Positions 1 to 64,000 of a stretch of 64,000 bases of DNA are shown in pieces. The DNA comes from Paramacrobiotus metropolitanus (taxonomy: Eukaryota; Tardigrada; Eutardigrada; Parachela; Macrobiotidae). Position numbers and translations under genes: made by a program. Position 1 is the stretch's first letter, and every line of letters starts with the position of its first letter. The notes beneath the pieces are model-generated. The model did not search any database, had not been told where the DNA came from, and was given only the letters and a program-made list of their open reading frames with translations. Where the stretch lies: the NCBI RefSeq assembly GCF_019649055.1, contig NW_026570271.1, forward strand, positions 744,001 through 808,000, given 5' to 3'.

Positions 1-2639
1 TACTTTGGACGTAGGTACTACAAGTTCCTGTTCTTATGCATTTCTCCCGCATCCGGAATAACTGCATAAAAAATAAATGCCTCGTTTTTTCTAATATTCT
101 AGGTCATGTTTATTCTAATGAACGGAGTGATATCGGTTGTAATACGCAAAGAAGCCAAATCAGAGTTAATCATGACCTTCGCATCTCACGAGCAAGGAGT
201 TCTTGTGGTACGTCGGTAATAACAAAAGCTTTTGTCGTCACAGTTATTTCGTTAAAATGCATATGCTAGCATAACAGCAAATTTGATTTATAAAACGGCC
301 CACGTGTTCTTCGATTTGATTTAGAGTTTTAACGGACGTGCGGACATTTTGTATAAACGCAGCATCTACCCTTACATGTTTGGAACATTCCAACTCGATA
401 TGGATCGCACAGATGCGAAGACCCTGGAAAAAGCTAACGCGTTATTTCAAGGTAACAATTAAAGTACCTAGTGGGAATTAAATGCGTTCAGATTCGCGTT
501 AGCAGTTTTTGTTCTTCTTTCTGCAGCGATCAATATTACGGATAAATGGACACTGAACGCTTCTCTTTCTCTGATCCAGGGATCATTTCATAAGGAGAAT
601 GAATTTTCCATCCGACAAATAGCATCACCGGTGCCGTATCAGGATATGGAGCTGGTGTTATATCCCAACTACACACTATTTTTGAACGGCCAGGTACATT
701 ACGGATTTTCCGTTAAATGGAAAAGCTGCTACATTTTAAGCACATATCTGACCAAGCACTTTGAACAGCATTACTTTACGATGACGACATCGCGCTTATC
801 ATCCACTCTGCTATACGTACCTCGCGTAGATGGTGGGAAGCGTAGTCTGACCTTTGACTTCGTCTTCAGCCCGGATGATTTAATCCAGGTGAATACGCAT
901 GACGGCGCTGGGTTTAATTTGAATTTATTTCTGATGTTGAATTTCTCTTTTTGCGCTGCTGACCTGATTCGTATTTATGATGACATTCTATTCACAAAAT
1001 TGTTAACAGACAATAGGATCGGAAAACGACGAGGTTCATCTGATCTACAAGCGCTCGGTACCGTGGTTTTATTTTGGAACGTACGAAGAAGCTAATAACG
1101 GCGCAAGCAAATCCCCATCGTTAAGCTACTTCGACTGGAAACCCTCACCAGTAGTACTCGTAAATACTACAAACGGTATTTTTTTTTATTTTGTTGTGTT
1201 TTGCACCATGCGATGCTTGCAGCTTGCCTGACGCTTCCAACGCCTTCATCTAGACACATCGTGCGACGACGTTCCCGTCAATAGAAGAGTCAAGATCTTC
1301 CAAGATAGCATCAGCCGGAATTACGTTTATCAGGATGGTTCGTGCAAAGGGGGAATGTACAATATCCAGTTTCAACTTGGGAGGGCGACACCACTGGATG
1401 TTACTAATAGCAGCTATGCCAACGCCACTGTGAGTGCAATAATCTGTGCATGTCTGCAAGATGTTAACAGTTTATTATATTACAATTGGCATGCAGTACC
1501 ATGTATTACCTAGGTATTGCTATTATCGAACTATTTAAGGTCCACACGGGGAAAACTTTGATACTTTCCTGGTTTATTAGGTAACCGCCAGAAGCGTGCC
1601 AAGTGGCGATCGCATCCTTGATCTAAATTTTTATGGAAGCAATACTTCGAATTCTAGCACCAATCAGACGGCACCCAGTCGGCATATGTCACTGCAACTG
1701 GTTCCGGTATCCACTGATCCACTTTTGGGCCTGCGCGTGGTAGGTTGAATAAATTCTGAACGAATCATATACCCTGAAGTTTTTGCATTAAAACCAGATC
1801 CGATTTTTTATATAAAACACTCTGTATAAAACCTTCCTGCTACGAAAAACATCGAAATATATTTTTGCTTCTGCTCGGTGTTGCGTTAATTGAGTAAGCT
1901 ACTGTAAACTGTTGTTTTTTAAAACAGCCAAGTACAAAATATAACGCTCGTAAGTTAAACCGATCGAATATCAAAAATATCAAACTGAACTTTAACCAAG
2001 AGAGTGTGTGTGCGGCTATTAACTACGAAATGGTTATAGATGTTTTATCTCGCCGACGAGTACAGCATTTCACGAGCAATTGGTCGGTTTCGCCGGGTTG
2101 TGTCACCGCTCGTTATGGGGAGATTTCGGTATTCGAACGGTAAGTCACATATAGCCGCAACTGTCGACTACCTGGCTGCCTATATTTCCTTACGATTTGT
2201 ATTACTTGCTTAGGTTCTATCCTGCTTTCAGATTCCGCGTCGAATGACACACAAGTAGAGATCTCACAGATTGGCGACAATGTCTTTCGTCGCGTGACCA
2301 GTCGCAACCAGAGCACCGTGCAGACGCAGATCTTCACCTTTAACCGACCCTTTCGTATCAGTGACTACGATCAAAAATCGACTAATGTCACTGTGAGTTG
2401 GACAAGAACTGTTGTTTAAACCATATAACCTGCATCAGCATGTCGAAAACCTGCTCGTTTTGCAGGTGATTTGGCACTATATGGAGATGAACGGGAACGT
2501 CGTCGTCAAAGCACACCGTGTGGACACCGGTGGACAGCTGGACATTGATTCGTATATCTTCTCACCGGAAGGCATAACATTATATTCGTGCGCGACCTTC
2601 TTTTGTAAAGCCAGTGGGACAATTTTACGTGTTAAATAA
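1..2639 (+). CDS. Multi-exon extracellular protein of unknown family, 3' part
   Basis: I do not recognise the family. Exons follow from GT-AG sites and matching phases: (1-14?), 104-206, 325-451, 527-693, 769-888, 1010-1175, 1254-1429, 1581-1739, 1928-2139, 2214-2392, 2466-2639 with stop TAA. The predicted protein has many N-x-S/T sites and scattered cysteines and no membrane helix in the visible part, so it is probably secreted or an ectodomain. It contains an internal repeat: the exon at 325 reads ADILYKRSIYPYMFGTF and the exon at 1010 reads VHLIYKRSVPWFYFGTY. The exon at 104 (MNGVISVVIRKEAKSE) resembles the last exon (MNGNVVVKAHRV), which points to two homologous modules. The first bases may be the end of a further exon, so the 5' end lies outside the window. 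Phases agree everywhere except the 2139/2214 junction (phase 2 into phase 1), which is a frameshift, a missed micro-exon or an assembly error. Confidence 0.6.
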
Positions 2640-3032
2640 ATGGATGTATGCATCCTCGAGACCGCCGCTCGGTGGCGTTTTAACATACTTAACACTGCAC
2701 AACTGCCAGCAGATGGCTAAGCTATGGTGAGAATTTAGTCTGTGAAAATCCTGTTTTCAAAACTTCGTAATAGTTAGTAAGTTACATGAAGGTTGTGATT
2801 GATACAACATAAAACTGTGCATAAAGCAAATCATAACGTTTTTCATAATAATATGTGGATTAGCCAGCATTTGCAATAAAAGCCGAATGTGGACATTAAA
2901 ATTTTAAGCAACAAACTCCCGCATAAGCACCAAACAATTTTCTTTCTCCTGCGATCTTCCCAGTATCATCCGTCATTTGGCACCGGTATCACAATAATTA
3001 ATAGCTCACTGCTGTTTCCACAGCAGAGATTT

Positions 3033-5264
3033 TCACTGCACAGCGTTCACAGGAGCGCCTAGAAAATTTCGAAAATTATATCTTCCGTTAAAGTATTCAC
3101 ATGTGAATGAAACTGGGTGTCGTGAATTACTTACGGTAACAACACCAGCTCGTTGCCGGACAGCCGCTGGACGCGGCGGCTTCGAACATGCTGGAGAAAA
3201 GCGTTTGACAAACGGCATCGATTTCCTCCAGGGTCACGCATTGTCCCACTGGCACGATACCGTGCCAGTTGGCCGCTAAGACATCCGGTGAACACGACCT
3301 CGCTGTGGCGACCTTATTCCCTTCGGTCCGGGCGGTTGGCGTTGTGGTGGAGGATGTAGTGGTAGGTGTGGTCGTAGTTGTCGTTGTGGTAGTTGTCGGT
3401 GTCGTTGTTGTGGTGGTCGTTGTCGTGGTAGTTGTTGGTGTCGTCGTCGTGGTGGTAGTAGTGGGCGTGGTCGTTGTTGTAGTTGTTGGCGTCGTTGTGG
3501 AAGTGGTTGTCGTCGGAGTTGTGGTTGTCGTTGTTGTAGTCGTAGTAGGCGTGGTTGTGGACGTCGTGGTTGTCGTCGAGGTAGTTGTCGTTGTGGGCGT
3601 GGTTGTGGAAGTCGTTGTCGTTGGTGTCGTCGTTGTCGTGGTAGTTGTCGTCGTCTGCGCAACCAGCAGGTCGAAGAAACTTGGCGGGAGCCCTTTCATG
3701 GAATTGAACGGCGCCTTGATCTTCTTAAACGGTTTATTCAACTTGTTGAACCCGATGGGGAATCCCACCGGCGGGAATGCGGACGTTGTGGTGGTCGGTC
3801 GGGGCGTAGTTGTCGTCTCCAGCATCACCGGCGGTAGATCCTTGAACGCCGAGAACGGCGATCCGATGGGACGGAATCGCGGGTTGGGGATTTCATTGGC
3901 CTGCTCCAGGGTGGTGATGAAGCGGAACGGACGCGGATGCCGCATCATGCGGGGAAAGTCGGAGCGCGCAAAGAAGTTGTCACCGGCGAATAAGTAGTCA
4001 TCGACTGCAACAGATGAGACGCATGTGTGAGCTTGACATGAATCGGTTGGCTGCCTCCGTCTTTTAGGCTCATAAAAGTGAAATGAATGATTCTTCTTAA
4101 CATCGTGCGTTGTCTGAAGTGACCATGCAAGAACTCATCAGTGCGTGTCAATTTTTATTTTTTTAAGAATAAAATTTTGGTATAGCTTCTGAAAAATTAT
4201 CAAAGAATTAAACATATTACTAAAAAGCGCAAGTACTGTACACGATTAAAATTTATGTTTTAATTATAAACAAATTAATTTATTTTTATAATAATTAAAT
4301 TTTTATTTTTAAGTTAGAAAAACGAAACCGAATTTAAAGCCTTCAGCGATATAACGCGTTTTTCCTTTCATCCAGTTTTGCAGTATATAGCACACGTTGA
4401 AGAAAATACTACGTATATTTAACTTCTACGGTTCTGCTTTCGCTTTCAGAAAAAAACGATACATGCGTAGAAGGCAGAATTACAGTAATAAGTGCCTACG
4501 GTTGATGAAGGCAAGTCAAAGCACGCGTACATCGTTACAATTGCCGGGTTCATAAACAATGTTGTTAAAATAGCTATTATGTCCGTCAGCTTATCGCGTG
4601 TAATTAGACGTACGCGTCATAGACAGCTTTGATTTATCTTAAGATTTCGAAAGCGTTCACATTTTCACGCTTTTCTATTATTTCCATGAAAATGTTATTA
4701 GGTGCCATTTATTCTCTAAATACCGCAACAATTGGTAGAAAACATTCCTATATCTTTTGACCTTCTTTCTGTGTAATGCATACTAAAACGTATTTTTTTT
4801 CAAAACAGTCGCATCATACTGATAAGACACACCGGCAACTGATTTAAATTTCTAAAAAAAATTCAAAAGATTCATACAAACAAGTAAGGGGCAACCAGGC
4901 TCGATTTTCGTTCAATTCCGAAAAACACAGCAAATTAAACTAGAGGTTATTCCGATAAACCTGTAACAGGTAATAAGGCATCAGTAATGAAAAAGCCGGA
5001 AAAGCGAGTGCAGAAATATTGCACTGCTTTAAAGAATTTAAAAAAAAATTAATTTATATTGTTACTTCATAAACTGTGTGTGGGCGCGATTCTACGTTAG
5101 AAGATTATGGGAGTGTGCCAAAAGCAACAATGGGAAAATACGCTTTTGTTGATTGGAACGGAAAGCAGAAAATAATTGAACAGGTACCACTCACCAGAAA
5201 GCGCGGAGATTTCCCTGAACCGGCATCCACAAAATAAGACAATGAAAGCCACAAATCCATACAT
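3033..5264 (-). CDS. Secreted threonine-rich mucin-like protein with cysteine C-terminus
   Basis: There are three exons on the minus strand. Exon 1 (5264-5195) starts MYGFVAFIVLFCGC, a signal peptide, and ends G|gtgagt. Exon 2 (4004-3135) follows a ttgcag acceptor and keeps phase 1. Exon 3 (3058-3033) is only 26 coding bases; it follows a ttttctag acceptor and ends AVQ-stop. An alternative start lies eight codons upstream at 5288. Exon 2 encodes a proline/phenylalanine-rich part with repeated motifs (FPPVGFPIGF, GLPPSFFDL), then about 100 residues of TTTTTPTTTT-type repeat, then a small domain with about six cysteines (SCSPDVLAANW ... SGCPATSWCCY). Threonine blocks like this are usually O-glycosylated, so a mucus, cuticle or matrix role is likely. 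The cysteine domain is not one I can name. The reverse-strand valine frame over the repeat is an artefact. Confidence 0.7.
3345..3655. repeat. Threonine-codon minisatellite inside exon 2
   Basis: The plus strand reads as degenerate GTNGTNGTN triplets broken by GGC/GGT. On the coding minus strand these are ACN runs broken by CCN, giving poly-threonine with periodic proline. Synonymous third positions vary a lot, so selection on the protein, not only replication slippage, probably maintains it. Confidence 0.85.
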
Positions 5265-5340
5265 TTTCCCCGATGTGATTATAGACAACCAGAAGACGGC
5301 AGTGACCAGCGGTTTATGATAATACGACCTTGAACTCGCT

Positions 5341-5349
5341 AATATATAC
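5341..5349 (-). promoter_or_regulatory. Probable TATA box of the mucin-like gene
   Basis: On the minus strand cgTATATATTAG sits about 80 bases upstream of the ATG at 5264, the right place for a core promoter with a leader of about 50 bases. It is supported only by motif and position. Confidence 0.35.
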
Positions 5350-6750
5350 GCCAGAATACATTAACGACAACCGCATCAAAATCTATAAAAAACCTTTAAC
5401 GCATCCGTCGCGGCTGAATAAACAAGGCATATAAAAAACAACCGTCTTCTTCTCGTTAAACAATCTCATTAATCTGCTAAAATCCGTTCAATCAGCAATG
5501 TTTTCTCATTACAATTTGAAGAATGCACGGATGACATTGATTGAAGACAATCAGCGCTACGACGACAAGCAATCGCGGACCGGCTACATTGTAAAGTGTA
5601 ACAACGATCGGCGGTGGCATTGTGTACGAGGGACGGTCCAGTGCGTCCGTTGGGGCGGCTGTTGCAGCGGTTATATTCATAATCGACGGTGTCATTCCGA
5701 TGAGTACATATGTACCCCGATGAACAGTCGGCGTTAATTGCCTATTGAAAACGCTGGCAATTAGGCCGATTGCGCTCAATTTCTCAAGTGGTGGATTCGT
5801 GTGCGTTCGACGGTTCTGATACGAGCCGTAATTTTGCCGGTAATCTTTGTCGTAATTTTGCCGGTGCACAGTTATGACATACAGGAACTAATCCGATGCC
5901 GGAAGATGCATGTACTAAATGTACACTGCATGTACACTGCATGTACTAAATCAAAAGTTTATCGATCTGTACATATCGACAAATTATTCAAATTTTTTCT
6001 CCGATTTCTGTGGTCCTTGTTCCCGTGTAATCAAAATGTTTGCATGCTTTTGTTTACGTTTACAAACGCACTTTTATTACATTTTATATTGTAACTCGGT
6101 ATTTGTAAAAATATTAAAAAAGCTACGCCAATTTTTTCTTGCTTCTGTTTTGTATTAATCAACAGTTTCGACTGCATGAGTAACTGAAACAGTTTTGTGA
6201 ATTTGCCTGTTTCCAGAAATAAGAATAAATTCACCAGATAATCATGTTTTTTACATATGTATTATTCTCCCAACGGCTCAGACATACTTGTAAATTCTAG
6301 ATTAATTTGCATCCGCTTTCAAATGGCGGGACGGTATTGAAGTTATGCGTTTTCAGGATGTCGGTTGTTTGAGAACGGGCTGTAGCAGGCACATCCGGTG
6401 CGCTGTACCGCTCAGCATGACAGCCCCGAATGCCCGTGTAGCGGGTGTGCGGGAATTCGTTTCGGGCTCATTCGCAGTAATAATCTGGGTAATCAATAGT
6501 TGACTGGCCAAAGTCCGTCTGACGACGACCATCCCGACGTTACGCGTCCCACAACGTATTTTTTAATGACTCACACTTTGCAGATGAGCATTGTTTGTGC
6601 AGCAGCTGTTTGTGGAATGTAAAGTGTTTTCAACAAGCTATTCACAGGGGCAGCGCAGGATCCCTGAACCCGGCTCAAATTAAGTGTCTTATCAGTTAAC
6701 ATTGTACGTTTTCATTTAGACACGTTTTGACTTTATCTGTTTATCGCAGT
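5350..6750. other. Intergenic stretch, no gene supported
   Basis: Short frames on both strands at 5492-5869 overlap each other. A TATA-like catataaaa at about 5432 precedes the 79-codon plus frame at 5498, but neither frame has a signal peptide, a recognisable domain or splice-linked partners. A short direct repeat (tgtacactgca, twice) lies near 5920-5942. I see no RNA gene. Confidence 0.4.
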
Positions 6751-6751
6751 C

Positions 6752-7000
6752 CTTCAAATTTCGTCACCGGCCCAGAAGCCGCAAGTTGGCAGCGAACACG
6801 AAGGCAATACGTATGACTCACACTATATACCCCGTTAACAGATGGTAGCAAAGGACCGCTCCTAATTCGACATCCGGTGTCGTGTCTCGTTTGACGGTAG
6901 TACAACGTAGTCGGGTTTTTCCTTGCTTTATTCATTAGCGAGTGCGATAAGCTTGCAATTACTCGTAATTTTCTCGGAAATTGCACGATAATCAAGTGCA
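6752..7000. repeat. RK1 upstream region duplicated at 12285-12530
   Basis: The block containing ggcccagaagccgcaag, aacacgaaggcaatacgtat and ccgttaacagatgg recurs in the same order before RK2 (ggtccagaagtcgcaggc, aacacgaaggcactacgtat, ccgttaacagatgg). The copies are collinear but diverged. This shows that RK1 and RK2 arose by a tandem duplication that included the promoter, and that these segments may hold shared control sites. Confidence 0.7.
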
Positions 7001-7087
7001 CACTGTTCGTATAGATTTGCATGGGTTGTCATTTCCACCCACTGCTAGGCACTCGCAATCGTAGCGATTGTGTTAGTTTCCGCAGAT

Positions 7088-10000
7088 ATGCTGTACAACC
7101 GTATAAGGATTATTTTGCTGATGTTCAGTTTTGCATATAGCGCCTACTTCGCAAAAGGTACTGGTATATTTGCAATTGCAGTTACCAATCGACTTGTGTC
7201 GTTAATTACAGCAGATTTGGCGTATTTTTCATAAATATGGATATGTCAGTTTAATGTGGCATAATATTATTTAATTAATACTGAATTTCTACCAGTAGCA
7301 GCTTATACAGTACATTTGCACATTAGCTCAGACACTGTCCCATTTAGAATGGCCCATCAGAATTGGCGAAGAACGAATATTTGGTAACGTTTCCGTTGTT
7401 CAACATCCCGCGTTAATTACCGCGGATGTCGGTAATGGAACCGCACCGATTAATGCATCATGTCCAGAAATTGTTTCGCGTGCCGAGTGGAACGCCAGGG
7501 ATCCGGTGTATAATAACGAAACGGAGAGTAAAGTCTTTCTCAAACTCCCACTGCACAATATGGTGTACACGCAAACCTACACCGGTACCACGGCACACGG
7601 GACTTGTACCGATCGGGAATCCTGCAAGTTAATCGTCAAAGCCATACAGAATGATCATATGGGCTTCGGCACATCCACGGATAAATTCGCCGATATTGGC
7701 TACCAGTAAGTACCACAACAAAGAAAGTGTCGATTACTCAAAATCTCTTCCTGCGGCAAGTTGTACTGGTAGAATCGCTGTTGTCTAACAGAAACAATTG
7801 TTAAACGTCCTTATTGTCTCCATGTCAGGCGATGCCACTGCTAAGTGTTCGCCGTATTAGTATACTGCTTTCGTGTTCGTATTGCAAAGTATTATAATTT
7901 AACTTTAAACAGTTCAGTTAATTACAATTTAACTTTTACAGTTCAAACTTTTTAATGTAAATTGTACGTATTACTACATCATTGTAAACATCATTATTGT
8001 AGCTTCGTAAGCATTAGTATCTTGAAGAATCTTTCTTCCTTTTAGCTTCCTAATTGGAGTAGACGGTTCGATATTCGAGGGCCGAGGATGGCTCGTCAGA
8101 GCCGCCTACTATAAACAGTACAACGACCAGGGATTCGGCGTCGCCTTTCTTGGAACCTTTCCGTTAACTGGTGCGTGATCGCTGCTTTACCCGTCGAATG
8201 CTATTAAATTGTCCGATATCATTACATGTAGATTATGCTTGTAGAGCTAAACCAACTTAACCAATCACTTTTTAAACATTTTCCTGATTACTGTAAATTA
8301 AAACGTGATTCTCTGTTTCATTGGCCTCGTCGAAATTTTTTTGATTTCTAGTTGTGTAAGTACAAAAGTGTTACCTTGTAGGTACCAGCGTCGCACCCTT
8401 AACTTACGAAGCGATCCTATCAGCGCACCAGTTGTTGCGCTGCGCCATTTCCCAGGCATATCTGATCTCACCAAACTACACGCTAGTGTCGTTGCGGTTA
8501 AGCCCAACAGTTGGTCAATACATTGACAACCCAGATAGTTTCCCGCATGATTCACCGTACGAGTCGCACACTCCCTATCCACACTTTCAACTAGCCTTAG
8601 AATTAGACTAATGCAAATATCGTATCCGTCTGCGGTTGTTGTGTTGTACTACCGTTACATATGCCGCTTTACAGGACGGACGCTCCAGCACTTAAGCCAG
8701 CCGAAGTTGCTGCTATATCCATTGGCTGTAGTATCGCTTTGGCTTTTGGTATCGCTCTAGCGATCTCCAGCTGGAGGAAAGCCCGGATTTCCACACTGCT
8801 CCCTGATGAAGTACGTTTTAGTACAGTTAGAAAATCATATGAAAGGGTAGCCAGTTTGTTCACAACTATTCACCATTCCACGCTACTTTATCGGTGCTGC
8901 CTACCTTTTTCCGGGAAAAGTAGCGGAAGCCACTTTTGCAATAATTCCCATAGTCTCCAAGGCCAGAGGATGGGAAAAATAACGATCAGTTAGTTCCTCG
9001 TAGTTGCGCCTGTTTCGTTCTTCCGCGTTTTCTTCTGGCGATCCCGCTACTTTTGATGTACCGGTGATGTATGATATCATATAGCGAATGTGTCGCGAAT
9101 ACTAAGTATGGGGAATGTGGCTCGAATAGTTGAATGTTATTGTTTCGCGTAACGCACGTGGTGCAAATTAGACGCATTGGAAGCTGTGCCTGTGGCAGCC
9201 TGCACCGACCGGTGGGCAAGCTCTGCAGTGTTCCGTGAACCGTGGTGCCACTTACCGTACTGTCTGGGTGTAAACCATGTAGCGCAACGGTAGTTGTACC
9301 CTAAAAATCTTTCAACTTCTTTCCAGGAGCCACTGGTGCCCACTACAGGCGACACTCCAGAATATCAGTCGCTTGATCACGGACCTATACATCCCCGATC
9401 TTTGGGGACTTCGACCGACGGAAGCGTACGTATTTAAAGAAGCGTCGTTAAGTGCCGCTTGCGTGATCCTGGGCAGTGCGTAGTGGACAATTTTACGCTA
9501 AGGATTGTACCACGATTGAATGAGACACTAACAGAACACTAACAGATGCTCTTGCAGGTGGACGCTTATGAAACCCTTGGCAGCGACTGTCTGTACCGAT
9601 ACTCACTAAGCGAAAAGATTGGAGGCGGATCATTTGGTACCGTGTACAAGGCACGGATTACGCACCGTGGAACCTATAGTGGCCAAGAGGAAGCGGCAGT
9701 GAAAGTTCTACACATTCAGAATTTAGATGAAATGGAAAATCCCACCGGACAGTTCGGAAAATTCAAGGACAAATGGAAGATGCTGATCGAATTCAACTGT
9801 GAAAATCTGGTAGCGTACCACAAAATTACCATTAGTCAAACAGAGACCGGATCTTTCGTGGAGATTCTAATGGATTACTGCAATGGTACATTTTTGTAAA
9901 CTTAGATGATAATGTTGTAGTGCAATTTTGTACTATTACAGGTCGCGATATGGAGCAGTTGTTATCCAGAATAAAATCCAGTCATACACTGTTAGATCGA

Positions 10001-10687
10001 GCAACCGCACTGTGTTACGCACTGCAGATTGTTAATGGCGTGGATTACTTACACCAGCGACAACTGATGCACGGCGACTTGAAACCTGGCAACATCTTCG
10101 TCAGGTACCATACAGACCGGCATTATGCGGTAATTATCGGCGATCTGGACTGTCTTGTGCATATGTCGCATAATACCATTAGCGCCACTCATCGGACTAA
10201 TATTCTGGGGACAGCGAAATACATGTCACCCGAGCGCGTGCACTGGGATTGTCATGACGAGCTGCAGATTCCCAGCCGCAAAGCGGATATCTGGAGTGTT
10301 GGTTGTATTATGCATGATTTGTTTGATTATTCCTGCGGAATTTTCATGCGAATGTTTCACAAAGCCGGCTCACGGCCGGAAGAATCCGAGACATTCCTAG
10401 TGGAGAAGAACACGGAAGCCCAGGTCATCATTATGAGGATTATGAACGGGTATGTTCCGTTCGTCAGCAAAATGCTGCCACCGGAATTGTCCAGTGTGAT
10501 CAGTCGCTGCTTGATTGTGGCCAGTAACGAGAGGCCTTCTGCCGCGGAACTGCAGAACAGTCTTCTGGCACTGCTGGGTCATATAACAACTCATCGCGAT
10601 CCAGCTTTTGTCACCCAAAAGGACGTTATACGGCACTGCGTATGTGGAAAGCAGTTATACCAATCCGAATATGGAACTAGTCATTAA
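7088..10687 (+). CDS. RK1: PGRP-ectodomain transmembrane receptor kinase
   Basis: Eight exons: 7088-7157, 7348-7705, 8046-8170, 8382-8556, 8675-8810, 9327-9425, 9558-9885, 9942-10687. All junctions are GT-AG with phases 1-2-1-2-0-0-1, giving 678 residues. A signal peptide (residues 1-22, MLYNRIRIILLMFSF) is followed by a PGRP domain (about 62-243: CPEIVSRAEWNARDP, FLIGVDGSIFEGRGW, LTYEAILSAHQLLRC), one membrane helix (about 254-275, VAAISIGCSIALAFGIALA) with a stop-transfer WRKAR, a 45-residue juxtamembrane part, and a kinase from about 342: glycine loop IGGGSFGTVYKA, lysine AVKV (K370), HGDLKPGN (474-481), GDLD for DFG, YMSPERV, DIWSVGCI. The tail has CVCGKQL. The expected helix-C glutamate aligns to lysine. 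The zinc ligands of PGRP amidases are missing, so it should bind peptidoglycan without cutting it and signal inward. Domain calls are firm; the ligand and pathway are inferred. Confidence 0.9.
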
Positions 10688-12644
10688 CGGGTTTAGGTAA
10701 TGAAGCTGGGTTGCTTAATGCAGCACTTAAAAAGTTTAAGCACTCAACCCGGCGCCACAGTCCTATCAAAATGCAATTTTTGTCCTTTTGTTATTCTCCA
10801 TTTGCATCTGTATTAAAGTAACTGTATGGGTTCTCGTTGCATGGATTTGGCATTGTGAAGTCAATTTTAATTTTTTAAAAATTTTGCTGCTCTTGCTCCC
10901 TCTTCCAGAATTTGTGGCATGTGGCGCAAAACTGTTGGAGCCAAGACAATAAGTAACTGACAAACGTTAACACAGATTGCAGTTCGTATTTTATCGATAA
11001 GTAAAAGGGTACAAATAAAAGGTACACCTCTTTTAAAACAACATCATCTGAACGCATTTCCCGATATCATGTATTGTTTAAAGGAATGATGAATCGAAGC
11101 ATCGGACGCCAATAAAGCAGGTTCGAAAACTAAGCGGAAATATGTTAACACTGGAAATTCAGTACAAGCCGCTATTCTCAGGCTTATTCAGGACCAAGAA
11201 CCGCTTGACTTTACGGTTGCTTTCTCAATCAGCTCGATGGTACCGCAAGCAAACCTAATGGCGAGACGACGACAATCACCAACGAACTTAATGGCAAATC
11301 GGCGGCTTGGTAACCGTTGTGGTTTGCGGTGCACGGAATGTGTGATTTGCGGTGCACTGGAAGCGTGATCGTATAATTTTATTTTTTTTTAAGGTCATTA
11401 TAAGCACGAAGACCAAGCAATGGTTATTTCGCTAAAGATTTGGTGCTTTCCAGTGCGGTAAAGATAAAACATTTAACAATTTTAGGTATGGTAATTTAAA
11501 AAATAAATATTATAAAATATTTCGGACTGCACTACCATATTATGTATAAATTATAATTAGAAGAATGCTTAAAAAGACCAGTTGTATAACATTTAAACAG
11601 TTTCTGCAGCCGAGAATCTTTCTGCTTGTCGAATGGAAAAAATTTTATAGTGCGTGGTAGGTTAAATTAGCTGCAAAACAATATAAGTACTTGTACAGAC
11701 AAACATACTTTAAAAATGTGTGATAAAAACGAAAACATTTTATCACAGGATTTGGAGAGAGATTTGAACTCTAATTTTGGTGAAAACCGTGAACCGTCAA
11801 GAGCTGCTGTCATATTATGGAACCGTTACTTGACTGGGCTGCGGGCAATGTCTCACTGACCACAACCTACCCGAAGTGAAACGTCACACAACCACATAAA
11901 TTTTAACTGTATACTTGAATGAGTTATGCAGCAGTTTCTAGTTCGGTGTAAAATCATGTAAGCAGGAAGCTAGAGGAAGGTACATATATGTATGCTACGT
12001 AATTGTTTCACCATCCTGCGGCAGAAAGCTCACACACTCACACAGATGTCAGATCAGTTTAGTAGTGGATGTACGAGTATTTTACATTGATGAGATAAAA
12101 CGTAACAATAAAAACACGCCCGCACTCTATATTTCAAGGCACATCCATACTTTATTATTCATATTCTCCCTTCCAGTCCGGCACAAATAAAAAAGACGTG
12201 CATCAGAAAGATTGGAGGTCAGCTGAATGTTTACATTTCAGATAAGCTTTGCTCTGTCTTGGTCCGGCATAATCATTCACATTTTGCTGCCGGTCCAGAA
12301 GTCGCAGGCTGGCTTTTTTACAGCCTAACTGGAAACAGCCAACACGAAGGCACTACGTATGACTCACTCAAAACCGTTAACAGATGGCAACAAAATTATA
12401 AATGACCGCTCCCCAGTTAGCATCCGGTGTCTCATGTCTGATGGTTATACAACGTACTAGCAGCCGGTCTTTTTCCTCCTTGTTTCATTAGCAAACATGA
12501 TAAGGTTTACTTAATTTCCGTTTTCGCAGAATTGTCACGACAGTCAAGGGTAAATTTAGCAGTCACCTAATATGCTGTGATAAGTTTACATGTACTCTAA
12601 GCTCTTGTTCTGGTTTTACTACTTTTGTGGTTCCGCATGCAGCC
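10688..12644. other. RK1-RK2 intergenic region
   Basis: No coding region is supported. It holds a short tandem pair of a unit around ttgcggtgcac (11318-11360), AT-rich DNA to about 12.1 kb, and the duplicated upstream block of the RK genes at 12285-12530. Confidence 0.5.
12285..12530. repeat. RK2 upstream region, copy of 6752-7000
   Basis: Collinear, diverged copy of the RK1 upstream block (same order of agaagtcgcaggc, acacgaaggcactacgtatgac and ccgttaacagatgg). It ends just before the RK2 signal-peptide exon and marks the left limit of the tandem duplication. Confidence 0.7.
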
Positions 12645-13371
12645 ATGCTGGCTAATTGCATAAGAATTATTTCATTGACGTTCGCTTTTGCTTATAGCGG
12701 CTACTCTGCAAAAGGTGTTTTATCTCTCGCATACATCTGCCATAGCGATGCCATCCGCCATGTAATGCAGTTCATTATAAATATTTCGGCATTTTTATGA
12801 TCAACCAATTAAGCGTTTTAACGCTATAATTATTTCATTTATCAAGTCTTAATTTTGCTATACGTTAATTATTTATTTAAGAAAGTACTGAAATGCATTG
12901 TCATTATTTTGTCTTTTTTATTAATTTCCTTTATTGTTAGGTTGGCCCAACAAAACTGTCGGTAATGTTTCGGTCATTCCATATGCTACGCTAGCTATGA
13001 CAGGAGCGAATAATGGAACGGTGCCGTCCAACGCATCATGCCCAGCGATTGTTACGCGTGCTGAGTGGAACGCCAGGGATCCGATATATAGCAACGAAAC
13101 GGAAACCAAGGTATACCTGAAATTTCCGCTGCCAAACATGGTGTACACGCAGACGTACACCGGCACCTCGCTGCATGGGACCTGTGCCGATGTTGAATCC
13201 TGCAAGTTTATCGTCAAAACCATACAGAACGATCATATGGGCTTCGCGCCGGCATCCACTAATAAACTCGCCGACATCTCCTACCAGTAAGCATACAGCA
13301 ACGGGAGCATAAATTATTTACCAAACTGTTTTTTGCAAACCGTGTGGCATTAGTAAAGTCGGTGCGGCGAA

Positions 13372-13565
13372 AGCTGAAACTCTAAGTCTGACTCTGAATG
13401 CTTAAAGTTTAAGTCTGAATCCTAAAAGTCTGAGTGCTTAAAGTGTAGTTAAGTTTAAATCTGAATCCTAAAAAGTGTGAATGCTCAACGTACCGTACTT
13501 AAACTCAAAGTCTTAGCGCTCAGGCTCACATTTGCAGTTTAATTAGATTCAGAGTCTTGTCGCTC
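13372..13565. repeat. Degenerate tandem repeat in RK2 intron 2
   Basis: Units built from ctgaatcctaaaag, tgcttaaagt and ctcagagtca recur several times in a 190-base stretch of the intron. It looks like a decayed minisatellite and is absent from the same intron of RK1, RK3 and RK4. Confidence 0.55.
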
Positions 13566-14881
13566 AGAGTCAGAATGAGTGTATCAGAATCCCAGGCCAG
13601 TCGCAGTTGATCTTGATGCTAGCCCGGGGTCTGGTTTCCACGTATGATATTTGGCTTAAACCTGATACTGTGTTTATCGAAATTTATATCATTTTTTTTA
13701 GTTTTCTAATTGGAATAAACGGTTCAATATTCGAGGGCAGAGGATGGTTCGTCGGAGGCGCTTACTACAAACCGTTCAATGACCAGGGGTTTGGCGTCGC
13801 CTTCCTTGGAACCTTTCCACCAGCCGGTACTCTCATTGCTTCAGTTGTACACGTTTCAGCAAATGCTCCAATGTCAAATTTCAGTAATTTAAAATTCTTT
13901 TGGTAATTACAGAGCAGTAAGAACAATTTGAGGTATTGCATTTCAGGTACCAGCGTCGCACCCTTGACTTACGAAGCGATCCTAGCAGCGCATCAGCTGT
14001 TGCGCTGTGCCATTTCCCTGGGACATCTGATCTCGCCAAACTATACGCTACTGTCGTTGCGTATAACCCCAACCGTTGGCCGATATATTGACAATCCGGA
14101 TACGTTCCCGCACGATTCACCGTACGGTGTTTTCCACGGTTTTCTCGTACACTTACTTGTGTACTGCATAATAAATTACTATGCACAGTTTTATAGTGTT
14201 TTCTAATATTAATATCTAAAATATCGTTGATTTGCAGGACCGACGCTCCAGCTCTTAAACCGGAAGAGACAATTATTATATCTTTTGGCTGTAGTGTAGC
14301 GCTGGCATTGGGCATTACCCTGGCGGTATGCGGTTGGAGGAAAGCTCGCATGTTCAGGCTGCAGCCTGACGAGGTGCGACTGAGTTCTTGAAAAATTCAA
14401 AGCTATATAATTTTGATAAGTTCATCACTACGAAGTATCTTTACGCGGGCGGCGTTATGAGTACAGTAAAACCTGTGCACTTTGAACACCAACGGCTCCA
14501 TTAAGAGCGTCCAAACACGTATCTTTCACTCTGCATCGGCTGATTGGTGAAACTTAATTTGCAGGAACCACTGGCACCCGCCCTCGAACGCGCCATGAAC
14601 TATCACTCACTTGACCATGGACCGTTACATCCGCGTACCATGGGGAATTTAACCGGCAATGCCGTACGTAATAAAAGTACAACGATTGATTCTTTTTTTG
14701 CAGCTGTCAACTCATTTTTAATCGAAAGTCTTAAGACGATCAAATGAGGCTGGGTGTGTGTCTAAAAATGTGTGTCTGACAATTGTGAGAATTGCGGTAC
14801 TACCTACGACTAGGCAACTGCTATCAGAGCAACCTGAAAGCTCCCACAGCAAACAAACAAGTGGTGCGCGATTTTAGTGCT

Positions 14882-15047
14882 GTAGCCGCTGGATGAAATG
14901 GCACTTCAAGTTCAGCGTCTGGTGTACGGAAAACGACGCACACGCTACTCGGTATTCTACGTAAAGTGTGCGATGCCGGGCAGGGGACAGGCAGTGGCCG
15001 GATGATGGCCCGGATCTAAAAGCGGTGCCGTTTCATCCAGCGGCTAC
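14882..15047. mobile_element. MITE in RK2 intron 6
   Basis: A 166-base element bounded by a 23-base terminal inverted repeat (14882-14904 against 15025-15047, one mismatch, core gtagccgctggatgaaa). It has no coding capacity. The superfamily is not clear because I cannot fix a target-site duplication. It is not in the same intron of the other RK genes, so it inserted after the duplication. Confidence 0.75.
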
Positions 15048-16174
15048 GGTAAACTCAGTACACTGACGTTAAGAATTCAAATTTAGCAAACAGCTACAGA
15101 TAAATATTAAATGTCTTACAGATAAACGTTTATGAATCACTGGGCAGTGACTGTCTGTACCAGTACTCATTGAGCGAAAAGATTGGCGGCGGATCGTTTG
15201 GTACTGTGTACAAGGCACGCATCACGCACCGTGGAACCTATACTGGCGACGAGGAAGCAGCCGTCAAAGTTCTGCATATCCACAATACGGATGACGTGAA
15301 CATCCCCACCGAAGAATTCAGGAAATTTAGAGACAAATGGAAGATGTTGCTTGACTTCAACTCTGAACATTTGGTAGCGTACCACAAAATTTCGATTAGC
15401 GGAACGGAAACCGGGTCTTTCGTAGAGATTCTAATGGATTACTGCAGTGGTAGGTTGTGGCAGTTTGTATAATTTTCATAGGACAGTCTTGTTACAATTT
15501 GGCTGTGTAACAGGTCGCGATTTGGAGCAGCTGCTATCCAGAATAAAAATCAATCATACGCTCATCGAACCGAGGAACCGTGCTGCGATGCGGACTGCAG
15601 ATTGTTACGGGTGTGGAATTCTTACACGAACGACAACTGATGCACGGCGATGCCGCATAACACCATTAGCGCCACCCATCGGACCAATATTTTGGGAACC
15701 GCGAAATACATGTCACCAGAACGCGTGCACTGGGATTGTCATGGCGAGCTGCAGGTTCCCAGCCGGAAAGCCGATATTTGGAGTGTCGGTTGTTTCATGC
15801 ACGATCTATTCGATCACTCATGTGGAATTTATACGCGAATGTTTCATAAAGCCGGCTCGAGGCGCGAAGAACCGGAGACATTTGTCGTAGAGAAGAATAC
15901 TGAAACCCAGGTCATCATCATGAGGATTATGAACGGCTATATTCCGTTCGTCAGTCAAACGCTGCCACCGGAATTATGTAGTGTGATCAGTCGGTGTCTG
16001 GTTGTCGCCAGTAACGAAAGGCCTTCGGCTTCCGAGTTAAGGGAAAGTCTACTGATGCTGTTGGGACACATAATGACGCACCTAGATCCAGCGTTCATTA
16101 GTCAGAAGGAAGTTATGCGTCCTTGTGTATGCGGCAGACAGTTATCGGAAAACGGTTTTGATCTTAATTCTTAA

Positions 16175-16985
16175 TTGTTAATGGCTGATCGTACTACAAT
16201 CATTGTTGTACAGTAGCAGTCCTAAAAAGTCGTGCACGCGGTCAAGCTCCGCAGTTTATTTTTCTTTATTCTGCCAGATTGAGCATCTATATATATACAT
16301 GTAGGTATCTATAGCCAGAAATCAATCGTTTTACTGTTAATTATCCATCGGAAACTTTTACTTTATTTTTGCTTCCGGTGAAAATTTTCTGACCCGTGGC
16401 ATATAGCCACTATGGGGAGTACGGTAATTGTCTCAAGATTGCAGCACTTTTTACCTTTTACTTCTTCTTTACTTTAACGGTTAATCCACCGAAGCAACTT
16501 TTCTGTCAATGTGAAAGGAGTTGTTTGAAAGAGGCTTGTGATTTCATAGCTTATTATTAAATTTTTGATTTCTAACTCGACACATGCAATGCAAAACTCA
16601 GAAAATAGACCATGGCCAAATTGCGCGAGGTGGCAGTTTTTTAAATAATTCGTCTCTACAGACGCTATACAGTGCTTCTGATAAAAACGGATTTCGTTAA
16701 TAATTCGCACGCTTGTATTTGTGTATGTACATAGTTTGTTGCACTTGAAATCTTGAAAACCGACAAAGTAGGTCACAAATTGTACGTGCTCAAGCAATCT
16801 TTTTTCTGAGTCAAAGGTTTCGTGCGAATAGTGGCCTGCTGGTGCAGTTGACGGGAAGAGATCTGCGTTAGCTGTATCGGAAGCCTGTAATTATGAAACA
16901 TGATGACAGTGGTAAACGCCTGTGAAGACAAAGACAGATATGAAAACAATGATGGATGCACACTAGGTATGTAATTAGAAATTTC
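16175..16985. other. Convergent intergenic region after RK2
   Basis: Contains the 3' ends of RK2 (plus) and astacin-LRR copy A (minus). Minus-strand frames at 16474-16961 show no domain and no family resemblance. I see nothing else. Confidence 0.4.
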
Positions 16986-16988
16986 GAA

Positions 16989-18815
16989 TTAGCCGTTATT
17001 GTTCCGCTGTAGTAGAAGTAGAACAGGAAACCACTTGGCTTCTCGATGAAGACGTAAGTAGCGCAGCGGTTTCGCCGCAATCCATTCGAATATCTTAGAA
17101 GTAAAAATTGTTGAGGCATGGTTTACTCCAGCTGATGGAGAGTCGGCGATTTTGTAGTCGTTGTAAATGTGGTCCAACTGGATACGCGGTTTGCTTTCAT
17201 TTCCGATGCCCCACATGTTGGCTCGTTAACAGAGTATTCGCTGTGTGCATAGTAATTAATCCGTTATGTGCTGAAAGGAAACGGATCCGCATGACAGTTG
17301 TTTAAACTGGATGGTAAAGATCCGCTTTGCCAAATTCACCGCTTTTGAATAAATCCTCCAAGGAAATCCATCTAACGATACACCTGGCCAGCTTGCACTT
17401 GGAGACGCAAATTTTTATTGCTTCGCCACCTGGAACGATACCAAGCAAACTCGCAGCTGCAGTGGATATTGCGCAGAAAAGTGCGGAAAGATGGATCGAA
17501 ATTATATCTTAGATTGTCCAGCAGGGCTTTCAGTGACAATATCCGAAGGTCGAGTAAGTCAGACTTAGTCAGTTAACGAGCCCACCTCCATTGTTTTTAT
17601 AGTGTTGTTGTAAAATACAATAACCCGTAGCCGCTTCGAAGTCGCAAAGTCCTGCTTCTCAATAACCAAACTGGGACAGTTGTACAGCTGAAAATCTAGC
17701 ATACTGGTAAAATTCAAATTGTTCAACCTCGAGGTCACGCGCTCTGTGATGCAGCTACGTAAAAGTAGTTTTACGACTTCGGTTTGTATAGACGCAAATG
17801 GATATTTAGCGATAAGATGCTCTTCTAAATCCATGGAAACGAATCGCAATTGTTTTTCAGCCATATCCAGTGCCATCCGCTGCAGCACGGGAACCGATGC
17901 GTTGGACTGGCAGGCAATCCGGAAGCTGGTTCGCTTGGTGCAGTTGTAGTTGCCGGACCGGCAGTAGCGATTGAACTTAGCGCCGCACTCTTCTTCCGTC
18001 ATTTTTTCGGTGGTGAAGATGGGTAAATCGTTGTCGCTATCTTTGGTTTCTTCAGCAGCGCGGGTAACGTTTAGTGGACACTGGTAGGCAATCAGAATTT
18101 TAGCCACATCGGTCGGACTCAGGCCTGTGGTTTGTCCGATACTTATAGTGAAGGATTTTCTGGGTAGCATGACTGGAGTCTGATCAGTGGAGCCACCAAA
18201 CGAATGGAGTGTTGAACGGAGTGATAGTCGTACCTCGTGACAAACGTGTACATCGATGAATTTATCTCTTATTAATTGCTGAGATTAGATTAGGTCGAAA
18301 TATTGTTCACCGTGAATGCTGCCCTTGCGCACTTCAACGTACCTTGTGCCAAACGTTTTTGTTCGTATTCAATGCCCAGGGCACGCATTTTTAGGCCTTG
18401 TTTGATAGACGGCTGGAAGCATGCCGGGGCGCCCAAGTTAATTACTCGAAAGCCGCCGAGTCGGCCAATCTGGAACAGAATCTAACGGAAAAATAGTGCT
18501 TTCGGCAGATAGTTACTATAAACGTGCACGTGTACTGCATTTACCTAACTTATCCTTTCAGTAGTTCCTAAAATATCAATGGGAACGTCTGATAACGACG
18601 AGTGCTTGATACTGCCTAGGGAGTTCCTGACTTACCCTTGGATTAGCGTAGCTGTATTTGCTTCTTACTGCTAAAGTGTGTGCTTGACGAGAAGAAAAGG
18701 TAATCAAGTTCGTCCGTTCTGGATTGGAGCAAAATGCACCCCTTGGTCGCTCTTTCCATTGTGCGAATAGCTTTCATAATCACTCGCCGCTTTGATGACC
18801 TATGCAAGTCAACCT
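16989..18815 (-). pseudogene. Astacin-LRR family copy A, broken
   Basis: Pieces in gene order on the minus strand: an astacin helix exon near 18810-18690 (MKAIRTMERATKGCILL), a second astacin exon near 18480-18240 (IGRLGGFRVINL, KMRALGIEYEQKR), an LRR region 18170-17565 (GLSPTDVAKILIAYQCPLN, RLNNLNFTSMLDFQLY, ATSKRLRVIVFYNN) and a decayed LRR cap at about 17510-17000. The zinc site is absent (LKMRALGIEYE where HExxHxxGxxH belongs). The reading frame is lost in the stretch equivalent to the astacin methionine turn. An insertion with a stop follows VGSLTD at 17565. No signal-peptide exon lies between here and copy B. This is a 5'-truncated pseudogene. Confidence 0.8.
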
Positions 18816-19402
18816 CAAATACAGGTGTTTTTGGTGGTTTAAAAATTAACCGGATGTTTGCTCACGTTTAGCATTCTGCCCAACAGAATGGGCGCTTTCA
18901 TATAATTATGTAACTGTTTCATGGTCAGGTATTATGCAAATGTTTAAACACTTTTATAGCAGCGTCGGAATGCTAATCGGAATTTAACAAATATTTACTG
19001 CCTTTCGTCTCCGGTACGTACGTACGGGTCGGTACATGTTAATGCGTGAAAAACACTGAACAAAAAGCAATGAAACATTGGGAAAGTAGGGTCACGGACA
19101 TTATTGTATCACGAACATACGTATTGTTTCAATTATTGATAATAGTAAGTAAGACAGCAAAAATATTGAATACCATTAGGTTGCCACAATATCGTTAAGA
19201 TCAGGTTTATAATAGACCTTTTATAATAATGTTGAATCGCAGCCAGCGACAGAATGAAAGCAGATGAAAAGTTATGGTTGAAGTATGTACGTCATAATCA
19301 GCAACTCCAAAGCACTCGATCAATTATCTAAACAGCCGCTTTTCCAAAACTGTCGATGAAAAAATTGACAGGCGCCGCAATCACCAATCAGCTCGCCAAA
19401 TG

Positions 19403-22400
19403 CTAAGAGGACTGTTGGATCCTCTGCAATGGATGATGAGTCGCTGACTTAGTGACAGGTGCAACTTCGGTCGCAGTGTTCGCTCTGCGTCCTTGGACAT
19501 TTGGCGCATCGCAGGTCGGTTCATTGACAGAGTATTCAGTTTGCGTGTAATAATTAATCCACTCTGGGCCGAGTGGAAACTGGTCCGCGTGACAGTTGAC
19601 TGGGTGATAAAGTTCCTCTTTGCCAAATTCAGCGCTTTCCAGCCTGCCGCTACTCTCACGTCCGTCAAACGAATACACTTCACCGACCTGAGCGCGGAGA
19701 CGCAAATTTGTATTGGTTCGCCACCAGGCACGATACCAAGCAAATTCGCAGCTGCAGTGGAGAGCACGCATGAAGTTTCGGAAAGATTGGTCGAAATTAT
19801 AGTATCGTTGTTCGTCTAGCAGCGCTTCCAGTGACACAATTCGAAGATCGGGCAAGCTAGCTAATGAGTCCAGCTGCATAGTTTCAATTGTACTGTTGTA
19901 AAATAAAATTATCCGCAGCCGCTTGGAAGCCAAAAAATCTCGTTTCTCAATGATCAAATTGCGACAGCCGTAGAGCTGAAAATCCAATAGGCTGGTAAAG
20001 TTCAAGTCACTTAACCTCCAAGTCACGCGTTCTGTGTTGCAGTTACGCAGTTGCAGCTTGACGACTTGGATTTGTAAGGGTGCAAAAGTGTATCTTGCAA
20101 TAAGTTGCTCTTCTACGTCAATGGAAACTAACCGCAATGGTTTCTCCGCCATATCCACCGCCATCCGCTGCAGGACGGAAACCGGTGCGTTTGACCGGCA
20201 GACAATTCGGAAATCGGTTCGGGTGGTGCAGTTGTGCACTGTGGTGATGTCGGATTGACAGTGGCGATTGAATTGCGCACCGCATTCTTCGTCCGTCATT
20301 TGTTCGAATGAGAACAACGGAAAATCCTCATCGTGAGCGTAAAGTTGCTTACTGTCGCGGATGATGTTCAGTGGGCACTTATAGGCAATCATAATTTTAG
20401 CCACGTCTGTCGGGCTCAGGCTTTTCATCCGTCCCATATGTACCGTTAGCGCTTTTTTGGATATCATGCCAGGACTTCGACCTGTGGTGCCAGCGAAGGT
20501 AGAATACTCTCGGATGGAATGGTAGTCGTACTTCGCTCCGAAAGTGTACATGGACGGATTTATGCTGTACAAATCGTCGTAGAAGTCCTTATACTCGCTT
20601 TCCGACTCGCTGATATTGCGCACTTCGACATACTGGTCCCGATCAAAGCGTTTGTGTTCGTAATCAAAGCCCAGTGCATGCATAACATGGAACTGGATGA
20701 CGCCCAAATCGAAGCATGATGGCTGACTCAGGTAAATTTCTTGATAGCCGCCGATTCGTCCAAGGTCTGAATAGCATCTAAAATGAGCGCTCGTTTGCCA
20801 TTCTTATGCCGGTACACTGTATTTCTTATAACTACCGTAGTTCCAGCAACAATTTTCAGAATATAAAAATATGATAGCATCGAATGGAGGCGGTTGTTTG
20901 TTAACATAATTATATTACTATTGGTCCCACTAGCACGCAGCCAGTTGTGTTTTGGATATGGAAGAATGAAGGAGAAAACAATTTACAAATGAGATTTTAG
21001 GCATATTTCAGAAATTTAAGACTGGGAAGGGGAGATTAATTACGGAAAAAGTTTGAATATGCAGAAATGCAAAGAAATGTAGAAAAGCATGATATTAGTA
21101 TCTGTTACTAAGTTAGGTAAGAAGAACCGTATAATATTAAGTTAACTATTAACATACGTATTAAGGTAAGAACGTCAAAGAAAAGCGTAACATTACTGTA
21201 ATATTTTATGTGCTGAAAGCTGCCAAGTTGTGAAGTTTTTATTTAAAAGGGCTCTAGAATTTTCTACCCGTAGAAGTTTTTAAAGACGCTTCGCAATGGA
21301 AGTACTGGCAGCCGCACTTCGCAAACTACTGGAAGTTTTGAAACTTTTGAAAACTTTACAGAAGAGAAAAGATTTTGTTTTTAAAATCACAGCTTAGGAA
21401 GGAACCTGGGATGCTGGATTTTTTAAATATGCCAGCGGTTTGAAAATATAACTAATGATTTGCGTAATAGAAAATAAATTCCAAAAAAAGACCTAAGAGC
21501 AAGTGCACGTATATGAATCTATAGATAGATGCCGTTACTGACATACGATTGGATTGTTTCTGCATGAGCATAGCTGCTTGAGGAAAAGTAAAGATAATCA
21601 AGTTCGTCCGTTCTGGGTTCGAACAAAATGCATCTTTTGGTCGCTTTTTCCATTGTGCGAAGAGCTTTCAGAACAATTTGCCGCTTTGTTTGATCTGTAC
21701 AAGTAAATTAAGTCGTTGAAATCGATCTGGCAGAAATTTATGACACCTTACATAAGTCACATTAATACAGATGTACAAGTGCAGTACATTATTACAGAAA
21801 TTCTCGTACCAAGTATCTATTCGAGTGAAACTGTGTTTGCCAAAAGAATAACTGAACCGCACAGGTAAACCGACCAGAAGTTAAAGCCCCGTTTAGCGGG
21901 TTGTCTGTTCTTGATGTAATAATAATAACAATAACAATAGAGAACTGCTGTCTTTAATTTATGCCATATCACTTGCTTATTTTGTGTGGAAACCGTCATA
22001 GGCACGCCCCCATCCCGTCTTGTTTCCATGTTTATTTCAGGCACCCTTTGCCGCATCCGGTTTATTATGGGCACTCATTTCAATGAAATGAAATACGCGT
22101 GAGCGCAGCATTACTTCGGTATTTCGGTACTGTCATCATTTTGATATTTTATTACTGATAATTTGCCATAATAATTTTAATAGGTGCTAGCTGGGATCGT
22201 AAAAGCTATTCCATCTAAATCATTAGTAAGACCACCAGCCGGCACCAGGTGTAGCGCAAGTTTATAAAAGCGATGACAAAGACTTGGTGAGAAAAAGCTA
22301 GTAAAACACCTTCACTTTATCAGAAAAGAAAGGGCAACGCAAGTCCGATACTCACAATCAGTTCAACTTCGAGACAAGTTAGGTATATCATCACGCATTT

Positions 22401-23423
22401 CTTCGGTTCCGGTGCCGCACTTAGTATAATTATGTACAATGAACTGCTAACTCTGTATTCACCAAAGATACGACTGAGAGAAGCCGGTTGGCAGACTTTC
22501 CGTAGGCCAAGAGAATCGCACGATGTCTCAAATGATCAAGAAAGTTGAAAGTATGTACATGTATTCGGCAAACGAAATCGCATACGCTTGAACCTTCTCG
22601 CCCTGTCTTGATTAACAACTCACTCTAAATTGCCCGACATGCAAAATCGTCTACGAGAAAATGTGATTCACGAGAAAACCATCAACTGCAGCTGAATAAT
22701 TATCACTTGAAATTATTCAGGGTGCCTATAATACTGGGGGTGGTCGTGGGGAAGGATGCCCGTAACTATAACGATACCCTATTTTCTGTTAATCGACGGC
22801 ATTATCGTGCGCATGGGTGCCTTGTTTACTTAATGGTGTACCGTGCGTATACAAAGTACAATATTCCCACAAAAAGTACGAAATACCTATTGTAATAATC
22901 ACTTTAATAATATAGGCGCAAACGTACCGGTACGTTGCTCCTATGACAGTAACCTTGTTTGCCGCAAGTCGCGACACTTTCTTGTACTCACTGAAGGAGC
23001 CGCTCATCTCATAAGGGATGGCGGCAGGGTTTGGCCATAGTTTAGGTCTGCTTTTCGCAATAGCATTTGCGTCCGAAAAGTTTAGCGGTGAGTAGAAAAT
23101 ATCTGAAAAAAGAATACTTTTGTTACAGCCAAGAAATCCAGTCACCGGTAATCTCAAAAATATAACGCTGCCAACGGATAGAAGCAGCTCAAAGTATCTG
23201 CAAAAGGTCACTGGAGCTCGAACATCAGAAATATTAGTGCTATCCATAAGCAGTGGCCCAGTAATTTCAAGTTTCACTATAAATTGCTTATTAATGAGTA
23301 AATACAACTGAATATACCTTCTGTTATTTCCATGTCTTCATCGTCATTAGCAACTGCGAATGCTGGATTCAAAAAGGCTGTAGCAGCTAAAATGCCGTAC
23401 GTATAAAATATTGTATTCTGCAT
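19403..23423 (-). CDS. Copy B: secreted pseudo-astacin fused to LRR domain
   Basis: This is the only copy that looks intact. Exon 1, 23423-23318: signal peptide MQNTIFYTYGILAATAF. Exon 2, 23102-22992, phase 1 at both ends: LWPNPAAIPYEMSGSF, the astacin domain start. Exon 3 from 21694 to about 21560: LKALRTMEKATKRCILFEPR. Last exon, 20777-19403: CYSDLGRIGGYQEIYL, then QFHVMHALGFDYEHKRFDRD, YDYHSIREY, LSPTDVAKIMIAYKCP. These are the astacin landmarks, but HExxH is replaced by FHVMH, the third His is Tyr and the Met-turn Met is Arg, so it should not be a protease. A cysteine-bearing linker follows, then about four LRR-like strands (LRNCNTERVTWRL, FTSLLDFQLYGC, LRIILFYNS, LRIVSLEAL) and a cap HCSCEFAWYRAWWR. 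There is no membrane helix, so it is probably secreted. The donor site of exon 3 is not resolved. Confidence 0.75.
20520..20777 (-). other. Degenerate astacin zinc site and Met-turn of copy B
   Basis: This exon portion holds the astacin signature region. Against the family pattern HExxHxxGFxHExxRxDRD, copy B reads FHVMHALGFDYEHKRFDRD. The first His, the catalytic Glu and the third His are replaced, while the flanking GF, R and DRD are kept. Preserved fold residues with lost catalytic residues are typical of a pseudoenzyme. Confidence 0.85.
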
Positions 23424-23724
23424 CCTAAAAGCGTTGTAAAGGTCTTAAACTGTGTGCATTAAGGAAGAAACTAAAAATATTGTCAGAAACAATATGCTAA
23501 AGCTAACAGTAATAAAACAGCAGCGATCTGTTGAAGCGATTCTGTCTGCTTAAAAACAAGCGTTGATAGTAAAAACCGGTAAAGCGTTGTGAATGCGAAG
23601 TAAAGGGTTGGTTATCTGACACATAAAAACGTTTTTTTCAATAATAACGCTGTTATTGCCATTATTGCCTGATGCAACACGATAAAACTGTTGCAAATTA
23701 CCCCGGGCATATGCGAACAAATTT

Positions 23725-23907
23725 TTAATAACCGGAACTGACGACATTTCTCATGAAAATGAACCAGGTGCCATTAATTTTGTCTTCCGGAAACAACCTG
23801 TATGCCACATTAAACTTTCTGAACGTGTCCGAATAAGGGCACATATGCCCATCCGGAAAAACTTTGTGACAGCGCGCTGAACGTAAATGCGCCTCCGTTT
23901 TCGTCAT
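23725..23907 (-). other. Conserved upstream flank of copy B (recurs at 42.4 and 58.9 kb)
   Basis: A 60-codon minus-strand frame ends MRNVVSSGY-stop. The same ending recurs at 42360-42430 (VQTVMRTVVSSGT) and 58880-58965 (VQTIMRTVVSSGG-stop). At 23.7 and 58.9 kb it lies about 300 bases upstream of an astacin-LRR signal-peptide exon. It may be an upstream exon, a small separate gene or simply promoter DNA copied along with the gene. Confidence 0.45.
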
Positions 23908-25552
23908 CTACTGAAGCAGTTTCTTTGCAATGTGTATTACAGCATGAATAATTTTAATTTAAAATTGTGCTTGAAAGGTTTCATTATTTAACTTCTGCAC
24001 GAGAGTGCGGAATTGAATGTTTGTGTTGAAGAGAAGAAGAGAAAAAATAATGCAATGCAAAATTTTGGTTGAAACATTTGAAAACGACCGCGCAAGTTAG
24101 CAGTTCCTACAGCTTAGGAAAAAATGGTCGCATACCCAAAACATCTCCACATTCAGTACGAATGCAGCGCAGTGCACTGTACGACTGAGTTCAAAATATC
24201 CGTTTCGTACAAGTGCACTGCACCGCTTGCGTACAGAATGCTGGGTATGGGGCCATGCGACCATTTAGTCCTACATTGTACACGCATTCATTTCTTAGAG
24301 CGTTGTGTAAACCTGTGTTCTGTAGACTGGACACCGACAAAGAATCTTCGCGGGAAAATTCAGTCGCATAATTGACCGGCGCGGAGCGCATAGGCTGCGT
24401 AGCAAAGGTTTTTTACATAATCAAGACGAATACATCACCTGTGCGACGTGGCGTTACAGCGTTATGACAATCCACTTCCATATAAGAGGCCTTCGTAACC
24501 TTCGTAACGACATAACTATAGGTAACGAATAATACGCTCCGGTAGATCTATGGGTAATGTCATTTCATTCGTGGAGTTCATACCTCCATGTTTTTCACTG
24601 TCCAATAAGCGATTCTTCCCAAACGGAAAATAAGTTTGGCACGCAAGGAAGTGATTGTCGAACCGTGTGAATGTGATTTGGAATAAGTTACACACACTAC
24701 TTCCGTCACATTTTATAGCATACGAGTAAAAGGTAATCCCGTCAGGATATATAGTTTGTTTTTTGGTTTGGCAACTTCACGTTCTGTGTTTGTAACTTGC
24801 AAGTAAACGTACAGGCTTTTATTAAGTGCACTTCTTGTTAACTTTTAATTTTTTTAGGTGTATACTTTTCGAATGTATCCACAACAAAATTCCTCAGAAC
24901 TGAATTCCGATTGTTCGGTATACGCTATCCTTTTAAGCATACAAAGAATACGACTACTTTAATGCATTAGAAAATCGTACAGAGCTCAGAATTAATTAAA
25001 TACGACAAAAATAGAGAAAATACTGTAAGTGAGCAAAAATGAGGGACATCCGAATTGTTATTACTACGGAGCGTTCCATACATAAAACAGTACAATTGCA
25101 GAATGCAGGTGACTTATGAGTAACACAAACGTTATTGGTATGAAGTATGAAGCATGAGGTATGAAGCACTACGGTTCAGAAGTCCGGTGCTTTACCGGTC
25201 TCGTAATTTGCTACCGTGGTAACAAACGATGAAGGCTTAACGATCGTTCTACAGTCGTAAATTTTCCATTAGTCGTTTTACTGCTGTTTTCGGACCACAG
25301 TCGCACAAAGCAGTGTTAAACTACTATTGCAATACGGTAGAATACCGTCTAACGATGGTCAGCACCATCGGTTTTCAAATCAAGTTTTGGCGTTGGGACC
25401 GATTCAAAACTCGTGACCCAAGGAAAAAAATATAAAACCGCTGATGAAACATTACAATTACTGAGTGGCTAGTTGAGATTATCAGTAACTCTTCCGCTGC
25501 TTTAGGACAAGGAATCGCTTTGTTCGTAGACGGAAAGGTAACTGGCACCACT
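23908..25552. other. Intergenic region between copies B and C
   Basis: No gene is supported apart from the snapback repeat listed separately. Short frames lack domains. A run of atgaagtatgaagcatgaggtatgaagca at 25140-25168 is a short tandem repeat. Confidence 0.4.
24119..24270. repeat. Snapback (near-palindromic) element
   Basis: Two arms pair along about 60 bases each: aaatggtcgcat (24121-24133) pairs with atgcgaccattt (24256-24268), and gtacgaatgcagcgcagtgc (from 24156) pairs with gcactgcaccgcttgcgtac (ending at 24234). There is a short central loop and no coding capacity. It looks like a MITE or a recently formed palindrome. Confidence 0.6.
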
Positions 25553-27227
25553 TTACCCGTTGCTGGTTGCAGTTTTGATTGTAGAGAATGTTTTGATTCC
25601 ATGCTCGTTTGTCCCATCGCATTTTGGCTCGTTAACTGAGTATTCGGTTTGCGTGTGGTAATTTATCCATGATGTACTGAAAGGGAATGGATCACTATTA
25701 CAGTTAATTGGATGGTAAAGTTCGCCTTCCGCAACTTCTGGGCTCAAGACAACTCTGCTACCGGGATGTCCCTCGAACAAGTACACATCGCCAGCTTCAG
25801 CGCTGAATCGCAGATTTTTATTGGCACGCCACCAAGCACGGTACCAACCAAACTCACAGGCGCAGTGTAGTCTGCGCAGGAAGTTGCGGAACGATTGATC
25901 AAAATTATAATACCACTGATCTCCCAGCAGCGTTTCCAGCGATAATATCTGCAGGTCTGGCAAGTCAGCAAGCGATCCTAACTGCATGGCTTTTATAGTG
26001 GTGTTGAAGAAGAAAATTTCTCGCAGTCGTTTGGATGCCGAAAAATCCTGCTTTTCGATGGCTAGATTGCGGCAGTCGTAAATCTGAAAGTCCAACAGAC
26101 TGGTAAAATTTAGATCCTTCAGCTTTGAGGTCATCCGCTCTGTGGTGCAGTTACGGATTTGCAGTTGTACTACTTGGATTCGTACAGGCACAAATGGGTA
26201 TTTGGCAATAAGTTCTTCTCCGGCATATATGGACACCGGTCTCAGTGGTTTCTCCGCCATATCCAACGCCATCCTCCGTAGAACGGAAACAACGGAACGG
26301 AACGGGTGCCACTGATTGGCACACAATTCGGAAATCAGTTCGCATGGTGCAGTTGTCGAGTGCGGTAACGTCGGACTGGCAATAGTGGTTGAACTGTGCG
26401 CCGCACTCTTCTTCGGTCATATTTTCTCGTGAGAATAATGGAAAATCGTCATCAATCACGTGGGGCTGTTTACTGCCCCGTGTGACGTTCAGTGGGCATT
26501 GGTAAGCAATCATAATTTTAGCCACGTCTGCCGGACTTAGCTTTCTCCATCCTCCTAAACGTGCCGATAGTAGCTTTTTGGGTATCATGGCAGGAGTTCC
26601 ATCTATAGAGCCGGAAAATGTATATAAATGTTGGATGGAGTAGTAGTCGTACTTTGTTCCGAACGTGTCCATGGACGGATTAATCTCATAGCAGTAACTG
26701 TAGGTTTCGCTTTCGATGCTGACTTGGCGTATTTCAACATACTGATCCCGATCGGGACGTTTTTGCTCGTAATCGAAGCCCAAGGTTCGCATTACTGCAA
26801 ACTGGATGACAATTGGATCGGATGGGACTTTCAGGTAAATACCTCGGGAACCGCCGGTTCGTCCAACGTCCGAATAGAGGCCTCAAAGATACAAAGGCAT
26901 TTCACGTATTGTACCGAGCGAACTGCTCTCTAGTACGTATAGGCTATAAGCGTAGCTTAATACACTTAATACATTACAACATCAAACTTTACCATCTAAG
27001 GACTTTCTAGTGTTCAGTTGTTAAGATCGCTGCCTCAGTCTTGTCACACACAACGTCTCCGAATTCCTTAATAATTTAATAATAAACCAAGACATTTTCG
27101 CAGAAGATATGCACAATCTATAGATATCAATACGATGTGCTCTGTATACTTTATGCGATAACTAATGCGTCCAATGGACTTTTTGAGCGGTAGCACGACA
27201 ACTATATGACCTTCATTTTGATGACCG

Positions 27228-28195
27228 ACAATTTGATGACCGACTTGTTGCTGACTACCACAACTTGCTGACCGACAAATCGCTGACCGACAGTTCGCTT
27301 TTCTGCAAACTGGCTGACCGACATCTTGCAGAAACTAACTTGCTGAACGACAGCTTACTTGTCGGTCAGCGAAATGTCGGTACTCGACAACTCGCTGACC
27401 GACAACTTGTAGAAGATGAAAACTTGCTGACCGGCAATTTGCTGACCAGTTCAACGCACATCAGTGATATTTACGCGAAAACGCGAATCTTCGTTGGTTT
27501 CATAAAAAGAAAGGACTACTATGACAGTTATAACTGAAATATAACTTTTTGCCATTTATTACGGCGTGTTAAGTTCACGAGTATGTTATTGTCTCTGCCA
27601 ATATTAATTATTTATTAATAACTGTTAAAATGATTTCTAATTACACTGGTTTCTTAGGTTTCTTAGGTTTGTTAGGTTTCTTAGGTTTCATAGGTTTCAT
27701 AGGTTTCATAGTTTTTTGCTGTTTCATAGATTTATGAAATGAAAATTTTCAGTTTTTATGAAATTTACACGTACGCGCTCGAGCAGAAAAATGGAGAAAT
27801 GAACGACTGGAACTGCCAGATTGCTGTATAAGCCGTCAGCTGTTAATAGCAGGAGAAGTTGGTGTGGTATCCGATCATAATCGCCCAAACTGAGTTTTTC
27901 AAGGATTTGATTAGTAACAGACTAAATTTGTGGACCTGTGGTCAGCGAGTTGTCGGTAATTAAATGAAAGGTCGGTCAGTAGAATGTCGGTCAACGATTT
28001 AGTAGGTAAGCAAGTTGTCGGTAAACATTCTGTCAGTCAACAAAATGTCGTCAGCAAATTGTCGGTGTCAGCGAGCTGTCGTTCAGCGATTTGTTGTATC
28101 AACAAACTGTCGGGTCAACATTTTGTCGGTCAGCAAATAGTCGTCAGCAAGTTGTCGGTCAGCAAGATGACCGTCAGCGAGTTGTCGGTGTGCCT
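27228..28195. repeat. Fold-back element with arms of 15-bp tandem units
   Basis: The left arm (27228-27452) is made of units such as aacttgctgaccgacaa. The right arm (27935-28195) carries the reverse complement, ttgtcggtcagcaagtt. The arms are degenerate, with about a dozen units each, around a roughly 480-base unrelated centre. It lies in an intron of copy C. Long tandem-repeat arms in opposite orientation are the hallmark of fold-back type DNA elements. Confidence 0.7.
27652..27728. repeat. (TTAGGTTTC)n microsatellite
   Basis: Eight to nine copies of a nine-base unit, ttaggtttc shifting to ataggtttc, at the centre of the fold-back element. It is an interstitial tandem repeat; the unit is not a known telomere repeat for animals. 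Confidence 0.85.
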
Positions 28196-28910
28196 TTTTG
28201 AGCTGCGATTAGTAGTGTCGACGATGTTGCTGACTCACGAGTCGTCGCTGCTTGGCCGAAAGTGAAGGTAGTCAAGTTCGTAGGCTCTGGATTTGAAAAA
28301 TATACATCCTCTGGTCCGTCTTTCCATTGTGCGAAGAGCTTTTAAAATCTCCTGCCGCTCTGATTGATCTGTAGAAGTATTTCAGATCGCTCAACTGCAA
28401 TTGGCAGATATAAACGACGTACAATTACAGTATCGGGACCCATTGTCTGTAAAGTACGGTTATCCCCGATTATCGCTGTTACCATGTGGCCCATTTTAGT
28501 CATCGATAAGAAATTTGCACACTGGTCGACACAAAAAGTTACTACATTTGCACTCACTAAAGCTGTAGCTAATGTAATACGGGATAGCGGCAGGGTTTGG
28601 CCATAGTCTAGGCCCCGTTTTCGCAATGGCATTTGCGTCCGAAAAGTTGAGTGTTAAGTAGAAGTTGAGTGGTAAGTAGAAAGGTCTAAAAAAACAAAAC
28701 CTTCGTTCAGTGGAGACTGGAGTCATCCGATCTCTAGAGACCAAAATCCCAAAGAATGTTCCGAACTGGCAGCATGTTTGCCAAAGGTTGTTTGCCAAAG
28801 GCAGCATGTTTGTCTTCATCGGTATCTGCAATTGCTGTCGCAGAACTGAAAAATACTGCAGCAGCTAATAGGAAATACGCACGCAAGGGTGTACAGATAC
28901 AGTTACACAT

Positions 28911-30279
28911 GGAAAGGCTGTTCAGCTCTAGGAGCTCTGCACAAACATAAAACGATGTCGAAGACAATCTAATACATTCCTAGGATTATGCGATCTCAGC
29001 AGTGTAATGGCGTAACGGATTCTTTCTGAGTGTTTAAAAAAGCGTGAGCGACTGCCAGTGAGTCGTTAGCGATGAGATGTTAAGAAGCATCTAACATACT
29101 GTAATAATTTTATTGTTTTTCTACACGATCACGCATTGTGTGTCTGATGCAATACGTTGGAACAGTTGCATTTTCAGGCAGAAGCGAAGATTTTGTATCC
29201 ACAAGGACTGACAGCACGTTTCATGGTACCTAGGCTGAACCAGATACTCTACCGTTTGCCTTCCATAAACCTATATGATGCCGCGCAATGCACACACGTT
29301 ACAGCTTTATACAATGCAAAAAGAAATAAAAAATGTACTCATACTTTGCCTAGCCACATGACGGACAAGACTCAAGCTACAAAAGAAGATATGCCGTTAG
29401 TCTACCGTCAACTCGGTTTCGGTCCGGTTCGGCTCGGTTTCGGTTTGGTTTTCAGTCGAACCGGTTCGGAGCCGATTTGAACCGGTTTGGAGCCGAACTG
29501 AATTCCCCTTTCTTTTGTTTATTTTTCCCCACCCACTTTTTTTTGTATGAACATGAATGAACATGATAGCAGATTTATTCAGGATACGAGGGTTGTTAGT
29601 TATGTTCTGTCGTATTACTTTTATTTATTTTTGGATTCATGCAATTATTATACTATTTTCATATTACTATTATTAATCTCCTAAGGCATCGTTTTCATCT
29701 GTTGCCTGATTTGTAAATATGATACAAAAAGTTACAAAATTTTTAAATGATGGCACCTTGGAAATTTCGTTTAATTTTCTTATTTTTTGTTATCTCATTT
29801 CTCTGCAACGAGTCTTTCCGATTCGGGAAAATTTTGAATCTGTGCAGGATCAAGCTTATCGAATATTTAGGTTACAGGAATATCCGAACTAGGGATTAAG
29901 CAAAACAATTTTTTTAATATTTAGAGGCTTTTGGTTTGGGTCCGTCGTGGTGCCAATTACACCAGTCGACCAACTCTCGCCTCCATTATACCGCGTTTTC
30001 TCAAAGAAAGTTTTCAATGTATTTGCAGATTACTGCATACGGTTGATAGTTATTTCACGACAGAAAAGACTTTTGTAAATATATTGATTGCTGCGAGGCG
30101 CACCAACATAAACATTCCTCGGAGTGCTCTGTGGCTCTTGGTCTCACACTCTATTCACAAAACCCTGTTCTGTTCTGCTGCTTCCACTAAATATCGTGGT
30201 AAGCGAACCAAAATCTGTCATGATTGTAGACTCAGGATTGATGGCTGAATCAAAGAAGTTCGGCTTTGCTAAGTAACAT
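28911..30279. other. Region between copy C and the Polinton
   Basis: Contains a diverged 38-base match (29128-29166) to 42280-42318, a simple-sequence patch of cggtttcgg and ccggttcgg units that turns into its own reverse complement (29405-29500), and AT-rich DNA. The plus frame at 29931-30248 has no recognisable domain. No other gene is supported. Confidence 0.4.
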
Positions 30280-30354
30280 TAAATGCAAAACCACCAGTAA
30301 CCACTAGTCAACATAAGAGGGGCTCGACGGTACGCGGCCTTGCAGAAAATCAAT

Positions 30355-30807
30355 TCAACGCGCAGTATAGAATCTATCTCTGGGGCTCTGATGTTTGACG
30401 TACAGTGGATACGCTGAAATCCACGCAGCAGGACTATATCCTTTTTGGTATACACGTGGTACGATTTTATTCGGCAATGTGTCCATGGATTCATAATTGC
30501 TCCACTTCCAGTGATGTATTAGATCTTTTAGCTCTCCAAAAGCCGAACGTATGACGGGGTGTGCATTGTAATATGCGTCAACGCATGCACGAGCGGCACT
30601 CGCTGAATCATAACCACCGTCATTTAACAATGCGTTACCAAGCGCGTTTGTTAATACAGTCTTTTCGCGATGAGAGCGGTAATCTCGAGTATCAACAAAC
30701 ATTTGCGCTACCTTATGGACAATACCATAGTATGCCTTCAAAGGAGCGCACAAGCATTCCCCGAGTAGGCCGCCGACTAAGCAACCGCGAAATTGATCTT
30801 TCTCCAT
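30355..30807 (-). CDS. ADP-ribosylglycohydrolase-like protein, truncated, Polinton-associated
   Basis: Starting at MEKDQFRGCLVGGLLGE, the N-terminus matches the FRGCLxGxxxGD start of ADP-ribosylglycohydrolases (ARH3/DraG family, which remove ADP-ribose from proteins). The following helix (ALGNALLNDGGYDSASAARACVDAYYN) fits the family too. The conserved acidic DDT motif appears as EKT and the first-helix Asp is Glu. The frame stops after about 150 residues, roughly half of the usual domain, so activity is doubtful. It is transcribed away from the capsid-side genes from a shared 400-base gap, which suggests Polinton cargo, but it could be a host remnant at the insertion edge. Confidence 0.5.
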   Translation of the reverse strand: MEKDQFRGCLVGGLLGECLCAPLKAYYGIVHKVAQMFVDTRDYRSHREKTVLTNALGNALLNDGGYDSASAARACVDAYYNAHPVIRSAFGELKDLIHHWKWSNYESMDTLPNKIVPRVYQKGYSPAAWISAYPLYVKHQSPRDRFYTAR

Positions 30808-31137
30808 TTTCTTTGCAAATGATAATTGTGTAACGCAACTCCAGCTCTTAAATATGGTCAGAAAAAAAACAGTTAGCCCCCAGTTTAATTTTGGACCAAT
30901 CACAACGCTCATTTCCAAATATTTTTTTTATTTTCCGAGGTACGTCACGGGCTGTTTGACCAATCAGTATGGTTACGCAGTGTATGAGGGTGTAGGTTTT
31001 TTCGATTTTCCGACCAATCATCGACATAGTAAACTTTTTCCAGTTTGCCAGTGACGTATGTGTGAAAAAGGCGGGGATATGCGAGAATTTACACCCAATG
31101 GGGTGAGACTTTGGCTTCTTTGGGAACAATCCGCGAG

Positions 31138-31144
31138 TATAAAA
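31138..31144 (+). promoter_or_regulatory. TATA box ahead of the first Polinton plus-strand gene
   Basis: gagTATAAAAccg lies about 85 bases before the ATG at 31225, in a short region between two divergent genes. The motif and placement are typical of a core promoter. Confidence 0.45.
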
Positions 31145-31224
31145 CCGACGCGGCTTGGCTTTTCCAAATCATTCTGCAAAAAGTTGAGAGCAAGTTCTAT
31201 TATCATAATATCACGAGAGCAAAA

Positions 31225-31671
31225 ATGGATTTCGCACGTATTTTGGATGTTGTTGGCGATCATGACGGCTACATTGTATACAAAGTCAATAGTGTGGTAA
31301 GTCTGTTCTGGAATGCTAAAGAAGTACGGGCATTTCTTGTGTTCGAAGCGAATGCGGATGCTGAGGGCTTGCGTAAAGCATGGAATAAAGGGATCCGATT
31401 CGGATACAATGAAATCACCGAACTACTAAAGGTCTTGAAGAATGGACATCTGAAAGACACGCTGGATCACGCAGCATCCGAAGGCAAACAGGAGAAAATG
31501 AAAATCGATGGCCCCGCCTGCCTGGAGTTGACTCTGAAGGTGCACGAGAAGTACGGGCGTACGATCAGGTTTTCTCAACCAGGGCGCTCTGTTCAACTGC
31601 CATACATGGGATTCATTGATGTGGCCCGAATCCTGGACGATAGTTTTAAAGCGCAAGCCCTTATTGTTTAA
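31225..31671 (+). CDS. Polinton protein of unknown function
   Basis: 148 codons starting MDFARILDVVGDHDGYIVYK. Hydrophilic, with a likely beta-rich first half and a helical middle (AEGLRKAWNKGIRFGYNE), no membrane helix and no cysteine cluster. The frame remains open upstream to 31111, but the ATG at 31225 sits suitably behind the TATA box. I recognise no domain. Its position next to the TBP-like gene suggests an early or regulatory role, which is only inference. Confidence 0.55.
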   Translation: MDFARILDVVGDHDGYIVYKVNSVVSLFWNAKEVRAFLVFEANADAEGLRKAWNKGIRFGYNEITELLKVLKNGHLKDTLDHAASEGKQEKMKIDGPACLELTLKVHEKYGRTIRFSQPGRSVQLPYMGFIDVARILDDSFKAQALIV

Positions 31672-31803
31672 CTGCGCTTTTTGTTTTTAACATTTTAAAA
31701 TTGTTGTTGTTGTTGGTATTCTTGTTTTATTTACGTGTTAACTCCTTGTTATGCGCAGAAAAGGCTGAAAACGCCGTTATTTGCGACAGTCTCAGCAGTG
31801 AAG

Positions 31804-31810
31804 TATATAA
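31804..31810 (+). promoter_or_regulatory. TATA box directly before the TBP-like gene
   Basis: agTATATAAagc stands 29 bases before the ATG at 31839. A transcript starting about 30 bases downstream of the box would be almost leaderless. If the product is a TATA-binding protein it could act on its own promoter. Confidence 0.4.
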
Positions 31811-31838
31811 AGCCTTCTTGCTGACACCGTTGCAAGTA

Positions 31839-32426
31839 ATGCGTTCAGTCATGGAAATCCACAACGTTATTCTGGCGGTGCAGTTCAACGAGGAAGTTGA
31901 TCTCCAACAAGTTCTAGAAGTTTTCGGGAAACATGCTACGAAGGTGAAAAATTTTAACGCAGTCAACATCAGACTAATAGGGCAGTCACATACATTCTGC
32001 CAGATTTTCCATGAAAATGGCAAGGCAATCGTAATAGGTGGTAAGTCCGTTGAAGAATCGAATGGGCTGTTAGAACAGTATTTGCGAATGTTGATTGTAA
32101 ATTGTATCGACGTTACTATTAAGGAGCGCTTTGTGGCAAATATAGTCTGTACGTACGCTTACAGTGAAATAATAAATTTGAACAAGCTGTATAGCCAAAT
32201 TTTAAAACAAAAGCCAACGGGTATCGCATTCTTCTATGAACCTGAGCTTTTTGTAGCCATCAAACTACGGTTTCCTTTATTGAAAACTACCGTTAACGTT
32301 TTCCATACTGGAAAGTGTGTAATTCTGGGAGCGAGATCACTGTTGCAGGTTCAACGCACAATTGAACAAACTAAAAACCTCCTTGAAAATTACACCACTT
32401 CGGTGTCGAAGAAACGAGAAATCTAA
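31839..32426 (+). CDS. TATA-box-binding protein homologue carried by the Polinton
   Basis: 195 residues, about the size of the TBP core alone. It shows the two-fold repeat of TBP. Repeat 1 runs from IHNVILAVQF through FNAVNIRL and CQIFHENGKAIVIGGKS. Repeat 2 runs from FVANIVCTYAYSEIINLN through FFYEPELFVAIKLRF and TVNVFHTGKCVILGARS. The four phenylalanines that wedge into TATA DNA in eukaryotic TBP (the F of the RF-AAV-like, IF-SSGK-like, YEPELF and IF-VSGK-like motifs) all have Phe counterparts here. Sequence is otherwise strongly diverged, so this is not a recent copy of a host gene. The frame is open further upstream, but the ATG at 31839 fits the TBP core start. Probable role: recruiting host or viral polymerase to element promoters. 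Confidence 0.8.
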   Translation: MRSVMEIHNVILAVQFNEEVDLQQVLEVFGKHATKVKNFNAVNIRLIGQSHTFCQIFHENGKAIVIGGKSVEESNGLLEQYLRMLIVNCIDVTIKERFVANIVCTYAYSEIINLNKLYSQILKQKPTGIAFFYEPELFVAIKLRFPLLKTTVNVFHTGKCVILGARSLLQVQRTIEQTKNLLENYTTSVSKKREI

Positions 32427-32516
32427 TCATTTCAGAAACACCATTTGAGAGTTCTTGAGATCGAATATACTGTGAAGTGTTCGATAGTTAGCAGACTAAG
32501 TCAGGAGAAATTTAAA

Positions 32517-33188
32517 ATGGAAAAACTGAGTTTTAATTTTCGCTTTAAAACTCCGTGCAGCATTTACGTTTTTGGGCCAACGATGTCGGGAAAATCGACT
32601 TTTACAATGAAACTCTTGCAAAGTCTTACGGAAAGCTTTAATCCACCACCAGTAAGAATAGTATATGCTTACGGTACGTGGCGAAATGCCTTCCAGGGTT
32701 TTGATAAAAATATTAAACTTATCCAGGGGCTTAGACCCATCTTAGAAGATGAAAATTTTTTTGACAAAGACGTTCCGAGTCTGCTAGTGTTAGATGATTT
32801 AATGGAAGAAACTGCTGGAACGCCAAAGTGTTCGACGATTTTTACTCGTGACGTTCATCACAAAAATGTTTCTGTAATTTTCATTTCTCAAAATTTATAC
32901 AAACAAGGAAGGAGCATGCGTGACATTGCTTTGAATTCTCAGTACTTGGTAATTTTTAAATCAGTTCGTGACGTTCAGCAAGTTAAAACACTTGCACGTC
33001 AGTTAGGTATGCCACATATGCTGGAGGCCTACCAAAAGGCTATAAAGGAACCTTTTGGATATTTACTGATAAATCTTAGACCCGAAGCTCCAGACGATGT
33101 TCGCCTTCAGTCGCACGTGTTTGAGTATAGACGAATATATGTAGAAAAATTAAACCAGAAGAAATTTTTCGACTTATTGAAGCGTTAA
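32517..33188 (+). CDS. Polinton genome-packaging ATPase (A32/FtsK-HerA type)
   Basis: 223 residues from MEKLSFNFRF. Walker A is GPTMSGKST at about residue 22; Walker B is SLLVLDDLM at about 85; a sensor-like region VSVIFISQNLY follows. This is the size and motif set of Polinton and A32-like packaging ATPases, which pump DNA into the capsid. The frame is open 24 codons upstream but the ATG at 32517 matches the family start. It appears intact. Confidence 0.9.
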   Translation: MEKLSFNFRFKTPCSIYVFGPTMSGKSTFTMKLLQSLTESFNPPPVRIVYAYGTWRNAFQGFDKNIKLIQGLRPILEDENFFDKDVPSLLVLDDLMEETAGTPKCSTIFTRDVHHKNVSVIFISQNLYKQGRSMRDIALNSQYLVIFKSVRDVQQVKTLARQLGMPHMLEAYQKAIKEPFGYLLINLRPEAPDDVRLQSHVFEYRRIYVEKLNQKKFFDLLKR

Positions 33189-33190
33189 AG

Positions 33191-33469
33191 CTGCTGACAC
33201 CACGTCAGAGAAGAAGCTTTTTCCAGCTGGCAACTAAGCAACAAATAAGCGCAATCGAAGAAGCCTGCTTAAATCTAGTTAAGCAACCCACCGGCCTTAG
33301 CAAAGTTGATTTAGCTCGGGCTCGAAAACATTCTTCAACAATCAAGCGTCTAGCTGACCGCAGTACAGACCGATCAAAGAAACGTAAAATATTACAACAA
33401 AAAGGTGGATTTCTCAACGTTTTGCTACCTGTTTTAGGTACTTTAGTTTCCACTTTTCTAGCAAAATGA
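33191..33469 (+). CDS. Small basic Polinton protein with hydrophobic C-terminus
   Basis: About 92 codons with no ATG in frame. It begins around LLTPRQRRSFFQLATK, has a basic middle (DRSKKRKILQQKGG) and ends in a hydrophobic stretch (FLNVLLPVLGTLVSTFL). Similar short proteins, basic then GGFL plus hydrophobic tail, lie next to the ATPase in many Polintons. A virion or membrane role is assumed, not shown. The stop overlaps the next ATG (ATGA). The start is lost or non-AUG, so it may be damaged. Confidence 0.55.
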   Translation: MLTPRQRRSFFQLATKQQISAIEEACLNLVKQPTGLSKVDLARARKHSSTIKRLADRSTDRSKKRKILQQKGGFLNVLLPVLGTLVSTFLAK

Positions 33470-34572
33470 AGACGTACGTTTTAGTCCCCGAAACCGAATT
33501 TTTGAAACAAAAGCATGCTCGGGAAGGTGTTCCCGCGCCGACTGCCTGGAAAAAAGCTCAAGAGATTGGTCATGAAATTACACAACAGCTCATGGCCAAG
33601 GCCGCTTTTGAGTACCAGCGTTTAAACAATACGGGTAGCGCTCCAGTCGCGGCTCCAATATTGGAAGCAGTGCAAGTTGAACCAACAGCGGTTCCCAACC
33701 TATTACCCACAATGATTGATAAAAGTGTACAAGCTCATTCCACCGGGTGTTCTTAAAGATCAATATACTCAAGCAGGTCCAAACATAACCCATCAATCGG
33801 TCCAGAGTGTTCCGACATTTCATGAATAGGGTAATCAAGCAACAGCTCCACCTTTAGTTGAGTACATCCAGTCCGATCCAGTAGTTAAGGTTGTTGAGGT
33901 GCCATCCCAACCAGCTGTACAATTTGTACAAGTGCCCGGTGAGCCGCAAATACAGTTTGTTCCAAGCAAAGCTGTGGTTAAACACGTTTATCGAAAGCCG
34001 AAAAAACTACCTTTGGTTAAAAAAGTCTATGTAAGAGGCATTCCAAAATCCGATACCACTTTAAAAGCTGCTATAGAATACGCTCCTACTCCACCTAGTG
34101 TTCCGATAGTTGAATTTCCAGTTGATAGTGTGTTAGAATATCAAATACCTGACAGTGGAGCTGTTCCGGCTTTAGAAAATAACCAGCTAGCTATTGAAAG
34201 GTCAAAGCGGTGGCCGTCAAACCGACAACTGTAAACAAGCTCCGTCGAAAGGAAAAAGATCAGCAACTTGCTATTGAAGGTTCGAAAACCGTGGCAATCA
34301 AGCCGAAAACGTCCAACAAGCTCCAAAAAGTCACACCAAAACCTAAGCAAAGGGCAGCAATTGCCACTGAGTCTTACAGGTTAGCAATCGAAGCCAGTGG
34401 GAAAGAGCAGACAGCTATTACCGATGCAGTGGCGTTAAAAGCTCTAACATATAAACCTGAATGTTCAAGTCAGGCCAAAACCCAATTAAGGAAACGTAAT
34501 AAAACTTCAGAATCTCCCACTAAAAGACACAAGGGGGGTATACAAAGAGGCGGGTGGCTCTCCTACACATGA
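33466..34572 (+). pseudogene. Lys/Pro/Val-rich Polinton protein, frame broken
   Basis: Starts MKTYVLVPETEFLKQKH and ends TKRHKGGIQRGGWLSYT. In between it is low-complexity, with repeated NQLAIE/DQQLAIEGSK modules and many VP and KP pairs. The frame shifts near 33725 at a run of A, meets a TAG near 33827, and shifts again near 34200. I recognise no enzymatic domain. Such tails suggest a virion or DNA-associated structural protein. Confidence 0.6.
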
Positions 34573-35639
34573 TGAAGCCCACTTTAGATGATTTGTATTT
34601 GAATCCTGCTTCTCAAGGCAGTTTAGGTGGTATAGATCGCTTGTACAAAGAAGCTAGAAAACATGGATATACACGAAAGCAAGTTAATGCTTACTTAGAA
34701 ACCAAAGATGCATATACACAACACAAACCCTTTCGCTCTAAGTTTAAGCGTCGAAAGATTATTTCTGTTAATGTGGGCGACCAACATCAAATTGATCTTG
34801 TGGACTTTCAGAAATTTGCAAGTTATAACGATGGCTTTAAGTATATTCTTATGCGCATCGACTGCTTTTCTCGTTATGCATGGGCTGAGCCGGTTAAATC
34901 AAAACGACCAGCTGATATTCGCAAAGCGCTTTTAAAAATATACAAGAGTGACTGTCCTCCATTACGTGTTCAAAGCGAAAATGGTAAGGAATTTGTTAGT
35001 AAAGACATGCGTATGTTTTTTGAAGAGTGTAACGTTACATTTTTTACAACGAAAAACGATGACGTAAAATGTGCGATGGTTGAACGTCTAAATCGCACAA
35101 TCGAAGAGCGGTTATATGTGTTCATGACCGAAAACAACACGTATCGGTTCATGGATGTCCTTTCTAAGATTTTATCCGCTTACAACTCTACAAAACACTC
35201 TGCTACAGGTATAGCCCCTAAAGATGTAGGGCCTGAGCAAGCTGAGCAAATTCTCCAGAAGATGATTGATCAACAGAAAGATAGGAAAAATTCAAAACCA
35301 ACATTTGCTGTTGGCGATCATGTACGTTTGGCAAAAAAGAAACAGACTTTTGAGAAAGGGTACGAGACTTGTTTCACAGAAGAAATCTTTAAAATAACTC
35401 ATACTACACGGAGTGGAAGCCATTACCTTTACACTGTCGAAGATTTAGCTGGCGAGCCCGTGGATGGTACGTTTTATCCGGAAGAGTTATCTAAAGTCAC
35501 AATGGAAGAAAAGCCATATTATAGGTTCTCCAGGATATTAAGGGAAAGGAGACATAAAGGAAAAGTACAATACTTAGTACGTTGGTATGGATACGGTCCA
35601 GCTTATGACTCTTGGGAAAACAAAGAAGATTTGAAATGA
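34569..35639 (+). CDS. Retroviral-type integrase with C-terminal chromodomain
   Basis: 356 residues, open throughout. The DDE core: first Asp in HQIDLVDFQ, third acidic residue in VERLNRTIEERL. The second catalytic position, usually QSDNGKEF or similar, reads QSENGKEF, a Glu for Asp. The C-terminus has a chromodomain, YRFSRILRERRHKGKVQYLV followed by RWYGYGPAYDSWE, used to target chromatin. Length and order match Polinton integrases. Because this gene is uninterrupted while its neighbours are broken, it may be recently decayed, but the Asp to Glu change could reduce activity. Confidence 0.9.
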   Translation: MMKPTLDDLYLNPASQGSLGGIDRLYKEARKHGYTRKQVNAYLETKDAYTQHKPFRSKFKRRKIISVNVGDQHQIDLVDFQKFASYNDGFKYILMRIDCFSRYAWAEPVKSKRPADIRKALLKIYKSDCPPLRVQSENGKEFVSKDMRMFFEECNVTFFTTKNDDVKCAMVERLNRTIEERLYVFMTENNTYRFMDVLSKILSAYNSTKHSATGIAPKDVGPEQAEQILQKMIDQQKDRKNSKPTFAVGDHVRLAKKKQTFEKGYETCFTEEIFKITHTTRSGSHYLYTVEDLAGEPVDGTFYPEELSKVTMEEKPYYRFSRILRERRHKGKVQYLVRWYGYGPAYDSWENKEDLK

Positions 35640-36380
35640 GTTTTTACATGACTTTGCCGTCTTCGGCGTCAGAGGGCTTATACTCTGAAAACTGCTCTGG
35701 TAAATTTACAACGCTTCTCGCTAGACCTATAGATTTAGACGGTGCGTAGGAAGTTGGTCTTTCAGAAGTTATTCTTCCCCCTATGCGGATAAAGTTTAAT
35801 ACTGGGTTAGCCATTACTGTTTCGCCTGACGGCCTACCAACTAGATTTAATAGATTTCTCGATGTACATGCTTTTGAGGATGAAAAATCATTTACTTCAT
35901 ACAGTTAACAAACTGTTGAGGGAAGACGTAGAGGATAGGGACTCGAAAACCTTTGGTCAGATAATGGTCAATGGTCAAGCAGCTCAGTTAAACATTGCAC
36001 CAGGCCTCGCTTTAACTTTTACGGGCTCCGAATACGCGCGCGCGCTAGGCATACTGCACCAGTACACATATAACAGCAGAGATGCTCTGACTAATATGTT
36101 ATATCCGGGACAACATAATCGTCTCGTTCACGTGTAATGTGACGTGATTACACATGGGTTGGTAGGTGATTCAATGGTACCTTTACTACGCACCTTATCA
36201 ACTCAAGCGAATTCATTTCGAGAGACAGTAATTCGTTTCGAGAATCCGCATTATATGCCGTTAGCCTACCGTACATTTCAAACCATAGAAATAGCGTTGC
36301 GCGATGATTTAGGGAAAGAAGTACTCTTTCATCCCGGTACATCAGTAATTAAACTTCACTTTCGACCAAAGAAGCATTAA
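35636..36380 (+). pseudogene. Conserved Polinton protein with stops
   Basis: Begins MSFYMTLPSSASEGLYSEN and ends with YMPLAYRTFQTIEIALRDD and VIKLHFRPKKH, matching a protein found beside the capsid genes in animal Polintons; its function is not established (probably structural). A TAG interrupts after LARPIDLDGA where the family has Trp, another stop follows near 35910 with a frame change, and a third frame break lies at about 36137. At least three lesions. It overlaps the integrase stop by four bases. Confidence 0.65.
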
Positions 36381-36382
36381 AA

Positions 36383-36766
36383 ATGGTTCTACAAGAGTTA
36401 AAATTTGACGAGCACCGCTACACCCAGATCTTTACCAAGCAGCATGGGTACGGTATGCCATATTATCGTGGCGCACCCATGAAAAGTGGTAGTTTCTGGG
36501 GTCGTGTAATTGGCTTTGCAAAGGGTTTGTTCAGCAAAGCTGCACCGCATATAAACAATTTAATTGCCACTGCACAACCTCACATGAAAACAATGGCCAG
36601 CAAGGCTGTGGAATCTGTAATCGATAAAGCTGTTGAGCGTGTTAGCGAGAAATTACGCAACACAACTCAACAACAGGGGTCGGGTATTAAGGGTCGTCGT
36701 CGAAAGAGAATGATCAAAACCACGAAACGTCAACGCGCGATAGACGCTATAAAAGACAAACTGTAA
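36383..36766 (+). CDS. pVI/pX-like membrane-active peptide
   Basis: 127 residues, intact. Begins MVLQELKFDEHRYTQIF, then GYGMPYYRGAPMKSGSFW and an amphipathic helix (GFAKGLFSKAAPHINNLIA), and ends in a very basic GIKGRRRKRMIKTTKRQR. The layout GxGxPxYRG, amphipathic helix, basic tail is that of small capsid-associated proteins in Polintons and of adenovirus pX/pVI. It would act in the particle, at DNA binding or membrane passage. Confidence 0.65.
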   Translation: MVLQELKFDEHRYTQIFTKQHGYGMPYYRGAPMKSGSFWGRVIGFAKGLFSKAAPHINNLIATAQPHMKTMASKAVESVIDKAVERVSEKLRNTTQQQGSGIKGRRRKRMIKTTKRQRAIDAIKDKL

Positions 36767-36768
36767 CG

Positions 36769-38113
36769 ATGGCTCTTATTGAAGCTGGCTCAGAACCCTC
36801 CATGCTGTTGGAAAGTCATTTGTTCTATCTTCCAGCGACTCTTACGGAAAGGTGGAATACACATGACTATGACTTGGGGCCGTCTCAAGCCGTGACCGAC
36901 GATTCAAACGATATTGTATTTACAATTTCACTTTGTCAAACCGAGCTTATCAGTTTAGCTGACATTAGGTTTCATGTGATTTACACGTTGCTAACTCTTC
37001 TGGTGCTGTTCCAACAGAAAAAAAATGTCTTGCCCCGATTAACAATATTTTACATAGTTTATTCCAGTCAGTTACGGTTTCACTGGGTGGTCGCAATATA
37101 ACCGATAACAGTCCGTTGTACCACATTCGAGCGTACATTGAATCGCTCTTGGGTTTCACTGTTCAGGCTCAGAACAGTCAGTTGACCCTGTGTGGATTTG
37201 CGTTAGATACTGACCTTGACAAAGACCCGCTATACACAAATGAAGTAAATGGGTCAGCAACGTTTCATAGTGAGGGAGCTGAAACGCGCAGAACATGGTT
37301 GCAGACTTTTCGGCCGTTGCAGTTGTCTGGTAAACTACATTGCGATTTGTTCCAGCAAGACCGACCGCTGATTCCTGGTGTAGAGTTGAGCATTAAACTG
37401 ATACGAAACAGAGCTAATCTTTGTTTTCTTGCTGATAGTGATCTATCAGCTCCAAAAAATTTTGCAATTCGAAACCCCAAGATAATGTTCGAAAGTATGA
37501 GCCTTCTCCAGACTTTTTAGCAGCCATGAGGAAACAACTAGTCACAACCAATGCAAAATATCATATTGAACGGGTCGCTTTGAGACAGACAACAATGCAG
37601 TCTGGACAGCAGCAATTATCCTGGGCAAATATTGTTATTGGACAGTTACCCAAAGTTATGTTCTTCGCGATGTCGCCCAATCGCTCATTCGTTGGCGAAT
37701 TTAAATCGACACCATTCAATTTCCATCATTTCAACATATCTTATTTAAGTGCGGAAATTGATGGACAGCTTTTTCCTACGCGCGGCTATAACCTAGATTT
37801 CCAGAACGGCGCGTCAATTGAGGGATACGAAGGATTGTTAGATACTCTGGAGCGGCTGCATGAAGGCCATGGGGAGCTACCTTTTAATAGGACGGTATTT
37901 AACAAGCGTGGTTTTAATATCTTCGGGTTTGACTTCACTCGCGGCCACACGGGTAGGGGAGCATTGTCGTTGATAAGGCAGGGTAATTTAAACATCAATG
38001 TTAAATTTGCAAAACCACTACCAGAAGGTATAGTCTGTGTAGCTATGATGGTCTTCGATAATATTATCGAAAATAACAACAATCGCCAAGTACTTTTTGA
38101 CTTCGCACCATGA
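36769..38113 (+). pseudogene. Polinton major capsid protein, frameshifted
   Basis: Position, length (about 440 codons in all) and segments such as VTVSLGGRNITDNSPLYHIR, FRPLQLSGKLHCDLFQQDR and GVELSIKLIRN identify the double jelly-roll capsid protein. The frame breaks near 36990 (after LADIRFHV) and again at a stop near 37519 (LLQTF). The last part (37526-38113) is open, with NFHHFNISYLSAEIDGQ and ending VLFDFAP. The two lesions make a full capsid subunit impossible from this copy. Confidence 0.8.
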
Positions 38114-38610
38114 ACAGCCTACAAATAAAAACAGCGCTGAAGCAAGATCCCAACGTTCGCGATATTTTTGTTGGGGTATTTGCCAGCGATACATTAACAG
38201 TAAAAGAATTTCCAGGTGCATACATATCAAATACTCAACCGTCAGGCGCGGCGGGTGAACACTGGGTAGCATTTTATTGTACAAAACCCGGTACGATAGA
38301 AGTTTTTGATTCATACGGGAAAAATCCCGGAGACTATTCAGATGACATTAAAAAATGGATAAATGATGACTTTGTCATAATGTCAAACACTGAACGCCAA
38401 AACACTGACAGTACTGTATGCGGTCAATATTGCATGTTTTTTGTTTTACTTCGTTGCTACGGGTTTTCATATAAAGATGTCATGTCAGCCCTCACTAAGC
38501 ATAAAGGGGTGAACGATAAATTTGTATGCAAATTCATCAACAAGTTCTTCCGACTAAGGACGGTAGTCCGCGACGCAACATTTATACGCGACCTTATAAG
38601 AAATGGTTAA
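38110..38610 (+). CDS. Adenain/Ulp1-like cysteine protease
   Basis: 166 residues, intact. The catalytic His lies in GEHWVAFYC, an acidic residue in FDSYGKNP, and Cys in STVCGQYCMFF, the order and spacing of adenovirus-type maturation proteases in Polintons. It would cleave capsid precursors. It begins inside the capsid gene's last codons (ATGA overlap). An overlapping stop-start chain like this is usual in these elements. Confidence 0.9.
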   Translation: MNSLQIKTALKQDPNVRDIFVGVFASDTLTVKEFPGAYISNTQPSGAAGEHWVAFYCTKPGTIEVFDSYGKNPGDYSDDIKKWINDDFVIMSNTERQNTDSTVCGQYCMFFVLLRCYGFSYKDVMSALTKHKGVNDKFVCKFINKFFRLRTVVRDATFIRDLIRNG

Positions 38611-38846
38611 GCCGATAGCTAAAAAGCAGCATCAGTATTCTTTGCAGTACTGGTGACCATGCTGCTGTTAGTTTTCAATACTTTAGAAATTGTTTCCTAT
38701 TTTGTAAAGTCCTCCAACCGTACACAGTTGGAGGAATCTAAAAAAATTACGAAAGAAGTGTTGGATGTGATGGGAGTAACGAAGCGACACAAACCGAGTG
38801 ATTTTTCCCCTTTCTTTTATTCATTTTTCCCCACCACCTCTTTTTT

Positions 38847-41800
38847 CTATCGCGTGCCAAAGGGCAGCGTTGTGAAATCATCTAACATGATGCGTTTATC
38901 GTACACAAGTTTCAACTTTTTAGCCAATTGAACAGTATTAATTTCTTGCGTTTTTCCATTCCGCTTGATGTATTCCGGATACACGACCTGCACATGTTCA
39001 TCCACACCCTCCAGCAGTCGCTTCAGCTGGTTAAAATCCAACGCCTTGCCGGTCCTTGTCAGCTCCTTCGTAACCGAGTCCCAATCCAGAATATCTTCCG
39101 TAAACCCGTTCTGCGTCATTCCCTTCACTTTTATTTCAATGCGTCCCGTATCTGTTTCGTAGCTGTAGACTTTCGGACCGCAGGAGACGAATTTGACAAT
39201 ATGGTTTTCGCCAGCTTCTAGCTGGTTATCCCAGTCACCAAGGATACTACCAGTTTCAGGGAGCCAGTCGTTAGGGCGGTGAACGAAAATCACAGAGTCC
39301 GTATCGTAGTAGAGAAGTCGCTCACCTAACTTTTCCATGAGGTCCAACAGGATGAGACGTGCGTGGCTTGTGGTGAAAGCGGCAACAACAACATTCGATC
39401 CATTGCCACCTTCGTTGAAGTCATCCACTTTCGAATGTGTTACCATCAGACACGTTGGACTCACACCATACATATCATGAATCTCAATAGCTTTTGAACG
39501 ACACAGATCAGAATATCGTTTGGGATCGTACACGAATTCCGTGGAATTCATATCGCAGCTCTGGGCAGTCTTACCCCAAAGACTATTCAGCGCGACTTTG
39601 GAGGTGCTCTTCCTTCCGGCATCAAAAACCATGGCGTCAGGGTCCAGGATGATACCTTCACGGTCTTTGACCATCTGAATGAAATTTGCCTTCTTCTCAT
39701 CCGTATCGCACCACGCAGGCCAACCGCTTGCTTCCATTTTCACTTTCAGAAAAGTATTCATATACGCCGCAAGAAATTTGGTGTCTGTCTGCGCCCAGTG
39801 CCAGGCTTCGTACATTTCGACAACCCGGTACCCCACATCCACCGCATGATGTAGCTCTGGTGTGCACCAGATCCCTCCGAAAGACCGTTCTTCATCGGGA
39901 TGGACACAGCGGCTGGTCACTTTCTCCATTGCGCATTTTTTGCATAGAACAAACATCAGTTTGTCATTGATCGTCAACGGTAAGACTGGATACAGGCATT
40001 CATCCGGTGCAGCGACTTTACAGTAAACAAGCCCGAAATAATCTTTGACATCCTTGAAATTGGATATGATTATTTCAGGTTGACCAACTGGATACGCCCT
40101 CGTTTTGTTCACAAAGGGATAGAGGCCGACAACGTCAAAGTGTCTAATTTCTTCCCCCTGCTTTACTTCGTAAAACAGACGACTGGCGTTTGTCCTCCCG
40201 CCTTTGAAGGCATCACGTGGATTCATTGGCTCTCGAATGTTCGTGTGCTGCAAAAATCCGGCAATAAATGGATCCTCCCGCTCTCTGAGCCACTCACAAC
40301 CCGATTTCACTTCCACAGTGTACCCCTGGCTTTCGAGAAAACGCTCACGTTCTAGGTATTCTTCGTAGACTTCTCGCATTTTCTTCTTGAAGTACGGGAC
40401 CACATCGTTTTCGTCGGTGCAAGCGGGATGCCCATGGAAAACACAGCCATTGTACTCGTAAACGGTTTCGGTTTCCTCGTCGAGGCCGTCTACAAAGTAT
40501 CGACCAATTTTGACTTCTTTTCCGTTTCGACCATGGCGTATGCGCCCATTAGCACTCATATTCTCCCATTCTAGCAATTGCGCGGCCTGGATACTGGTGC
40601 GTCGGTTTCTGTGAGGACCATGGCTGGCTAAGGCAGCGACTTTGTTTTCAGGAAGGTGAAAGGTTTTCCAGTAGCGATAGCAGGCGGCGGGCATGGTTAT
40701 GCTCTCCATGGGATTCAACGAAGTGAGTATACGGTAGTCGTTGATAAACTTCAACGCACAGAGCCGCAAGACCGTAACATCGTTCGAGCAATACGTCATC
40801 ATCTGCTCGCGAAAGTTGAATACTCGATTAGCGGCGGCTTTTGCTTCAGCGTGCCACTTGAGGAATCCAGCTTTCTGCTGCTTCCGCATCCCATCAATCA
40901 TATACTGATCCGGATCGGGCCAAGGCAAATCGACTTTATCCCAATTCTCAGGCTTATTAAACCGATGAGGGAAATCACCTTTCTGCACTTCAAGCTGCAA
41001 ACCAACCGCCTTCGGTAGTTGACTCAACCGCAGTGCCCGGAAGTTGAGTGTATCTCGGGATTGGATGCCCAGTTTGCGGTACTTCAGTTCCAGCAGTTGC
41101 GTACCCCGTTTGATGACCTCCACCCCTTCCAATCCATTATCCAACATATACTTCAGGACAAAATGCCCATCGTAGCCCCGAAAATTATGCGCGATAACGG
41201 TAAACCCACGATGCTTCTCTTGAAGCAACCAACGACCAAAAGCATCACCAACTTCCGTATTCATCGGCTGACCGTCTTCTGGAAAGCGGACTTCGGAACC
41301 GTCAGCGTACTGCGCCACAATACACGAGGGTACGTGTCCGTTCACAGGATCATTGTAGGTTTCGTAGTCGAAGAAAATATATTTCATATCTTCATCGCCA
41401 AGCCAGGGTGTTGTTGGCGCCTTCAGAGGCTTTATATAGCAAAAATGGTTGGCTTGGAGGAAATAGCCGTAGCATGTGTTGCAGTAAATTTCACCACACG
41501 GATGCTTTGCATCCTTACCCCGAGTGGAAAGATTCACAAACACTCCGCATTTCTGGAAGATGAACATGGTCTGGCAGTAGGTTTTCCCGTTTTTCCTTGT
41601 TCTTTTATGTATGTCGAAACACTGTTGGTTGAGAAAGCGGCGGTGACAGTCAGTGCAGTTGACGGGATTATCCACCAGACAATTGCTCTTGGCACGGTAG
41701 CACAATCTACACTTGCCTCCGCAGCGGTGACGTTCTTTATGATGGTACGGTCGATCGCAATCATTGCAGAAGTAGGGGGAGCAGTAGAACCCAGTAGCCG

Positions 41801-42275
41801 TGGTGACAAGGTTAAAATGCTCATTGTCCAGCAACAGAAAGATTTCCTGCATATCATGGGTTTTACGCTCTGGTACCCGTGCAATTATCATATCACCCTG
41901 GTTGGCTGAAATGACTTTGGTTTGGTACTCTGGGAAGGCTTACTTCTGCAACACTTCCAGGTCATCAAGGTCACAGTAACGGCCAGGGGGTAGAAGACAC
42001 TCTTCCATTATCTTCACAGCTTGGTCTTCCAGATTGGCTGTGCGGTCAGAGCGTATATAGTTGTTCCATTTATTTTTATGCTGCGGCACTTGTAAATCAT
42101 GCGTCAGGCGAAATTTTCCCAGAAACAGAGCGGCGGGTAAGCATAGGTTATTGTTTACACGAATTAGTACAAAACCAATGGTTTTTCGGCTGTAACGACG
42201 TCTGTCTGGTTTTAATACTGTAAAACACTCTGGTAATGTGTAATGTTGTAATACTTGGGCATTGCAAAATGTTTT
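38847..42275 (-). pseudogene. Protein-primed DNA polymerase B, one nonsense codon, 5' end lost
   Basis: The long open part (41891-38847, 1014 codons) has an N-terminal zinc cluster (CNDCDRPYHHKERHRC), exonuclease motifs FFDYETY, HNFRGYDGHF and CSNDVTVL, and polymerase motifs DVVGLYPF (A), NSLWGKTAQ (B) and YYDTDSVIF (C). All metal-binding acids are present. Upstream in the same frame, 42270-41943 encodes the usual N-terminal part (NNNLCLPAALFLGKF, LLPPGRYCDLDDLEVLQK), but a TAA at 41942-41940 separates the two. The 5' end merges into host-like DNA at about 42275. Either translation begins at the internal ATG or the gene is dead. Confidence 0.9.
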
Positions 42276-42359
42276 TTCAGCGATCTTGCATTACATGTTT
42301 GATACAGTACGTTGGAAACGTAGTAAACAAGCACAGACACCAAGGTACCCCGTATAATT

Positions 42360-42430
42360 TTATGTGTACCGGAACTGACAACCGTTCTCATAACCGTCTG
42401 AACCAAGGATTTTGTAACTTCCGGTAGCAA
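42360..42430 (-). other. Copy of the astacin-LRR upstream flank
   Basis: Minus strand reads VQTVMRTVVSSGT, matching 23725-23907 and 58880-58965. Here no signal-peptide exon follows on the left; Polinton DNA does. See findings for the proposal that the Polinton block separated it from copy C. Confidence 0.4.
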
Positions 42431-42901
42431 GCTGTCTACCGCTTACAAAGCAGTGCGTTAAGAAAGTACGTCTAGCGGAACCACGCACAGCACGACCCAT
42501 CTTTTATCACTCAGAACTAGAAGGATGTTCTAACACAACACGTGCATGTACGTAAAGTAGATAGATGACATTGAACGTTTCAGTTTTAGCGGTTTCGATG
42601 AAGCTGCCGTTTCTTAGATCGTTCTTCCAAGATCATGCAAGCGCTTCAGTAACAGGATGTATTTATTAGTTTTGATAAACTAGCCTGTGATTTTCCACCG
42701 GAAGCGCCATTAATTATGCTTCCACTGGCTTGCCAAGAAACTGTGTTAGTGTTTAAGTATACTTATCTATCCTTTATATATACATACGTGTCGCTACGTA
42801 TACGTAGTCGTTGCATACGTGCCTGTGCATAACAGTGCTTTTTTACACCGAGAAACCAACTTGTTCGATTACGTTCCACTGAAATAAATTACTGTAGTTA
42901 C

Positions 42902-43180
42902 CAGACCTGTGCAGTTATTTTTAACTATTTAACGTAACGCGAGTTATTTTCGAGTTATCGAGTTATAACGTAACTCTGAAGCGTAACTCGTCTCCCCGAA
43001 AACTTAACTCTAGCGTAACTCGCTCAAAAATTGTATGTATTGTCTATGGTAGCGTAACTCGCTGAATAACTCGAAACTCGGTTTACTTGCATTAATAGCG
43101 TAACTCGTAGCGTAACTCGCACGCTCCCTATAACTCCTAACTCTAACTCTGGGTCAGTTTTCCATAACTGCACAGGTCTG
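42902..43180. mobile_element. hAT-type MITE
   Basis: A 279-base element with terminal inverted repeats cagacctgtgcagttat and ataactgcacaggtctg, flanked on both sides by an identical 8-base target duplication GTAGTTAC (42894-42901 and 43181-43188). Eight-base duplications and CAG ends are hAT features. The interior is built of many gcgtaactcg-like units. It has no coding capacity. Confidence 0.9.
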
Positions 43181-43188
43181 GTAGTTAC

Positions 43189-44219
43189 AGTCGACCACTG
43201 TTGGTCGACTTGCAGAAAATCCAGGTTCAAATAGTACGTTATCTAATTCAGTCGTAGTTGGCGTAATTGCCTTAATTTCTCATAACAAAGGCTATCAGAT
43301 AGTGTGAATTTTGGAATGCAGAATCGAAAAGCACAATTTTCAAAAACTTTTAAAATCACAGCAAAACGCCAAAACCACCCTGCCGACACGGCCAGAAATT
43401 GAGGCACTTTTACTGTGACCAGTAAACACGATTGATGGCGGTGTCCGCTATGGTTAATAAGTTTAATTCAGTAGTATTCGGTACGAATCAGTAGGATTAG
43501 CGATCGTTCAGTGTCCTTATTGCTGTGAAAATCGCAGACGCTGACCACGAACAAAATTGAGCTATCTGTGTATCAGGCTGATATGAGTCATAATATAGAA
43601 AGATTATACGTACGAAGAACTGAAATAAATGCTTTAAACTGCCACAAGTTCACACTTTCGCCTCTTGTTGAAACAGAACCTCACGCTAGCACGGCGTGTC
43701 TGAATTCGGCCTTACGGTTAATCTTAAAGTTTTATTGACCAAACCTACCCCTGTTTACAAACTGTACTACCACACGGTTGATTGTCTTATCGCTTCGTAC
43801 GGAGGACGATAGGAGTACATAGTGAAACACAAGAACGCTGTTTACTCACGGACAACAAAACTGATTTTACCCATTAACCAGCCATTTGTTAAGCTTTATT
43901 TCTCCAGCCGCGTAGACGTTGTTTTAGGTTTACTCTGTAGCTGGGAGTCAATGTAACATGCTCATAGCAAATTTTACTGTTCAATGTTTTTAGAATACGA
44001 GCCTATAAGGCTTATTTCAGCTTGGTAATTGGGTTTGCGCACTTTCGTATACTCTGTAGGCACATTTCTTACGGGTACCGCATAGCCTTTGTCAAGAAGT
44101 CTAATAATGAAAACACAACAAAGTCCCGCCTAGGCGATCGGTCAGTCTTCTCTCGCGGCACCATTTACCAACGCGTTTGTAATTCGAGGCCGTTTCGGTT
44201 CACGTCTACTCCGAAAAAG
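43189..44219. other. Region upstream of RK3
   Basis: No gene is supported. It does not visibly share the 250-base upstream block found before RK1 and RK2, so RK3 either has a different promoter or has diverged beyond what I can see. Confidence 0.4.
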
Positions 44220-47200
44220 ATGCCGCAGACCTATGGAAATGGAATTATGTGTGGGGCTTTTGGGATTGCATTTGCCGGCTATTTTGCGATATGTAGTTTC
44301 GCGCTTATAACTCCTGCAGGTAATCCGCTATTGCTGGAAACGGGGGGGGGGTGTTTAGAAGGCCATTTAACTTCTGCTAATAGATAAATAAGTATATTTA
44401 GGATATACCGGTATCTTCTTCAGCTTATTAATACAAAATCTCACTCTCAAAATCAGAACATACGAATTTTGTTTGCTCGTTATTCAACAGTCCCAACATT
44501 TCAACCACTCGTGTTTAGTTTTACTGCATCTAAGAACATTACAACTTAATTGTTGTTTAAGAGTGGCAAAATGTCACCGAAGCTAACGAACCACAAAGGA
44601 ATGTTACCTTCGCCACCGCCGATAATTTTATCGCTGCTAATACGCAGCACGATGAACCGGCATCCGCTGATGTCAGAAACCTCCAGCAAGGCGCACTGAC
44701 TTCCGGGGATTCGGGCAACGGAACATTGCCCACCAATGCATCGTGCCCACCTATGGTATCCCGTGCCGAATGGAACGCCCGTGATCCGATCTATAATAAC
44801 CAAACCGAGGTCAAAATATTTTTACAATTCCCGTTGCGTTACATGGTGTACACACAAACTGTAACTGGCACCACGGTGCACGGAACGTGCACCGATCGAG
44901 AATCCTGCAAAAAGACCGTCAGGGCCATACAGGACGATCATATGGGCTTCACGCCGGCATCCACTACGAAATTTGCCGATATCGGCTATCAGTAAGTGCC
45001 AGCCCGCATTATTAATCTGTTACGGATCACCCGTTACCTTTTCGAGTTGACTGATTGACCGGTTATTGCGACCGTGTTAAAATGGCCGAAAGAAACTTCT
45101 AGTTAAGTTAGTGTGCAGATATCTGTACATAGTTAGTCCCGCCAAAAATTCAATAACCGCATGCGATATATAGTTATACGAGTACCAGAAAATAACTCAA
45201 TCAAAGAACCGTAGGTTTGAATATTGTGACATTGTAGCTTTCTAATTGCAATGGACGGATCGGTTTTTGAAGGCAGGGGATGGCTGGTTAAAGGCTCTTA
45301 TTACAAACCGTTAAACACGCAAGGATTTGGGGTCGCCTTTATTGGGACATTTCCTGAGGCTGGTACGCGCGCTTGCTCACAGAAATAAGTGTTTTTCTGA
45401 TATTGTACTTTACTGCTCCATCTGTGATAAAAGGGAAATACTCTGTAGGTATGTTTGTCTGTTTGTTCATTTTGTCTATACTTTGCTTATACGCGTGTGT
45501 AACATCCTCGTGCAAATGTGACCGAAGTGACGAATTTTTTTGTAAAATGCAGTTATTCAAAAGAAGAGACATTTTTTTTCAAAAACGTAACCAACAATCA
45601 AATTATGGCAGTATTTATTTACAGGAACAAGTGTCGCACCTCTGACTTATGAAGCTGTTCTCTCAGCACACCGGCTGCTACGGTGTGCCCTTTCCGAAGA
45701 TTACCTCGTCTCGGTAAACTACTCGGTGATGGCATTGCATTTAAGCCCGATAGTCAGTCAATACATTGACAATCCCGACACGTTCCCGCGCGATTCTCCG
45801 TAAGACTAATTTTGTCATACGTAGTTATACTGATTGCGTTAAGCAAAGCGAGGTCTGGCAAATTTAAGCTAATTTGCTCCCTTAATGATTGCACCGTTAA
45901 CGTTTTCAGCTGCATAGCGCACACACCATTATTCAGCGGTACTGAAAATGCGCGATGGAGAAGCTGTAGTTAGTTAATAACCATCAATTAGTACGCAATC
46001 CCTGTATGTCGATTCGCATTGCAGGTTACTAACACCAGCCATGATTGTTGTGGTATCCATTGGCTGTACTGTCGCTTTAGTTTTTATTATCGTTTTCGGC
46101 ATCTCGAGTTGGAGAAAGTCGCGGGCATCGATTGAACAGGTACGGGTAGGAAGAATTTAATGACCTTTAGAATTTGCAAAAGGGGTGACCTTAAAAAGGC
46201 ACCGATTAATTCCGGAATTCAGACCCTAAAATTTAAGCCGATACCTCCGTGCGTTTAAACATTAAAAACTTCGCTTCACCCACAATTCCTCCACTGGAAG
46301 TTGATGTTCTAAGCGCAAAAGGTTTTCACGCCAGTGTATAGTTGGCTCCAGAGTGCCATTCAAGAACTTGTTCGGGAGTGCGCGAAAGCGAAAGTTTTGG
46401 TGTATGTACGCCAATTTTATACCACGTACCGGTTCATTTCCTTTAAGTCACGCTCCGGTCTACCAATGCACGCGAACGTGCAGTTTTCTAGTATAAGAAG
46501 TATTTTAGCAGCTGTCCACAGTTGACTGAATAACCCTCTGAATAACTACGGCATTTCTTCCTTTTCCATTTTGTGGTGGCAATAAAAATTTGAACAAGAT
46601 CAGATGATACTAAAGCTTTTGGTAGCCGTTAACCATGCGTTATCATCCTCCACGAGAATTTGCATAAAAAAGCACATCAGCATGTTGAGTGTTTATTCAA
46701 CGAGAACGGGGCTGTATCGAAGTCACTTTTTTGCGTCCCTTTTCTAGATTTAAAAAAGAACAAAATAATTCTCAGATTTTTAGAATTCATTTTACAACTT
46801 TACATACTTCGCAAAAACTTAACTGCACAGACAAGAACCGTTGCAACTTGCAACGTGCGAGGTATTGCACATACAACGGATTTGAAAAAAACTGGTAAAG
46901 CATATGCATGCTTGTATGGATTCAACTGTACGTTACAGTTAAGCCATTTTAATGTTGTTAAATATGTAATATATAACACAATTATAATAACATAATATTG
47001 AACAATATAACAATTAAATACGAGGGCTACTCGGAAAGTAATGATAATCAGTATCAGTTAGTAATCATAAAATTATGCACTAATTTTTTAAAAACTGTAG
47101 CATTCATAACTAGATCATAGGGCAATGGCCGTGGCCATACCGCCTAAGGTTGGCGGTTTGCAAGACTCTGAACATGGCTGGGTAGCGCTGATTTTTCACT

Positions 47201-49559
47201 GATCACTGAAAACGTTGCCTTAATTACTGGCCAGTTTTCATGATATTATTTTGAAAAATTGATTTGCAGAGAGAAGTGTAGAATTTTTCATGCTGCATTG
47301 CCTGTTCTGTTGCCTTAATAAGGACCATTCTTTGCTGATGTTGCCAGCTGGTTCCAGCGAACTCGCACCGAAATCCGTTTTGACAACGGTGCTCAAATTT
47401 TGGAATGTTTTTTGCGTTTTCACTTTCGAAAAGTCCTCATAGTCGAAACCCTGATCGGGAAGTATTCATTTCCGACCCCGAAGCAATAGCAGAGGGTCTA
47501 AGCATTATGGAAGGAAAGGTGTCGAGGGTGTGCTGCAGCTTCTTACTGATAAAGCAGAAGAAAATGGTTTTTGACACGGTATCACCCGTGTGGTGCAATA
47601 TCGCGAAAATCCACAGATAAGCACTCCGTCATTGCTTTATTTTTTTTCTCGGCCTGGAGTAAAAGTATCGTTCCACATTATTTTTCTTAGGTTACCTTAG
47701 TCCTTTATCTGTTCGAAATATTTCCTGGCTTGAAAAAATTGTTGCGTGGCAAAAAGTTTGAAAATGATGAAGAACTGGAAGAAAATATCAGTACACCGAT
47801 CTCTAAGATACCGCCTAATTTCTTTTCGAAAGCGTTTGATGAGTGGCTGTTTAGCTGTTTACGTTGTATAGAGATTAAGGGACATTGTTTTGAGAAAATA
47901 CGAGGAAAGCGCTGATGCAATAAAAAATCGTGCGATAGTTATCATTACTTTCCGAGTGACCCTCGTAACAAAATTGGATGGTTAAGCTGTATTATGGTTT
48001 CTGGTTTATAAAGCCTACACGTAAAGTTCACCTGCGATAAAACACAGTGATAGCTTTTTTTGTTTTTAGGAACCGCTGATGCCAGAAGCCCAGCTTTATA
48101 CGAACTACCAGTCGGCAAATCAAGGAGCGTTTCTTCCGCAAGTGCGTGACTTAAGTCCCGGAAAAAATATGCTGACATTGCACCGCTTAAATATGGTTTT
48201 GAATTATTTCCGTTCATAAGCATTGTCCATTACGTATTTAGCAAAAGGCACAAACTACATACATTTGTGGTTGAAACTTCGAAGCTGGTTCGAACGCGGA
48301 GCTTTTCCCTTTTTGAAATTACAGCAGGGATCGCATTTTTGTACTGCACACACTTTGGGTTGCAGAATTTAGAAAGGCCAAATGAGATAATCAGCAGAAC
48401 GTCTGTTTTTACAGGCTGACGCTTATAAAATATTGGGCAGCGACTGTCGATACCAGTATTTACCGAACGAGGTTATAGGAAGCGGATCGGCAGGGACGGT
48501 GTACAAGGCACGGATCACAGATCGTGGGACATATACCGGCGACGGGGAATTGGCAGTCAAAGTTATACACATGAAAAACACGGATGAACGGGAAACAGAA
48601 GCCGAACAACTTAGAAAATTCAGTGACAAATGGAAGAAATTGATTAGCCTGAACTGTACGCATCTGGTGGCATGCCATAAAATTTCCATTTATCAAACGG
48701 AAACCGGATTTTCTGTGGAGATCCTGATGGATTATTGCAATGGTAAATGTGTCAGGTGCATAAATTACTTAAAACAAAGTCTTTTCGCAATTTTGTTGTA
48801 TAATAACAATTAACAGGTCGTGATTTGGAGCAGCTGCTATCCAGAATCAAAACCGATCGTGCGCTGTTGGATCGAGGAACCGCCTTGTGTTACGCACTGC
48901 AGATTGTCAATGGGGTGGAATTCTTACATGAACGACAGCTGATGCACGGCGACTTAAAACCTGGCAATGTTTTTGTCAAGTACAGTAAGCTTCGGCATTT
49001 TACTCTAGTCCTTGGCGATTTGGATTGCCTTGTGCACATGCCGCATAATACTATTACCGCCACCCAAGGGACCAATATTTTGGGTACCGCAAAATACATG
49101 TCACCTGAGCGCGTGCGCCGAAACTGTCATGGAGAGCTTCAGGTTCCTAGCAAGAAAGCTGACATATGGAGTGTCGGATGTATTATGCTGGATTTATTTG
49201 ATTACTCCTCTGGAATTTATACGCGAAAATTTCAAAAAGCCGGCTCTCCGCCTGAAGAGCCCGATACAATTCTTGTAGAGAATATGGAAGCCCAAGTCCT
49301 CATTATGAGAATCATGAACGGTTATGTTCCGTTCGTTAGCGACAGGTTGGACCCGCGGTTATCTAACATCATCAGCCAGTGTTTAATTGTGGACAGCACC
49401 AAGAGGCCTTCCGCGGGGGAAATACACTGCAACCTCGTTTCGTTGTTGGTCCACATAGCAACACATCAAGATAGAACTTTTATCAGCCAGATGGAGGTTA
49501 CACGGCAGTGCGTTTGCGGAAGCCACTTGGCAGAAAATAGCTTTAATATTAACTCTTAA
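44220..49559 (+). CDS. RK3: PGRP-ectodomain transmembrane receptor kinase
   Basis: Eight exons: 44220-44319, 44562-44991, 45238-45362, 45625-45799, 46025-46139, 48070-48141, 48415-48742, 48817-49559. Phases are the same as in RK1 and the frame is open throughout, 695 residues. Signal peptide MPQTYGNGIMCGAFGIAFA; a glycosylation-rich spacer longer than in RK1; PGRP with CPPMVSRAEWNARDP, FLIAMDGSVFEGRGW, LTYEAVLSAHRLLRC; membrane helix MIVVVSIGCTVALVFIIVFG; kinase with GSGSAGTVYKA, AVKV, HGDLKPGN, GDLD and MSPERV; tail CVCGSHL. The TVTG that replaces the amidase HHT lacks both His. Intron 5 (46140-48069) is long and holds a mariner relic. Confidence 0.9.
47021..47965. mobile_element. mariner-family relic in RK3 intron 5
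   Basis: Inverted ends cgagggctactcggaaagta and tactttccgagtgaccctcg (reverse complement-like), each next to TA, the mariner target. Near the right end the plus frame LLRGKKFENDEELEEN through FDEWLFSCLRCIEIKG resembles the C-terminus of mariner transposases (the conserved WxxCIxxxG stretch). The catalytic part is not recognisable and the element is about 350 bases shorter than a full mariner, so it is dead. Confidence 0.75.
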
Positions 49560-50089
49560 TTCGATGGTCGTTTGGGACGTTGCAAATCTTTAATAAGTAG
49601 GCAAGCTTTGAAAGGGAATTCCGAACAATAGTTGCTGGGCGAGTGTAGACAACTTTTAAACAATAAAAAACTGGTACTCGCAAATAATGACGTTGATTCG
49701 GTTTCCGTCTATTGTTTTTGCCGAAAATTGTGGATTTCGCGGAATACCAGGCATTTGCCTGAATTTCATGCTCTACCGCCAACGAAACTTACCGTGCGCT
49801 TTAAAACAGTCTCTGCGAATAAAATGTCTTATAATTCGAAATCTCGAATTTATGACATGATTGTGATAATGTCGAATCTCAATTTGTGGCGCAAAGTATC
49901 CAGAACTGAAAACAGGAGTGGCCATCATTTGTTAATTAGTAGTTTCACATTACTCGCTATTATTCCGCTGAGATTACATAGATACGAGTAGAAAGAAGGA
50001 TGGCTTGTGAACAAGTTTCTGCTGTTGATGACAGGTCGGCAGCTTTTTCGCTGCAGTTTCGGCTGTACTATTTGCACTATTCAGAATTC

Positions 50090-50420
50090 CCGTGAACTTT
50101 CGATGCACCCATGTCGGCTCGTTAACGTAGTAATCAATTTGTGAATATTAATTAATCCACTCGGTAGCCGGTGCGCAAAGGAAACGGATCTGCACTACAG
50201 TCGACAGTGGATAATAAAGATCCTCTTTGACAAAATCAGGGCTGTTAAAAATTTCTTCAGTGTAATGTCCCTCGAACGAATACCTTCGCTCACTTCAGCT
50301 TGAATTTGCAGGTTTTTGTTTGCTCGCCATCACGCGCGATATCAAGCAAATTCGCAGCTGCAATGGAGATGGCGAAGGAAGCTGGGAAACGGTGGATCGA
50401 AGCTGTAATATCTCTGACAA
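50090..50420 (-). pseudogene. Astacin-LRR family, C-terminal fragment
   Basis: The minus strand shows the decayed cap region of the family (equivalents of CEFAWYRAWWR, the glycine-rich loop and the INYYTQTE ending are visible through several frame changes) just downstream of copy D. It is a partial duplicate with no 5' part. Confidence 0.6.
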
Positions 50421-50738
50421 AAAATCAAGGCAGTGGAATGCGAATTCCATCCTAATATAGTAATAGGTAACTTATGCATATACCGTAACTTATGCATTCA
50501 AAATAGGCAAATGAATATAATATAGGGATATTGCAGCATACGATGTGACGTATTTTTTCGCGGTAGTTCGTTTTTCTCTTCAGATGACATTGTAGCATAC
50601 AACAAATACAGAAAGAAATCAGATTCGAAAATTACGGTGAAAGCTCGTTTTAACCAGAACTTACAGATCAACCGTTATTTTTCTGATTTTGTTAGATTAG
50701 GACCGCTTCTCTCGTCGGTGGAAAATCGAGTACTTCAT

Positions 50739-52540
50739 TCAGCTCACCGGAAGTAAGAACGGTTGATACACCAGCATTTGCAGCTCATGGCGAATCGGAT
50801 AATCCGTAAAATAATGATCCAGCTTAGGTCGAACTGGATGTGTTGCTTTAGTGTACTTTGGACATATAGCAAGTTGGTTCATTAAGTGAGTATTGGTGTA
50901 GTAATTGATCCATTCCGCACCGAAAGGAAACGGTTTGGCGGTACAGTTAATCGGAAGATAAAGATCCTCTTTGCCATATCCAGCGCTTTGGAAATGTTCC
51001 TCAGAGTATCGCATATCGAACGAATACAGTTCGCCAACTTGTGCGCAGAGTCGCAGGTTTTTATTGGATCGCCACCACGTGCGGTACCAAGCAAACTCGC
51101 AACTGCAATGGAGATTGCGGAGGAAGTTGCGGAAAGGCGGATCAAAATTGGAGTAGTTTTGCTCCTCCCGCAGCAACCGACCTGCATTGATTTTATTGTG
51201 GTATTGTAAAATATAACAACCCGCAGCCGCTTCGTGGTAGTAAAATCCTGCTTCTCAATAATCAAGCTGCGACAGTCGTGCAGCTGGAAATCCAGAAGAT
51301 TAGTAAAATTCAAGGCGTTCAACCTCGAAGTCGCGCGCTCGGTGGTACAGTTGCGTAGTTGTAGTCTCACGACTTGGGTTTGTATGGGCGCAAATTGGTA
51401 CTTTGCGATAAGTTCTTCTTCGACGTCCATGGAAAGCGGTCGCAACGGTTCTCCAGCCATAGCCTCCGCCATCCACTGCAGCACGGTAACAATTGCTATG
51501 GACTGGCAGCCAACCCGGAAATCGGTTTGTTCGGTGCAGTTATGGATTGTAGCGACGTCAGATTTGCAGTAGCGATTAAACTGTGCCCCACACTCGTCAT
51601 CCGTCACTAGTTCGAGGGAGAACATCGGGAAATCGTTATCGTCCGAGTACGGTTGTTTACTGCCGCGGGGGACATTCAGTGGACACTTGTAGGCAATCAG
51701 AATTTTAGCCAAGTCTGTCGCACTTGGGTTTCCATTCGTCCCAGGCGCATTGTCACAGCGTTTTTGGATATCATCACAGGACTGCGATCTAGTGATCCCC
51801 CAAACACAAAATGATGTTGGATGGAAGAGTAGTCGTACTTTGTTCCGAATGTGTACATTGCCGGATTGATTGAATAGAATTCTCTGTAGATTTGGCTGTC
51901 GACGCTGGCATTACGCACTTCAACATACTGGTCCCGGTCGGGACGTTTTTGTTCGTAATCAAAGCCCAATGCATGCATAACCACGGCCTGAATGATTCCT
52001 GGCTTTAAGCATTCTGATGGGTCACCCAGGTAAATCCGTTGATAGTTACCAGTTTGCCCAAGGTCTGAATGGCAACTAAACGAAAAAACCCCGTGTTCAG
52101 GTTACTATTACTGTATAAATGTACTGTAGTTACTTCTGCCGGTATAAACTATACAGACAGAATTTTTTAAACAGTGAACACACTTGGCTGAATAGCCCTC
52201 TGAACTGTATGTCGAGCGAGTAATTCTTTCAAGCTTTTAAAACAGAAAACACTTAAGTAAGACAGAAAACGATCTAATAGTAAGTCTACAGATGCTTAAA
52301 TGTATGTATTTATGACTTTATTAAACGTATGTATTTGTGACTTTTCTGACTTGCTCCAAGATTACAGACGGACTGTAGCGGTAGCTGCTTAGCGAAAAGT
52401 AAAGAGAGTAAAGTTCGTCCGTTCTGGGTTTGAACAAAATGCAGCCTCTGGTGGTTTTTTCCATTGTGCGAAGACCTTTGAAAATCGCTTGCCGCTGTGA
52501 TGGACCTGTTCAGCAGTGCAAGTAAAGCAAATCACTAAAA
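50739..52540 (-). pseudogene. Astacin-LRR family copy D, three frameshifts
   Basis: Helix exon at about 52530-52385 (GLRTMEKTTRGCILFKPR), then a main exon from 52075: CHSDLGQTGNYQRIYLGD and QAVVMHALGFDYEQKRPDRD, with the astacin zinc His and Glu replaced by Ala and Val. The frame breaks near 51735 (one base lost before DLAKILIAY), near 51180 (about 60 bases lost between KSMQVG and LREEQNYSNFD) and near 50885 (within YYTNT). The LRR cap HCSCEFAWYRTWWR is visible. Non-functional. Confidence 0.8.
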
Positions 52541-53420
52541 CGCAAGGAAACACTACGACTTATAGCAATGCACGCACACGATTTAGAAAACCATACAAGG
52601 GGAATAGATAGCACAGTCCACTGAGACACTCCATGCTCTTTCTCCAGTCATCCGCCTGGAGATTCTTGTCATGGGTGCATAGTGCATACAGCGCCTATGC
52701 AACCGTGTGATAACACCCCAGTCGGATGACTGGATGATTGCCATTATAGTGCACGAAAATACTTTATGTACGCACACAGAATTACGCTGTTATATCAATA
52801 GATTCATATATCCTTACGTCCTTATTTTTTGGAAATTATCTCCTAAATCAAGATTAATTTTTTCAATAAGTTGATAATTTTATAAAATAGAGCATCGCAC
52901 AAACGTTCCTACCTTTATCTTCAAGAAAATGTTAAGTTTTGGAGAAGGTCTAAAATAATTTTTAGAGGCTGTAGTACTTAAAGGTTGTTAGTTTTGGAAA
53001 TTATCTCTTAAATCGACATTGATTTTTTCATCAAGTTGTTAATTTTATAAAACAGAACATCGCATAAACGTTCCTACCTTTATCTTTGAGAAAATCTCAA
53101 GTTTTGGAGAAGGTCTAAAAAAATTTTTAGAAGTTGTAGTAAAGGTACTTAAAGGTTGTTAGTACTTAAAGGTTGTTGGTACTTGAAGGTAGTAGTACTA
53201 AATGGAGCAGTGTAGTAGTACCTTACTTAAGTTGCAGTAATTAGATGTATCAACAGATTCATATATCCCTGCGTCCTTATTTTTTGGAAAATATCTCCTA
53301 ATTCGAGATTCCATTTGTTAGCTTTTGATAGTTTTATAAAATTCAGCATCTTCCAAAGCCTCCTACCTGCAGCTTGGAAAACAAATTTTGGTTTCCGGAA
53401 CGTTTTCAAAACCCTTTCAA
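52541..53420. repeat. Three tandem copies of a unit of about 190 bases
   Basis: The phrase gattcatatatcc.t.cgtccttattttttgga, followed by atctcctaaatc and a caacgttcctaccttta-type core, occurs around 52800 and 53250. A middle copy starting at ttttggaaattatctcttaaatc is near 52990. Copies end in aaaggttgttagtac units, which form a short microsatellite at 53140-53215. Noncoding. Confidence 0.65.
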
Positions 53421-56400
53421 ACTTTCAGCACTTAACGTTTAAAGTTCATAGAAATTTCTCGTGAATTTTGGAAACGTCTCGGATGAGCAAATACAAGTTT
53501 CGCAACCTAGCAACCTAAACTGCAGTTATTTAAAATTGTCAATTCCATCAAACTTATAATTTTGCGAAGTGTCTCGGGGCAACGGTTTTTGTTGGAATTG
53601 CAATACTTTATAGTGGTATTGTTGCCTGGAAATGGAATTACGCGAATAAAAACAAAATATCGCAGAATTTTAAAAAAATAAATGTTTTTTTTTACCCTTC
53701 CTGAAATATGAATGGCCCCTTGGGGGCCGGGGGTTTCTTCATAACCGCTTTACTAAATTTACAAAATTTTATCACAATTAGAATCGCGTCAGTTTTTTCA
53801 TGCAAATCGGATGCTTGCATGAGTGTAAATTGCTGCAAACGGGCATTTCGCCTAAGCTTGGGCGCAGCTGTGACCTTCGTGGCAAATTTTTTACTAATAG
53901 TAAAGCAAATCTGGGACTCAGAACACAGTCTGAGATATGACAAATTCCATTTTATTTAACAGCCATATGTTTTTCTCAAATGCTTTATCGTAAAGAGAAC
54001 GCCACGTTCCTGAGTTTGTCATGAAGCCTGATTATTTCGATATGGGGTCGAATGTTCTAGAAATGTTTGGACACGAAAAACTAGCTAAACACGTCCAGAT
54101 CCATTTTTGATGCCTTCACGACTTGTTAATTAATGGTGAAACAGGCTCGTATTCTTAAATTTAAGCTCATGTGGCTTTAGTTTTATACTTTGTTAGATTA
54201 AGGGCATCTTGTACGGCGGTTCAGTACTGTTGTAATTGCAATCAGTGCCAGTATTTAGTAACAACAGTGAAAAATATTGCAGAATCGCCTCAGTAAAGTG
54301 CAGTGAGTAACAGTATTTAGGAATATACTGTACTTATAATAAGTATATCTAGTACTGTAGCGGATGGTACACGAAATAGTTTCGGCTTCGCCTCCGCGTT
54401 TCTTGTGGTCTAGGGTCGCTTACAACATCACTAATTTCGCGCACAAATGCGTTAGGTGCTTGCCGGGCAGTGACAGTATCGCTCGGATAGCACACTGATT
54501 TTATTGCAAACAATGGTAGGTTCGCGTTAAACTTGGACCGTCAGAAGAATGAACCTAAAGGTCAGCCTTTTTGGAGCAGCGCTTTAATGTGATGTTAATG
54601 ACCAGTTCTTTAGCTACTATCGAATTTCTAGACCACCAACTAGGAAAAGGAAAAACTAGGAAAAGGAAAAACTAGGAAAACGAACTTTTGCGTGCACTGA
54701 AAGACCGGAGCGCGGCGTGAAGGGTGTGAAGGGTTTAATAACTACTATACAGTAGTTTATTATTAGTTTTTTAAAGTATATTTGGCGAGTTGATGAATTT
54801 TTATCAGCGCACCAGTGTATATACGTTTAACGGCCATTACGAGATACTATGTACGTTGATTCAAGAAAATGCTGTTTTTCGCTTATTCCGATAGAAGGCA
54901 ACCGACATGTGCCCAGAAGCAAGGTTGCGGAATAATGAGAGTAGTTCCTGAAAAACGTTAACACTAGACGAAGTTTTATTGCACCCCTTGCCGGAGCGAT
55001 AAAACTGCGCCTGTCACGCCCTTGCCTTAACAATTTATTTTGTTGAATTTAATTCGAGTTCGGCTGAGCCCGTGCCTTAGATTATGGCCGTCAAGAAATC
55101 AATTTTTTTAGATCTTCTTCCCGTACTTTTTTTCGCTTATCGTTGACCATGAGGATACAAGCTAGGGAAGCTGGGCAGAAACATTTACAGTAATTAATGG
55201 TTGCCATATTTCAGCGAGAACAAATGTTTTTTCCTACAGAGAACAAGATTTTGGCGAAAATGATAGCAAAGTCTAAGAGAAGGCTCAACTATCAAAACCT
55301 AATTGTTCAAATATCTCTCCGTGGTTGACAAGTTATAATGCAGCAGCGCTTCGGCTTCAGCGGCTAATGCGAAATGCATGATATGGCCATTCGTTGCTGG
55401 ATGCCTGACAGCTGATTTAGGCAACCTTTTAGCTTCGAGTTCTAATGGGCTAATTTTCGGTTTTCTTGAAATATTTTTTCCAGGAAAGAGGACGTGAGTT
55501 GTTTAAATTTTCATAAGCGTAAAAATCGGAAATTTTATAGTATATTCATTGGTTGCAAATTGCAGCATTTATGTAAAAAGCCATGCCCATGCTGAAGTCT
55601 AGCTAGGGGAACACAACGGTGAAGCTTGAGTTATTTTGGCTGCTTAAGGTTCTTAGTTTTCTTTTGTTGCCCAAATGTCAGACGGTTTAAGTGCCAAAGA
55701 GCATGATTTTGGGTAGAAATCAGAAATTTACATAAATTGTTAATAAAATCGATACGACTATTTTTTAGTGAAGTTAAATCAATCATTACGCTTCGTTTTC
55801 ATAAGTATAAGCTTAAAAATTTTGTGTTGAATCTTAGGTCGCTGACCTGATCCGCGCATTTTGCGCGAGAAGCACACATTTTTCCGGCTTTTGCTGCCCG
55901 AAAAGTGCGCGTCATAGCCTGTCCCTTTACAGTTTCCTGCTTGCGCTGGTCTCCTGGTTTCCTACTCTAGCTATCTGTATAACCACTCGTCGACGTCTGT
56001 TTCCTGTTGGGAATATGTCCATATACTGGCTTTCTGTCCCCAAGCCGGTGCAATAAAAAAACTTAGACAATTAAATAAGTTTTGACGAAGTATGAAGCTA
56101 CAGGATAAAAAAACGACGACGTAATAAGGAAGTTACAGTAAAGGAAGTGACTGCGTAATACGGAACTTATGTTCCACTTCCGGGACAGGCAGACATTTTT
56201 CTAGTTTTGCTGAATTAGAGGACCTTCGCTCCGATCCGGTCGAATATATTAAATACTGAATAATTAAATACTAAATAAATAAATATACTAAAATTAATAA
56301 TAAATACTAAATAATTAATTACTAAATCAATAATTGTACTAAATACACTAAATACTAAATATTTAAATGATAATTGTATTTAAGTTTAAATGCTGTACTG

Positions 56401-57915
56401 TACTTCTTACAGCAATTTTTTATATTATTTTCATCGGTGGGTGAAAACAGAATTTTTATTATTTGCATTCGCGCATGACATATTTAATGCTAATTGAGTA
56501 CAGTCTACAGCGGATTACCGTAGTACGAATACGGTAATTATTAATTTTCACTTGACAGAATGACAGGCAGTGTACAGTACTCCACCGTACTCGTGTAAGT
56601 CGTATTGAACACTTACTCTTTACTCGTACGTTTATACTTTTCTCCGTAAACGACTGTAAAAAGAAGTGCAAAGAAAGGTCAGCCGGCTTGGACGATGATA
56701 ACGGAAAACGTTTTAGTTTCTGGTAAAAAAGGAATCAGGTGTGTAAAAAAGGAATAAGTATTTTTAATTGCAAATTAATTATATTTTCTTTTATAAAATA
56801 TCCAATTCCATTAAACAAAATTCCATTAAAAACGAAAACAGTTGCCCCGAGCCTTGAGCATAATTTTGTTTTAAATTCTTGAAACCTTTAACATGTTTTT
56901 AAATCTGTTCGAATACCTCAAAATAACTACAAATTTTTCCAAAGTCGGTTCCAAAGCTTTAACATTTCCAGAATTTCTAAATATTTTAAACTATTTCGAC
57001 TCGGCCCCGCTGCGCGGGGCCGTTACCTCTGATTTTTTTAGCCTCCTGAGTTTCGAAATTTTAAAAATATCTAGAAACCTGAGTATCTCAATATCTCACG
57101 GTCTAAATTGTCTAATTTATATGTAATTTCTAAATATCTAAAAGCCGGGCGGCGGCCCGTATACCGTATTCACTCACGTAGCGGCTCTGTGATACTGGTG
57201 GTAGTTTGGGCATCACTAACCTACGTTGCTCTGAAATTCTGGTGGTAGCTTGAGTATTCACTAACCTCAAAATCTATTAAATATCTATTTATTTTATTTT
57301 ATTAAATACTGAATAGCTTGACTGAATGGCTGAAAATCTTACAATTAGTAGCTAAAGATGCAGCCTGCGAGGTCACCTTGGGCAACCGCTAATTGTTTCC
57401 CACAAGTTTCCATTAATTGTGCGCTGAAATATCGGCTGAAAAATTTTTTATGGGCATCGTGTAAATGATCCCACTCCATCCATTTTATCACCGTTTAAAT
57501 ATTATCTGTCGTACCAAAAAATTCAAGTTTTCAATTCGTTAGATCGGCAATAAAAATTTACATTAAAAAAACGTGAACACGAACCGTGAAAAAGGCAAAC
57601 AAAAAGAAAAATTACGGAGGCTTTCACCGATTTTATAAAACTGGTCCAATTTAACCGGAAAGGTTGATAACTGTCCGCATTTCTACATGTTTAAAATATT
57701 TTCGTAGCTGGCCTCGCTGGGGTTTTATATTTGAGAAATATTCCTCAAAATCTTTTTTATTGCTGTACGAAGTATATTTTGTGTTTCTATCACTCTTCCA
57801 TACCTCGAACACAACTGGTCGCGCGCTAGCGCGACCGATACTTGTACATAATTACGAGTATTTATAATTATCTTGTTTCTGTAGAAATGCTGCAGTACAG
57901 TAACGTGCATTTATG
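53421..57915. other. Gene-poor AT-rich stretch
   Basis: No coding exon of either local family and no recognisable domain in any frame. Contents: GC-rich hairpins (listed separately), a 17-base tandem repeat aactaggaaaaggaaaaact (three copies near 54640-54680), and a run of aaatactaaataat units (56250-56365). Probably repeat-derived. Confidence 0.5.
57002..57022. repeat. GC-rich hairpin
   Basis: CGGCCCCGC and GCGGGGCCG form a perfect nine-pair stem around a three-base loop in AT-rich DNA. Similar tight hairpins lie at 57817-57836 (ggtcgcgc / gcgcgacc), about 57145 (cgggc / gcccg), about 55856 (cgcgca / tgcgcg) and about 53714 (ggcccc / ggggcc). They are not linked to genes. Confidence 0.7.
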
Positions 57916-58587
57916 TACTCACTAAAGCTGTCGCTGATCTAGTACGGGATGGCAGCAGGGTTTGGCCACAGTCTTGGCCCGGTTTTCGCAACGGCAATTG
58001 CATCCGAAAAGTAAGCTATGAAAACAATCATCCCAAAATACGGCAACTACAGTACCTGTGCATGGCACGTTAAAATGTCTGCCAGTGTTTGTTTGAATGC
58101 TGGCATAAAAACATATTTTGTAGGAGACAGTTGCCTAGTAAGGTACGAGTAGATCAAGAGACGTATATTACATTATACATAATCTATACTACATTACGTA
58201 TACTACATAACGTATCTTTGCAACGATCACGGTTTGAGTGTCTGATGTACATAATACATGCACGTGTGAAGTGATGCGAACAGCCCTGGGATCAACAAAC
58301 AATCTATCTATTTAAATTAGTGTATGTATCTATGTATCTATCGAAATTACGTAGTGTATAACGGCATAGTGTTGATTAAACATTGATATAAGCATTATAG
58401 TAAAGTATATATTATTATATGTATGTACGTGTATTTTACTTCACTGAATTGTAATTATTAAATCAGTGTTGACTGAGCTTCCCATCTGTTATTTCAACGT
58501 CTCCATTATCGTTTGCAATGGTGCAACTGAACTAAAACACACTGCAGCAGCTAGAAGATAATAGGTAAAGTATCGATTTATGCTCAT
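57916..58587 (-). pseudogene. Detached 5' exons of an astacin-LRR gene
   Basis: Signal-peptide exon from 58587 (MSINRYFTYYLLAAAVCFSS) with the frame lost just after the signal (an apparent small insertion against copy B), and the domain-start exon at about 58015-57920 (RLWPNPAAIPY) followed immediately by an in-frame TAG. The next visible family exon on this strand is copy D's helix exon, 5.4 kb downstream. It may be D's original 5' end or a separate truncated copy. Non-coding as it stands. Confidence 0.75.
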
Positions 58588-58879
58588 CGAAGAGCTGCAG
58601 AGCATTTGAAGCGCTGCAAACACGAAAAGAATTAATTTTTTAATATCTGTATGTAGCTAGAAATCATTCAACACCAGCCGCCTGTGCTAGTGCGTTATGT
58701 GGTTTTTTGGAATAAAAATAAAGAACAGCGTGTTTTTAGCGCTTAGTAAGAAAAGTTTGACACAGTGAAAAATCGACTTTGCAGTTGCGACATTTTGAAT
58801 GTACAATGTACAATGCAATATGTAGAGAATGTTGTAAAAATGTAAATGACCTCAGGCATTGATCAGCACACATTTTTTT

Positions 58880-58965
58880 ATCCACCGGAACTGACGACAG
58901 TTCTCATGATAGTCTGAACCCGGTACCGTTTGCCCCCCGGAAATAATCCATATACCGCGCAAAAC
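58880..58965 (-). other. Third copy of the astacin-LRR upstream flank
   Basis: Minus strand reads FPGGKRYRVQTIMRTVVSSG then a stop, about 300 bases upstream of the signal-peptide exon at 58587, the same arrangement as at copy B. Confidence 0.4.
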
Positions 58966-60181
58966 AATCTTGTCTCAATAAGCCGAATAAAATATCCCTT
59001 TCTTTTCTTATTATTAAATCGGCGCGATCCAGTTGTTATCGCCCATAAGAACATTACGAGTATACGAGGCTGGTCCCAGTCTGAATATTCTGTATATCAT
59101 GCCGTCGCTGACGCTCATGCCCCAAAAAACTTCTTTCGCTTTGACGCTCAGACAGTGATATTCGATTCGGTCGGCGTTTGAATATTTTCATTTATTTGTT
59201 ATACGAGCACGAAATACTCTGTGTTGTCACCTGGCTGGCGCCTATTAAAAACAATTTGGTGGCGTCGGTAATCGATCAGTGCCTAATGGTCCAGTATTTT
59301 CTTCAGCTTCGTAACGACACAGAAGCGATACGGATGAACGGTTAGTAACACATGAAAACGAAGGCTGAACTCCACTGAAGTAAATTCATTATTATTTATC
59401 CATAAGCAACCTGGCTTGCATTATGTAGCGGGCAATTTTACTTACGATTACCAGTGAACTACCCTTTGTTAGACAACTGAACTGCTTTCGTGAAGTTTTG
59501 CCGTCTAAACTTCTGCTTTCGTAACGTTTAAAATATGACTGGAATGAATGCCTTCTTTCCCATAAGCAGTATTTAATCACGATTAAATTACATCCGTGAG
59601 AACATGATGCTACGTCCGATAATTTTCTGCAAAATGGCGAAATGTTATAAACGGAACGTCGCAAAATGGGAGCAGCTATCAGATATTGTGCGGCCTCGTT
59701 TTGTACTTGTTGACGTTGGTAAACGACTAAACGGCATTAAAACCAACACTAACAAGATGGTTATATGTACAGTAGTATGATTAATTCAAAGGTCTGACTG
59801 CAAAAGCGTTCTTACACCTCCATCTCATACGCAAAGCAGATAAGTACAGTTTTATTTGACGATATTCTGCATATCGAAAGGTCAAACTAAAAAAAGTGTC
59901 GAAGCGCGGATTTTGTTTTTCGGAAACGTCTTAGATACTTCTAGTTCAGGAATTAATTTAAAATTAATAACCCGTATTAACAATTTAATTTAAACCCCTT
60001 ATACGGATTACGGCTTTTCAAAGCATTGCGAATAACTGCAGTTTTGCAGCGTTAAAGATTTTGATGTGACACATCCTTCGTGACATTCGCAAGCGATGGA
60101 GTCGAGACGAGGACTAGTCACCGCCCGTGCATCTTCTTGAAGATTAGCTTGACGGGTTTCAATTTAAAACGAGAATACAGT
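58966..60181. other. Region upstream of RK4
   Basis: No domain is recognisable in any frame. The minus frame 59392-59664 and plus frame 58930-59181 are unsupported. An open extension of the RK4 first exon reaches back to 60080. Confidence 0.4.
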
Positions 60182-63100
60182 ATGTTGAATTACCACGGAG
60201 ATACTACCTATTTTTCCATAGTGACCTTTACCCTATTGGCCAGCTGTTATACAGCCTGCTCTCTCCGCATGCCGTTGCCATCTGGTTAGTGTGACACTGG
60301 AATTCTTTCATTGACAATAACCAAATTGTTCGCTGTGTTTGTGTTTGTTTTTGTGCTTGTGTTTCATTCAATGTTTGAGCACACTCAATATGTTTGTACA
60401 TATTTGGCGAAACGCTATCCAGTTTTCTCAGGGTAATTCCTTATTAATGTGATCATGTTAATAATGGAAAGTCTCTTGTATCCCAAACTCAGTATTCAAT
60501 CGCAAAAAAATTACAACCGTCCGTCCAAATTTTACAGACCATCAGATCTCGAAAAACTGCGCTGAAAATTATGGAGATAAGCCTGTAATCGCGTCAAAAA
60601 TGCGGTCACCGATGACACTCTACGAGCTTATGGTCAGTCCATTGGCTATTACTAATAGAGCACACCGGTCGGTTTCACTTGATATGGATGCGACGCGTTC
60701 AGCAGCTAATGTTTCCGCAACATCTGCTGACGTATGTCCCGAGATAGTAGAGCGTTCTGAATGGAACGCCAGAGAACCCATCTATGGACCTGAAACGGAA
60801 GAGCCAGCGAAGCTGCAACTACCACTGAAGAACATGGTGTATACACAGACATATTCGGGATGGCCGTGTATGACCCGTGAAGACTGCAAGATCACCGTCA
60901 AAGTCATACAAGACGACCATATGGGATTTGGAGCAACTAATAATAAATTCTCCGACATCGGCTATCAGTAAGCAACTGCACTTGCCTCGACACATTCGAC
61001 ATCTGCTCTTCTTACAAATGATTTACTTTACTAATTTTGGTTGCTGAACACAGTTAGGGCAGTTTAATCTATCCTAGAAGCTCTTAAACATTATTTCATA
61101 AAAAGACGCCGTAGTACAGTATTACGGCTCACTGAAATTTCGTCCACTAACAATTCGTCGCCCGACATGATCTCGACAGAAAAGATAAGAAAACATATGA
61201 AACATAGAAAACTAAGACTGTTTAGCTAAACACTAGCTCGAAGTCGTGACGATTCGACATCGCGTCTTTTCGACCAAGTGCCGGTCGACGAATCGTGGTC
61301 GAGTTTACTACATCGGTGTACAGCACTTTACCACCACAAACGCATTTCAATACAACGGAATGCTTAACTGACCAGCCAAAACTAAGCACTCAAAAAGTTT
61401 ATCATTCTTTTATTTTCTTAAGACTTTTTTCCATTTTATTACAGCTTTTTGATTGGCATGGACGGGTCAGTGTTTGAAGGCCGTGGATGGTTTGTTAAAG
61501 CCGCCTACAATCGACCGTACAATTCACAAGGTTTCGGCGTGGCTTTTATTGGCACTTTCCCGGCCACCGGTACAGCATTCATTCGATGCTAACTTAAGAA
61601 ATAGTATTGTTTGTGTCTATGGTATGATTTTTAGGAAACCATACAGGGCCTTTAACATACGCCGCCTTGGTATCCGGAAACCGATTATTACGCTGTGCTC
61701 TTTTCAAGGGATTTCTAGTGGCCACCGGCTACACTGTGGTCGCGTCGAGAATAAGTACGGTGGTTGGGAATTACGTTCGAAACCCCAAAAGCTTCCCACA
61801 AATGCAGTCGTAAGTGGTGTTACTTACTGAGTTCGTCAATAACATGGCGATCTGATTCTCTTCTCGTTTACTTTTGCATATAACGCACTGAACAGCTGCT
61901 CCTACTATAGCTCACCCACTTCAACGATGCAAACAAACGATGCAGTAACCACAACGTCCGCACTATCTTTACCGATAAAAGAACCGGTATATTCGGTACT
62001 GACGAAGGAAGCGATAATCGCCATTTCCGTTGGATGTAGTGCTCTGTTGGTGATTTCGATCGTTGTGGCAATATTATATTGCCGACGACGAGTTAAAAGA
62101 TCACAAAAGCCCGTAGTGGGATTAGGAATGCAACAGGATGGACAGGTACGAAGTTACTCTTTTTCCAGGGTCTATTTTGAAAATTCTAATACGTAACCAT
62201 AAAATTCCTTCATACGAGACACTGCTGACAGTCAACTTTTTACGTAGGCACTAACAGCCACTAGTTCCGAGAATCAGGTCAATGTGACTGAGTGGTTTGG
62301 AAGCGATTGTGCATACAGATATGAAGCCAACGATTACATCGCCAAAGGAGCGTTTGGACGAGTGTACATTGCGACCGTAACAAAACTCCGCCCCTTTAAT
62401 GGTGATGCCACCATGGCAGTCAAAGTTACACATTTCGACGTCCAAGAACAAATGGAAGTCAATTCTGAACACTGGATCAAGTTACTGACAAGGTGGAGGA
62501 TGCTGACTACTTTGACCTACGATCACCTCGTAACGTATCATAAGGTGTCCATTATTCGACCACGAGGCGGCCTCTCAGTGGAGTTTCTGATGGACTACTG
62601 CCGCGGTATGATTTTTATGAAAGTCGAATTATCTAGAAAATCAGATTTTATCCATGTTTATTCTCCAATGAATTAGATCTCTAATTAAGTAATTGGGATA
62701 TATTCAAGTCGTTCCCAGGAGGCTCTATGTTGGTTACCATATAATTACGAGGTGAAAACTTGCAGTTCATTTTCTTATATCGGTGTTGAAAGAGGTTTTA
62801 AGTGCACTTACAGAGTACTAGTTACTACTCAAAATGTAAAAAATCTCAGTAAAACCATGGAGCATTAAAACAATATTTAGAATACCTTAAAGCCGAAGTA
62901 ACGTACCGCTAACTGGACGCGTAAAAAAGCCCGATCACCTTGAATATACACATCGAAATTTCGATCACTGGCCCTGGTTCAAAGTTTTTTTAACGGATTT
63001 TGTTTTAGTCTGTGATTAGCTCCTGTAGTTGACATAACTGTGCGGCAAGTACACAAAAACAGAACTAAATATGCAACAACCGTTAATATAAAACGTTTAA

Positions 63101-63880
63101 TCTGATACTCCAAGTGGTTGGTCTTGGAGGTAGAGTATTGAACTGTTTTTTTTATTAGGAGGTGATTTGGCTTCGGAACTCCACAAAATTAAAAAGAGCA
63201 ATGTCTGCTTAGACTGGACCCGGGCGCTCTGCTACGCGCTGCAAATCGCCGATGGCTTGGAATTTCTCCACCGGCATAAGCTGATTCACGGAGACCTGAA
63301 ACCGGGCAATGTTCTGTTAAAAGGTCACAACGGCCGCCACGACACACTACTAATTGGCGATCTGGACAGTCTCGTGCAGATGCATCACAACACGACAAGT
63401 GCCACCGATATGTCCCATCTTCACGGAACAGTTCGCTACATGTCACCGGAAATGCTGAAACGTTTTGGTGAACTAGACACACCAGCGCCGGGACGGGCGA
63501 CGGACATCTGGAGCGTGGGCTGCATTATCCACGATCTGTTCGACTGCTCGGCTGGCATCCTTGTGAGAGTCTTGCGTAAAATTGATTGCAACGATTTCGT
63601 CGTACAGGATGCCACGATCCCCGCGACATTTGCTATGAAAATCATGGAGGGCTACAGTCCTGTCGTCGACGAAAATATTCGAACAGAATTCGCTGACGTC
63701 ATTAAAAACTGCTTGGTTTTGGATAGCAAGGGCAGACCTTCGGCTGACTGCCTCAAGTGTACGCTTCTCGACGTGATCGCTGGGCTGGCAGCTGCGAGCG
63801 ATACTGACACCGTCGCTGAGATGGACACTGTTCGCCAGTGCGTTTGTGGCAGGCATTTGCCAGTAGAAGTTCCGATGTAG
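60182..63880 (+). CDS. RK4: divergent PGRP-ectodomain transmembrane receptor kinase
   Basis: Seven exons: 60182-60284, 60538-60967, 61445-61569, 61635-61809, 61911-62145, 62248-62605, 63159-63880. Phases are consistent, 715 residues. The start at 60182 gives a signal peptide (YFSIVTFTLLASCYTACS); an in-frame ATG at 60080 would add 34 residues in front of it. PGRP: CPEIVERSEWNAREP, FLIGMDGSVFEGRGW, LTYAALVSGNRLLRC. A longer Ser/Thr stalk precedes the helix AIIAISVGCSALLVISIVVA and its CRRRVKR stop-transfer. Kinase: KGAFGRVYIA, AVKV, HGDLKPGN, GDLD, YMSPEML, DIWSVGCI; tail CVCGRHL. The intron that separates two juxtamembrane exons in RK1-RK3 is absent. The most diverged member, intact. Confidence 0.9.
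62606..63158. other. RK4 intron 6
   Basis: A 553-base intron within the kinase domain at the position and phase (G|GT or G|GA) used in all four RK genes. I see nothing else in it. Confidence 0.8.
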
Positions 63881-64000
63881 TTATGTTTTCTAACATTTTT
63901 CAAAGTGCTTCTACAAAGGATTAGTCAGTCTGGATTCATATATCTTTGTCTGTAGATAATGAGCACAAGGTATTACTGTAGTGTGCTAAACATTCTCGTA

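Follow-up and report, generated by a model that had tools for sequence, protein, structure and literature searches.

The window, a 64-kb stretch of the Paramacrobiotus metropolitanus genome, carries four plus-strand genes for PGRP receptor Ser/Thr kinases, g1 to g4, which we built exon by exon with GT/AG boundaries. All four share one order of parts: an N-terminal hydrophobic stretch, a PGRP domain, one membrane helix, a juxtamembrane segment and a Ser/Thr kinase. The features are as follows.

7088..10687, + strand: g1, PGRP receptor Ser/Thr kinase, 8 exons, 678 aa, intact (exon model, Pfam)
7088..7157, +: g1 first exon, hydrophobic, probable signal peptide (hydropathy; similar in g2)
7348-7705, 8046-8170, 8382-8556, +: g1 PGRP domain (exon model, Pfam, PDB matches)
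8675..8810, +: g1 membrane-helix exon (exon model, hydropathy)
9327..9425, +: g1 juxtamembrane exon (exon model; similar in g2)
9558-9885, 9942-10687, +: g1 kinase exons (exon model, Pfam)
12645..16174, +: g2, g1-like gene structure, broken (exon model; last kinase exon 15514-16174 disrupted)
44220..49559, +: g3, PGRP receptor kinase, 8 exons, 695 aa, intact (exon model, Pfam, RefSeq)
44562-44991, 45238-45362, 45625-45799, +: g3 PGRP exons (exon model, Pfam)
46025..46139, +: g3 membrane-helix exon (exon model, hydropathy)
48070-48141, +: g3 juxtamembrane exon (exon model)
48415-48742, 48817-49559, +: g3 kinase exons (exon model, Pfam, AlphaFold)
60182..63880, +: g4, PGRP receptor kinase, 7 exons, 735 aa, intact (exon model, Pfam, RefSeq)
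60493-60967, 61445-61569, 61635-61809, +: g4 PGRP exons (exon model, Pfam)
61896..62145, +: g4 membrane-helix exon (exon model, hydropathy)
62248-62605, +: g4 fused juxtamembrane/kinase exon (exon model, Pfam)
63159-63880, +: g4 last kinase exon (exon model, Pfam)

The reading frame is intact in g1, g3 and g4; the last kinase exon of g2 is out of frame and lacks ∼86 bases that in g1 run from catalytic loop to DLD motif. The introns of g1, g2 and g3 have phases 1,2,1,2,0,0,1, and g4 has one intron fewer (1,2,1,2,0,1) because its juxtamembrane segment and first kinase exon form a single exon. Each of the four genes encodes one clear membrane helix (19-residue hydropathy 2.3–3.0), and the N-terminal stretch, judged by hydropathy only, has an 11-residue mean of 1.9–2.3. 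DNA similarity between copies is essentially confined to the modelled exons, some alignments also taking in a short kinase intron or extending by a few bases into flanking DNA. A Polinton-like element is located between g2 and g3.

The spliced products of the three intact genes all exceeded the Pfam cut-offs for both domains, with 37.1, 31.7 and 31.3 bits for Amidase_2 (cut-off 26) and 121.8, 109.8 and 102.9 bits for Pkinase (cut-off 31.7). Amidase_2 was absent when three single PGRP exons were scanned (3/3), and the same profile, run against the genome in six frames, found the C25 gene alone. Among RefSeq models, LOC129592250 is independent of ours and identical to g3 across 695 aa, and LOC129592265 fuses g1 and g2 into 1204 aa and is identical to g1 up to the C-terminal fusion point. 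Isoform X2 of LOC129592298 spans g4, differs in splicing at the 5′-end and where the membrane exon begins, and is without the N-terminal hydrophobic stretch of our exon model. When the RefSeq proteins were mapped back to the DNA, the exons of g3 and g1/g2 were reproduced and the start of the g4 protein was unplaced. These models agree with the architecture but bear no functional name. Hence the preliminary description, which had claimed four genes joining PGRP, helix and kinase in a spliced frame, three of them intact, was borne out by exon models, Pfam and RefSeq, and in our gene models ectodomain, single membrane helix and kinase lie within one spliced reading frame.

We estimated dN/dS by NG86 for five gene pairs. 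The ratio was 0.16–0.25 for PGRP exons and 0.19–0.26 for kinase exons, and 0.22–0.41 for membrane and juxtamembrane exons together (four pairs with finite dS). The juxtamembrane exon by itself gave 0.40–0.84 across 16–33 codons and the first exon 0.26–0.96, thus selection there is either weak or not evident. Purifying selection acts on the PGRP and kinase exons and only loosely on the juxtamembrane exon. These values bear on whether the PGRP and kinase exons are two neighbouring genes merged by annotation. Joining errors may occur at this locus, as the RefSeq fusion of g1 and g2 suggests, and the loose conservation of the juxtamembrane exon would suit such a merger; however, order and phases repeat in the four window genes, the part order repeats on C58/C388, the membrane and juxtamembrane exons together are constrained, and the tyrosine-kinase set described below shows the PGRP-kinase design again. 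On this recurrent structure and selection, which is genomic evidence and not RNA, we rejected a two-gene artefact and regard it as very improbable. The same data speak to a recent and mostly non-functional burst of exon shuffling within a region rich in mobile elements, with which the broken g2, frame changes on C388 and the Polinton-like element would agree. Against it, dS between PGRP exons of different copies is 0.59 and up and dN/dS is low; therefore the PGRP-kinase family is not young and has been maintained, and we give such a burst hardly any credence.

In sequence the ectodomain of g1 resembles solved PGRPs, with 28 PDB matches to E 1e-3, consisting of 26 PGRPs (best E 2.5e-23) and 2 T7 lysozymes. 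The zinc ligands of catalytic amidase PGRPs, which we take to be His, His and Cys, are not kept as a set in the receptor-type PGRPs (n = 10 aligned): in 10/10 the HH pair has lost its first His and CPG is missing, and in nine the second His, of GHR, is missing, C6 having His there. The canonical C25 PGRP of the same genome retains all three (HH first His, GHR His and CPG), and in a tree the 10 receptor-type domains were set apart from it and from two outside PGRPs (98/97). Their C-terminus is divergent. AlphaFold produced no confident fold for the PGRP part, most blocks having a pLDDT near 30, with 3 of 16 alignment rows carrying PGRP. These could be true receptor kinases whose PGRP has been repurposed for some other cue, such as a self ligand or algal food, or which have a developmental rather than an immune role; the lost amidase residues and the divergent C-terminus fit such a change, and sister receptors with trypsin-homologue and LRR ectodomains need not bind bacteria. 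Retention of EGRGW in all 10 receptor PGRPs and, in 8/10, of an xF or xW pair preceding DIGY, together with purifying selection on the PGRP exons, stands against repurposing, which we consider unlikely. A prediction of Lys-type peptidoglycan from the KF/NF pair was dropped, because the third residue is the Arg of EGRGW and some such residue mixtures are reported, in two papers, to bind both peptidoglycan types (PMC5725095, PMC4655397).

The kinase domain scores above the Pkinase cut-off and has the catalytic Lys, Asp, Asn and Asp, which places it in the Ser/Thr protein kinase family. Across 16 chosen relatives the glycine-loop Gly, Lys388, HGD 492–494, Lys496, Asn499, DLD 516–518 and SPE 544–546 are invariant, and we presume these residues to have their customary roles. 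Protein kinases usually carry HRD and DFG motifs, at whose sites g1–g4-type kinases have HGD and DLD, a departure that counts against the receptor-kinase reading. Among the best 60 of 1482 PDB matches the nearest kinases were NEK7, PLK2, NEK2 and PKR, and no Pelle or IRAK chain was found in these 60. Structure prediction for g3 gave most kinase blocks a pLDDT of 80–95 and placed a helix at the membrane segment. A fold search with this AlphaFold model returned kinases, TNIK, NEK2 and MST3 being best among the best 50 matches.

Relatives of these genes occur elsewhere in the genome, where 150 exon matches to the kinase family were scored of 556 candidates. A fifth PGRP-kinase gene lies on C58, and PGRP, membrane and kinase parts are in order on C58/C388; the C388 copy, whose frame is altered in the membrane exon and again close to where the contig ends, is likely a haplotig of the C58 gene. 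The two sister receptors, with trypsin-homologue and LRR ectodomains, sit on the same membrane-kinase unit, thus ectodomains have been swapped on a common chassis. In the kinase tree the six-row receptor clade had support of 87/97 and was not starred. A single PGRP-kinase origin by kinase phylogeny, with g1, g3, g4 and g5 together, was rejected at AU p 0.009, a value that is optimistic because the grouping came from an earlier quick tree. Read most simply, the receptor clade had a PGRP-kinase as its ancestral form, and trypsin-homologue and LRR ectodomains took the place of the PGRP. Kinase-Kelch, tandem-kinase, kinase-HSP70 and kinase-ankyrin proteins of P. metropolitanus belong to the same kinase family, but the receptor clade differs from them in having a membrane helix and an ectodomain; in a membrane-threshold scan of the family, 72/86 proteins had no segment above threshold.

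The genome holds 13 further PGRP loci upstream of a tyrosine kinase on the same strand, on C89, C63, C118 and C6. Copy A on C89 was modelled through, signal exon excepted, and is open over 639 aa, with 36.6 bits for Amidase_2 and 245.2 bits for PK_Tyr. Copy B and the C63 copy in L047 were traced by exons, copy C is without a detected middle PGRP exon, and the remaining loci were assigned by co-location and partial loci. C63 also bears PGRP genes on its minus strand, which may be decoys or co-receptors that have no kinase. The copy A kinase carries HRDLAARN and resembles receptor tyrosine kinases of the VEGFR/PDGFR/FGFR class, matching VEGFR2, PDGFRA and FGFR4 at ∼1e-49 or better among the best 60 of 212 matches. 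Members of that class have immunoglobulin domains outside the cell, whereas copy A has a PGRP with a Thr-rich stalk; the kinases of g1–g4 fall outside the class. At 18/25 PGRP loci of the genome a same-strand kinase exon follows downstream within 7 kb, versus a chance expectation of 0.16 loci based on 313 kinase matches, or of 0.57 when all 1107 first-look candidates are counted. The two kinase queries came from sequence next to PGRP exons, and many of the 25 loci are tandem copies and hence not independent; with these limits, chance adjacency was rejected. The preliminary description mentions neither the tyrosine-kinase loci, nor the receptors with LRR and trypsin-homologue ectodomains, nor that amidase residues have been lost.

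We conclude that g1–g4 are, with good probability, tardigrade single-pass PGRP receptor kinases, which would bind peptidoglycan and signal directly by their kinase, without Imd-type adaptors. The outer PGRP domain would bind peptidoglycan without cutting it, receptors would cluster on peptidoglycan fragments or cells and bring the inner Ser/Thr kinases together, and the clustered kinases would phosphorylate each other and so start a cytoplasmic cascade directly. That bacterial walls are sensed is an inference, as are a single transcript per gene, display at the cell surface, binding of peptidoglycan, clustering, an active kinase and an immune role; the downstream route may be JNK or Tir-1/p38. 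Insect transmembrane PGRPs have short adaptor-binding tails or no signalling tails, and PGRP-LC/Imd-type receptors have a RHIM-like motif in the cytoplasmic part. PGRP-LC, LE and LF were among the PDB matches, and g1–g4 share with PGRP-LC and PGRP-LF a single-pass design and an extracellular non-amidase PGRP; unlike in these, the membrane helix is followed by a full protein kinase. Plant LysM receptor kinases (LYK/CERK1) combine a glycan-binding ectodomain, one membrane helix and a Ser/Thr kinase, a layout that g1–g4 match with an ectodomain predicted to be of glycan-binding type. They differ from LYK/CERK1 in that this ectodomain is a PGRP, the products of g1, g3 and g4 having no Pfam match to LysM, and their kinase scores nearest to the PDB kinases named above.

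The preliminary description had suggested that this architecture looks like an independent animal invention, and our results support this reading: the design is present, repeated and under selection, and a search of ∼5.8 billion proteins for PGRP with kinase returned only the unnamed P. metropolitanus RefSeq models; the search was leaky, missing the window's own P0001 and P0002, thus absence elsewhere is weak evidence. Literature searches of open-licence papers on PGRPs with kinases or on tardigrade PGRPs gave no PGRP-kinase fusion among the hits listed (20 of 69 in one search), and searches on other points gave none. Within these searches, we found a receptor of PGRP, membrane helix and kinase described in no animal. 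According to a survey, eutardigrades keep PGRPs but have no NF-κB, no Relish and few Imd genes, and JNK and Tir-1/p38 are both reported as kept in tardigrades (PMC7056985); another paper, at odds with this, gives a Relish-like family of five copies in each of two tardigrades (PMC5531438). Our exon-wise scans of the genome gave one RHD, one TIR and four Death matches. The chances seem about even that the Imd/NF-κB route was lost and that this lineage tied peptidoglycan recognition directly to a Ser/Thr kinase once and to a receptor tyrosine kinase once, on a membrane-kinase chassis that exchanges PGRP, LRR and trypsin-homologue ectodomains. Direct kinase signalling would bear on the puzzle of why eutardigrade PGRPs are kept with Relish and most Imd parts missing, as the survey has it (PMC7056985; PMC5531438 disagrees on relish). 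If true, these receptors would be the animal equivalent of receptor-kinase immunity in plants. To our knowledge, the animal peptidoglycan receptors so far described signal via adaptors. A kinase built into the receptor would be a second animal solution, resembling that of plants and reached in two kinase classes within one genome.

Exon models, RefSeq and Pfam agree with the preliminary description that four plus-strand genes, g1 to g4, of the window, which spans positions 744001-808000 of contig C51, join a hydrophobic N-terminus, a PGRP ectodomain, one membrane helix and a kinase; g2 is the only broken gene among them, with its defect in the last exon.

7088-10687, plus strand, g1, exon model
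12645-16174, plus strand, g2, exon model with a broken last exon
44220-49559, plus strand, g3, exon model
60182-63880, plus strand, g4, exon model
3127-4134, minus strand, long Thr-rich repeat frame, no Pfam match
19403-20803, 26151-26882 and 51697-52101, minus strand, three astacin protease frames
About 30848-42290, between g2 and g3, Polinton-like element
31650-32426, plus strand, TATA-binding-protein frame, two matches, 72.3 bits

Each receptor gene opens with a hydrophobic exon, followed by three exons for the PGRP, one for the membrane helix, one for the juxtamembrane segment and two for the kinase. The intron phases are 1,2,1,2,0,0,1 throughout, g4 differing only in that its juxtamembrane and first kinase exons are fused into one. 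Hydropathy gave one membrane helix per model, and the signal peptides are putative, read only from the N-terminal hydrophobic stretch. RefSeq labels the proteins uncharacterized: LOC129592250 equals our g3 model across 695 aa, LOC129592265 joins g1 and g2, and isoform X2 of LOC129592298 spans g4 with different splice choices at two places. The first two, mapped back onto the DNA, returned the same exons as our models. The astacin frames are interleaved with the receptor genes, and similar-looking frames adjoining them had no Pfam match. The Polinton-like element has a type B DNA polymerase and an integrase with chromodomain, both over cut-off, and a packaging-ATPase-like match below it; the TATA-binding-protein frame lies inside or beside it.

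DNA similarity between the copies is confined essentially to exons, including the membrane and juxtamembrane exons of g1 and g2, and synonymous divergence is large, thus the copies are not recent. In five gene pairs, dN/dS was 0.25, 0.16, 0.21, 0.18 and 0.24 for PGRP exons and 0.19, 0.23, 0.26, 0.26 and 0.21 for kinase exons (in pairs with g2, the first kinase exon alone). Membrane and juxtamembrane exons together gave 0.23, 0.41, 0.22 and 0.37 in four pairs, dS being saturated for g3/g4; the juxtamembrane exon by itself (0.40–0.84, 16–33 codons) and likewise the first exon (0.26–0.96) are less constrained.

Amidase_2 was absent from single PGRP exons when Pfam was scanned exon by exon, and occurred together with Pkinase in all three spliced proteins. 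The ectodomain matched PDB PGRPs (best E 2.5e-23). Because the best PDB matches of the kinase were NEK7, PLK2, NEK2, PKR and ULK (best 60 of 1482 at E 1e-3), its sequence is Ser/Thr-like but could not be assigned to any named class. Across the 16 chosen relatives that were aligned, the key kinase residues do not vary, with HGD and DLD in place of the usual HRD and DFG. The structure prediction that had been proposed as a check succeeded in part: in an AlphaFold model of mean pLDDT 60.5 the kinase came out well and the membrane segment as a helix, whereas the PGRP was not modelled with confidence.

With the g3 PGRP exon as query, the 169.8-Mb assembly gave seven matches. On contig C58, three PGRP exons, a membrane exon and a kinase extend across ~24 kb (gene g5), where first and juxtamembrane exons were not located. 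Contig C388 carries the same parts within ~4.3 kb, at 92–96% DNA identity in long segments and with frame changes at two places, and is probably the other haplotype of g5. On contig C89, a membrane helix comes after the PGRP exons, and a tyrosine kinase after the helix.

C89:291674-321483, C63:752827-802034, C118:275281-319343 and C6:2736595-2739047, 13 PGRP-tyrosine-kinase loci, PGRP and kinase on the same strand
C89:291674-294515, copy A, nine exons, signal exon not resolved, open across 639 aa
L058 258-940 minus, L047 140-563 minus, L048 62-513 minus, L046 3-372 minus and L050 2890-3288 plus (extracted loci), second PGRP gene, head to head with tyrosine-kinase receptors of C63 and C6, the listed matches including no tyrosine kinase on its own strand
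C25:1012601-1013235, PGRP, sole match of an exon-wise Amidase_2 genome scan
C1:2580000-2599700, LOC129580712, trypsin-homologue receptor with the same membrane-kinase chassis
C88:332000-341900, LOC129596342, LRR receptor with the same membrane-kinase chassis

Copy A encodes, in order, a PGRP (Amidase_2, 36.6 bits; 1.2e-30 against human PGRP-I-alpha), a Thr-rich stalk, a membrane helix and a tyrosine kinase (PK_Tyr, 245.2 bits), whose top PDB match was one EGFR-named entry, followed by VEGFR2, VEGFR1, PDGFRA and FGFR4 (best 60 of 212). All parts are present as exons in copy B of C89 and in the C63 copy of L047, the sequence of which ends inside the last exon, and the middle PGRP exon of copy C was not detected in genome searches or on reading the locus. 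The remaining tyrosine-kinase loci are supported by co-location and partial loci.

We grouped 63 PGRP matches by hand into 25 loci and compared them with the listed kinase matches (the best 150 scored candidates). Among the matches listed, a tyrosine kinase lies downstream on the same strand at 13 of the 25 loci (C89 five, C63 four, C118 three, C6 one), a Ser/Thr kinase at six (four on C51, the window's contig, including the broken g2; the other two, on C58 and C388, are likely a single gene), and neither at six (C63 minus strand four, where no tyrosine kinase was listed, C6 one, and C25). A kinase was within 7 kb at 18/25 loci and within 25 kb at 19/25; chance would give 0.16 (listed matches) or 0.57 (all first-look candidates) within 7 kb, a comparison in which tandem copies are non-independent and the kinase queries were taken from beside PGRP exons. 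Apart from C25, the loci with no kinase detected number five, and all of these lie head to head with tyrosine-kinase receptors; that of L058 continues into an apparent membrane-exon start. Membrane PGRPs of this sort, with no detected kinase, could be co-receptors or decoys like PGRP-LF.

A protein search with the kinase (E 1e-10) returned 84 proteins, 66 from P. metropolitanus, ten from Hypsibius exemplaris, one from Ramazzottius and seven from others, among which the query P0003 alone had Amidase_2. The kinases most identical to that of g4 were those of LOC129580712 (58%) and LOC129596342 (51%), each with one membrane helix. The ectodomain of the former is a trypsin domain (69 bits) with Gln at the usual catalytic His position, and that of the latter consists of LRRs (40.9 bits). 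In both a quick kinase tree (81 segments, those <250 aa dropped) and a careful tree (21 chosen rows), g4 grouped with the trypsin receptor (96/92 in the careful tree), the LRR receptor joined this pair next (96/91), and g1, g3 and g5 stood separately (100/100); the six-row receptor clade had 87/97 in the careful tree and was not starred. A single kinase clade of the four PGRP-kinases was rejected (AU p 0.009, the quick tree having been seen beforehand). In a 13-row PGRP tree, the five Ser/Thr-type PGRPs form one clade (100/98) with g4 outermost. The kinase and PGRP trees are both compatible with a single history, in which a PGRP-kinase ancestor would have given two duplicated lines, with the PGRP replaced by the trypsin homologue and by LRRs in the g4 line. 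The trees differ over g3, which joins g1 by kinase and g5 by PGRP. A phase 0 boundary after the membrane exon and a phase 1 intron within the kinase are common to the three kinds of ectodomain; the trypsin receptor shares the fused juxtamembrane/kinase exon of g4, and the LRR receptor has these exons separate, as in g1 to g3. Genome-wide and among database proteins P0055-P0119, this large P. metropolitanus kinase family has many partner domains, annotated as Kelch, tandem kinase, HSP70, ankyrin, tetraspanin, ubiquitin and cullin, some of which may be joined neighbours.

In a 13-row alignment, the C25 PGRP keeps HH, GHR and CPG, the amidase ligands. The first His and the CPG segment are found in none of ten receptor-type PGRPs, and the His of GHR is missing in nine, C6 having one there; all ten have EGRGW. 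Receptor PGRPs are hence predicted from their residues to bind, not to cut. Three residues are tied to peptidoglycan type in PMC5725095 and PMC4655397; they are mixed in the receptors, therefore no type is predicted. The architecture, its conservation and the residue losses are observed, and each functional step is inferred: peptidoglycan would be bound by the ectodomain, bound receptors would cluster, and the clustered kinases would cross-phosphorylate and so set off a cascade, most likely that of JNK or p38.

According to PMC7056985, PGRP homologues occur in eutardigrades except Richtersius; the tardigrades examined lack Relish, NF-kB and intracellular Toll parts and have few Imd genes, NFAT is present, and JNK and Tir-1 cascades are conserved. 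By contrast, PMC5531438 annotates a relish-like family, of which two tardigrades have five copies apiece and which may be NFAT genes. Our exon-wise genome scans, as weak evidence, matched RHD once, TIR once and Death four times. The phrase 'kinase domain' is absent from PMC7056985, as are 'kinase', 'immun' and 'PGRP' from PMC11191345, which reports 72.9% BUSCO completeness for the assembly, similar to other tardigrades, and one single-base misassembly. Among the open-licence papers listed by our literature searches, none dealt with a PGRP-kinase fusion. The suggested database search for PGRP with Pkinase gave this architecture in P. metropolitanus alone, which is weak evidence as to other tardigrades, since its word filter missed two window proteins. 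The parts of these receptors are of known kinds and, as far as we have seen, it is the coupling of PGRP to kinase that is new.
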